Assembly: GCF_000826125.2 (NCBI RefSeq)
Contig: NZ_LN651373.1
Coordinates: 852,707-891,377, forward strand
Reading direction: 5' to 3'
Length of the DNA: 38,671 bases
From: Bhargavaea cecembensis
GTDB lineage: Bacteria; Bacillota; Bacilli; Bacillales_A; Planococcaceae
A model generated the notes under the pieces. The model saw only the letters and a program-made list of their open reading frames with translations, had not been told where the DNA came from and did no database searches. The translations under genes were made by a program, and so were the position numbers. This document shows positions 1 through 38,671 of the stretch, one piece after another (the first letter of the stretch is position 1; each line of letters starts with the position of its first letter).

Positions 1-714
1 CCCGCCATGATCAAGCTGATCTTCCAGGAAGCGTTCGGCCTCCGGGAAGCGGCCGGCGGGGCGGTCGGCGTCGCCATCATGCAGGGGGTCCGCAGAGGGC
101 TCTTCTCGAACGAAGCGGGGATGGGGAGCGTGCCGAACGCCGCTGCGACGGCGTCCGTCTCCCATCCGGCCAAGCAGGGGCTTGTGCAGAGTCTCGGCGT
201 GTTCTTCGATACGATCATCATCTGCTCGGCGACCGCGTTCATGATCATCCTCGCCGGCGTCTACAACACCACCGAGCAGGAGGGCATCATCCTGACGCAG
301 GCATCCTTGTCCGAGCTCGTCGGAACTTGGGCGCCGTACTTCATCGCCGTGTCGATCTTCTTCTTCGCCTTCAGCTCGATCATCGGGAACTATTACTACG
401 GCGAATCCAACATTGAATTCATCCGAGCGCATCCCGCCTGGCTCACCCTCTACCGGTTCGGCGTGCTGGCGATGGTCATGTTCGGTTCGCTCGCACAGGT
501 CCAGGTCGTCTGGGACATGGCGGACCTGTTCATGGGCTCGATGGCCGTCATCAACCTCGTCGTCATCTTCCTGCTCGGAAAAGTGGCGTTCAAGGTGCTG
601 GATGACTTCATGGATCAGCGGAAGCGGGGGCTCAATCCGGACTTCCGGGCATCGACCATTCCGGGACTCAAAGGAGCCGAATGCTGGGAGGACGAAGCAC
701 GGAACGGGAAGTGA
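1..714 (+). CDS. Sodium:alanine/glycine symporter (AGCS family), C-terminal part
   Basis: The open frame enters from the left edge, so the N-terminus is missing and the first visible Met at position 7 is internal. About 237 residues remain of a family that usually has 450-500. The segment with GVRRGLFSNEAGMGSVPNAA is the conserved AGCS signature. It is followed by several hydrophobic membrane segments (roughly residues 60-85, 105-130, 145-165 and 175-195 of the visible part) and a short charged cytoplasmic tail. The family imports alanine or glycine with Na+ or H+ across the cytoplasmic membrane; which amino acid is used here cannot be told from the sequence. Stop at 712-714, followed by a 90 bp gap to the malic enzyme gene, which has its own promoter-like sequence. 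Confidence 0.9.
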   Translation, partial: PAMIKLIFQEAFGLREAAGGAVGVAIMQGVRRGLFSNEAGMGSVPNAAATASVSHPAKQGLVQSLGVFFDTIIICSATAFMIILAGVYNTTEQEGIILTQASLSELVGTWAPYFIAVSIFFFAFSSIIGNYYYGESNIEFIRAHPAWLTLYRFGVLAMVMFGSLAQVQVVWDMADLFMGSMAVINLVVIFLLGKVAFKVLDDFMDQRKRGLNPDFRASTIPGLKGAECWEDEARNGK

Positions 715-737
715 AGTAGGATGTCGGACAACTTCTA

Positions 738-767
738 TTTACGGTCATGCTTTCAAAGTAGTACAAT
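738..767 (+). promoter_or_regulatory. Putative sigma-A promoter for the malic enzyme gene
   Basis: TACAAT at 762-767 resembles a -10 box. A weak -35 (TTTACG at 738-743, 18 bp spacer, or TTACGG at 739-744, 17 bp spacer) lies upstream. The start codon is 38 bp downstream. Sequence match only. Confidence 0.35.
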
Positions 768-804
768 CAAATAGCATAGAGAGACCGCAGGAGGGAACGA
801 ATCC

Positions 805-2118
805 ATGGAATATAGCATTTTACGAAATCTGATCGTTGAAATTCCGCAGATGCCGGGGAACTTTGCCAAAGTCGCTTCGGTGATCGGCGCTGAAGGAGCG
901 GACATCGGCGATATCGAGACACTGAAGATCGGCACCCACACGACGATCCGGGACATTTCCGTCCAGTTCGAGACGAAGGAGCACGTTGACCGGGTTGTCG
1001 AAAAGATCCGCGAGATCGGCGACGGCATCGTCATCCACGCCATCTCGGACGATGTGATGAAAGCACACGAAGGCGGGAAGATCCACATGTCCAGCCGCCG
1101 CGGCATCCGGTCGCTCGGCGATCTGCGCCGCGTGTACACGCCGGGAGTCGCGAACATTTGCGAGATCATCCACCAGGACCCGGAACAGGCCGACTACTTC
1201 ACAAGCATCGGCAACAGCGTCGCCATCGTGACGGACGGCACGGCCATCCTCGGACTCGGCAACATCGGCCCGGTTGCCGGCATGCCGGTCATGGAAGGGA
1301 AGGCCGTCCTGTTCGACCAGTTCGTCGGCATCAGCGGCATTCCGATCCTGCTGGATACGAGCGATCCGGACGAAGTAGTCGCAACCGTCAAGCATATCCA
1401 CAAGGCGTACGGCGGCATCCTGCTCGAGGACATCGGCTCGCCGCACTGCTTTGAGATCGAAGAACGGCTGAAGGCGGAGCTCGACATTCCGGTCATGCAC
1501 GACGATCAGCACGGCACGGCGGTCGTGACGCTCGCCGCCATCCTGTCCGCTTGCCGGACGGCCGGCGTGGAACTTTCCAAGGCGAAAGTCGGCCAGATCG
1601 GACTCGGCGCGGCAGGACTTGCGATCTGCAAGATGCTCATGGAGTACGGTGTCGAGGAAATGTACGGTTCCGACTTGAACGAAGCGGCAAAGGACCGGCT
1701 TCGCGAGAGCGGCGGCACGGTGCTCGATTCGATTGATGAGCTGATGGAGAAAAGCGACATCGTCGTCGCAACGACCGGCGTGCAGGGGCTCATCAAGAAG
1801 GAAATGGTCCGCAAAGGCCAGATCATCCTCGCGCTCTCGAACCCGCATCCGGAAATCACGGCGGACGACGCACTGGAAGCCGGCGCGGCATTCGCTGCCG
1901 ACGGCCGGCTCGTGAACAACGTGCTCGGCTTCCCGGGCATCTTCCGCGGTGCGCTGAACGCGCGGGCGAAGAAAATCACGTATCCGATGCTGATCGCGGC
2001 CGCCCAGGCGATCGTGGACAGCACGAAACCGGGCGACCTCGTCCCGCATCCGCTTGACCCGAATGTTCACGTGGCCGTCACGGAAGCGGTAGAACAGGTG
2101 GCCGGCGACCAGCAGTGA
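805..2118 (+). CDS. NAD(P)-dependent malic enzyme with N-terminal ACT domain
   Basis: Oxidatively decarboxylates malate to pyruvate and CO2 in the cytoplasm. Residues about 5-80 form an ACT-type regulatory domain (start LRNLIVEIPQMPGNFAKV), suggesting control by a small ligand. The malic N-domain follows, with the catalytic tyrosine in RVYTPGVA (Y111), the conserved lysine of EGKAVLF (K166), and metal ligands in LLEDI (207-210) and MHDDQHGTAV (DD233-234). A Rossmann motif GLGAAGLAI lies at 266-274, and an Asp (D290) near the end of the second strand hints at NAD rather than NADP; this is inference. At 437 residues it matches the length of B. subtilis MleA (about 439), not the 560-580 residue MaeA/MalS forms. 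GGAGG at 790-794 precedes the ATG. Transcribed alone as far as can be seen. Confidence 0.9.
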   Translation: MEYSILRNLIVEIPQMPGNFAKVASVIGAEGADIGDIETLKIGTHTTIRDISVQFETKEHVDRVVEKIREIGDGIVIHAISDDVMKAHEGGKIHMSSRRGIRSLGDLRRVYTPGVANICEIIHQDPEQADYFTSIGNSVAIVTDGTAILGLGNIGPVAGMPVMEGKAVLFDQFVGISGIPILLDTSDPDEVVATVKHIHKAYGGILLEDIGSPHCFEIEERLKAELDIPVMHDDQHGTAVVTLAAILSACRTAGVELSKAKVGQIGLGAAGLAICKMLMEYGVEEMYGSDLNEAAKDRLRESGGTVLDSIDELMEKSDIVVATTGVQGLIKKEMVRKGQIILALSNPHPEITADDALEAGAAFAADGRLVNNVLGFPGIFRGALNARAKKITYPMLIAAAQAIVDSTKPGDLVPHPLDPNVHVAVTEAVEQVAGDQQ

Positions 2119-2130
2119 ACCGGCCCGCCG

Positions 2131-2159
2131 TTGTGACGGCGCTGTACATCCGGTAAAAT
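2131..2159 (+). promoter_or_regulatory. Sigma-A promoter for nagB
   Basis: TTGTGA (2131-2136), 17 bp spacer, TAAAAT (2154-2159). Good spacing and placement 41 bp before the nagB start. Indicates that nagB is transcribed separately from the malic enzyme gene. Confidence 0.55.
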
Positions 2160-2199
2160 GAAGGCAGAGAACTTATGACATCGTGAAGGACGTGAAATA

Positions 2200-2907
2200 A
2201 TGCAAAATGTTCGGTATGTGAAGGTAGGCAGCAAGGAAGAGGCGGCATCCGTCGTCCTCGACAGAGTACGGAAAGAACTGGATGACGGCCTGAACGTTCT
2301 TGGGCTGGCAACCGGCAGCACGATGATTCCGATCTACAAGTCATGGAGCGATTCGGATCTCGACTTTTCCGGCGTGACTTCATTCAATCTCGACGAATAC
2401 GCAGGACTCGGGAAAGACAATCCGAACAGCTACGCATGGTTCATGAATCATCACTTGTTCAGCCATAAGCCGTTCAAGGAGACGTACATTCCGGACGGCA
2501 CGGCCGAAGACCTGACGGCGGAATGCGAGGAATACGAGGCGCTGCTCCGCGACGCGGAAATCGACCTCCAGTTCCTCGGAGTCGGCGAGAACGGGCATAT
2601 CGCGTTCAACGAGCCGGGCACTCCGTTCAGCTCGACGACCCATGTGACCCAATTGACCGACTCGACACTCGGCGTGAACAGCCAGTATTTCGAAGATGAA
2701 TCGGCGATTCCGAAAACGGCGCTCACGATGGGCATCGCCTCGATCCTGTCCGCCAAAAAGATCCTTCTTCTCGCGTTCGGCGAGAAAAAACGCTTTGCGC
2801 TGGAGCAGCTCGTGAAAGGGGAGCGCACGACCGAATTCCCGATCACCGCGCTGCTCGATCACCCGGACGTGACGATCATCACCGATCTGGACGGCATTAC
2901 CGGATAA
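2200..2907 (+). CDS. nagB: Glucosamine-6-phosphate deaminase
   Basis: Converts glucosamine-6-phosphate to fructose-6-phosphate and ammonia, the step that returns amino sugars from wall or chitin turnover to glycolysis. The phosphate-binding loop ATGSTM is at 38-43. The enolisation aspartate lies in NLDEYAGL (D65) and the ring-opening signature is GVGENGHIAFNEPG, with N131, H133 and E138. Asn in place of the Asp of the E. coli enzyme is usual in short Gram-positive NagB proteins. At 235 residues it is close to B. subtilis NagB (about 242) and lacks the allosteric C-terminal extension of E. coli NagB. No nagA (GlcNAc-6-P deacetylase) or NagR/YvoA regulator is adjacent, which is unusual for Bacillales. 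Ends at a strong terminator. Confidence 0.95.
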   Translation: MQNVRYVKVGSKEEAASVVLDRVRKELDDGLNVLGLATGSTMIPIYKSWSDSDLDFSGVTSFNLDEYAGLGKDNPNSYAWFMNHHLFSHKPFKETYIPDGTAEDLTAECEEYEALLRDAEIDLQFLGVGENGHIAFNEPGTPFSSTTHVTQLTDSTLGVNSQYFEDESAIPKTALTMGIASILSAKKILLLAFGEKKRFALEQLVKGERTTEFPITALLDHPDVTIITDLDGITG

Positions 2908-2915
2908 CCAACATT

Positions 2916-2964
2916 AAAAAACCGCTGTGCGGGATCTGCGTGATCCCTGCACAGCGGTTTTTGG
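2916..2964. terminator. Bidirectional intrinsic terminator between nagB and the 3003-3659 gene
   Basis: A long GC-rich inverted repeat (arms ACCGCTGTGC and GCACAGCGGT plus inner GGATC/GATCC) is flanked by an A-run on the left and a T-run on the right. It can therefore terminate nagB on plus and the convergent gene on minus. Confidence 0.85.
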
Positions 2965-3002
2965 TTTGCTTCATTTAATAGCGGCGGGCGGATGTGGCTC
3001 GA

Positions 3003-3659
3003 TCAGATCGGTCTGTGGCCGGCGTCGCCGAACGGTTCCGGCGGGCCATCGGAAGAGGTGTCATCGAGGAAGTCCTGTACGGGTTCCTGCTCCTCGTAGC
3101 GGGCTTGCCGCTCCTCCTCGTCCAGCGGATCCGCTTCGTTCCCGTCATAGCGGCCGATCGGATCGCCGTACGCGACGTCAGTTCCGCCGTTGCCCGGGAT
3201 GCCTCCGGATTCCATGCTCTCCATGTCCGCTCCGTCGGCTGCGCTTTCGGTGAAGTCCTCAACCGGTTCCTGTTCTTCGTAACGGGAAGATCGGGACTCG
3301 CCGCTTGCGACGCCTTCCATCTCGACCTGGCCTGCAAACTGGTTCGGCGCCGCCGGTTTCTGTGAATCGGGGATTTGGCCGAATTCGCCGGAAGCCGGCT
3401 TTGCATCCGCCCGCACATCGGTGCCCGCGTCAAACGTCGGAATGCCGCCGAATTCCGTCATGCTGTTTTCTTTCCGTTGCGGGTTGCGCTCGTTGTATTC
3501 GTATTCCCCTGCGGCCTTTGCCCGTTCCGGCCCGTCATCGCTCTTATTCTTGTTCTCCGTTTCTTCCGCCCACTGATCGATTTTATTCATCGCCATGTCT
3601 GCAGCCTTGCCGATGGTCCCCTTCGCTTTATCGAAAAAGCCGGAGTCTTTGTCCATCAT
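3003..3659 (-). CDS. Unrecognised acidic, repeat-containing protein
   Basis: 218 residues, no cysteine, no signal peptide and no membrane segment, so probably cytoplasmic. Residues about 8-40 (FFDKAKGTIGKAADMAMNKI and following) look like an amphipathic helix. The rest is rich in Glu, Asp, Gly, Pro and Ser and likely disordered. The block RYEEQEPV-E/Q-DF occurs twice, each followed by an acidic Gly/Asp/Ser stretch, an internal duplication. The ATG at 3659 and a second ATG at 3656 both follow AAGGAGG (3664-3670); the second has the better spacing (7 versus 4 nt), so either may be used. I do not recognise a family. The composition suggests a stress- or hydration-type protein, but that is only an impression. 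A 21 bp repeat array lies about 100 bp upstream of its start. Confidence 0.65.
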   Translation of the reverse strand: MMDKDSGFFDKAKGTIGKAADMAMNKIDQWAEETENKNKSDDGPERAKAAGEYEYNERNPQRKENSMTEFGGIPTFDAGTDVRADAKPASGEFGQIPDSQKPAAPNQFAGQVEMEGVASGESRSSRYEEQEPVEDFTESAADGADMESMESGGIPGNGGTDVAYGDPIGRYDGNEADPLDEEERQARYEEQEPVQDFLDDTSSDGPPEPFGDAGHRPI

Positions 3660-3757
3660 GATGCCTCCTTCGTGTATTTATCTATTTGTTCCCTCGCTTG
3701 CGAAAGGGTAAACGGGGAAGAGGCGGATCGGCAGTAGGGAAAAGGAGCGGCAGCGGG

Positions 3758-3862
3758 GATAAAGATAACGTTTGGTCGGATAAAGATAACGCTCCGCCGG
3801 ATAAAGATAACGCTCGGCTCGATAAAGATAACGTTTCGCCCGATAAAGATCACGCTCCCGCA
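3758..3862. repeat. Five-unit 21 bp tandem array (AAACGTT class, array A)
   Basis: The core GATAAAGATAACG starts at 3758, 3779, 3800, 3821 and 3842 (last unit ATCACG instead of ATAACG), an exact 21 bp period. The eight bases between cores vary (TTTGGTCG, CTCCGCCG, CTCGGCTC, TTTCGCCC). Read on the minus strand each unit starts (G)AACGTTATCTTTATC, resembling the arrays near 8761, 22503 and 32724. Confidence 0.85.
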
Positions 3863-3895
3863 AAAATCAGTCCGATCCCTGTCCCGCGGGGCAAA

Positions 3896-3933
3896 TCAAA
3901 ACCGGCCGGGCATGACGCCGGGCCGGTTGGTTT
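3896..3933 (-). terminator. Terminator after secA2-slaP
   Basis: Inverted repeat of AACCGGCCCGGC and GCCCGGCCGGTT with a short loop, followed on the minus strand by a T-rich stretch (TTTTGATTTG). Lies 10 bp beyond the slaP stop. Confidence 0.75.
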
Positions 3934-3943
3934 CAGATGTGAA

Positions 3944-4837
3944 TTATCTCGGAACGCGGGCCGTCCAGCGGGACAGGTCCGGATTTTGTTTCTGGACGAC
4001 TTCTTTCGGGAAGACGAACGTCCACGGAGTGGTCGTGTTGGCGGATACCGTCAGAGGCGGCAGCGTGAATGTGCCTTTGCAGATGACGTCTCCCGCCGCG
4101 TCAACGACTTCAAGCGGCAGCTGCTCCAGGTTGATCTTACGGGAGTAGCCGTTGCGGACGAGCAATGCGATGGCGAGGCCTCCGTCGTCCTGCGGACGTG
4201 CCTGGAAACCAGTCATGTTGAGCTCGCGCGGACGCAGTGCCGGCAGGCTTTCGACGAGTTCCTCGAGCGCTTTTTTCTGTTCATCGTCGAGGCTGTTTTC
4301 CCATTCGGGCTTCAGTTCGAGCTTGTGCGGCGCGAGGGACTGGACGTTGAAGTTGAGCGTCCAGCCTTCCTCGGGCGCTTCTTTCAGGAACTGGTCCTGC
4401 TTGTCGAACACGAACACCCACGGACGGGCGGTTTCCGGTTCGATCGAGCCGAGTTCCTGCATGTCGAATTCCTTCGACGCGGCGAGTTTGCCGTCTTGCG
4501 TGACGAGCAACAGCTCAACAGGGCCCATCTGCACCGGCTGCGGCACGGACGAACGGAAGAACGCCTTGACGAGCCATTGTCCGTTCCGCTCGTCCACGTC
4601 GATGTCGATCCCGGCAAGCGAGAGCTGGTAAGGCTTCAGCGGCTCGAGTTCATTCGCGAGGAACCGGAATACATATTCCTGCTCCTGGGGCACCTGCCAC
4701 TCGGGATGGATGCTGAGCGTCGTGTCGATGAGCTCGGCGCCTTCGCGGCCCTGGCCGCTTTCGGTCAATTCATCGGAAGAGACCGTGCTGTCGGCCCCTT
4801 TTCTGTCGGTTTTCTTGAACATGGAAAAGAAGTTCAT
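3944..4837 (-). CDS. slaP: Accessory Sec system S-layer assembly protein SlaP
   Basis: 297 residues with two copies of a roughly 110-residue domain (about 45-155 and 165-290). Each carries a PEW segment, a LxxLxPxxLxLxG segment and a closing PW-V/T-FVF element (ARPWVFVFDKQ and TTPWTFVFPKE). This duplicated layout is that of the SlaP family, which works with SecA2 in Bacillus anthracis to export S-layer proteins. No signal peptide or membrane segment, in keeping with a cytoplasmic Sec partner. Its ATG overlaps the secA2 stop by 4 bp (4834-4837), indicating translational coupling. The short N-terminal segment MNFFSMFKKTDRKG resembles the start of SecA2 (MLSIFKKS). Assignment rests on the domain duplication and on position; no S-layer gene is visible in the window. 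Confidence 0.85.
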   Translation of the reverse strand: MNFFSMFKKTDRKGADSTVSSDELTESGQGREGAELIDTTLSIHPEWQVPQEQEYVFRFLANELEPLKPYQLSLAGIDIDVDERNGQWLVKAFFRSSVPQPVQMGPVELLLVTQDGKLAASKEFDMQELGSIEPETARPWVFVFDKQDQFLKEAPEEGWTLNFNVQSLAPHKLELKPEWENSLDDEQKKALEELVESLPALRPRELNMTGFQARPQDDGGLAIALLVRNGYSRKINLEQLPLEVVDAAGDVICKGTFTLPPLTVSANTTTPWTFVFPKEVVQKQNPDLSRWTARVPR

Positions 4838-7191
4838 TGTTCCGCCTCCTCTAGTTGGTTGATCAAGCTGATGAGGTCATTCAGGATGAATTTCCTCATC
4901 TCCTGGTAATGCTTGCCGAACAGTTCCAGCCCTTCCCGCTGGTAGATCCGCATCGGGTCTTCCTGCTGGTAGCGCCGGAGTCCGATGCCTTCCTTCATGC
5001 GGGTCATCGCCTCGAGATGGCGGACCCACATCGTGTCGATCCGGCTCAGCATGTTGCGCTGGGCCGCGTCGCGGAACAGTTCATTTTCAAAAGCGGTGTG
5101 GATCTGCTCCTTGAAAGAGGCGATGGTGTCCTCAAGCTCTTTCCGGACATCTTTCTGCCGGGTGAGCTCCGGATCAAATTCCGGCACGTCCGGGAGAATG
5201 GCGGCGAGCGAACGCTTCAAGGCGTCAAGATTCCATTCATCCTGCGAGCCGGAGCCCGGCGCGTAATCCTCCAGCTCAAAGGATACCGTATCGTCGACAA
5301 GCCCGTCGGCCGTTTCGGCGAGGCGGTCTTCTTCGAGCACGCGGTTCCGGAAGGAGAACACGACGCCGCGCTGGTCGTTGATGACGTCATCGAGCTTCAG
5401 GTTGTATTCGCGCTGCGAGAAGTGGACGCCTTCGACGATCCGCTGGGTCCGCTCGGTCAGCTCATCGATGTTCTTGTTCAGGACGAGCCCGTCGTCATCC
5501 GTCTGTGCGGCGGCGACGGCCTTTTCGGTTTCTTCTTTCGCAAAGCGGCGGAACATATCATCTTCCAGGGAAATGAAGAACCGGCTTTCGCCCGGGTCGC
5601 CCTGACGTCCGGATCGGCCGCGGAGCTGGTTGTCGATCCGCCGGCTTTCGTGCTTTTCGGTACCGAGCACGAACAGGCCGCCCGTCTCGGCCACGCCTTC
5701 GCCGAGCTGGATGTCGGTGCCCCGGCCGGCCATGTTCGTCGCGACGGTGATTGTGCCGTACTGCCCGGCATCCGCGATGAGCTGGATCTCCTGCTCGACG
5801 GACTTGGCGTTCAGAAGGTGGTAGGGGAGCTTGTACTTGTCGAGATACTTGACCACTTCTTCCGACTGGAGGATCGAGGTTGTCCCGACGAGCACCGGCT
5901 GCCCTTTTGCATGGCGCTCCTTCACTTCGCGGGCGACGGCTTCGTACTTGTCCTCGATCGTCAAGTACACGCGGTCCGGCTGGTCGATGCGCTGCTTCGG
6001 CCGGTTCGTCGGCACTTGCACGACCTGCATGCCGTACACTTCGCGGAATTCCTTTTCCTGTGTCTTCGCGGTCCCTGTCATGCCGCAGAGGCCCGGGTAC
6101 ATCCGGAAGTAGTTCTGGATCGTGATCTGGGACTGCGCCTTGTTTTCATCGGTGATCTCCAGGCCTTCTTTCGCTTCGATCGCCTGGTGGAGGCCGTCGG
6201 ACAAGGTGCGGCCTTCCATGATCCGCCCGGTGAACATGTCGACGAGCGCAATCTCGTCTTTATCATTGACGATGTAATCGACGTCCCGCTTGAAGATGAC
6301 GTGCGCGCGGACGCCCTGGATGACGTAATGGTAGAGGGTCTGGTGATCGGCTTCATACAGATTGTCAACGCCGAACGCCTTTTCGACTTTGTCGATCCCT
6401 TCATCGGTGAGGGAGACGGCCTTCGTTTCCGGGTCGAACTCGTAGTCCCGGTCCTGCTCGAACCGCTTCATGAGAAGGGCGGAGATCCGGTGCAGCTCTG
6501 CGGCTGGCGGCATCTTGCCGGCGATGATGAGCGGCGTCTTCGCTTCATCGATCAGGACGCTGTCGACTTCATCGATGATGGCGAAGTGGTACGGACGCTG
6601 CACTTTCTGCGACGGATGCGAGACGAGATTATCCCGGAGGTAATCAAATCCAAACTCGGTCCCGACGCCGTATGTAATATCCGCACGGTAGGCGGCCTGC
6701 TTGGCGTCCGGCTCCATCATCGGGACGTTGAGGCCGGTCGTGAGCCCGAGGAATTGGTGGATCTGCCCGATCTGCTCAAAGTCGCGGCGGGCGAGGTAAT
6801 CGTTCACCGTGATGACGTGGACGCCTTCACCGGTCAGGGCCTGTACATAGGAAGGAAGGGAAGCGACGAGCGTTTTCCCCTCACCGGTCGCCATCTCGGC
6901 GATATTGCCCTCGGTCATGACGAGTCCGCCGATGAGCTGGACATCGAAATGACGCATGCCGAGCACACGCTTCGAGGCTTCTCGGACGACCGCAAATGCA
7001 TCGGGAACGATGTCCGCAAGTTTCGTCCCGTCCTGGAGCCGGCTGCGGAATTCTTCCGTCATGCCGGCAAGCTCGGAGTCTGACATTTTTTCGTATTTTT
7101 CTTCCAATGCATTGATGCGGTCGGTGATCTTTGTATATTTTTTCAGCTGCCGCGGCGTGGTGGCGGCAGATTTCTTGAATATGGATAGCAT
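4834..7191 (-). CDS. secA2: Accessory Sec translocase ATPase SecA2
   Basis: Drives export of a subset of proteins, typically S-layer or wall proteins, through the membrane channel. Walker A is ATGEGKT (GEGKT 103-107), followed by NDYLARRD and [15 protein letters not shown], and DEVD at 207-210 is Walker B. The second ATPase half has [12 protein letters not shown] and [12 protein letters not shown]. At 785 residues it is shorter than the housekeeping SecA (836, at 18095-20605). It ends in LISLINQLEEAEQ without the C-terminal linker and Cys-rich zinc motif, which is characteristic of SecA2. AAGGAGCG at about 7202-7209 on the minus strand precedes the ATG. First gene of a two-gene operon with slaP. 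Confidence 0.93.
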   Translation of the reverse strand: MLSIFKKSAATTPRQLKKYTKITDRINALEEKYEKMSDSELAGMTEEFRSRLQDGTKLADIVPDAFAVVREASKRVLGMRHFDVQLIGGLVMTEGNIAEMATGEGKTLVASLPSYVQALTGEGVHVITVNDYLARRDFEQIGQIHQFLGLTTGLNVPMMEPDAKQAAYRADITYGVGTEFGFDYLRDNLVSHPSQKVQRPYHFAIIDEVDSVLIDEAKTPLIIAGKMPPAAELHRISALLMKRFEQDRDYEFDPETKAVSLTDEGIDKVEKAFGVDNLYEADHQTLYHYVIQGVRAHVIFKRDVDYIVNDKDEIALVDMFTGRIMEGRTLSDGLHQAIEAKEGLEITDENKAQSQITIQNYFRMYPGLCGMTGTAKTQEKEFREVYGMQVVQVPTNRPKQRIDQPDRVYLTIEDKYEAVAREVKERHAKGQPVLVGTTSILQSEEVVKYLDKYKLPYHLLNAKSVEQEIQLIADAGQYGTITVATNMAGRGTDIQLGEGVAETGGLFVLGTEKHESRRIDNQLRGRSGRQGDPGESRFFISLEDDMFRRFAKEETEKAVAAAQTDDDGLVLNKNIDELTERTQRIVEGVHFSQREYNLKLDDVINDQRGVVFSFRNRVLEEDRLAETADGLVDDTVSFELEDYAPGSGSQDEWNLDALKRSLAAILPDVPEFDPELTRQKDVRKELEDTIASFKEQIHTAFENELFRDAAQRNMLSRIDTMWVRHLEAMTRMKEGIGLRRYQQEDPMRIYQREGLELFGKHYQEMRKFILNDLISLINQLEEAEQ

Positions 7192-7205
7192 GGATTGACG
7201 CTCCT

Positions 7206-7245
7206 TTGATAAAGTCCGTCTTCGGACACTCTCCTATTTTATCAA
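7206..7245 (-). promoter_or_regulatory. secA2 leader: extended -10 and nested inverted repeat
   Basis: On the minus strand TGATAAAAT (7236-7244) resembles an extended -10 box. Between it and the start codon lies a hairpin of GTCCG/CGGAC (7214-7227). This is nested in a second inverted repeat, TTGATAAA (7206-7213) with TTTATCAA (7238-7245). The outer arm overlaps the SD region, so folding could hide the ribosome site. Functional role is inference. Confidence 0.35.
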
Positions 7246-7390
7246 AAAGCTTTGGAAAAGACTACTTGTGCCGAAACTTCCCGAATCGTTGCGCGTCCCA
7301 TTATTTAGAGCTGTTTCAGTTGTGCGTGTTGGGGAATGGTATGAGTACGAAGGACCGTTTTTGAAGGTAAAAGTGTTTTGTTCAATCAAT

Positions 7391-7401
7391 CATGCTATAA
7401 T
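7391..7401 (+). promoter_or_regulatory. Extended -10 promoter for tagO
   Basis: TGCTATAAT with a perfect TATAAT at 7396-7401 and TG one base upstream. There is no convincing -35 at 16-18 bp. The start codon is 62 bp downstream. Confidence 0.5.
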
Positions 7402-7463
7402 ACAGTAGACCAAAAATGCGGTGGACCCAAAATAGAGTAGGCAATATTGGTAGGAGGAAGGAC

Positions 7464-8504
7464 ATGACATTCCTGACGATGATCGTCGCATTCATTGCAT
7501 CGATCTTGCTGACACCGATTGTCAAGCGACTGGCGGTCCGGCTCGGCGCCGTCGACCGCCCGAATCATAGAAAAGTACATTCACGCATCATGCCGCGCAT
7601 GGGAGGGCTCGCCATCTACGGAGCCTTCCTCATCGGATATTTCATTCTCAGGCCGGAAAGCGAATTCGCAACGTCCATCCTGATCGGATCCGCAATCATT
7701 GTGCTGATCGGACTGCTGGATGACCTGACCGAACTCAGCGCCAAGGCGAAACTCGCCGGCCAGCTTCTCGCAGCGGGCATCGTCGTCTTCTACGGCGGGC
7801 TCGACATCGACTTCATCAACCTGCCGTTCGGCGGACAGATCGACTTCGGATACTTGAGCATCCCGCTCACGCTTCTCTGGATCGTGGGCGTCACGAACGC
7901 GATCAACCTGATCGACGGGCTCGACGGCCTGGCCGCCGGCGTCTCGACGATCGCGCTCATCACGCTCGCCGTCATGGCTTCGTTCATGGATAACATGTTC
8001 GTCGTCGCGGTCGCCGCCATCCTCGCCGCATCGTGCGCCGGATTCCTCATCTTCAACTTCCATCCGGCAAAAATCTTCATGGGCGATGTCGGTTCGCTGT
8101 TCCTCGGGTTCATGATCTCGGTCCTGGCCCTTCTCGGATTCAAGAACGTCACGATGATCTCGCTCATCATCCCGATTATCATCCTCGGCGTCCCGCTGTC
8201 CGATACATTCTTCGCCATCGTTCGCAGGATCCGGATGAAACAGCCGATCTCGGCACCGGACAAATCGCATCTTCACCACTGCCTGCTGCGGGCCGGATTC
8301 AGCCACCGGCAGTCGGTGCTGATCATCTACGCGATTGCCGCCCTGTTTGGCCTGGCCGCCATCCTATTCTCCCAGGCGACCATCTGGGGCGCCTTTCTGA
8401 TCATCGGCATCCTGCTCCTCGCCATCGAGCTGTTTGTCGAAGCAATCGGCCTCGCCGGCCAAAACTACAAACCGCTCCTCAACCTGGTGCGAACACGAAA
8501 ATAG
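7464..8504 (+). CDS. tagO: Undecaprenyl-phosphate N-acetylglucosaminyl-1-phosphate transferase (TagO/WecA family)
   Basis: Transfers GlcNAc-1-phosphate from UDP-GlcNAc to undecaprenyl phosphate at the inner face of the membrane, the first step of teichoic acid linkage units and often of teichuronic acid. About 346 residues with 10-11 hydrophobic segments. Family motifs in order: VDRPNHRKVHSRIMPRMGG near the N-terminus, DDLTEL, NLIDGLDGLAAG, FMGDVGSLFLG, and the His-rich loop DKSHLHHCLLRAG near residue 270. An upstream ATG is possible at 7416, but 7464 is chosen because TAGGAGGAAG (7451-7460) sits just before it. In B. subtilis tagO is also near yvyE and degS. Single gene with its own promoter and terminator. 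Confidence 0.92.
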   Translation: MTFLTMIVAFIASILLTPIVKRLAVRLGAVDRPNHRKVHSRIMPRMGGLAIYGAFLIGYFILRPESEFATSILIGSAIIVLIGLLDDLTELSAKAKLAGQLLAAGIVVFYGGLDIDFINLPFGGQIDFGYLSIPLTLLWIVGVTNAINLIDGLDGLAAGVSTIALITLAVMASFMDNMFVVAVAAILAASCAGFLIFNFHPAKIFMGDVGSLFLGFMISVLALLGFKNVTMISLIIPIIILGVPLSDTFFAIVRRIRMKQPISAPDKSHLHHCLLRAGFSHRQSVLIIYAIAALFGLAAILFSQATIWGAFLIIGILLLAIELFVEAIGLAGQNYKPLLNLVRTRK

Positions 8505-8516
8505 CAGAAAAAATAA

Positions 8517-8562
8517 CAACCCGCACGCCGGAAGGAAACTTCGGCGGAGCGGGTTGTTTTTT
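8517..8562 (+). terminator. tagO terminator
   Basis: CAACCCGC (8517-8524) pairs with GCGGGTTG (8549-8556), with an inner CGCCG/CGGCG stem. Followed by six T. Confidence 0.85.
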
Positions 8563-8584
8563 GATTGGGGGCGGGGGAGGAGAT

Positions 8585-8727
8585 GTGTTAATAAAGGGCG
8601 AGTGTTAATTGAGGGAAGGTGAGTGTTAATTGAGGGAGTGTGAGTGTTAATCAAGGGAGGTCGAGTGTTAACCGAGAGAGGTCGAGTGTTAACATTCGAG
8701 GGATGAGTGTCAACTAAGCGAGCGGTG
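8585..8727. repeat. Seven-unit 21 bp tandem array (GTGTTAA class, array B)
   Basis: GTGTTAA or GTGTCAA cores begin at 8585, 8602, 8623, 8644, 8665, 8686 and 8707. All spacings are 21 bp except the first (17). Typical unit GAGTGTTAATTGAGGGAGG. The last unit reads GAGTGTCAACTAAGCGAGC, which links this array to the one at 22621-22725. Confidence 0.85.
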
Positions 8728-8760
8728 GGCTATTATTTGGCAGGGGCCGTCGGAGATTTA

Positions 8761-8865
8761 AACGATCCAACCCAGATACATAACGTCTCAACTGAGATAC
8801 GCAACGTTTCAGCTAAGATCAACAACGTTTCAACTGAGATACGTAACGTTTGCGATTGTGTAGAG
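8761..8865. repeat. Five-unit 21 bp tandem array (AAACGTT class, array C)
   Basis: AACGTTT-like cores at 8761 (degenerate), 8782, 8803, 8824 and 8845, exactly 21 bp apart. Units read AACTGAGATACGCAACGTTT. On the minus strand this is AAACGTTGCGTATCTCAG, the same family as the array at 32724. Confidence 0.85.
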
Positions 8866-8920
8866 AGATAATTGCAGACGGTTGCCAAAAGAGGAGGGGG
8901 GGAGGGGAACTCACAGGACA

Positions 8921-9345
8921 CGCCTCTGAATCAATGCCGTGCGCCTTTGGAATTCTCAGGCTGCGAAACGCGCCTTCGAACTCGATGATCACGGCTTTGA
9001 ATCGCTCCCACACGCCTTTGAAAAAACGGGCGGCCCAATCGCGCCTCCGAAAACACACTACGCGCCTTTGAATTCCTCCTGTTCGCCTTCGAAAAACTTA
9101 CTAATGAAATCGCGCCTCTGAATCGACGCCGTGCGCCTTTGAAATTATCAAGCTGCGAAACGCGCCTCCGAACTCGATGATCGCGCCTTTGAATCACTCT
9201 CACGCGCCTTTGAAAAACCCGGTTGTCCAATCGCGCCTTCGAAAACGCACGACGCGCCTTTGAATTCCTCCTGTTCGCCTTCGAAAAATATACTAATGAT
9301 CTCGCGCCATCAAATCACTCTCCCGCGCTTTCGAAAAACCGGCGG
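8921..9345. repeat. CGCCTTTGAA array with 21/29 bp spacing and 192 bp higher-order period (array D)
   Basis: Eighteen copies of CGCCTTTGAA or close variants start at 8921, 8942, 8971, 8992, 9013, 9042, 9063, 9084, 9113, 9134, 9163, 9184, 9205, 9234, 9255, 9276, 9305 and 9326. Gaps are only 21 or 29 bp. The block 8921-9112 is repeated at 9113-9304 (period 192 bp). A third, shortened copy lies at 9305-9345. Confidence 0.85.
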
Positions 9346-9393
9346 CCCAATCCCCCATGTGAAACACCCCACACACTCCCGTCTCCACACACT

Positions 9394-9424
9394 AAAAAAC
9401 CCCCGCAGATGCTCTGCGGGGGTT
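9394..9424 (-). terminator. Terminator of the LCP gene
   Basis: ACCCCCGCAGA and TCTGCGGGGGT with a three-base loop. A run of six A on plus gives a T-run in minus-strand transcripts. Lies 5 bp past the stop codon. Confidence 0.85.
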
Positions 9425-9428
9425 CGGT

Positions 9429-10478
9429 TCATTCTTGGTGTTCGGCTTCGGTGGCGTATTCGATCTCGCTTTCGGTTCCGGAGGCATCGGACATGTTCGA
9501 GGTGTCGCGCTTTAGGCCGAGGTGGCTTTTCAGGATGTCCTGGACGTTTTCGAGGTTTTCTTCGTCGAGGATCCAGTAGTAGATGCCGGTCGACATGTCG
9601 TCGGTTCCTTCGAGATTGATCATGTCCATCTTCGGTTTTCCGTCTTTCACGTAGCCGAGGAAGGATTTCATATCTTCAAACGTCATATTCGTTTTCATGT
9701 TTTTGCCGAGTGCGTCGATCACGTCGCCGTACTTGGAGATCGAGGAGATGTTGGTCGCTTTGTCGACGATTGCTTCCATGATCATCTGCTGGCGCTTGCC
9801 GCGTTCGATATCATTATCGAGCTTGCGGGTACGGGCGAGTGCGAGTGCGTGTTGGCCGTCCAGTTTCTGGAATCCTGGCTTCAGCTGGATCGTATATTGG
9901 TCGAACTCGTCTTTTTCGAGCCGCTCGTACGGGACATCCACTTCGATGCCGCCGAGCGCATCCACGACCTCAATGAACGCATTGAAGTTCATTTCCACAT
10001 AGTAGTCGACCGGGATGTCGAGCATTTCCTCGACGGCATCGATCGATCCGCGTGTTCCGTCGAATGCGTGGGCATGCGTGATTTTATCTTTGTAGCCGAC
10101 TTTGTCGATGTAGACGAGCGAGTCCCGGGGGATGCTCACAAGCTTGACGGTTTTGTCATCCTTGTTGAGAGTGGCGAGGACGAGCGCATCGGAACGGCTT
10201 TCTTCCATGCTCTCGCCGCGCGTGTCGGTGCCGTCGACGCCGATGAACAGCACGGAGACGTCATGGGTCAGCGGTTTTACTTTTTCCGCTCTCAGTTCGG
10301 ATTTCTCGCGGTCGACGGATTCGAATGCGCCGTCCGCTGCCTGTTCGGCTTTTTTCATGAGAAAGACGCCGTAGGCTGCGACGAATAACACGACGGACAG
10401 GGAGAGGATCAGGGACACCTTCATGACCGTTTTCCTCTTGGCGGACTGTCTTTTCTTCCGATAGTCTGTTCTTTTCAT
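9429..10478 (-). CDS. LytR-CpsA-Psr (LCP) family wall-polymer ligase, TagV-like
   Basis: Moves teichoic acid or other anionic polymers from the lipid carrier to peptidoglycan on the outer face of the membrane. 349 residues: a basic N-terminus, one membrane anchor at about 20-41, then the LCP domain from about 75 to 240. Conserved features include the Asp of ESRSDALVLAT, the Arg of SIPRDSLVYI, and the ALARTRKLDNDIERGKRQQ segment that contributes phosphate-binding arginines. The C-terminal tail after about 320 is acidic and likely disordered. The ATG at 10478 follows GGAGG. B. subtilis has a TagTUV member (YvhJ) beside yvyE and degS, so this is probably the TagV ortholog; I leave the symbol open because three paralogs exist. 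Confidence 0.88.
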   Translation of the reverse strand: MKRTDYRKKRQSAKRKTVMKVSLILSLSVVLFVAAYGVFLMKKAEQAADGAFESVDREKSELRAEKVKPLTHDVSVLFIGVDGTDTRGESMEESRSDALVLATLNKDDKTVKLVSIPRDSLVYIDKVGYKDKITHAHAFDGTRGSIDAVEEMLDIPVDYYVEMNFNAFIEVVDALGGIEVDVPYERLEKDEFDQYTIQLKPGFQKLDGQHALALARTRKLDNDIERGKRQQMIMEAIVDKATNISSISKYGDVIDALGKNMKTNMTFEDMKSFLGYVKDGKPKMDMINLEGTDDMSTGIYYWILDEENLENVQDILKSHLGLKRDTSNMSDASGTESEIEYATEAEHQE

Positions 10479-10588
10479 ATATACGCTCCTCCGGTACAGG
10501 GTCCGGGCCTGCTGTGGCCTCGCCCCTCTCTATGGGACGCAATGCCATTCATCAGGTTTCATATTCCCTTTTGACCACAATCCTACTC

Positions 10589-10617
10589 ATTATACTACCT
10601 TGAGCCCGGTCCGTAAA
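10589..10617 (-). promoter_or_regulatory. Sigma-A promoter for the LCP gene
   Basis: On the minus strand: TTTACG (10612-10617), 17 bp spacer, TATAAT (10589-10594). It gives a leader of about 105 bases before the start codon. Confidence 0.55.
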
Positions 10618-10630
10618 ACAGAAAAGTGTT

Positions 10631-11263
10631 TCATCTGTCGAATTCCAGGAACTCGGCCCTGACTTCGCCGATTTTTGCCTGTCCGTTCGTCAGGTCCGCC
10701 ATCCAGTCCCGGAATTTGTCTTCTTCGGCGAGGGGGACATAGATAAATAGCGAAACTTCGTCTGCATAGTCCATATGATCAAGCGGGTAGGGCGACAGGC
10801 GCACCTCGTTTTCGACTTTTCCGAGCCATGTGTAGTCGACTGTCGCTTTCATGAGCAGATGAAGCCGCCGTTCGACGGTGCCTGTCGATTTCAATACTTC
10901 GGAAACGGCGCTTCCGTATGCACGGATGAGGCCGCCGCCTCCGAGCTTGATCCCGCCGAAATAGCGCGTCACGACGACCGCCGTGTCTTTCAGTCCCTGC
11001 TTTTTCAGGACGTCCAGCATCGGGAACCCTGCCGTCCCGCTCGGCTCGCCGTCGTCATTCGCCTTCTGGACCTCGTCATGCTCCCCGATCAGATAGGCCG
11101 AGCAGTTGTGCGTCGCGGAGTGGTGGGCCTTTTTCACTTCCGCAATGAAGTCCAGTGCCTCCTGCTCGGTCTCCGCGCGGGTGACCCGGGCGATGAACCG
11201 GGACTTCTTGATGACGATCTCCGTTTCTCCGGGCCCCTTCACTGTCCGGTAATCAGCTCGCAT
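10631..11263 (-). CDS. yigZ: YigZ/IMPACT family protein
   Basis: About 210 residues. Small cytoplasmic protein of the conserved IMPACT/YigZ family (YvyE in B. subtilis), whose exact molecular role is unsettled. The N-terminal domain has KSRFIARVTRAETEQEALDF, the family signature SAYLIGEHDEVQKANDDGEPSGTAG (partial) and VTRYFGGIKLGGGGL. A C-terminal ferredoxin-like domain follows from about 140. The open frame extends 24 codons upstream, but the ATG at 11263 is chosen because AGGAGG lies just before it and the upstream part does not resemble the family. Divergent from degS, as in B. subtilis. Confidence 0.9.
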   Translation of the reverse strand: MRADYRTVKGPGETEIVIKKSRFIARVTRAETEQEALDFIAEVKKAHHSATHNCSAYLIGEHDEVQKANDDGEPSGTAGFPMLDVLKKQGLKDTAVVVTRYFGGIKLGGGGLIRAYGSAVSEVLKSTGTVERRLHLLMKATVDYTWLGKVENEVRLSPYPLDHMDYADEVSLFIYVPLAEEDKFRDWMADLTNGQAKIGEVRAEFLEFDR

Positions 11264-11318
11264 AGCAGAATCCCTCCTGTCTGGCTGTAATGTATTTTTA
11301 ATATATTTTGCTGATTGT

Positions 11319-11329
11319 AATGCTATAAT
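11319..11329 (+). promoter_or_regulatory. Extended -10 promoter for degS-degU
   Basis: TGCTATAAT with TATAAT at 11324-11329, in the 126 bp divergent yigZ-degS gap. No good -35. The ten bases ATGCTATAAT are identical to those before tagO (7401) and ftsE (22956). Confidence 0.5.
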
Positions 11330-11389
11330 AAACACAGTTTAAACTCAAATGCCGGATTAACCGGACCCGGGTTGATGAGGAGATGGACA

Positions 11390-12544
11390 ATGCCTGTAGA
11401 TCGAGTGGATATTCACGCGCTGGATTCCATCTTCCATTCGATGGTCCAGTCGATGAATGAATCAAAAAATGATATTTACATTATCAATGAAGAAAGCCGG
11501 CGGCAGCTGGAGAGCCTGAGGGAAGAACTCCGGGAAACGGAAGAAAGCATTTCCCGGGCAATAACCGAAGGGGAAAATCTTCATAAAGCGGCAATCGAGG
11601 CGCGGGAGAAACTGCAGCACGTCTCCATCTATTTCTCTGATTACACGAAAGAGGAAGTCAGCGAGGCGTATGACTCCGCGCATGAAGTCCAGTTGGCGTT
11701 CATGCTGAACAGCACGAAAATCCGCCAGCTTGAAGAAGTGAAGACCCAGCTCGAGAACCGGATCGCCACTTATGAAGAATCGATCCGCAGGTCCGACCAG
11801 CTGGCGAGCCATGTTAATGTCGTCATGAAATATCTCGCTTCGGAGCTGAAGGACGTCGGCCCGGCGCTTGAGACCGCTAAGATGAGGAAGCATATGAGCA
11901 TGCGGGTGCTCGAGGCTCAGGAAGAGGAACGCAAGCGGCTCGCCCGGGAGATCCATGACGGACCGGCGCAGATGATGGCGAATCTTGTCATGCAGCTAGG
12001 GCTCGTTGAACGGGTTTTCCAGGACAAGGGAATGGATCCGGGCCTCGAACATCTCGGGTTCACGAAGGAACTCGCCCGCAGCACGCTGTCCGAAGTGCGC
12101 CGGATCATCCATGACCTGCGTCCGATGGTGCTGGATGACTTCGGCCTCATTCCCGCGCTCCGTAAGTATGTGGAGCGGACCGCCACCTATAATGAGGGCA
12201 TCCGTTTCAGCTTTAAGGCGGAAGGGGTCTCGGTCCGTCCGAGTCCGAACGTGGAAGTGGGCGTCTTCCGTCTCGTGCAGGAGGCGATGGCGAATGCGAT
12301 CAAGCACAGCGGCGCACGCAACGTTGATGTCCGCGTGCTGACGTGCAAGGACATGATCCGGGCAACCGTGAGAGACGACGGCCGCGGATTCAATCCGTCC
12401 GAGAAGCCGGATGCTTCTTTCGGAATCCAGGGAATGTACGAGCGGGCCGCCCTTCTGCAGGGAGAGCTTGAAATCCGGACGGCGAAAGGGAAAGGGACCG
12501 AGGTGATCCTCGTCCTGCCTCACGGCCAGCAATTCGACAAGTAG
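11390..12544 (+). CDS. degS: Sensor histidine kinase DegS
   Basis: Cytoplasmic sensor kinase that phosphorylates DegU, controlling exoenzymes, competence and surface behaviour. 384 residues, matching DegS (385). There is no membrane segment. Residues about 30-180 are a long coiled-coil sensor region ([14 protein letters not shown] and following). The HisKA_3 block [14 protein letters not shown] has the phospho-accepting His at residue 189. The ATPase domain has [14 protein letters not shown] (N box), DDGRGF and [10 protein letters not shown]. The open frame runs up to a TTG at 11372, but GAGGAGA at about 11376-11382 fits the ATG at 11390. Followed after 23 bp by degU. Confidence 0.95.
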
Positions 12545-12567
12545 ACTATGAGCAGGGGGAATACGGG

Positions 12568-13242
12568 ATGACAAACATCATTATCATTGACGATCACCAA
12601 TTGTTCCGGGAAGGAGTCAAGCGGATCCTGGACTTTGAAGAGACCTTCAATGTGGTTGCCGAAGGGTCTGACGGCGACGAAGTGCTGGCACTCTATGAAC
12701 AGTACAATCCGGATGTCGTGCTCATGGACATCAACATGCCGGGCAAAAGCGGGATCGAGGCGACGTCTGATCTGATCGCCGCACATCCGGAAGCGAAAAT
12801 CATCATCCTGTCCATCCATGACGACGAGTCGTATGTGACCCATGCGATGAAGACGGGGGCGCTCGGCTACATGCTGAAGGAGATGGACGCCGATGCAATC
12901 GTCCAGGCGATCAAAGTCGTCGCCACAGGCGGTTCGTATCTCCATCCGAAAGTGACGCGGAACCTCGTGTCGGAATTCCGCCGGCTGAGCGACAAGGAAA
13001 ACGTCGGATCCTTCCACCAGACGGAGATCCGCAGGCCGTTCCACCTGCTCACGAAGCGGGAATGCGAAGTGCTGCAGCTGCTGACGGACGGCCAGAGCAA
13101 CCGGTCCATCGGGGAGTCGCTCTACATCTCCGAAAAGACGGTCAAGAACCATGTCTCCAGCATTCTCCAGAAAATGCGTGTCAGCGACCGGACCCAGGCG
13201 GTCGTGAACGCGATCAAGAACGGCTGGGTGGAAGTGCGCTGA
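12568..13242 (+). CDS. degU: Response regulator DegU
   Basis: 224 residues. NarL/LuxR-type transcription regulator activated by DegS. The receiver domain covers 1-120, with DD at 8-9, the phosphoacceptor D54 in [13 protein letters not shown] and a conserved Lys near 105. The C-terminal HTH is at about 155-220 ([34 protein letters not shown]). GGGGGA at 12555-12560 is the ribosome site. Forms an operon with degS and is followed by a terminator. The competence genes comFA-comFC lie four genes downstream; in B. subtilis DegU primes competence, so the linkage may be functional as well as historical. Confidence 0.95.
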
Positions 13243-13252
13243 ACAAAAACGG

Positions 13253-13279
13253 AAAAGTCTGCTTCGGGCAGGCTTTTTC
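13253..13279 (+). terminator. degSU terminator
   Basis: AAAAGTCTGC / GCAGGCTTTTT around a TTCGG loop, 10 bp after the degU stop. Confidence 0.75.
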
Positions 13280-13360
13280 TTTCGCCCGGAAATCCTTGCG
13301 GCGAACCAAACCGTTGCAGAAACGTTCCGGTATATGACAAACTGTCACGGGAGGGAATCA

Positions 13361-13951
13361 ATGATGAAAATGAAATGGCTCATCCCGGCCGTCCTGGCCG
13401 CGCTCGTACTCGGGGCGTGCAACGACGACGCGGGGAATAATGAAAATACAGCCGATGACGGAACGGCGCCTTCCGGCGAGAATTCCGCGGTCGGCCACGG
13501 CGTGGAAGACGGTGAATTGGAAACAGACGAAGAGGGCATCGGCTTCAGCATGTCGGACGGCTCGATCGAGGAAGCAACGGGCATTCCGGAAGAGGAAAAA
13601 ACGGCGATCCTCGAAGCGTTCAACGGATATATGGAAACATTCAACAACGAGGATCCGGATGCGTATGCGGAGACGCTCGTTCCCGGCGAAGACGGCTTTG
13701 ATATTGAAGCCGAAAAGCAGGCCATGCAGGAACTGTTCGCACAGTTCGATGTCGAACGATCGGCGGAAGATGAAACGATCGTTTCCTACAAAGACGGCGA
13801 GGCGCAGCTGTTTTCGAACCTGACCACGAAGATGACCGCCAAGGATTCCGGCGAGGAACATACGGAAAAGGGCCGGCAAGTGACCGTCCTGACGAAAACG
13901 GACGGAACGTGGAAAGTGAAGGAAATCTATTACATCGGAGATGCGGCTTGA
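13361..13951 (+). CDS. Putative lipoprotein with NTF2-like fold
   Basis: 196 residues. Residues 1-20 form a lipoprotein signal ending in LVLGAC (Cys20 is the lipidation site), so it should be anchored outside the membrane. A low-complexity acidic stretch follows (about 21-75). The domain at about 85-196 (ILEAFNGYMETFNNEDPDAY through TDGTWKVKEIYYIG) has the helix-then-sheet layout of NTF2/SnoaL-like proteins; this family call is by pattern only. The ATG at 13361 is chosen over 13334 because GGGAGGG sits 5 bases before it and the signal peptide starts there. It separates degSU from degV, where B. subtilis has no such gene. Function unknown. Confidence 0.7.
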   Translation: MMKMKWLIPAVLAALVLGACNDDAGNNENTADDGTAPSGENSAVGHGVEDGELETDEEGIGFSMSDGSIEEATGIPEEEKTAILEAFNGYMETFNNEDPDAYAETLVPGEDGFDIEAEKQAMQELFAQFDVERSAEDETIVSYKDGEAQLFSNLTTKMTAKDSGEEHTEKGRQVTVLTKTDGTWKVKEIYYIGDAA

Positions 13952-14042
13952 TATCCGGATGGCGGGATCCGGCGGAAAGGTTCCGTTTCTGATTCCTATT
14001 TGCTTCCGGATTTAGTATGATGGGAAGACGGAGGTTGATAGA

Positions 14043-14885
14043 ATGAAAACGGCGATTGTGACCGACAGTACCGCCTATCTTCCGGAGCCGCTGCGGAACG
14101 AGCTCGGCATCCGGATGATTCCGCTCAGCGTGACGATCGACGGTACGACATATGAAGAGGAATCGGAACTCTCCGGCGGCCGGTTCTATGACATGGTCCG
14201 CGGCGGGGAGCTGCCGAAAACCTCACAGCCTCCGGTCGGAATGTTCGCCGAGTGCTACAGGGAACTTGCGGAGGAAGGCTATGGCGCCGCGATTGTCGTC
14301 ACCTTGTCCAGCGGGATCAGCGGCACGTATGCATCCGCCATGCAGGCAGGAAATCTGGCCGAAGGCATCGAAGTCCGCGTGTTCGACTCAGAGATCTCCT
14401 GCATGATGCAAGGATTCTACGCCGTGCGGGCTGCGAAAATGGCGCTTGCGGGCGCCGGTCCGGACGAAATCATGGAAGAGCTTGCGGGCATGCAGAAGAC
14501 GATGGACGCCTATTTCATGGTGGACGACCTCGGCCATCTGCAGCGCGGCGGACGGCTGTCCGGCGCCCAGGCGCTGATCGGCGGCCTTCTGCAAGTGAAG
14601 CCGCTGCTTCATTTCAAGGACAAGGTGATCGTGCCGTTCGAAAAAATCCGGACCCGCAAAAAAGCGATGGCCCGGATCGAGCAGCTGCTCGGCATGGCGG
14701 TGGAAGCCGAGGGTCCGCTTGAGGCGGCGATCATCCATGCCAACCGGCCCGAAGAGGCGGAAGCCTGGCGGGAAACGCTCCAGGACAAGTACCCGGATGT
14801 CGACTTCACGATCAGCTATTTTGGCCCCGTGATCGGCACTCATCTCGGGGAAGGCTCGATGGGACTCGGCTGGGTTAAAAAGTGA
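14043..14885 (+). CDS. degV: DegV family fatty-acid-binding protein
   Basis: 280 residues. DegV/FakB proteins bind a fatty acid in a two-domain fold; FakB members present it to the kinase FakA for phosphorylation. Seen here: the N-terminal IVTDSTAYLP signature, KTSQPPVGMF, the SSGISGTY ligand-loop motif and the C-terminal GPVIGTHLGEGSMGLGW. B. subtilis degV (yviA) follows degU, as here. CGGAGG at 14029-14034 precedes the ATG. No fakA in view, so whether it is a kinase partner or has another role is open. The stop codon lies inside the terminator stem. Confidence 0.9.
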   Translation: MKTAIVTDSTAYLPEPLRNELGIRMIPLSVTIDGTTYEEESELSGGRFYDMVRGGELPKTSQPPVGMFAECYRELAEEGYGAAIVVTLSSGISGTYASAMQAGNLAEGIEVRVFDSEISCMMQGFYAVRAAKMALAGAGPDEIMEELAGMQKTMDAYFMVDDLGHLQRGGRLSGAQALIGGLLQVKPLLHFKDKVIVPFEKIRTRKKAMARIEQLLGMAVEAEGPLEAAIIHANRPEEAEAWRETLQDKYPDVDFTISYFGPVIGTHLGEGSMGLGWVKK

Positions 14886-14911
14886 CCGTGCTGGAAGGCG
14901 GTCGCTTTTTT
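14877..14911 (+). terminator. degV terminator overlapping the stop codon
   Basis: AAAAAGTGACCG pairs with CGGTCGCTTTTTT. The TGA stop (14883-14885) is within the left arm. Confidence 0.75.
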
Positions 14912-14963
14912 CTCAACCTCTTGGTTCAGAATATTTAGTTTAAAGGAGGCGTTCAGATTAGGA

Positions 14964-16349
14964 GTGAATGAATCGATCCGTGACTTCTTGCAGGGGAGGC
15001 TCTGGCTGAAGGAGCTCCTTCCATTTCCGGAGGAAGAAGTGGCAGAGGGGCTTGAAAGGGGATGGATCGGCGTACTGCCCGGAATCCACCGGCAGAACAG
15101 GCGGTTTCTGCCGGACCGGCTCCGCTGCAACCGCTGCCTGTCGACGGAGTCTGCGTCGTTCGCCTCGTTTGACTGCGCCAGATGCGGGAAGGTCTGCCAA
15201 TATTGCCGGCACTGCATCCGGATGGGCAGGGTCGCGTCTTGTGATGAGCTCGTTTACTGGGCAGGTCCGGAGCGGCCGTCCGATCCGCCTCCCGGACTTT
15301 CATGGGCAGGCCGGCTCACTCCCGCCCAGCAGAAGGCGTCGGAAGAGATCCTGGAAAGCCTCCGTCTCGGCAGGCCTCATCTGCTGCATGCGGTGTGCGG
15401 AGCGGGGAAGACGGAGATCCTGTTCCGCCCGGTGCATTCGCTTCTTGAGGAAGGGAAGCGGGTCTGCATCGCCACGCCGCGGACCGATGTCGTACTGGAG
15501 CTGCTGCCGAGGTTCCGGGCGGCATTCGGCGACGCGACGGTCCACGGCCTTTACGGCGGATCCGGTCCGGGGGAGGGATTCGCGCCGCTCGTCATTGCGA
15601 CCACCCATCAGCTGTACCGCTTCCGGCACGCGTTCGATGTGATCTTCGTCGACGAGGCCGATGCGTTCCCGTATTCGTTTGACCGGACGCTGCGGGATGC
15701 CGTCAAAAAAGCGGCCAAACCGGGCGGATCGGCGGTGTTCGTGACGGCCACCCCGTCCGCTGTGATGCTGGCCGAAACGGAGGGGGGCGGCCGGTCCGTC
15801 ATCCGCCGGCGCTTCCACGGCCATCCGCTTCCCGTGCCGAGGTTCGAAGCCCTCTGGAATTACAGAAAGCAGATTGCGGCGGGCCGCCTGCCGAAGCGAC
15901 TTTCCGAGTGGATCGCAGAGCGCCTGTCATCGGGGGATCCGTTCCTCGTATTTTTCCCGTCGGTCCGGCTGATGGAACAGAGCCTGCCCCTGTTCAATGA
16001 ACTCGACGGCCGGATCGGGGCGGTCCACGCTTCCAGCAGAGAACGGCGGGAACTCGTCCGGGCACTGCGGGACGGGAAGGTGCCGGGGCTTCTGACGACG
16101 ACCATTCTGGAGCGGGGCATCACGATACCAGGACTCCAGGCGGCGGTGCTCGGAGCCGAGGACTCGGTGTTCAGCCGATCGGCGATCATCCAGATCGGCG
16201 GCCGGGTCGGTCGGAGCGCAGACCGGCCGGACGGTGATGTCGTCCTGTTCCATCACGGAATCACGCCTGAGATGGATGATGCAGTCCGGGAGATCCGGAA
16301 GCTGAACCGGGAGGAGGAGGTGCCGGATGGACTGCCTGCTGTGCGGTGA
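14964..16349 (+). CDS. comFA: Competence helicase ComFA
   Basis: ATP-dependent DNA translocase thought to help pull single-stranded DNA into the cell during transformation. 461 residues, close to B. subtilis ComFA (463). A seven-cysteine zinc region covers 55-84 (C55, C58, C71, C74, C78, C81, C84). Walker A CGAGKTE ends near 151, the DEAD box is 230-233 (FVDEADAF), SAT-type motif III is VTATPS, and the helicase C-domain ends with QIGGRVGRS. It starts at a GTG (14964) with AAAGGAGG 14 bases upstream; the nearby ATG at 14969 is out of frame. It overlaps comFC by 23 bp. comFB, present between them in B. subtilis, is absent. Confidence 0.93.
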   Translation: MNESIRDFLQGRLWLKELLPFPEEEVAEGLERGWIGVLPGIHRQNRRFLPDRLRCNRCLSTESASFASFDCARCGKVCQYCRHCIRMGRVASCDELVYWAGPERPSDPPPGLSWAGRLTPAQQKASEEILESLRLGRPHLLHAVCGAGKTEILFRPVHSLLEEGKRVCIATPRTDVVLELLPRFRAAFGDATVHGLYGGSGPGEGFAPLVIATTHQLYRFRHAFDVIFVDEADAFPYSFDRTLRDAVKKAAKPGGSAVFVTATPSAVMLAETEGGGRSVIRRRFHGHPLPVPRFEALWNYRKQIAAGRLPKRLSEWIAERLSSGDPFLVFFPSVRLMEQSLPLFNELDGRIGAVHASSRERRELVRALRDGKVPGLLTTTILERGITIPGLQAAVLGAEDSVFSRSAIIQIGGRVGRSADRPDGDVVLFHHGITPEMDDAVREIRKLNREEEVPDGLPAVR

Positions 16350-16956
16350 GCCGGCCGGGGACCGGGCCGGCTGGCGTGCGCTGTTCACGGACAGGGGCCG
16401 GCCGGTCGTCTGCAGGTCCTGCCGCGACGGATTCGTTCTTTCCAACGATCCGCCGCCCCTCTCCGACTGGGCCGGAACGCAATATGAAGGGATGCTCGAT
16501 GGCGCGGTCTCGCTGTATGCCTATAATGAACCGATGAAGGACTTCCTCCACCGGTATAAATTCATGAAGGATGTGGCGCTGGCCCGGGTGTTTGCCGAGA
16601 AAGTGGCGGATGCCGTGTCTGAGGCGGGCGGGACGATCGTTCCGATTCCGGTCCATCCCGGCCGGCTGAAGGAGCGGACGTTTTCCCATGTGGATGAACT
16701 GCTCAAGTGTGCGGGCGTCCCGTTCGGGCAGATGCTCGACAAGACGGCTGCGGTCACGCTCGGCAAGATGAACCGGCGGGAGCGCATGGCTGCCGAGCCG
16801 CTGTTCCGCATCCGGGCAGGCATAAACGGAGCGCCCGGTGAGTATGTTCTTTTCGACGATCTCTACACGACCGGCACGACCCTTCACCACGCGGCGGCTG
16901 CGCTGAAACAGGCCGGCGCCCGCCGGGTCACGGCCGTGACGCTCATCCGGGCATAG
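16327..16956 (+). CDS. comFC: Competence protein ComFC (phosphoribosyltransferase-like)
   Basis: 209 residues. N-terminal zinc-finger type cysteines (CLLCGEPAG, CRSCRDGF), then a phosphoribosyltransferase-like domain with the PRPP loop FDDLYTTGTTLHHAA at about 178-193. The ComFC/GntX family works with ComFA in DNA uptake; the enzymatic role is not settled. The ATG at 16327 lies inside the end of comFA, with GGAGGAGG just before it, so the two are translationally coupled. In B. subtilis a flagellar cluster (flgM to fliT) follows; here the next gene is hpf. Confidence 0.9.
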   Translation: MDCLLCGEPAGDRAGWRALFTDRGRPVVCRSCRDGFVLSNDPPPLSDWAGTQYEGMLDGAVSLYAYNEPMKDFLHRYKFMKDVALARVFAEKVADAVSEAGGTIVPIPVHPGRLKERTFSHVDELLKCAGVPFGQMLDKTAAVTLGKMNRRERMAAEPLFRIRAGINGAPGEYVLFDDLYTTGTTLHHAAAALKQAGARRVTAVTLIRA

Positions 16957-17070
16957 AGGGGAAATCACCGGCGGCGGGCTTGCAGGACTCATTCCGCAGA
17001 CGAGTGTATGTTGGCGGCTGCCGGTCCGGAGCTGCAGGGACGCAATCCGACAAAAGTTGCAAACTGCCGT

Positions 17071-17096
17071 GTTTTTTAAAGGGTTTTCAAGGGAAG
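17071..17096 (+). promoter_or_regulatory. Candidate sigma-B promoter for hpf
   Basis: GTTTTT (17071-17076), 14 bp spacer, GGGAAG (17091-17096) fits the general-stress pattern GTTT-N(12-15)-GGGWAW. B. subtilis yvyD/hpf is known to be under sigma-B and sigma-H. The start codon is 44 bp downstream. Confidence 0.5.
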
Positions 17097-17140
17097 ATGA
17101 AGAAATGAACCTATAGAGTTAGATCAAAGGAGGAGTTCAT

Positions 17141-17713
17141 ATGCTGACTTTCAACATCCGCGGGGAGAACATCGAGGTAACTCCGGCAATCCGGGACTAC
17201 GTGGAAAAAAAGATTCAGAAGCTTGAACGCTACTTCACTGACGAGGTGAACGCAACGGCCCACGTCAACCTGAAGGTGTACAGCGACAAGCAGACGAAAG
17301 TCGAAGTGACCATCCCGATGAAAAACCTCACCCTCCGGGCAGAAGAACGGAACTCCGATATGTACGCTGCCGTAGACCTGATTTCCGATAAACTGGAACG
17401 CCAGATCCGCAAATACAAAACGAGGGTCAACCGCAAGTTCCGAGAGCGCGAAGGTGTGGCGTCGTTCTTCAACTCATTCAGCGACGAGAACAGCGCGACC
17501 ACCGAAACCGGCGCCGACCAGGACCAGGAATTTGAAGTCGTCCGGACCAAGCAGTTCAGCCTGAAGCCGATGGACCAAGAAGAAGCAATCCTCCAGATGA
17601 ACATGCTCGGCCACTCGTTCTATATCTTCACCGACGCGGAATCCAACGGAACGAACATCGTCTACAAACGAAAAGACGGAAAATACGGCCTCATCGAAAC
17701 CGAAATTCAATGA
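17141..17713 (+). CDS. hpf: Long-form ribosome hibernation promoting factor
   Basis: 190 residues. The N-terminal S30AE domain (1-100, starting LTFNIRGENIEVTPAIRDYV) binds the small subunit, blocking tRNA and mRNA sites. A linker of about 30 residues rich in Ser/Thr/Glu follows. The C-terminal domain (about 130-186, VVRTKQFSLKPMDQEEAILQ) dimerises two ribosomes into 100S particles. This two-domain length is the long form typical of Firmicutes. AAAGGAGGAG at 17127-17136 precedes the ATG. Its candidate sigma-B promoter fits stress and stationary-phase expression. Confidence 0.95.
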   Translation: MLTFNIRGENIEVTPAIRDYVEKKIQKLERYFTDEVNATAHVNLKVYSDKQTKVEVTIPMKNLTLRAEERNSDMYAAVDLISDKLERQIRKYKTRVNRKFREREGVASFFNSFSDENSATTETGADQDQEFEVVRTKQFSLKPMDQEEAILQMNMLGHSFYIFTDAESNGTNIVYKRKDGKYGLIETEIQ

Positions 17714-17726
17714 TGAAGCCAAGCCA

Positions 17727-17757
17727 AGAAGCCTGCCCCTGCGGCAGGCTTCTTTTC
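17727..17757 (+). terminator. hpf terminator
   Basis: AAGCCTGCC (17729-17737) and GGCAGGCTT (17743-17751), followed by CTTTTC. Confidence 0.8.
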
Positions 17758-17759
17758 AT

Positions 17760-18036
17760 TTGAAAGAAGTGGGCTGAGAGAGCGGGTATTCGGAGTAAGG
17801 GAGGGGAATTCGGAGTATGGCAGAAAAAACGGTCTGGCGTTCAGTTTTCTCTGTATAAATCCATCTGCGTGTCCGCCGAAACTTTGCGTAGCCGAGGCGT
17901 TCCCCGCCCCTCTTCGAAAACAGAATCCTGCACCGCATCAGACCGATTCGCTAAACGCCGCCCTGACACGGCCCGACCCTGCCGGCAATCAGAGAAACCG
18001 GTCGCCGGGCCGGTGAGTCTCTTCCGTTTGCAAGGT
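17760..18036. other. Gap between hpf terminator and secA promoter
   Basis: No gene seen. ATTCGGAGTA occurs twice, 20 bp apart (17788 and 17808). The stretch GAAACTTTGCGTAGCCGAG (about 17878-17896) resembles a decayed unit of the AAACGTT-class arrays. Otherwise nothing recognisable. Confidence 0.4.
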
Positions 18037-18065
18037 TTGCAGTGAGGGTGGGGCGATGTTAAAAT
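18037..18065 (+). promoter_or_regulatory. Sigma-A promoter for secA
   Basis: TTGCAG (18037-18042), 17 bp spacer, TAAAAT (18060-18065). Located 29 bp before the start codon. Confidence 0.6.
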
Positions 18066-18094
18066 AGTGTGGATACCAGTGAGGAAGTGACAAC

Positions 18095-20605
18095 ATGCTA
18101 GGCGCTTTAAATAAACTGTTTGACCCGACCAAACGTGATTTGAAAAGACTTGAAAAAGTTGCCGACTCTGTGGAAGCACTGGCCGACGACATGGAAAAGC
18201 TGTCGGATGCCGAGCTCCAGGCGAAGACGGACGAGTTCCGCAACCGCATTGCAGACGGGGAATCGCTTGACCGGATCCAGCCGGAGGCCTTCGCCGTTGT
18301 CCGGGAAGCCGCCCGCCGCGTGACCGGCATGTATCCGTTCCGCGTCCAGATCATCGGTGCGGCCGCCCTCCACGACGGCAACATCGCCGAGATGAAGACC
18401 GGTGAGGGGAAGACGCTCACCTCCACGATGTCCGTCTACTTGAATGCGCTTGAAGGAAAAGGCGCACATGTCGTGACGGTCAACGAATATCTGGCCAGCC
18501 GGGATGCCACCGAAATGGGGCAGATCTATGAATTCCTCGGCCTGACCGTCGGACTCAACCTGAACTCCATGACGAAGGAAGAAAAACGGGAAGCCTACCT
18601 GGCCGATGTGACGTACAGCACGAACAACGAGCTCGGCTTTGATTACCTCCGTGACAATATGGTCCTCTACAAAGAAGACCGCGTCCAGCGTCCGCTGCAC
18701 TATGCGGTCATTGACGAAGTCGACTCCATCCTGATCGACGAAGCGCGGACGCCGCTCATCATTTCTGGCCAGGCGGAGAAGAACGCGATGCTCTATATCC
18801 AGACGAACGCGTTCGTCCGCATGCTGAAAAAGGAAGAAGACTATACGTACGACGAGCAGACGAAAGGCGTCGTCCTGACCGAATCGGGGATTGAAAAGGC
18901 GGAAAAGGCCTTCTCGATCGACAACCTGTTCGATCTGACGCACGTCCGTCTGAACCATGCAATCAACCAGTCGCTCAAGGCTCATGCGAGCATGCACCTG
19001 GACGTCGACTATGTCATTGAAGACGGCAAAGTCGTGATCGTCGATTCATTCACCGGCCGCCTCATGAAAGGCCGCCGGTACAGCGACGGGCTTCACCAGG
19101 CGATCGAGGCGAAGGAAGGCCTTGAGATCCAGAACGAGTCGATGACGATGGCGACGATCACGTTCCAGAACTTCTTCCGGATGTATGACAAGCTGTCCGG
19201 GATGACCGGTACGGCGAAAACCGAGGAAGAAGAATTCCGCAACATCTACAACATGAACGTCATCGTCATTCCGACGAACCGGCCGATCGTCCGGGATGAC
19301 CGGGCCGACCTCATTTACGCTTCGATGGAAGGAAAATTCAAGGCGGTCGCCAACGACATCAAGGAACGGCACGAGAAAGGCCAGCCGGTCCTCGTCGGCA
19401 CAGTGGCAATCGAGACGTCCGAGATCATCTCCGATTTCCTGAAGAAGTACGGGGTTCCGCACAGCGTCCTGAACGCGAAGAACCATGAAAGCGAAGCAGA
19501 GATCATCACCGGAGCCGGCAAGCCGGGCGCCGTGACGATTGCGACGAACATGGCCGGCCGCGGTACCGACATCAAGCTCGGCGAAGGGGTCCGCGAAGTC
19601 GGCGGCCTCGCCGTCATCGGGACGGAGCGGCATGAATCCCGCCGGATCGACAACCAGCTGCGCGGACGTTCCGGACGGCAGGGTGACCCCGGCGTCACGC
19701 AGTTCTACCTGTCGCTCGAAGACGAGCTCATGCGGCGGTTCGGCTCCGACAGCATGAAGGGCATGATGGCGAAGCTCGGCATGGATGACACGCAGCCGAT
19801 CCAGTCCAGGATGGTGTCCCGGGCGGTCGAATCGGCCCAGAAACGCGTGGAAGGGAACAACTTCGACTCCCGGAAACGGCTTCTCCAATACGACGATGTC
19901 CTGCGCCAGCAGCGCGAAATCATCTACGGCGAACGGAACCAGGTGCTCGACACGGATGACATGCGTGCCCTCGTCGAGTCGATGATCGAGGATGTCATCG
20001 CCCGTTCTGTGCCATCCTATACAGCGGACGAAGATCCGGAAAAATGGAACCTGAAAGGGCTGGAGGATTTCCTGAACGCCAACCTGCTGCCTGAAGGCAC
20101 GTTCAGGGCGGAAGACTTCAGAGGCAAAACACGGGAAGAGATCTCCGGCATGATTTCTGAAGCCGTCAAAAAACGCTATGATGAAAAGGAAGCAGAACTC
20201 ACCCCCGAACGGATGCGCGAGTTCGAAAAGGTCGTCCTTCTCCGGTCGATCGATACGAAATGGATCGATCACATCGATATGATGGACCAGCTCCGGCAGG
20301 GGATCCACCTGCGGGCATACGGCCAGACCGATCCGCTCCGCGAATACCAGAACGAAGGGTTCTCGGCATTTGAGGAAATGGTGGATGCGATCCGCGATGA
20401 CGTCGCCAAGTATGCGATGAAGGCGGAGATCCGACACAACCTCGAGCGCGAGGAAGTCGCAAAAGGCGAGGCCGTCAATCCGAAGGAAGAAGGCGGCGGC
20501 GAAGTGAAGAGAAAGCCGATCCGCCGGAAAGAAACGGTTGGACGGAACGAACCGTGCCCTTGCGGCAGCGGCAAGAAGTTCAAAAACTGCCACGGAACGG
20601 CCTGA
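18095..20605 (+). CDS. secA: Preprotein translocase ATPase SecA (housekeeping)
   Basis: Essential motor that pushes unfolded secretory proteins through SecYEG. 836 residues (B. subtilis 841). Walker A is KTGEGKT (103-107), then NEYLASRD and [15 protein letters not shown], and Walker B is [16 protein letters not shown]. The second motor half has [12 protein letters not shown] and [12 protein letters not shown]. It ends with the zinc motif [14 protein letters not shown] (C821, C823, C832, H833), which recruits SecB-like partners or lipid; this tail distinguishes it from the secA2 product at 4834-7191. Followed after 66 bp by prfB, the same pair as in B. subtilis. The start is set by GAGGAAGTGA before 18095. 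Confidence 0.97.
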
Positions 20606-20610
20606 ACGCC

Positions 20611-20640
20611 GTGACAGGACACCCGCACGCCGTGTAAAAT
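20611..20640 (+). promoter_or_regulatory. Possible weak promoter before prfB
   Basis: GTGACA (20611-20616), 18 bp spacer, TAAAAT (20635-20640), inside the secA-prfB gap. No terminator separates the genes, so read-through from secA is also likely. Confidence 0.35.
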
Positions 20641-20671
20641 GGAGTGCACCCAACTTGAGGAGGACATTTTT

Positions 20672-21776
20672 ATGATGGAACTTGCAGAAGCACGCAACAC
20701 GCTCGACAAAACAGCCGGGAAACTGGCGGACTTCAGGGGGTCTCTTTGACTTAGAAAACAAAGAGGCACGGATCCAGGAACTGGACGAGCGCATGCTCGA
20801 GCCGGGGTTCTGGGATAATCAGGACGAAGCCCAGAAAGTGATTTCCGAGGCGAACGGCCTGAAAGACATCGTCAATGAATACAATAAGCTGGTCGACACC
20901 CAGGAGAACCTGGAGATGACGCTCGAACTGCTGAAGGAAGAGGATGACCCCGATCTCCATGCGGAACTCGGAGACGAGCTCGACTCCTTCAGCGGCGAGC
21001 TTGCGGACTTTGAGCTGCAGCTTCTGCTGAGCGAACCGTACGACAAGAACAACGCCATCCTCGAGCTCCACGCGGGCGCGGGCGGCACCGAGTCCCAGGA
21101 CTGGGCGTCGATGCTGCTCCGCATGTACACCCGGTGGGCAGAAAAACGCGGCTTCAAAGTGGCGACGCTCGATTATCTTGCGGGCGACGAGGCGGGCGTC
21201 AAGTCCGTCACGATCAGCATCAAAGGCCATAATGCCTACGGTTACCTGAAGGCGGAAAAAGGCGTGCACCGGCTCGTCCGGATCTCGCCGTTCGATTCGT
21301 CCGGCCGACGGCACACTTCGTTTGTTTCATGCGAAGTGATGCCGGAGTTCGACAACGAGATCGAGCTCGACATCCGTTCCGAGGATCTGAAAATCGATAC
21401 GTACCGCTCGAGCGGCGCCGGCGGGCAGCACGTCAACACGACGGACTCCGCCGTCCGGATCACCCACCTTCCGACGAACACGGTCGTCACCTGCCAGTCG
21501 GAACGTTCGCAGATCAAAAACCGCGAACAGGCGATGGGACTGCTGAAAGCGAAACTCTATCAGCTGAAAATCGAGGAGCAGGAAAAAGAACTTCTCGAAA
21601 TCCGGGGAGAACAAAAGGAAATCGGCTGGGGGAGCCAGATCCGTTCCTATGTATTCCACCCGTACTCGATGGTCAAAGATCACCGGACCGACACGGAAAC
21701 CGGAAACGTCCAGAACGTCATGGACGGGGACATCGACATGTTCATCAATGCCTATCTCCGTTCCCGTCTGTCCTGA
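20672..21776 (+). CDS. prfB: Peptide chain release factor 2 (programmed +1 frameshift)
   Basis: Recognises UGA and UAA and releases the finished chain. It is read in two frames: 25 codons from the ATG at 20672 (SD AGGAGG at 20658-20663) to an in-frame UGA at 20747-20749, then +1 to GAC at 20748 and on to 21776. The product has about 367 residues, the normal RF2 length. Anticodon-like tripeptide SPF in [16 protein letters not shown] catalytic loop in [17 protein letters not shown] simple open frame from 20682 would give a false N-terminus. The frameshift is the usual autoregulation: low RF2 favours shifting. The gene is intact, not a pseudogene. Confidence 0.96.
20735..20750 (+). promoter_or_regulatory. 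prfB recoding site
   Basis: AGGGGGTCTCTTTGAC: an internal SD-like AGGGGG, then the CTT slippery codon and the UGA stop followed by C. Differs from the common AGGGGGTATCTTTGAC by one base. Confidence 0.95.
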
Positions 21777-21782
21777 CTCAGC

Positions 21783-21810
21783 AAAGCGTATGCATCCGCA
21801 TGCGCTTTTT
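21783..21810 (+). terminator. prfB terminator
   Basis: AGCGTATGC (21785-21793) with GCATGCGCT (21798-21806), followed by T's. Confidence 0.75.
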
Positions 21811-21969
21811 GCATGTGTGCTCATCTTTCATAAAAAGTCGGATCCCTATGAAAAGGTGCGGCTTTTCAAAAAAAGAGAGTAAAAAATAGAGTTAAACGAG
21901 CCTTTTTTAGCACTATTTTACATGACGATTTGTCGACAAATGCCGGTCGGATGTTTCAAAACACGAGGG

Positions 21970-21980
21970 TTTGGTATACT
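21970..21980 (+). promoter_or_regulatory. Extended -10 promoter for cccB
   Basis: TTTGGTATACT: TATACT at 21975-21980 with TG one base upstream. The start codon is 44 bp downstream. No strong -35. Confidence 0.45.
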
Positions 21981-22023
21981 AATGGAGAACACACTACATC
22001 TGAACAATCAGGAGGGAAAGCGC

Positions 22024-22410
22024 ATGAAGAGAAAACTCATGATGTTGCTGTTCGGTTCTGCGCTTGTCCTCGGTGCCTGCGGCGGCAACGACGACAATGC
22101 GGACGACAACACAACCGACACGGGCAACGACAATGCGACTGAAGAAACGACAGACAACAACACGGATACGGGTGGCGGCGAAACGGCCGGCGTCGATCCG
22201 GAAAAAGTCGTACAGCAGAAGTGCATTTCCTGCCACGGTGAAAATCTCGAAGGACAAGGGAACTTCCCTGAGCTTGATAATGTAGGCTCCCGTCTTTCCG
22301 AAGAAGAGATCCACGATACAATCGAGAACGGCCGCGGCGGCATGCCTGGCGGACTCATCGAAGGCGATGAGCTCGACGCAGTAGCCCACTGGCTCTCCGA
22401 AAAGAAATAA
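22024..22410 (+). CDS. cccB: Cytochrome c551 lipoprotein
   Basis: 128 residues. Membrane-anchored electron carrier outside the cell membrane. Lipoprotein signal [19 protein letters not shown] with lipidated C19, then an Asp/Asn/Thr-rich linker (20-55) that acts as a spacer. The cytochrome c domain has the haem-binding CISCH (C67, C70, H71) and the probable axial Met107 in GRGGMPGG. The open frame reaches 21922, but the ATG at 22024 has GGAGGG just upstream and starts the signal peptide. B. subtilis cccB also lies between prfB and ftsE. Confidence 0.92.
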
Positions 22411-22422
22411 TCAGCACGGCCG

Positions 22423-22461
22423 GCCCGTCCCGGGGGAACTTCCCTCGGACGGGCTTTTTTT
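22423..22461 (+). terminator. cccB terminator
   Basis: GCCCGTCC (22423-22430) pairs with GGACGGGC (22447-22454), with an inner GGGAA/TTCCC stem. Seven T follow. Confidence 0.9.
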
Positions 22462-22502
22462 GTCTGTTGAGCGTTCCGGCCCGGCTGGTGGCACAGATTC
22501 GC

Positions 22503-22600
22503 AACGTTTCAGCCCGGATAAACAACGTTCCCTCGCAGATACACAACGTTTCCGCGCAGATACACAACGTTCCGGCCGAGATACACAACGTTTGATGTGA
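22503..22600. repeat. Five-unit 21 bp tandem array (AAACGTT class, array E1)
   Basis: AACGTT cores at 22503, 22524, 22545, 22566 and 22587, exactly 21 bp apart. Units read GCAGATACACAACGTTTCC. On the minus strand this is AACGTTGTGTATC, matching the first units of the array at 32724. Confidence 0.85.
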
Positions 22601-22620
22601 ATCGATCAGCCGCTTCCCTA

Positions 22621-22725
22621 AGTTGACACTCAACCGGCGGAAGTTCACACCCGCTTTGCGAAAGTTGACATTCATTCCACCGAAGTTGACACTCGCCGCC
22701 TCTAAGTTGACATTCGTTCTGAGGG
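22621..22725. repeat. Five-unit 21 bp tandem array (GTGTCAA class, array E2)
   Basis: AGTTGACA-like cores at 22621, 22642, 22663, 22684 and 22705, exactly 21 bp apart. On the minus strand the unit reads GAGTGTCAACTTAG, the class of the 8585-8727 array. It directly follows E1 with a 34 bp step. Confidence 0.85.
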
Positions 22726-22945
22726 ACCCGTTGTCCATATCAAAATCCGCATAAAGAACTGGACGCTTCCACCTTTTTGTCATTATTCTGTTCTTTCTGC
22801 TTGCCCGGCACAAATGCCGCTGCATGTGTCGAAATACTTTTCAAAAGTTGCATCCTGCACGTTCTGTATTGTCGAAACACTAGGTATGTCAACGTTTCTG
22901 CTCGTAATAAAATGAAATATAACTGTAATAGTATACGAGTTTAAT

Positions 22946-22956
22946 AATGCTATAAT
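22946..22956 (+). promoter_or_regulatory. Extended -10 promoter for ftsEX
   Basis: TGCTATAAT with TATAAT at 22951-22956, preceded by about 100 bp of AT-rich DNA. The ftsE start is 54 bp downstream. Confidence 0.5.
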
Positions 22957-23009
22957 GGGCATGCCGGAAAAAAACAGGCCCGTATCGGGCAATCAGGTGA
23001 TTTGCTTAA

Positions 23010-23696
23010 ATGATAGAAATGAAAGATGTTTACAAACAATATGCGAATGGTGTCGTTGCGGCAAACGGCTTGAACGTGAAGATCGAAAAAGGGGAATTCG
23101 TGTATGTCGTCGGGCCGAGCGGTGCAGGCAAATCGACATTCATCAAGATGATGTACCGGGAGGAAAAGCCGACATCCGGCGACATCCTCATCAATGATAC
23201 GAGTCTTCCCAAACTGAAAAACCGGGAAGTTCCTCTTCTGAGAAGGCAGATCGGCGTCGTCTTCCAGGACTTCAAGCTGTTGCCGAAGCTCACTGTCTAT
23301 GAAAATGTGGCATTTGCCCTTGAAGTCATCGAGGAACCCGTCGACAATATCCGGCCAAGAGTGACGGAAGTTCTCGATCTGGTCGGCCTCAAACAGAAGG
23401 CCCGCATGCTTCCGACCGAGCTGTCTGGCGGAGAGCAGCAGCGCGTGTCGATCGCGCGCTCGATCGTGAACCGGCCGAAAGTCGTCATCGCGGACGAACC
23501 GACCGGAAACCTCGATCCGGAAACGTCCTGGGGGATCATGAACGTGTTCGAAGAGATCAACCAGCGCGGCACGACGATCGTCATGGCCACCCATAACAAG
23601 GACATCGTCAACCGGAGCCGTCACCGGGTCATCGCCATCGAAGGCGGTCTGATCGTGCGTGATGAACAGGGAGGGGGCTACGGATATGAAATTTAG
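23010..23696 (+). CDS. ftsE: Cell division ABC-type ATPase FtsE
   Basis: 228 residues. ATPase of the FtsEX complex, which does not transport but switches wall hydrolases on across the membrane during division or elongation. Walker A GPSGAGKST at 35-43, Q-loop in VVFQDFKLLP, signature LSGGEQQR near 138, Walker B VVIADEPTGNLDP, and the switch His in MATHN. The ribosome site is weak (CAGGTGA). The last codons overlap ftsX (stop at 23694-23696, ftsX ATG at 23686), so the two are coupled. Confidence 0.96.
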   Translation: MIEMKDVYKQYANGVVAANGLNVKIEKGEFVYVVGPSGAGKSTFIKMMYREEKPTSGDILINDTSLPKLKNREVPLLRRQIGVVFQDFKLLPKLTVYENVAFALEVIEEPVDNIRPRVTEVLDLVGLKQKARMLPTELSGGEQQRVSIARSIVNRPKVVIADEPTGNLDPETSWGIMNVFEEINQRGTTIVMATHNKDIVNRSRHRVIAIEGGLIVRDEQGGGYGYEI

Positions 23697-24570
23697 GACG
23701 GTCCGCCGCCACTTCCGCGAAAGCTTCAAGACCCTCGGCCGGAACGGCTGGATGACATTCGCCTCTGTCAGTGCCGTCACAGTGACCCTGCTGCTCGTCG
23801 GCGTGTTCGTGTCCATCATGCTCAACTTGAACAAGGTGGCCGAAGACCTCGAAAAGGACGTCGAGATGAAAGTCTACGTGGAGCTGGCCGCGGATGAAGC
23901 CGCGACACGGGCGCTCGAAGATCAGATCCGGGAGACCCCGGGCGTTGCAGAAGTCGTTTATTCCACGCGCAACGATGAACTGGACAAGATGGTGAAGGAC
24001 TTCGGGGAAGACTTGAAACTCTATGAGCAAAGCAACCCTTTGCGGGAAGCCTTCTATGTCAAGGCGACCGAGCCCCAGCAGACGGCGAAAGTCGCCAAGG
24101 CGATCGATGAATATCCGAATACATACGAAGTCGTTTACGGCCAGGGGAAAGTCGAAAAGCTGTTCAGCTTCCTGAACCTCGGCCGAAATGTGGGCCTCGT
24201 GCTCATCCTGGCTCTTCTGTTTACGGCGATGTTCCTCATCGCCAACACGATTCGGATCACGATCGTCGCGAGAAAAACCGAAATCGGCATCATGAAACTT
24301 GTCGGTGCCACGAACAGCTTTGTCCGGATCCCGTTCGTCCTCGAGGGAATCTGGCTCGGCATCCTCGGAGCGATCATCCCGATGATCGCCATCACCTGGG
24401 GATACATCGAGTTCTATGACTATGCCGAACCGCGGCTCCGCGGGGAAATGATCCAGATTCTCGGCCCGCTGCCGTTCCTCTACATCGTCAACGGCCTCGT
24501 GCTGTTCATGGGCATCTTCATCGGAGCCTGGGGCAGCTTCATGTCCGTACGGAAGTTCCTGAAAGTCTAA
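23686..24570 (+). CDS. ftsX: Cell division membrane protein FtsX
   Basis: 294 residues. Membrane half of FtsEX. Topology visible: TM1 at about 25-45, an extracellular domain of roughly 120 residues (about 50-165) that in relatives binds the hydrolase, then TM2-TM4 at about 170-290. The cytoplasmic coupling loop ARKTEIGIMKLVGATNSFVR is typical of FtsX/MacB folds. The ATG at 23686 with GGAGGGGG upstream is preferred over the ATGs at 23659 and 23662, which lie deeper in ftsE. The gene just downstream encodes a coiled-coil M23 hydrolase, the expected partner type. Confidence 0.95.
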   Translation: MKFRTVRRHFRESFKTLGRNGWMTFASVSAVTVTLLLVGVFVSIMLNLNKVAEDLEKDVEMKVYVELAADEAATRALEDQIRETPGVAEVVYSTRNDELDKMVKDFGEDLKLYEQSNPLREAFYVKATEPQQTAKVAKAIDEYPNTYEVVYGQGKVEKLFSFLNLGRNVGLVLILALLFTAMFLIANTIRITIVARKTEIGIMKLVGATNSFVRIPFVLEGIWLGILGAIIPMIAITWGYIEFYDYAEPRLRGEMIQILGPLPFLYIVNGLVLFMGIFIGAWGSFMSVRKFLKV

Positions 24571-24806
24571 AGAAAAGCGGAGCGGGCCGTTCAGACCTGA
24601 CAGGCATAAGATCGACGGCGGCGCGAAGCCTGCTTCGCAGAGCCGGCGGACTTATGATCCCGAGGGTCTGGCCCGCGCAGCTGGACAAAGAAAAGCGGAG
24701 CGGGCCGTTCAGACCTGACAGGCATAAGATCGACGGCGGCGCGAAGCCTGCTTCGCAGAGCCAGCGGACTTATGACCCTGAGGGTCTGGCCCGCGCAGCT
24801 GGACAA
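24571..24806. repeat. Two tandem 118 bp GC-rich palindromic repeats
   Basis: Copies at 24571-24688 and 24689-24806 differ at only three positions. Each begins AGAAAAGCGGAGCGGGCC and ends GGCCCGCGCAGCTGGACA. Each contains nested inverted repeats: GCGGGCC/GGCCCGC (outer), CATAAG/CTTATG (middle) and GCGAAGC/GCTTCGC (tip). Elements with this 'AAAAGCGG...GAGCTGGACA' layout recur in intergenic regions of Bacillaceae and relatives; that link is from memory. Confidence 0.85.
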
Positions 24807-24865
24807 TAAAGAAAACCATCAAAACAGATAAAAACCGTTTAGTCTCTGAAAGGGGAAATGAGAAG

Positions 24866-26233
24866 TTGAAGCAGTCCAAGCCACTGATCGCCTCGGTCGC
24901 TGCCACCATGCTCCTAAGCTTCGGGCTCGGTGCCGGCAATGCGAGCGCAACCGCACTGGATGATCTGAAGAATGAGCAAAAGCAACTGGAACAGAAAAAG
25001 CAGAACCTTGACCAGAACATCAATAAGACCAAAACGGAGATCCAGCTGAAGTCCGCTGAGATGGACAAGCTTCTCGGTCAAATCACAGAACTTCACGGAA
25101 AAATCGATGAAACACAAGGCAAGATCGAAGCGCTTCAAGAAGAGATCAATGTGACGAAGAGCGAGATTGAAGCTCTGCGCGCCTCGATTGCAGAACTCGA
25201 ACGCAAGATCGCCGAACGTGACGCCCTTCTTCGCGACCGGGTCCGTGCGATGCAGGTGACCGGCGGTTCGACGAGCTACCTCGACGTCCTTCTCGGAGCG
25301 AACAGCTTCTCGGACTTCATTGACCGGGTTTCGGCCGTCAACACGCTGAGGGAAGCTGACCGCGAGATCATCCGCGAGCAGAAGGCGGACAAGGAACAGC
25401 TGGAAGCACAGAAGCAGATGGTGGAGCAGAAGCTCGCCGAACAGGAACAGAACAAGAAGAGGCTCGAGGAGCAGAAAGCCCAGCTTGATGCCCAGAAGAA
25501 AGAGCTTGACGGCCTTGTGACGAAGCTGGAGGAAGAGCAGTCCCGCCTCGAGAAGGAACAGGCCAGCATGGAAGCCGAGTACGATCACGTCCATGAAGTG
25601 AGCGAAGAAGTGACGCAGAAGATCGTCGCGGAACAGAACCGTCTTGCGGAAATCGCCCGCAAAGCGGAAGAAGAGCGCAAGCGGAAAGCGGCGGCTGAAG
25701 CCGAAGCCCGCCGTCAGGCAGCCGCGAAAGCTGCTTCCAGCCAGAAAGCTTCCTCTTCTTCGTCGGCATCGGGCAGCAGCTCGGCCACCCATTCGTCCAG
25801 CAGCAACACGGCAGTGAGCCAGCCGGCCGTTTCGAGCGGTGCCTGGACACGTCCGGCAAGCGGCCGGATCTCGTCGACATTCGGATACCGTCCGATCGGC
25901 TGGGCATCTTCGAACCATGCCGGCGTTGATATTGCGAACGGCATCGGCACGCCAATCGTTTCGGCTGCGGACGGCGTCGTCTCGTTCGCCGGACAGTTCG
26001 GCACATACGGCAACGTCGTCATGGTGACGCACTCGATCAACGGCACGATCTACACGACGCTGTATGCCCATATGTCCGGATTCAATGTGGGAACCGGCCA
26101 GCACGTCGGCAAAGGCCAGCAGATCGGCCGGATCGGCGTCACCGGACGGACGAGCGGACCGCACTTGCACTTTGAACTCCATATCGGAAGCTACGGCAAC
26201 CCGGTCAACCCGATGCGCTATGTTCCGATTTAA
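24866..26233 (+). CDS. Coiled-coil murein hydrolase with M23 peptidase domain (EnvC/PcsB-like)
   Basis: 455 residues. Signal peptide 1-29 ends at NASA-TA, so it is secreted. Residues about 31-270 are almost continuous coiled coil (Gln/Glu/Lys-rich), broken near 125-165 by a conserved segment (GGSTSYLDVLLGANSFSDFI) found in PcsB/EnvC-type hydrolases that dock on FtsX. A Ser/Ala linker follows at about 295-325. The C-terminal LytM/M23 domain has HAGVDIANG (Zn ligands), YAHMSG and GPHLHFE. It starts at TTG (24866); AAAGGGG lies 10 bases upstream, and the ATG at 24858 is out of frame. Its place directly after ftsEX makes it the likely FtsEX-controlled wall hydrolase. B. subtilis instead uses CwlO, an unlinked NlpC/P60 enzyme. 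Confidence 0.9.
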   Translation: MKQSKPLIASVAATMLLSFGLGAGNASATALDDLKNEQKQLEQKKQNLDQNINKTKTEIQLKSAEMDKLLGQITELHGKIDETQGKIEALQEEINVTKSEIEALRASIAELERKIAERDALLRDRVRAMQVTGGSTSYLDVLLGANSFSDFIDRVSAVNTLREADREIIREQKADKEQLEAQKQMVEQKLAEQEQNKKRLEEQKAQLDAQKKELDGLVTKLEEEQSRLEKEQASMEAEYDHVHEVSEEVTQKIVAEQNRLAEIARKAEEERKRKAAAEAEARRQAAAKAASSQKASSSSSASGSSSATHSSSSNTAVSQPAVSSGAWTRPASGRISSTFGYRPIGWASSNHAGVDIANGIGTPIVSAADGVVSFAGQFGTYGNVVMVTHSINGTIYTTLYAHMSGFNVGTGQHVGKGQQIGRIGVTGRTSGPHLHFELHIGSYGNPVNPMRYVPI

Positions 26234-26245
26234 ACCGATTCATCC

Positions 26246-26273
26246 AAGCCCGCCGTTTGTCGGCGGGCTTTTC
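26246..26273 (+). terminator. Terminator of the M23 hydrolase gene
   Basis: AAGCCCGCCG (26246-26255) with CGGCGGGCTT (26261-26270), followed by TTCC. Confidence 0.8.
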
Positions 26274-26400
26274 CTATGGACTGTGTCCATCGTTAAAAAA
26301 CAGACACAACCTCCACTCAAACAGGTGCGGAAGTGTAGACGGGAGCGGGGTCCATCCACTACCCTTGATACAAGAGCAAGCGGGTCGGGAGGCTGCAGGA

Positions 26401-27036
26401 ATGCCGGTGACGAAGTGGATCTTAATCTTAAATCTGACGGTGCCGTCCTCGTGGATCGCCGTGCTCGCCGCGATGGCGGTTGCCTACGGGGCAGTCCGGA
26501 TCCGGAAGGGGAAGGAATCGGCCGGGCTGTATGCGGACGCGGCGTTCTGGTTTGTCCTCGTCTGGAAGTTTTCCTACTTGCTGACGCATTTCGGGATCTT
26601 CCTGAAGTCGCCGCTTTCCGTCCTTTATTACAACGGAGGTTTTTTCGGGGCTGTCCTCGGATTGCTTGCGGTGCTAGCCTTTCTTTACTTCAAGGGGGCG
26701 GGGGCCGAAGGATGGCTGCTCCTGGCGGCGGTCGTCACGCAGTCGGTGTACCAGCTGGCGATGGTCTTCCTGAACGAGGGCGGGCTGTTGCCGAAATTCG
26801 TGACGGCGGCCGGATTTGCCGTTCTTCTGCTGCTCGTCTTCCTGAAAGGCAGGCTGGAGGGGGGATGGGCGGTCCAGCTGGCGGTGCTGATGGCTGCAGT
26901 CCATCTGCTGGCAGCCGCGGTGCAGCCGGGGGGCCTTACGGGATTCCCGCTGCTTGCGACGGTTGTGTTCAGCATTTATTTCCTATCGTTAAATAGAATG
27001 ACATCATTACAAAACGGGAGGCACTCGCATGAATAA
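26401..27036 (+). CDS. Multi-pass membrane protein of unknown function
   Basis: 211 residues with about seven hydrophobic segments. The first follows MPVTKWILILNL; the others are near 45-65, 75-95, 100-120, 130-145, 155-170 and 180-200. No recognised motif and no cysteine pair. The open frame extends upstream to 26257, but GGGAGG (26387-26392) fits the ATG at 26401 and the upstream part crosses a terminator. Its end overlaps the next gene by 8 bp, so it is translationally coupled to a TlpA-type thioredoxin. That suggests a shared task in extracytoplasmic thiol chemistry or cytochrome maturation, but it does not look like CcdA. Function not known to me. Confidence 0.75.
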   Translation: MPVTKWILILNLTVPSSWIAVLAAMAVAYGAVRIRKGKESAGLYADAAFWFVLVWKFSYLLTHFGIFLKSPLSVLYYNGGFFGAVLGLLAVLAFLYFKGAGAEGWLLLAAVVTQSVYQLAMVFLNEGGLLPKFVTAAGFAVLLLLVFLKGRLEGGWAVQLAVLMAAVHLLAAAVQPGGLTGFPLLATVVFSIYFLSLNRMTSLQNGRHSHE

Positions 27037-27646
27037 GAAGGTGTTCGGTTCGGTGGTGGCGCTGCTGATCATCGGCGCGCTCGTCGCTATCATGGTCAGG
27101 GACGCGACGGGGGATGAGTTCAGCGGCCGCAAAGAGCAGTTGAAGCGGGAGATGGAAGAGTCCGCTCAGACAGAAACGGCATCGGACGCGCCTGAAGTCG
27201 GAATCGGCCAGGGCCAGCTCGCGCCGGACTTCACGCTCAAGACGCTCGACGGAGGGGAGATGACTTTGTCCGACCTGCGCGGCAAAAAAGTCATCCTGAA
27301 CTTCTGGGCTTCCTGGTGCGGTCCGTGCCGTGCGGAAATGCCGCATATGGAGAAGTTCTTCACCGATGAGGCGGAGGAGGCGGGCGTCGAGATCGTCGCC
27401 GTCAACTTGTCGGCGTCCGAGCGGGGCAATGATGAAAAAGTGATGTCGAACATCACCGGGTTCGTCGAGGAGTTCGGCATGACATTCCCGGTCCTGCTCG
27501 ACTCGGACGGGCAGCAGGGGGAAACGTACAAGGTGATCGCCGTGCCGACCACCTACTTCCTAGACGCGTCCGGAATCATCCGCCAGGTCGTCCGCGGGCC
27601 GATGGATGAAGCGCTGATGCGGGACGTGGCAGCGAGCATCGACTGA
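27029..27646 (+). CDS. Membrane-anchored TlpA/ResA-family thiol-disulfide oxidoreductase
   Basis: 205 residues. One N-terminal membrane anchor (about 5-25) places the domain outside the membrane. The thioredoxin fold starts near 65 (QLAPDFTLKTLDGGEMTLSD) with the active site WCGPC at about residues 94-98, and the cis-Pro segment is VIAVPTTYFLD. This is the ResA/StoA/TlpA type, which reduces apocytochrome c or keeps other external thiols reduced. ResA is normally next to resBC; neither is here, so I give no symbol. AACGGGAGG precedes the ATG. Possible partner: the overlapping membrane protein upstream. Confidence 0.9.
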   Translation: MNKKVFGSVVALLIIGALVAIMVRDATGDEFSGRKEQLKREMEESAQTETASDAPEVGIGQGQLAPDFTLKTLDGGEMTLSDLRGKKVILNFWASWCGPCRAEMPHMEKFFTDEAEEAGVEIVAVNLSASERGNDEKVMSNITGFVEEFGMTFPVLLDSDGQQGETYKVIAVPTTYFLDASGIIRQVVRGPMDEALMRDVAASID

Positions 27647-27716
27647 TCGGAAATGCCGGTTCATGTGTCGTATGACCTTCCGGCCGTTCATACAATTGGA
27701 CGGAGGAGGGGTGCAT

Positions 27717-29150
27717 ATGCGCATGAGCCGGTTTTTGCTGTTTGCCGCGGTTGCCGCGGCGGCCGGCGGGCTCGCTTATTTCATCTTGAACGGAAAGGAA
27801 GGGGCCGGGGAGCCGGTCAGCGAGAAGAAGCCGATCGACGAGGCGTACGGCATCATTCAGGAACGGGCGGTCCACCAGGTCGGAACGGACGAGCTCGTGG
27901 AAGGGGCGCTGAGGGGGATGGCGGATGTGCTGGGCGATCCGTACAGTACATACTTGACCCGGGAAGAAGCGGCCGAGCACGAGGAATCGCTCTCGGATGA
28001 ACGAGTGGGGATCGGCGCGGAAATCACGGAATCCCGGGGCCGGTTCATCATCGTCGCACCGGTTCGGAATTCGCCGGCGGAGAAGGCGGGCATCCTGCCG
28101 TACGACGAGATCATCCGGGTGGACGAGGAGCGGATGGAGGGCCGGACGATGAAGGATCTGCTCCGGCTCATCCGTGGAAAGGAAGGGACCGACGTCTCCC
28201 TCACGGTGTACCGTCCGGACGAGGAGCGGCATCTTGAGATCACCGTGAAGCGGGCGGCGATCCCGCAGAAGACCGTCGAAAGCCGGCTGATCGAAAAAGA
28301 CGGTTTCACGATCGGCTATATCGGATTGTCGATGTTCGGGGAAAAGACGGCGGAAGAGTGGGAGACCCATACGAAAAAACTGATCAAAGGCGGTGCGGAC
28401 GGGTTCATCGTGGACGTCCGGGGCAATCCGGGCGGTTATCTGAGGAGTGTCGGCCAGGTCGCGGGGTCGCTGCTCCGGCCGGGGACGGTGTTCGCCTACA
28501 TGGAAGACGCCGGGGGGGCGAAGGAGCCGCTGGAGACCGAGGCGCCGGAAGACGGGGCTTACGCCGAGTCGATGCGCGGCATGAAAACCGTCCTGCTCCA
28601 GGACAAGGGGAGCGCTTCTGCGAGCGAGGTGCTCAGCGGCGCGCTCCGGGACAACGGCCGGGCATTCATCGTCGGGACGGTCAGCTTCGGGAAGGGGACC
28701 GTCCAGGAGACGCTGCCGCTTTCAAACGGCGGGGAAATGAAGCTGTCGACGCATAAGTGGCTCACGCCAGCGGGCACCTGGATCCACGGGAAAGGCATCG
28801 AGCCGGACCTTGAATCCGAACAGGGACCGCTGTACGGCTTGCCTTCGATGCCGGTCGACGGTCGGTACGAGCCGGGGGATTACGGGGAGGATGTCGGCTA
28901 TGCGCAGCGGGTGCTCGGCGCGCTCGGCTTCGACGTGGCCCGGTCGGACGGCTATTATGACGAGACGACGACGAAGGCGGTCGAGGAATTCAGGGACGAA
29001 GAGGACCTCGATCCGGGCCTTGCCATGGACAGCGCCTTTTTCCGGGCGCTCCGGACGAGGATCGCCGATCATCAGGCAAGCGAGGCAAATGACAAGCAGC
29101 TCCAGCTCGCCCTCGGCTACTTGAAGCACGCGCTCCGGTCGGGGAATTAA
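27717..29150 (+). CDS. ctpB: Carboxy-terminal processing serine protease CtpB (S41)
   Basis: 477 residues. N-terminal anchor (about 4-24), a PDZ domain around 85-165 (GIGAEITESRGRFIIVAPVR, IIRVDEERMEG), the S41 protease core with nucleophile Ser in DKGSASASEV and Lys in SFGKGTVQET, then a C-terminal peptidoglycan-binding domain (about 385-435, YAQRVLGALGFDV). In B. subtilis CtpB cleaves SpoIVFA during spore formation and lies between ftsX and minJ, as here. The ATG at 27717 has GGAGGAGGGG before it and is preferred over the in-frame ATG-like start at 27663. No terminator seen after it. Confidence 0.92.
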   Translation: MRMSRFLLFAAVAAAAGGLAYFILNGKEGAGEPVSEKKPIDEAYGIIQERAVHQVGTDELVEGALRGMADVLGDPYSTYLTREEAAEHEESLSDERVGIGAEITESRGRFIIVAPVRNSPAEKAGILPYDEIIRVDEERMEGRTMKDLLRLIRGKEGTDVSLTVYRPDEERHLEITVKRAAIPQKTVESRLIEKDGFTIGYIGLSMFGEKTAEEWETHTKKLIKGGADGFIVDVRGNPGGYLRSVGQVAGSLLRPGTVFAYMEDAGGAKEPLETEAPEDGAYAESMRGMKTVLLQDKGSASASEVLSGALRDNGRAFIVGTVSFGKGTVQETLPLSNGGEMKLSTHKWLTPAGTWIHGKGIEPDLESEQGPLYGLPSMPVDGRYEPGDYGEDVGYAQRVLGALGFDVARSDGYYDETTTKAVEEFRDEEDLDPGLAMDSAFFRALRTRIADHQASEANDKQLQLALGYLKHALRSGN

Positions 29151-29249
29151 AAAAGGGTGCCCGACCCGGCCGAAAAGCGTTTCTATCCCACCCGGCGTTT
29201 GATAGAATGGAAGGAAGCTGTACGTTCTATCAGGGATGGTGAGTAGTCG

Positions 29250-30419
29250 ATGATCCAGGAGATTTTGTTGGAATTGCTGAAAGCGGCGGGCCGGTTTTTC
29301 CTGAACCCGCTGTTCTATATCGTCCTGCTGTTCTCGGTTCTCCTCGGGTACGCCCGGGTGAAGCGCGAGCGGCGGGACTTTCGCGTGCGTGTGGATGAGG
29401 GGTTCACCGAACTGCGGAGGGTGCTGAAGGAGTCGTGGGTCCACGCCCTCGTCCTGTCTGCCGTCATCGGGCTCGCCGGGCTCACGGTTCCCCGCGGATG
29501 GCTCGTGCTGCTCTGCGCGGCGATGCTAATCGTCGTCCTGTCGTTCCAATATGCGCTCGCTGCGCCTGTCTACGCGGCCGGAGCGGCGACGCTCGCTTAT
29601 TGGCTTCTCGGCCGATTCGGCGTGCCGACCGATCTGCCGGTGATCGGCTGGTCCTACGACGGTCTTCCGGACGGCATGGCGGTTACCGTGCCGCTCATTG
29701 CCGGTCTCCTGACCGCGGCCGAAGGACTGCTCGTCCGCCGGCATGCCGCCGAGCACGCTTCGCCGATGATCATGAAGACGGCGAGGGGGCTCCACGGGGC
29801 GGCTTACCGGACGAAGCGCCTCTGGCTGCTGCCGCTGCTGTTCGTCCTGCCGGGGAATGCAATCGCCGAAGCGGTTCCGTACTGGCCTCAGTTCACGCTC
29901 GGCGGGACGGCCTTCACACTGATCGTCATCCCGGCCGTCATCGGGTTCCGCCAGACGGCAAAGCACACGATGCCGGAAAACCTTCTTCCGCCGCTCGGCA
30001 ACCGCATCCTCTGGACCGGGGTTCTCACGGCGGCGGCTTCATTCCTCGCCCTGTGGGAACCGGCCGCGGGCTGGATCGTGCTCGGTGCGGCCGTCGTCGT
30101 GCGCGCCCTGTTGTCCGGATGGACCGCCTCCCGGGAGAAAAAAGGCAACTTCGCCGTTTCCCCACGGAGCGAAGGCGTGACGGTCGCGGCCGTCCTGCCG
30201 GGTTCCCCCGCCGACAAAATGGGCATCCTTCCCGGCGAAACGATCCGGAAAGTGAACGGCATCTCGGTCTCCGACGAACGGGAATTATATGAAGCCATCC
30301 AGGTGAACGCCGCCCATTGCCGGGTCGAAGTCGTGAACCGGGACGGCGAGCTCCGGCTTTGCCAGCATGTCATCTTCCGCCACGACCACCACCGCATCGG
30401 CCTGCTCGTCATCCGCTGA
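29250..30419 (+). CDS. minJ: MinJ-like PDZ membrane protein
   Basis: 389 residues, against 397 for B. subtilis MinJ (YvjD), which bridges DivIVA and MinCD to restrict division at poles and old septa. Multiple membrane segments fill about 10-300: clear ones near 15-32, 65-83, 85-105, 110-130, 145-160, 190-215, 215-235 and 255-285. A C-terminal PDZ domain is at about 305-389 (VLPGSPADKMGILPGETIRK). The assignment rests on this architecture, length and position directly after ctpB; sequence identity is not directly measured. CsbA follows 24 bp later. The ribosome site GGGATGGTGAG is moderate. Confidence 0.82.
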   Translation: MIQEILLELLKAAGRFFLNPLFYIVLLFSVLLGYARVKRERRDFRVRVDEGFTELRRVLKESWVHALVLSAVIGLAGLTVPRGWLVLLCAAMLIVVLSFQYALAAPVYAAGAATLAYWLLGRFGVPTDLPVIGWSYDGLPDGMAVTVPLIAGLLTAAEGLLVRRHAAEHASPMIMKTARGLHGAAYRTKRLWLLPLLFVLPGNAIAEAVPYWPQFTLGGTAFTLIVIPAVIGFRQTAKHTMPENLLPPLGNRILWTGVLTAAASFLALWEPAAGWIVLGAAVVVRALLSGWTASREKKGNFAVSPRSEGVTVAAVLPGSPADKMGILPGETIRKVNGISVSDERELYEAIQVNAAHCRVEVVNRDGELRLCQHVIFRHDHHRIGLLVIR

Positions 30420-30443
30420 TTGCGACCACAGGAGGGACGAACC

Positions 30444-30698
30444 ATGCTTGAATCGTATGTGATGAAAATCATCCTTGCCTTATTTCTTCCCGGGCTTCTC
30501 GTCGTATTGCTCACGCGGATCACGTACCATCATGTGGTCGGCCTCGTCCTGACCGTCGCGCTCATCGCGGCCTCGGTCTATGCGGGCTACACCCACACAT
30601 GGCTGCTGTACGCGGTCGATGCCCTTTCGCTCACCGTCGGCTTTTACTATGCCGGCCGGATGATCCGGAACGCCCGGAAAGGCCCGAAGGAAGAATGA
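30444..30698 (+). CDS. csbA: CsbA-like small membrane protein
   Basis: 84 residues, three hydrophobic segments. The pattern ALFLPGLLVVLLTRITYHHVV closely resembles the B. subtilis CsbA N-terminus. CsbA is a sigma-B-controlled membrane protein of unknown function. GGAGGGA at 30431-30437 fits the ATG at 30444; the frame from 30420 is an extension through the minJ end. In B. subtilis csbA is followed by uvrB-uvrA; here it is followed by a terminator and convergent azlD. Confidence 0.85.
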   Translation: MLESYVMKIILALFLPGLLVVLLTRITYHHVVGLVLTVALIAASVYAGYTHTWLLYAVDALSLTVGFYYAGRMIRNARKGPKEE

Positions 30699-30713
30699 AT
30701 GAAAGAATGAAAG

Positions 30714-30758
30714 ACGCCCTGCACAACCGGTTCCGGCCGGGGATGCAGGGCGTTTTTT
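30714..30758 (+). terminator. csbA terminator
   Basis: ACGCCCTGCA (30714-30723) with TGCAGGGCGT (30744-30753) and an inner ACCGG/CCGG stem. Five T follow. Confidence 0.85.
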
Positions 30759-30775
30759 GTAGTCCGGCAGGTTGT

Positions 30776-31090
30776 TCAGCCGAACAGCAGACTGTAGACC
30801 GCCAGTATCGCAATCGTCCCGAGAACGGTCCCCATCACACCGCCGCCGAACCAGGCGATCCCCACGGCCGCCGCCAGTCCGATAGCGCCGAACAGCAGAT
30901 CCGTCTCCTGCGCGTAGAGGACGGCGGGGAAGATCAGCGCGCCGAGGACGGCATACGGAATGTTTCGGAGCACGCCGGAGACAACCGGCGGCAGCTCGCG
31001 CCCTTCCAGAAAAGTGAGCGGGATGGCGCGCGGGATATAAGTCACCGCCGCCATGCCGAGGATCATCCACCAGTACCAGCTGCCCATCAC
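30776..31090 (-). CDS. azlD: AzlD-family branched-chain amino acid export subunit
   Basis: 104 residues with about four membrane segments (MGSWYWWMILGMAAVTYIPR at the start). The small partner of AzlC; together they export branched-chain amino acids or analogues such as azaleucine. The motif TYIPRAIPLTFLEGRELPPVV is typical of the family. The ATG at 31090 overlaps the azlC stop by 4 bp, and GAAGGAGGG gives a strong ribosome site. Convergent with csbA. Confidence 0.9.
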   Translation of the reverse strand: MMGSWYWWMILGMAAVTYIPRAIPLTFLEGRELPPVVSGVLRNIPYAVLGALIFPAVLYAQETDLLFGAIGLAAAVGIAWFGGGVMGTVLGTIAILAVYSLLFG

Positions 31091-31812
31091 GATCCCTCCT
31101 TCTGCCCGGCCGCATGCCGGATCAGGGCCCCGCGGCGGGTGTAAATCATTTCCACGATGATCGCGGAGGCAAGCGTCGACACCATGATCGCCCAGCCGGT
31201 CGACAGCAGCTTCGTCCAGAAAAAGAACCCGTTCAGCGCAGCCGCTGTCAGCGCCAGCAGGACGACTTTCCGGTTCCCTTTCATCGACGGGACGAGGAGC
31301 GCGACGAACATCGCATAAAGTGCGATCGACATGGCGGCCTGCAGGAACAGCGGCAGGTTCGCGCCGATCACATGGCCGATGCCGGTGAAGACGACCCAGC
31401 TGCCGTATGCCATGAGAATGACGCCCGCACCGAACGAAGTCTTCACGCGGCCTTCCCCGTGCGTCGAGATGACGGAAAATGTCTCGTCCGTCACGCCGAA
31501 CGCATAGACCGCTTTTTTCCAGCGGGGGGCCGGCTGCATCTTTTCATTGAGTGAAGCCGTCATAAGAAAATGCCGGATGTTGACGATGAACGTGTTGAGC
31601 ACGATCACGATCGGATCGACATGCTTGGCGATCAGGCCGAGTGCGATGTACTGCGAAGCGCCGGCGAACACGAACAGGCTCATTCCGACCGCTTCGATGA
31701 TCGACAGGCCGGTCGTTTTGGCCAGGAGGCCGAATGTCAGGGCGATCGGAAAATAGCCGATCGCAATCATGGAGCCGGCCTTCACGCCGGCTTTGAATCC
31801 GTCTTGCTGCAT
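31087..31812 (-). CDS. azlC: AzlC-family branched-chain amino acid exporter
   Basis: 241 residues, seven or so membrane segments. Family features: GYFPIALTFGLLAKTTGLS, FAGASQYIALGLI, IVNIRHFLMTASL and FGVTDETFSVIST. Large subunit of the AzlCD exporter. The ribosome site is poor (GGGG 6 bases before the ATG). On the minus strand TATAAT lies at 31847-31852, but I see no good -35. In B. subtilis azlCD sits in the azlB operon, elsewhere on the chromosome, so its place here differs. No AzlB/Lrp-type regulator is adjacent. Confidence 0.92.
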   Translation of the reverse strand: MQQDGFKAGVKAGSMIAIGYFPIALTFGLLAKTTGLSIIEAVGMSLFVFAGASQYIALGLIAKHVDPIVIVLNTFIVNIRHFLMTASLNEKMQPAPRWKKAVYAFGVTDETFSVISTHGEGRVKTSFGAGVILMAYGSWVVFTGIGHVIGANLPLFLQAAMSIALYAMFVALLVPSMKGNRKVVLLALTAAALNGFFFWTKLLSTGWAIMVSTLASAIIVEMIYTRRGALIRHAAGQKEGS

Positions 31813-31952
31813 ATGACCCCAGCTTTCTGATTGAATAGTATGAGATATTATACTACAAGAGAACGCGACGGGGGCGGAGGATTTTCAGCAGGAGGCTAAC
31901 TGTCGTAAAATAAGGGAAAGAACATATTGGACACACGGCGGAGGTTGGACTG

Positions 31953-32624
31953 ATGGAGGACTTTTTTGATATCGATACAATAATCGAAATAAGCCGGCAC
32001 TACCGGGCGCTCGGCCCGCTTCTCGGATTTTTGCTGCCGTTCGTCGAAGCGTTCCTGCCGTTTCTGCCGCTGTTTGTGTTCGTCATCGCGAACGCAACCG
32101 CTTACGGATTTTTCTTCGGGTTCCTGCTCAGCTGGGCGGGAACGGTGGCAGGTTCGTACATGGTGTTTCTGCTCATCCGGAGATTCGGGGAGACCCGGCC
32201 GTTCCGCTTCCTGACGAAAAGCGCAAAAGTGCGGAAACTGATCCACTGGGTGGAGCGCAACAGCTTCGGGCCGCTGTTCGTCCTCCTGTGCCTCCCGTTC
32301 ACCCCGTCTTCGCTCGTGAACCTCGTCGCGGGTCTTTCGAATATGAAAAGGAAAGTATACCTGGTGACGCTCATGGCCGGGAAGTTCGTCATGATCGGAA
32401 CGGCGAGCTTCATCGGCTATGACCTGAAGGCCCTGTTCACGCAGCCGGTCCGGACGGCCATCGTGGTCGTCGTCATCATCATCCTCTGGTACGCCGGCAA
32501 GCACCTCGAAGCCCGGCTCAACCGGAAAGTCGAAGCCGACTTCCGCGAAATCTCCGAACAGCAGGCCGCCGCGTCCGCGCAGCAGAATGCGGAGAAAAAG
32601 GACAAGCCCCGCGGAGACAAATGA
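31953..32624 (+). CDS. TVP38/TMEM64 (DedA superfamily) membrane protein, YhjE-like
   Basis: 223 residues. Membrane segments near 20-45, 48-72, 110-135, 140-160 and 165-190, with a charged Glu/Lys/Ala tail from 195. The conserved core has LLPFVEAFLPFLPLFVFVIA and a SWAGTVAGSYMVFLLIRRFG segment. Related proteins flip or move membrane lipids such as polyprenyl phosphate; the role here is unknown. In B. subtilis the yhjE homologue also lies a few genes from addB, usually with the signal peptidase gene sipV, which is missing here. GGCGGAGG precedes the ATG. Confidence 0.85.
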   Translation: MEDFFDIDTIIEISRHYRALGPLLGFLLPFVEAFLPFLPLFVFVIANATAYGFFFGFLLSWAGTVAGSYMVFLLIRRFGETRPFRFLTKSAKVRKLIHWVERNSFGPLFVLLCLPFTPSSLVNLVAGLSNMKRKVYLVTLMAGKFVMIGTASFIGYDLKALFTQPVRTAIVVVVIIILWYAGKHLEARLNRKVEADFREISEQQAAASAQQNAEKKDKPRGDK

Positions 32625-32667
32625 TGACGGAATCCCGCCGACCGAGCAGGCCCCCTCTCGTTTTCCT

Positions 32668-32712
32668 TCCCGCTCACCCTTCGGTACAATGAAGGAAGCG
32701 GGATCTTTTAAT
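32668..32712 (+). terminator. Terminator after the TVP38-family gene
   Basis: TCCCGCT (32668-32674) with AGCGGGA (32697-32703) and an inner CCTTC/GAAGG stem, then CTTTTAATTT. Confidence 0.55.
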
Positions 32713-32723
32713 TTCTATTGGAG

Positions 32724-32933
32724 AAACGTTGTGTATCTAAGGGGAAACGTTGTGTATCTTGGGCGAAGCGTTTCGTATCTAAGGAGAAACGTTGTGTATC
32801 TAAGAGGAAACGTTAATTAGCTGAGGCGAAACGTTAATTAGCTAGGGTGAGACGTTAATTAGCTAAGATGAAACGTTAATTAGCCAAAGCGAAACGTTAA
32901 TTAGCTAAGCCTAAACGTTCATTATCTCCCTCT
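32724..32933. repeat. Ten-unit 21 bp tandem array (AAACGTT class, array F)
   Basis: AAACGTT cores (one AAGCGTT, one AGACGTT) at 32724, 32745, 32766, 32787, 32808, 32829, 32850, 32871, 32892 and 32913: ten units, exactly 21 bp each. Units 1-4 continue GTGTATCTAAG-like; units 5-9 continue AATTAGCTAAG-like; unit 10 is degenerate. It begins 12 bp after the upstream terminator and ends before the addB promoter. Confidence 0.9.
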
Positions 32934-32967
32934 CGCTGCCCGTTCCCGGACACGCGAAGGGGAACGT

Positions 32968-32996
32968 TTGTTCTAATTCGCTCTATCAATTATAAT
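32968..32996 (+). promoter_or_regulatory. Sigma-A promoter for addBA
   Basis: TTGTTC (32968-32973), 17 bp spacer, perfect TATAAT (32991-32996). 32 bp before the addB start. Confidence 0.65.
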
Positions 32997-33028
32997 AAAG
33001 GTTCAAAGACGGAAAGGGAGGGGCAGCG

Positions 33029-36000
33029 ATGTCATTCAGATTGATCACGGGGCGGGCGGGCTCCGGCAAGACGACGAGGATCCGGCGGGAGATTGCGGAG
33101 CGGCTGCAGGATGATCCGCTCGGGCCGCCGATTTTCGTCATCGTGCCCGACCAGATGTCATTCTCGATGGAAAAAAGCCTGTCCGCGGAGTTCGGGCTGA
33201 ATGGGACGATCCGTGCGCAGGTGGCGACGTTCAAGCGGCTGGCGTGGAGGATCCTGCAGGAGACGGGCGGGATCACCCGGACCGAGGTGAACGGGTTCGG
33301 TTACCGGATGCTCATCCGGAGCCTGCTTGCGGAAAACCGGGATGAATTCAAGCTGTTCCGGCAGGCGGCCGACAAGCGCGGATTCACCGAGCAGGTGGAG
33401 GATCTGTTGAAAGAGTTCAGCCGCTATTGCCTCGACTGCACGAAAATGACGGACATGCACGGGGAGCTCGAGAAAGCCGGCGCTCCGCGGGCGCTTCTCG
33501 ACAAGGCGGATGACCTGGAGCTTCTCATGCAGAAGATTGAAGACCGGCTCGGCACCGCCTACGTGGACAGCGAAGGATATTTGGCGCTTCTCGCGTCACA
33601 GATCCATTTTTCGGAGCTGATCCAATACGCGGATATTTACATCGACGGGTTCGTCACGTTCACGACGCGGGAGCTTGAAATCGTCGAGGAGCTGATGAAG
33701 CATGCGAGGCGGCTGACCGTCGTCCTGCCGATGGAGGACCCGTACGGCTCGGCGTCCGGTTCGCAGCTCTTCTTCAACGCGGCGGGCAGTGCGGCCCGTC
33801 TGTTCGATGCGGCGAAGCGCAACGGGGTGGAGAACGAGGAGACGGTCCACCAGTATGAGCCGTTGCGGTTCAAGAGCCGGGCGCTTGCCCATCTCGAGGA
33901 GGAGTTCGACCGGTATCCGGCCGGGCAGTCGTCGTCCGGCGGCGACGTGGAGATCATCCGGGCGGCCGATGCGCGTGCGGAAGTGCATGCGGTGGCGCGC
34001 CGGATCCGCAGGCTCATGATGTCCGGGATGCGGTACCGGGACATGGCAATCCTGTACCGCCAGCCGGAGGTGTATGATGAGCTCATCGAAACGGTGTTTC
34101 CGCTGTACGATGTCCCGGTGTTCATCAGTCGCAAGAAGCCGATGCTGCACCATCCGCTCATCGAGTTCAGCCGCTCAGTCCTCGAGGCAGTGGCGGACGG
34201 CTGGGAGTACGAGGACATTTTCAGGGCGGTGAAGACCGACCTGCTGTTCCCGCATGGAGCAGATATTCCCGAGTGGCGGGACCGGGCCGACCGGCTGGAG
34301 AACTTCGTCCTGGCGAACGGCATCCGCGGCGACCGGTGGTTTGACGAAGACAGATGGAAAGTGAAGCGGTACCGCGGGCTCGAGTTCCATACGAACGTCC
34401 AGACCGACGAGGAAAAGGCGATGGAGGCGGATCTCCATCTCGTCCGGAATGCGGTCCGGGAACCGCTCGCCAACTTCGAGGCCCGGCTGAGAAGGGGGCG
34501 GACCGGACGCGACGTCGCGGCCACTTTGTTCACGTTCATGGAAGACCTGGACGTGTTCGATAAGATCGTCGACCTCCGCAAGAAGGAAGAAGAGGCCGGC
34601 CGGCTGTTCGAAGCGGCGGAGCATGACCAGGCGTGGAACACATGGATCGAAGTGCTCGACCAGTTCGTCCTCATGTTCGGCGATCAGGAACGGCCGCTCG
34701 GAGAGTTCATCAAAATCCTCGATGAAGGGTTCGACACGCTCGAGTTCGCCCGCATCCCGCCTTCGGTCGATGAAGTGACGGTGACGACGATCGACATCTC
34801 CCGCCTCATGGATATCGAAGCGGTGTTCGTGATCGGCGTGAACGACGGCGTGCTGCCGAAGCGGATCGATCAGGAAGGGCTCCTGTCCGACCGGGAGCGG
34901 GAGTGGTTCATGGAGATCGGATTCGAACTGGCCCCGACGACGAAGATGCGGCTCATGGACGAGCAGTACATGGCGTACCGGGCGTTCACGACCGCTTCTT
35001 CCAAGCTGTTCATCTCCTACCCGGCGGCGGACGCCGAAGGGAAGGCGCTCATCCCGTCGCTTTACATCAAACGGATCGGCCAGCTTCTTCCGGACACTCC
35101 GGAAGAGACCGTGCTCAACGATCCGGCCGGCGTGCCGGACGAGGAGAGCTGGCGTGAATACATCAGCCATCCGAGGGCCACGCTCAGGCACGCCTCGATG
35201 CAGATGCGGCTCGCCGAACACGGCGGGGAGTTGTCCGCGCCGTGGCAGGCGATGATTGATTATTATCTCCGGGACGCCTACTGGTCGCCGATCGTCGGGC
35301 GGATCCTGCGGCCGGCGACGGGCAGAAAGCGGACGGAGAACCTGGAGCCGGACGTCACGTCCGGCCTGTACGGGGAAGAAATCGCGTCGAGCGTGTCGCG
35401 CGTCGAGTCGTATTTCAGCTGCCCGTTCCAGCATTTCGCGAATTTCGGCCTGAAGCTGAAAGAACGCGGCGAGTTCACGCTTGATCCGCCGGCTGTCGGG
35501 GACCTGTTCCACGCGGCGCTGAAGTGGATTGCGGATGAGACGGAGCGGACCGGAAAGGCATGGGGCGCGCTCAGTGCGACGGAATGCCTGACGCTTGCCC
35601 GCGACGCGGTCGAATCGATTAGCCCGTATTTCTTCAATCAGATCCTGCTCTCTTCAAGCCGCTATGACTACATCAAGCGGAAGATCACCCGGATCATGCA
35701 GCGGACGATGCTGTCCCTGTCCAGGCAGGCATCGGCATCCGGCTTCAGGCCGGTCGCAATCGAAGCGGCGTTCGGGCCGGGAGAGGCATTCCCGCCGCTC
35801 CGCATCCCGCTGCGCCGGGGACGGGCGATGCAGCTGCGCGGACGGATTGACCGGGTGGACGCCGCGGAGATCGACGGAACGCCGTATCTCCGGGTCGTCG
35901 ACTATAAATCGTCCCCGCGCGCGCTCGACCTGACCGAAGTGTACTACGGCCTGTCGCTCCAGATGCTCACGTATCTTGACGTGGCCCTGCTTCATTCGGA

Positions 36001-36532
36001 AGAGTGGCTCGGCACGGAGGCGCTCCCGGCGGGTGTGCTCTACATGCACGTCCACAACCCGATGATCCGGGCGGAAGGCAGCGTCATGGAAGAAGCGGAG
36101 ATCCGGGCGGAAGCGATGAAATCGTACCGGATGCGCGGCTATGTGGTCGACAATCCGGACGTCGTCCTGGAGATGGACCGGAATCTGGAAGGATCTTCGG
36201 AATCGCTTCCGGTCCGGATGAACAAGAACGGCACATTCTCGAAAACATCCAAAGTGCTGAACCCGGACAGCATCGGGCTCATGCGTTCATTTGTCCGCCA
36301 AAAGCACCGGGAGGCGGGGGATTCGATGATCGCGGGGGACACCCGCGTGCTGCCGTACCGGCTGAAGGACCGGATGCCGTGCCAGACATGCGCGTTCCGG
36401 TCGGTCTGCCAGTTCGATCCGACCGACCCGGCACAGACCTACAAGCATCTGCATCCGCTGTCGCCCGAAGACTCGGTCGGCCGCATGAAGAAGGAGGTTG
36501 GAAACGATGAACATACCGGCGAAACCGACTGA
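33029..36532 (+). CDS. addB: AddB subunit of the AddAB helicase-nuclease
   Basis: 1167 residues, as in B. subtilis AddB (1166). With AddA it resects double-strand ends until a Chi site for RecA-dependent repair. N-terminal Walker A GRAGSGKTTR at 8-17. The middle is a degenerate helicase region. The C-terminal RecB-type nuclease has VVDYKSSPRALDL, holding the metal-binding Asp and Lys. Four cysteines of the Fe-S latch are present: one in SYFSCPFQHF near 798 and three in CQTCAFRSVCQF near 1117-1127. GGGAGGGG precedes the ATG. It overlaps addA by 26 bp. Confidence 0.96.
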   Translation: MSFRLITGRAGSGKTTRIRREIAERLQDDPLGPPIFVIVPDQMSFSMEKSLSAEFGLNGTIRAQVATFKRLAWRILQETGGITRTEVNGFGYRMLIRSLLAENRDEFKLFRQAADKRGFTEQVEDLLKEFSRYCLDCTKMTDMHGELEKAGAPRALLDKADDLELLMQKIEDRLGTAYVDSEGYLALLASQIHFSELIQYADIYIDGFVTFTTRELEIVEELMKHARRLTVVLPMEDPYGSASGSQLFFNAAGSAARLFDAAKRNGVENEETVHQYEPLRFKSRALAHLEEEFDRYPAGQSSSGGDVEIIRAADARAEVHAVARRIRRLMMSGMRYRDMAILYRQPEVYDELIETVFPLYDVPVFISRKKPMLHHPLIEFSRSVLEAVADGWEYEDIFRAVKTDLLFPHGADIPEWRDRADRLENFVLANGIRGDRWFDEDRWKVKRYRGLEFHTNVQTDEEKAMEADLHLVRNAVREPLANFEARLRRGRTGRDVAATLFTFMEDLDVFDKIVDLRKKEEEAGRLFEAAEHDQAWNTWIEVLDQFVLMFGDQERPLGEFIKILDEGFDTLEFARIPPSVDEVTVTTIDISRLMDIEAVFVIGVNDGVLPKRIDQEGLLSDREREWFMEIGFELAPTTKMRLMDEQYMAYRAFTTASSKLFISYPAADAEGKALIPSLYIKRIGQLLPDTPEETVLNDPAGVPDEESWREYISHPRATLRHASMQMRLAEHGGELSAPWQAMIDYYLRDAYWSPIVGRILRPATGRKRTENLEPDVTSGLYGEEIASSVSRVESYFSCPFQHFANFGLKLKERGEFTLDPPAVGDLFHAALKWIADETERTGKAWGALSATECLTLARDAVESISPYFFNQILLSSSRYDYIKRKITRIMQRTMLSLSRQASASGFRPVAIEAAFGPGEAFPPLRIPLRRGRAMQLRGRIDRVDAAEIDGTPYLRVVDYKSSPRALDLTEVYYGLSLQMLTYLDVALLHSEEWLGTEALPAGVLYMHVHNPMIRAEGSVMEEAEIRAEAMKSYRMRGYVVDNPDVVLEMDRNLEGSSESLPVRMNKNGTFSKTSKVLNPDSIGLMRSFVRQKHREAGDSMIAGDTRVLPYRLKDRMPCQTCAFRSVCQFDPTDPAQTYKHLHPLSPEDSVGRMKKEVGNDEHTGETD

Positions 36533-38671
36533 TGCCACCTGGACGGACGCCCAGTGGCGGGCGATCCACGCAACCGGGAGCGATGTGCTCGTTTCCGCCG
36601 CCGCAGGCTCCGGAAAGACCGCGGTCCTCATCAACCGGCTCATCGGGAAAGTGACGGACCCGAAAAGCCCGATCGACGTCGACGAACTGCTCGTCGTCAC
36701 ATTCACGAACGCGGCCGCCGCGGAGATGCGGCACCGGATGGCATCGGCGCTCGAGGAAGCCATTGCCGAAAGTCCGGATTCGTCCCGTCTGCGCCGGCAG
36801 CTGAGCCTGCTCAACAAGGCCCAGATCTCGACGCTGCACTCGTTCTGCCTGAACGTCGTCCGCCAGTACGCCTATATCCTGGATATCGACCCGGGCTTCC
36901 GGATTGCGGACACGGCGGAGGCGGCGCTCCTCCGGGATGACGTCGTCGGCCGCGTGCTGGAAGAGGCCTACGGTTCGGACGATCCGGAACCGGTGTACCG
37001 GCTCGCCGACAGCTTCACGTCCGACCGGGACGACCAGGCGATCGAAGTGCTCATCGACCGGCTCTATGACTATTCGCGCGTCCATCCGCAGCCGGAGGAA
37101 TGGCTGCGCTCGATCCCGCGCCAATACCATCTGCCCGAAGGAGCCGACATCGACCATCTGCCGTTCATCGGCCCGCTGAAGGAAGCGATCCGCCACCGGC
37201 TGGAAGAGGCGTCGGCGATGGCCGGGGAAGTCGGCCGGATTGCCCGGATGCCGGACGGGCCGGCACCGCTCGCCGTGACGGCGGAGGAAGACCTCGCTGT
37301 CATTTCCGTCCTGCTGCGCGTGCTCACCGAAGGGACCTGGGCCGAGACATATGAGGCCTTTTCGGCTCTCCGCTGGTCAACCGCGGCATCGATCAAAAAA
37401 GACAGCTGCGACGAGGAGCTCGCGGCACGCGCGAAGAAAAAGCGCAATGACGTGAAGAAGATCGTCAACGACCTGAAAGATTCCTACTTCATCCGGCCCC
37501 CCGGCCGGCTGCTGGACGAAATGCGGCTCATGGCGCCGATGATGGACACGCTCATCGAACTGACGATCCGGTTCGGGCGACGCTATTCGGAAGTGAAGAA
37601 TGACCGGGGCATCGTCGACTTCTCGGACCTCGAGCACCTGGCGCTCGCCGTGCTTTCGGAAGAGGAGGACGGCCGGCTCGTCCCGTCCGCCATCGCCCGG
37701 GATTTCGGGGAGCGGTTCAAGGAAGTGCTCGTCGACGAGTACCAGGACACGAACCGGCTTCAGGAGACAATCATCGGCCTCGTCAAGCAGGGCGGCAACG
37801 CGGACGGCAATCTGTTCATGGTCGGCGACGTGAAGCAGTCGATCTACCGGTTCAGGCTCGCCGAACCGATGTTGTTCCTCGGCAAATATTTGAGGTTCGA
37901 TGAAAAAGCGGACGGCACCGGACTGAAGATCGACTTGAACGCGAACTTCCGGAGCCGCAACCAGGTACTGAAAGCGACGAACTATTTGTTCTCCCAGGTG
38001 ATGGGCGCGCGCGTCGGCGAAATCGACTACGACGAGGCGGCCGCGCTGAAGCCGGGCGCCCCGTATCCGGAAGGCGGCCGGGCGACGGCGCTCACGGTGA
38101 TCCACGAACCGCCGGCCGATGAAGAAGAGGCGGACATCGAATCCGCCGATCATCTCGTCCCCGGCGAATCGATCAAACAGTCCCAGGCGGAAGCGCGGGC
38201 GATGATCCGGGAGATCCGCCGGCTCATCGATTCCGGCGCGACGGTGACCGATCCGTGGAGCGGGGAGCAGCGTCCGCTCGGCTACCGGGACATCGTCATC
38301 CTGCTCCGGTCGATGACCTGGTCCGGAGAGATCGCCGACGAGTTCCGGCTCGCCGGGATCCCGGTTTACGCCGAGACGTCCGGCGGCTATTTCGATGCGC
38401 TCGAAGTGATGATCATGCTGAACACGCTCCGGGTCATCGACAATCCGTACCAGGACATCCCGTTCGCATCCGTCCTGCGGGCACCGTTCATCGGGCTCGG
38501 GGAAAACGAACTGGCGAAGATCCGGCTCGCCGCTCCGGACGAGCCGTTCTACGAGGCGCTGAAGCAGTTCGTGCGAAACAGCGCCGCAACGGGACTGCCG
38601 GCCGAAACCGAGGAGAAGATCCGCCGGTTCTACATCCATTTCGAGAACTGGCGGGACCTCGCGCGCCGCGG
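36507..38671 (+). CDS. addA: AddA subunit of the AddAB helicase-nuclease, 5' part
   Basis: The frame runs off the right edge; about 721 of the usual 1200-1250 residues are visible. UvrD/RecB-type 3'-5' helicase. Q-motif TDAQWRAIHA at about 13-22, Walker A SAAAGSGKTAV at about 30-40, motif Ia VVTFTNAAAAEM, LNKAQISTLHSFC, Walker B VLVDEYQDTNRLQ near 410, motif III FMVGDVKQSIYRFR, and motif IV region IVILLRSMT. The nuclease domain lies beyond the edge. The ATG at 36507 follows AAGGAGG (36490-36496) and sits inside the end of addB, so the two subunits are translationally coupled. Confidence 0.95.
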   Translation, partial: MNIPAKPTDATWTDAQWRAIHATGSDVLVSAAAGSGKTAVLINRLIGKVTDPKSPIDVDELLVVTFTNAAAAEMRHRMASALEEAIAESPDSSRLRRQLSLLNKAQISTLHSFCLNVVRQYAYILDIDPGFRIADTAEAALLRDDVVGRVLEEAYGSDDPEPVYRLADSFTSDRDDQAIEVLIDRLYDYSRVHPQPEEWLRSIPRQYHLPEGADIDHLPFIGPLKEAIRHRLEEASAMAGEVGRIARMPDGPAPLAVTAEEDLAVISVLLRVLTEGTWAETYEAFSALRWSTAASIKKDSCDEELAARAKKKRNDVKKIVNDLKDSYFIRPPGRLLDEMRLMAPMMDTLIELTIRFGRRYSEVKNDRGIVDFSDLEHLALAVLSEEEDGRLVPSAIARDFGERFKEVLVDEYQDTNRLQETIIGLVKQGGNADGNLFMVGDVKQSIYRFRLAEPMLFLGKYLRFDEKADGTGLKIDLNANFRSRNQVLKATNYLFSQVMGARVGEIDYDEAAALKPGAPYPEGGRATALTVIHEPPADEEEADIESADHLVPGESIKQSQAEARAMIREIRRLIDSGATVTDPWSGEQRPLGYRDIVILLRSMTWSGEIADEFRLAGIPVYAETSGGYFDALEVMIMLNTLRVIDNPYQDIPFASVLRAPFIGLGENELAKIRLAAPDEPFYEALKQFVRNSAATGLPAETEEKIRRFYIHFENWRDLARR

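What the first reader, a model, noticed from the sequence alone, without database searches (positions are those of the whole stretch)
3758..32933. One genome-wide style of 21 bp intergenic arrays in at least three sequence classes
Arrays at 3758, 8585, 8761, 8921, 22503, 22621 and 32724 have unrelated or partly related cores yet share the 21 bp step, 5-18 units, GC-variable linkers and a position after the 3' end or terminator of an upstream gene. Class AAACGTT occurs at four sites and class GTGTTAA/GTGTCAA at two. At 8585-9345 and 22503-22725 different classes lie side by side. A shared mechanism that makes or keeps 21-mers regardless of sequence is implied. This is the best candidate here for something undescribed.
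Basis: partly seen in the sequence, partly recalled or inferred. Interest (0 to 1): 0.7.

Follow-up and report, generated by a model that had tools for sequence, protein, structure and literature searches.

The report
Phased 21-bp arrays at gene ends
A bacterial genus carries many short DNA motifs repeated exactly every 20 or 21 letters between genes, with a geometry that follows the turns of the double helix, which points to a so far undescribed set of DNA-protein complexes at the ends of genes.

Summary
The arrays are real and genome-wide. The window lies in a 3.16-Mb genome of the genus Bhargavaea (Caryophanales). In a 439-kb sample, intergenic DNA holds direct repeats at lag 21 (42 regions) and lag 20 (4); the other lags seen between 12 and 65 are multiples or mixed steps, and shuffles give 0. 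Fifty-six arrays fill about 13% of the sampled intergenic DNA, most often between convergent genes. They have no strand bias and no folding signal. All 7 other genus genomes tested carry such arrays, fewer and mostly with other cores.

Two results point to function at the DNA level. Between orthologous arrays of two species, cores differ at 67 of 742 positions (seven of the 14 positions: 2 of 371) but linkers at 96 of 361. And 55 inverted pairs of one class in six species have 19 bp between arms in 45 cases and 8-9 bp in 7, one helical turn less, of 31 spacings allowed.

Best explanation: helically phased binding-site arrays for sequence-specific DNA-binding proteins. The protein and the role are unknown; a boundary at gene ends is inferred.

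The parts
3758..3862 (-). array of 5 units, step 21, class A3 (read on the - strand: GAAACGTTATCTTTATC + linker), between two - strand genes, after a terminator-like hairpin (by eye)
8583..8722 (+). array of about 7 units, step 21, class B2b (GAGTGTTAATTGAG), downstream of a glycosyl transferase family 4 gene and a terminator-like hairpin
8774..8858 (-). array of 4 units, step 21, class A1 (GAAACGTTGTGTATCT)
8920..9345 (-). 18 units of class D (on + strand GCGCCTTTGAA), 11 steps of 21 and 6 of 29, inside a 192-bp x 2 duplication; convergent region next to a LytR_cpsA_psr gene
22495..22599 (-). array of 5 units, step 21, class A1, downstream of a cytochrome c gene and a terminator-like hairpin
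22620..22724 (-). array of 5 units, step 21, class B2 (GAGTGTCAACTT), directly upstream of the A1 array when read on the - strand
32723..32932 (+). compound array of 10 units, step 21: A1 x4, then A2 (GAAACGTTAATTAGC) x5, then a hybrid last unit, between a VTT_dom gene and addB

Best explanation
The arrays are helically phased rows of binding sites for sequence-specific DNA-binding proteins. A 12-16-bp core is contacted and the rest of the 21-bp unit is a spacer, so that successive molecules sit about two helical turns apart on one face of the DNA and build an extended nucleoprotein complex. In one class of six Bhargavaea species two such rows run outward from a dyad whose spacing is mostly 19 bp or, one turn less, 8-9 bp. 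SHOWN: the strict 20/21 steps, core constraint against freer linkers, dyad geometry, lack of strand bias and of RNA structure, scarcity in divergent regions, and change of core between species. INFERRED: that the contact is by protein, that each class has its own (probably paralogous) protein, that classes drift by co-evolution and spread between arrays by ectopic exchange, and that the complexes act as boundaries or roadblocks between neighbouring, mostly convergent, transcription units.
For: Basic lags 20 and 21 only; 56 arrays in 41 of 270 intergenic regions of the 439-kb sample. Same-genus stretches: in 16 stretches, most chosen for arrays, 26 of 139 intergenic regions at lag 21, 2 at lag 20, 1 at lag 12, the rest multiples or sums; in stretches not chosen for arrays 2 of 138 at lag 21 and none at any other lag. 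Seven orthologous arrays of G002 and G006: core 67/742, linker 96/361, other intergenic 389/2796, genes 1497/15409; dyad centre 16/90 substituted, 0 gaps. 55 inverted pairs in six species: spacing 19 in 45, 8-9 in 7, and 18, 28, 30 in one each, of 31 allowed; backward control 0. In tandem regions 13 with and 15 against the genes; 23 of 46 on the G-rich strand. Convergent 13/48, tandem 25/176, divergent 3/46 regions hold arrays. RNA folding mean z -0.02 over 40 of 56 arrays, both strands.
Against: No binding protein was found. Genes beside the arrays looked at are ordinary and of many kinds (8, one of them without a Pfam match; 14 read by eye), and no expanded DNA-binding family stood out among 379 sampled proteins, by eye. 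The 29-bp steps (window, and probably three further regions) do not fit simple two-turn phasing. The core as a whole (9.0%) is hardly slower than genes (9.7%), gaps are as frequent in core (41) as in linker (24) in proportion, and the seven best positions were picked after the fact. Ortholog loci were found because both species keep units there, which lowers core divergence. The dyad class has 0 matches in G000 and G003; in the own genome one outward pair at 40 bp and one inward pair at 32 bp were seen, of other classes. Relatives have far fewer arrays (2 of 138 regions against 41 of 270).
Confidence: 0.62

Rival explanations
1. Selfish or neutral tandem repeats (a bacterial satellite) made by slippage and spread by ectopic recombination, tolerated only at gene 3' ends because promoters must stay free.
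For: Few arrays in divergent regions; window arrays were not found at syntenic places in relatives; 10 of 10 compound A1/A2 arrays have the order A1 then A2 in register, and last units differ from inner ones, as in tandem arrays homogenised inside; adjacent linkers are more alike than random ones in 3 of 11 classes (A1, A2, C3).
Against: Slippage would give many periods; the basic steps are 20 and 21. Core against linker constraint between species. Dyad spacing fixed while its centre sequence varies. In 8 of 11 classes adjacent linkers are little or no more alike than random pairs.
Confidence: 0.17
2. RNA elements: 3' UTR motifs, sRNA sponges or bidirectional hairpins that act after transcription.
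For: Gene 3' ends; inverted pairs could fold back (inference).
Against: No strand preference in G000, no folding signal, no Rfam match in the window; a spacing of 19 or 8-9 bp is not needed for a hairpin loop. Arrays of the dyad class were not folded separately.
Confidence: 0.07
3. Binding sites of a transposase or replication protein: multi-site transposon ends (Tn7, Mu, IS21 types) or plasmid iterons left in, or kept as decoys by, the chromosome.
For: Such sites are known, from memory, to be direct repeats about 20-22 bp apart, and Tn7/Mu ends are inverted to each other. Four IstB_IS21 matches in G000 pass the family cut-off.
Against: Those four are low (26.9-33.2 bits against a cut-off of 24.1), the family also rings in 13 of 14 control genomes, and I take them for DnaC/DnaA-type proteins without having tested it. 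Mu_transpos_C in 1 of 8 genomes, G006 only; the control rang in 0 of 14. One 791-bp array region has no match in plasmid or phage records. Viral contigs gave 140 stretches for two anchor patterns; those visible in a cut listing looked like unrelated tandem repeats, mostly coding. Target duplications were not tested.
Confidence: 0.1

Closest known systems
STAR elements of Staphylococcus (PMC3532100; abstract and passages seen)
   Same: Intergenic direct repeats with a 14-bp core, spacers distinct at each locus, locus sets not shared between species, function unknown
   Different: STAR has one G+C-rich core (T(G/A/T)TGTTG(G/T)GGCCC(C/A)) interspersed with at least 40 bp, 62-90 motifs at 32-39 loci in the S. 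aureus genomes shown; here more than ten cores in one genome, fixed 20 or 21-bp step, inverted dyads of fixed spacing, and 56 arrays in 14% of the genome
TAACTGA heptamer repeats of Beggiatoaceae, Cyanobacteria and Bacteroidetes (PMC4679880; abstract and two sections read)
   Same: Abundant short intergenic direct repeats, patchy by species
   Different: Contiguous 7-mers, one main sequence, in the BOGUAY genome mostly just upstream of start codons in one orientation; here a core plus variable linker, gene 3' ends, no orientation bias
REP/BIME with RAYT (PMC2817692; passages seen)
   Same: Extragenic, species-specific, protein-binding, regularly spaced
   Different: REPs are palindromes linked to an IS200/IS605-type transposase; here cores are not palindromes and Y1_Tnp was not found in 8 of 8 genomes
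Spaced motif pairs in intergenic DNA (PMC5217627; abstract and two sections read)
   Same: Intergenic, fixed spacing with variable spacer, some often between convergent genes, function unknown
   Different: Single motif pairs, not arrays; none of the 8 pairs in its Table 7 matches these cores or this genus; its supplementary table was not seen
Iterons and arrays of regulator or centromere sites (recalled)
   Same: Direct repeats about two helical turns apart; works like them
   Different: Those sit at one origin, promoter or centromere beside the gene of the binding protein; here many loci at gene 3' ends

Membership tests
STAR elements | 14-bp core of the TGTTGGGGCCC type | tested here: not met
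   None of the cores listed resembles it (by eye)
STAR elements | interspersed with at least 40 bp | tested here: not met
   Steps are 20 or 21 bp including the core, 29 at some places
REP/BIME with RAYT | RAYT (Y1_Tnp) in the genome | tested here: not met
   0 of 8 genus genomes; rings in 5 of 14 control genomes
REP/BIME with RAYT | palindromic unit | tested here: not met
   Cores read as asymmetric; RNA fold mean z -0.02 over 40 arrays
TAACTGA heptamers | contiguous 7-bp repeats, mostly upstream of start codons | tested here: not met
   Basic lags 20/21; divergent regions poorest in arrays. Lags below 12 were not in that scan; one search went down to 9
Tn7/Mu-type transposon ends | cognate DDE transposase in the genome | tested here: inconclusive
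   Mu_transpos_C in 1 of 8 genomes, control silent in 14; other DDE families not tested
Tn7/Mu-type transposon ends | terminal dinucleotides and target duplication | not tested
   Flanks of 33 A-type arrays printed, mostly unrelated; duplications not searched for
Plasmid iterons | origin with rep gene nearby, or match to plasmids | tested here: not met
   No plasmid match for the one array region searched, 791 bp; no rep gene among the neighbours looked at
CRISPR / guide-RNA arrays | one or few loci beside an effector gene | tested here: not met
   Arrays in 41 of 270 intergenic regions sampled
Known RNA families (Rfam 15) | gathering-score match | tested here: not met
   0 in the window; other loci not searched
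TALE-like modular binders | TAL_effector repeats in the genome | tested here: inconclusive
   0 of 8, but the control rang nowhere

The most novel reading that the evidence does not exclude
Bhargavaea, and perhaps other genera of its family, carry an undescribed chromatin-like system: a diversifying set of chromosomal DNA-binding proteins, each with a private 14-bp site, assembling phased, in one class dyad-nucleated, filaments at the ends of genes. The site dialects are rewritten from species to species across many loci.
Probability: 0.3. Interest if true: 0.88.

Novelty: new variant of a known kind. Interest (0 to 1): 0.74.

Why it matters
If the arrays are protein-bound, about an eighth of the sampled intergenic DNA of this bacterium is devoted to nucleoprotein complexes at gene ends for which I found no description. 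The change of site dialects between species while geometry stays would be a natural test of how a DNA-binding protein and its many sites change together. It also offers a candidate bacterial analogue of boundary or insulator elements.

Tried and rejected
Coding repeats: rejected for the intergenic arrays as a group; the A2 unit, for example, has stops in all six frames (read from the sequence). Three lag-21 stretches inside genes were set aside, among them 25064-25151. Segmental duplication through arrays: exact tandem duplications have a single N at 6 of 7 junctions looked at, so I read them as scaffold-join artefacts; identical arrays or regions were counted once. IS21 ends: four low IstB matches, not pursued. 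Phage or plasmid origin. TALE-like binder: control silent. An expanded DNA-binding gene family among 379 sampled proteins: none stood out. A binder gene beside the 20-bp classes: none seen by eye. A first core/linker count (50/720 against 122/467) counted one locus twice and is replaced. The terminal-unit comparison (6 of 13 last against 2 of 45 inner A2 units with ATC, Fisher p 0.0009) was counted by eye and is post hoc.

Full report
WHERE IT IS. The window is G000:C3:852707-891377 of a 3.16-Mb genome in 4 contigs. The genus is Bhargavaea: the record of locus L067, 'Bhargavaea sp. CC-171006', has its SecA at the same place with the same score as same-genus genome G001 (lineage). The species is not known to me.

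THE OBSERVATION. The listed arrays exist at the given places with steps of 21 bp. The exception is 8920-9345, where 11 of 17 steps are 21 and 6 of 17 are 29 inside a 192-bp duplication. The sample is 20 stretches of 20 kb plus the window, gene calls by a script of mine. Its intergenic regions show 42 array regions at lag 21, 4 at lag 20, and otherwise multiples and sums (41, 50, 51, 62) in regions that also carry lag 20 or 21; 50 block shuffles gave none at lag 21. Lag 50, in three own regions and one of G003, fits 21+29, so the 29-bp step of the window is probably not a single case (only the window was read unit by unit). Genes show scattered multiples of three, with 4 at lag 21 and 6 at lag 42. 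Fifty-six arrays fill 8,098 of 60,043 bp in 270 deduplicated intergenic regions, about 13%.

GENOME-WIDE AND GENUS-WIDE. Exact patterns find 48 overlapping three-unit AAACGTT matches, 54 of AACGTTNNNNATCT and 40 two-unit A2 matches in the own genome. The AACGTTNNNNATCT pattern is in 0 of 60 relatives, seven of them of the same genus. A looser grammar, CGA[AG][AT][CG] four times at 21 bp, is in all 8 genus genomes (50, 15, 19, 8, 5, 10, 4 and 4 matches for G000-G007), in 4 of 29 other-genus genomes of the family (G015 48, G018 14, G016 and G026 one each) and in 0 of 24 of other families. Its backward control is not clean: 42 in G000, 4 in G003, and 10 in five other genomes of the family, 3 of them in G016, so G016 and G026 are not convincing by this test. 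The cores differ by species, for example GAATGACGAAAC in G001, G002, G004 and G006, GAAAGTGACGAAT in G001 and G005, GAGTCCCTACC in G003, GAAAGATCAATAAG in G007. Some are shared or nearly so: GAGTGAGGAGAGTT in G000 and G003; GAATGTTAAGCAAA in G000 and GAATGTGAAGCAA in G005; and the 20-bp class GGAGTATGG in G000 and G007. Relatives have fewer arrays than G000: 2 of 138 intergenic regions in stretches not chosen for arrays, at lag 21 and no other. In 16 stretches of other genera of the family lag 21 is the commonest lag but rare (3 of 112 regions, other lags at most 1); intergenic examples are in G008, G016 and, in a stretch chosen for them, G018. In 20 stretches of other families it does not stand out (1 of 86). 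A capped scan of public genomes for AAACGTT at 21 bp gave 110 stretches in many phyla, so 21-bp tandem arrays as such are not confined to this family.

SELECTION. Between G002 and G006, seven orthologous arrays could be aligned. Substitutions: core (14 positions) 67/742, linker 96/361, dyad centre 16/90, other intergenic 389/2796, genes 1497/15409; gaps 41 in core, 24 in linker, 0 in the centre (core against linker Fisher p 1e-13, core against other intergenic 3e-4). Seven core positions, picked after the fact, have together 2 changes in 371, while others change in up to 14 of 54, as in a protein-contact pattern. Loci were found because both species keep units there. Inside the own genome, linkers of adjacent units are clearly more alike than random linkers in 3 of 11 classes (A1 0.48 against 0.36, A2 0.53 against 0.35, C3 0.57 against 0.35) and little or no more alike in 8.

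DYADS. Of 26 listed G002/G006 loci of the GAATGACGAAAC class, 21 show arms that run outward from a centre (L430 and L432 overlap and show the same pair). An open search in 8 genomes for two such half-arms 3 to 33 bp apart gives 90 matches at 55 loci in six species. The innermost spacing is 19 in 45, 8 in 5, 9 in 2, and 18, 28 and 30 in one each; the backward control is 0. 19 and 8-9 differ by one helical turn. No inward arrangement below 60 bp was seen; at about 70 bp inward neighbours occur. G000 and G003 have no match. In the own genome one search found one outward pair at 40 bp and one inward at 32 bp, both in L051, and three inward at 76-111 bp.

PLACE AND STRAND. Arrays are in 13 of 48 convergent, 25 of 176 tandem and 3 of 46 divergent regions of the sample (convergent against divergent p 0.012; both 3'-end types against divergent p 0.11), and in 10 of 19, 15 of 82 and 2 of 38 in 16 same-genus stretches, most chosen for arrays. 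Of 58 unique arrays, 46 intergenic ones could be classed (12 dropped): in tandem regions 13 run with and 15 against the genes, and 23 of 46 lie on the G-rich strand. RNA folding of 40 of 56 arrays on both strands shows nothing, and Rfam nothing in the window. This speaks for double-stranded DNA as the acting form.

HOW CLASSES ARISE. Among 33 A-type arrays in the fetched loci, 10 hold A1 and A2 units, always A1 first, one switch, in register. L004, L010 and L013 share flanks, and L404 part of them, so independent cases are fewer; I recognised a 5S rRNA-like stretch there from memory. The last A2 unit is often a hybrid ACGTTAATTATCT, a possible intermediate. A scan of syntenic stretches of 7 relatives found none of the window arrays at the same places (the G001 stretch ends before the last one). 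Gene order is kept there except that the genes at 3944-7191 are missing from five of the seven. One site, between the genes at 27029 and 27717, has a GAGTGTTAAGAAA array in G005 by the scan and, by eye, in G002 and G006, with a relic in G007. So arrays come and go, and some persist across species.

WHAT IT IS NOT. No Y1 transposase match in 8 genomes, Mu_transpos_C in 1 of 8 with a silent control, no plasmid or phage match for the one 791-bp region tested. Two anchor patterns in viral contigs gave 140 stretches that, in the part of the listing I could see, look like unrelated repeats, mostly coding. Neighbouring genes looked at are ordinary.

LITERATURE. Ten full-text searches returned listings without a paper on these arrays. 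I read parts of PMC4679880 and PMC5217627 (abstract and two sections each), the abstract and passages of PMC3532100, and passages of PMC2817692 and PMC12255303. The library lacks most subscription papers, so absence from print is not shown.

VERDICT. The arrays behave as phased protein-binding sites under selection. The binder and the use are open; a role at transcription-unit ends is my inference.

Noticed in passing
own genome, e.g. L035:13198-15240, L041:14612-16742, L043:2547-4915: Exact tandem duplications of about 0.5-2.6 kb, many with offset of length plus one; 6 of 7 junctions checked hold a single N, so they look like scaffold-join artefacts and may explain the 6.7% contamination estimate.
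   Followed up: yes
window 4834-7191, - strand: A second, SecA2-like protein 48% identical to SecA; among the 7 other genus genomes a similar one was listed only in G004 and G007.
   Followed up: no
window 24569-24806: A 118-bp unit tandemly repeated twice at 97% matches, unrelated to the 21-bp arrays.
   Followed up: no
window 25064-25151: Lag-21 repeat inside an open reading frame (24866-26233), probably coding heptads; similar in G001.
   Followed up: partly
window 8920-9345; also L037 near 13723, L051 near 16668, L488 (G003) near 15529: Units of class D come in runs at 21 bp separated by 29 bp; a lag of 50 (21+29) recurs in three other regions. The 29-bp step is unexplained.
   Followed up: partly
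L044:1671-2127: A 20-bp-step array of over 20 units that alternates two unit types (GATTTAAAATATGGA and GAATTACAATATGGA).
   Followed up: no
L391/L233 (G015) and L392/L234 (G018): Other genera with their own 21-bp arrays (CGAATGTCCC and CAGAGTCGAAATAGCG types); some G018 arrays lie in called genes.
   Followed up: partly
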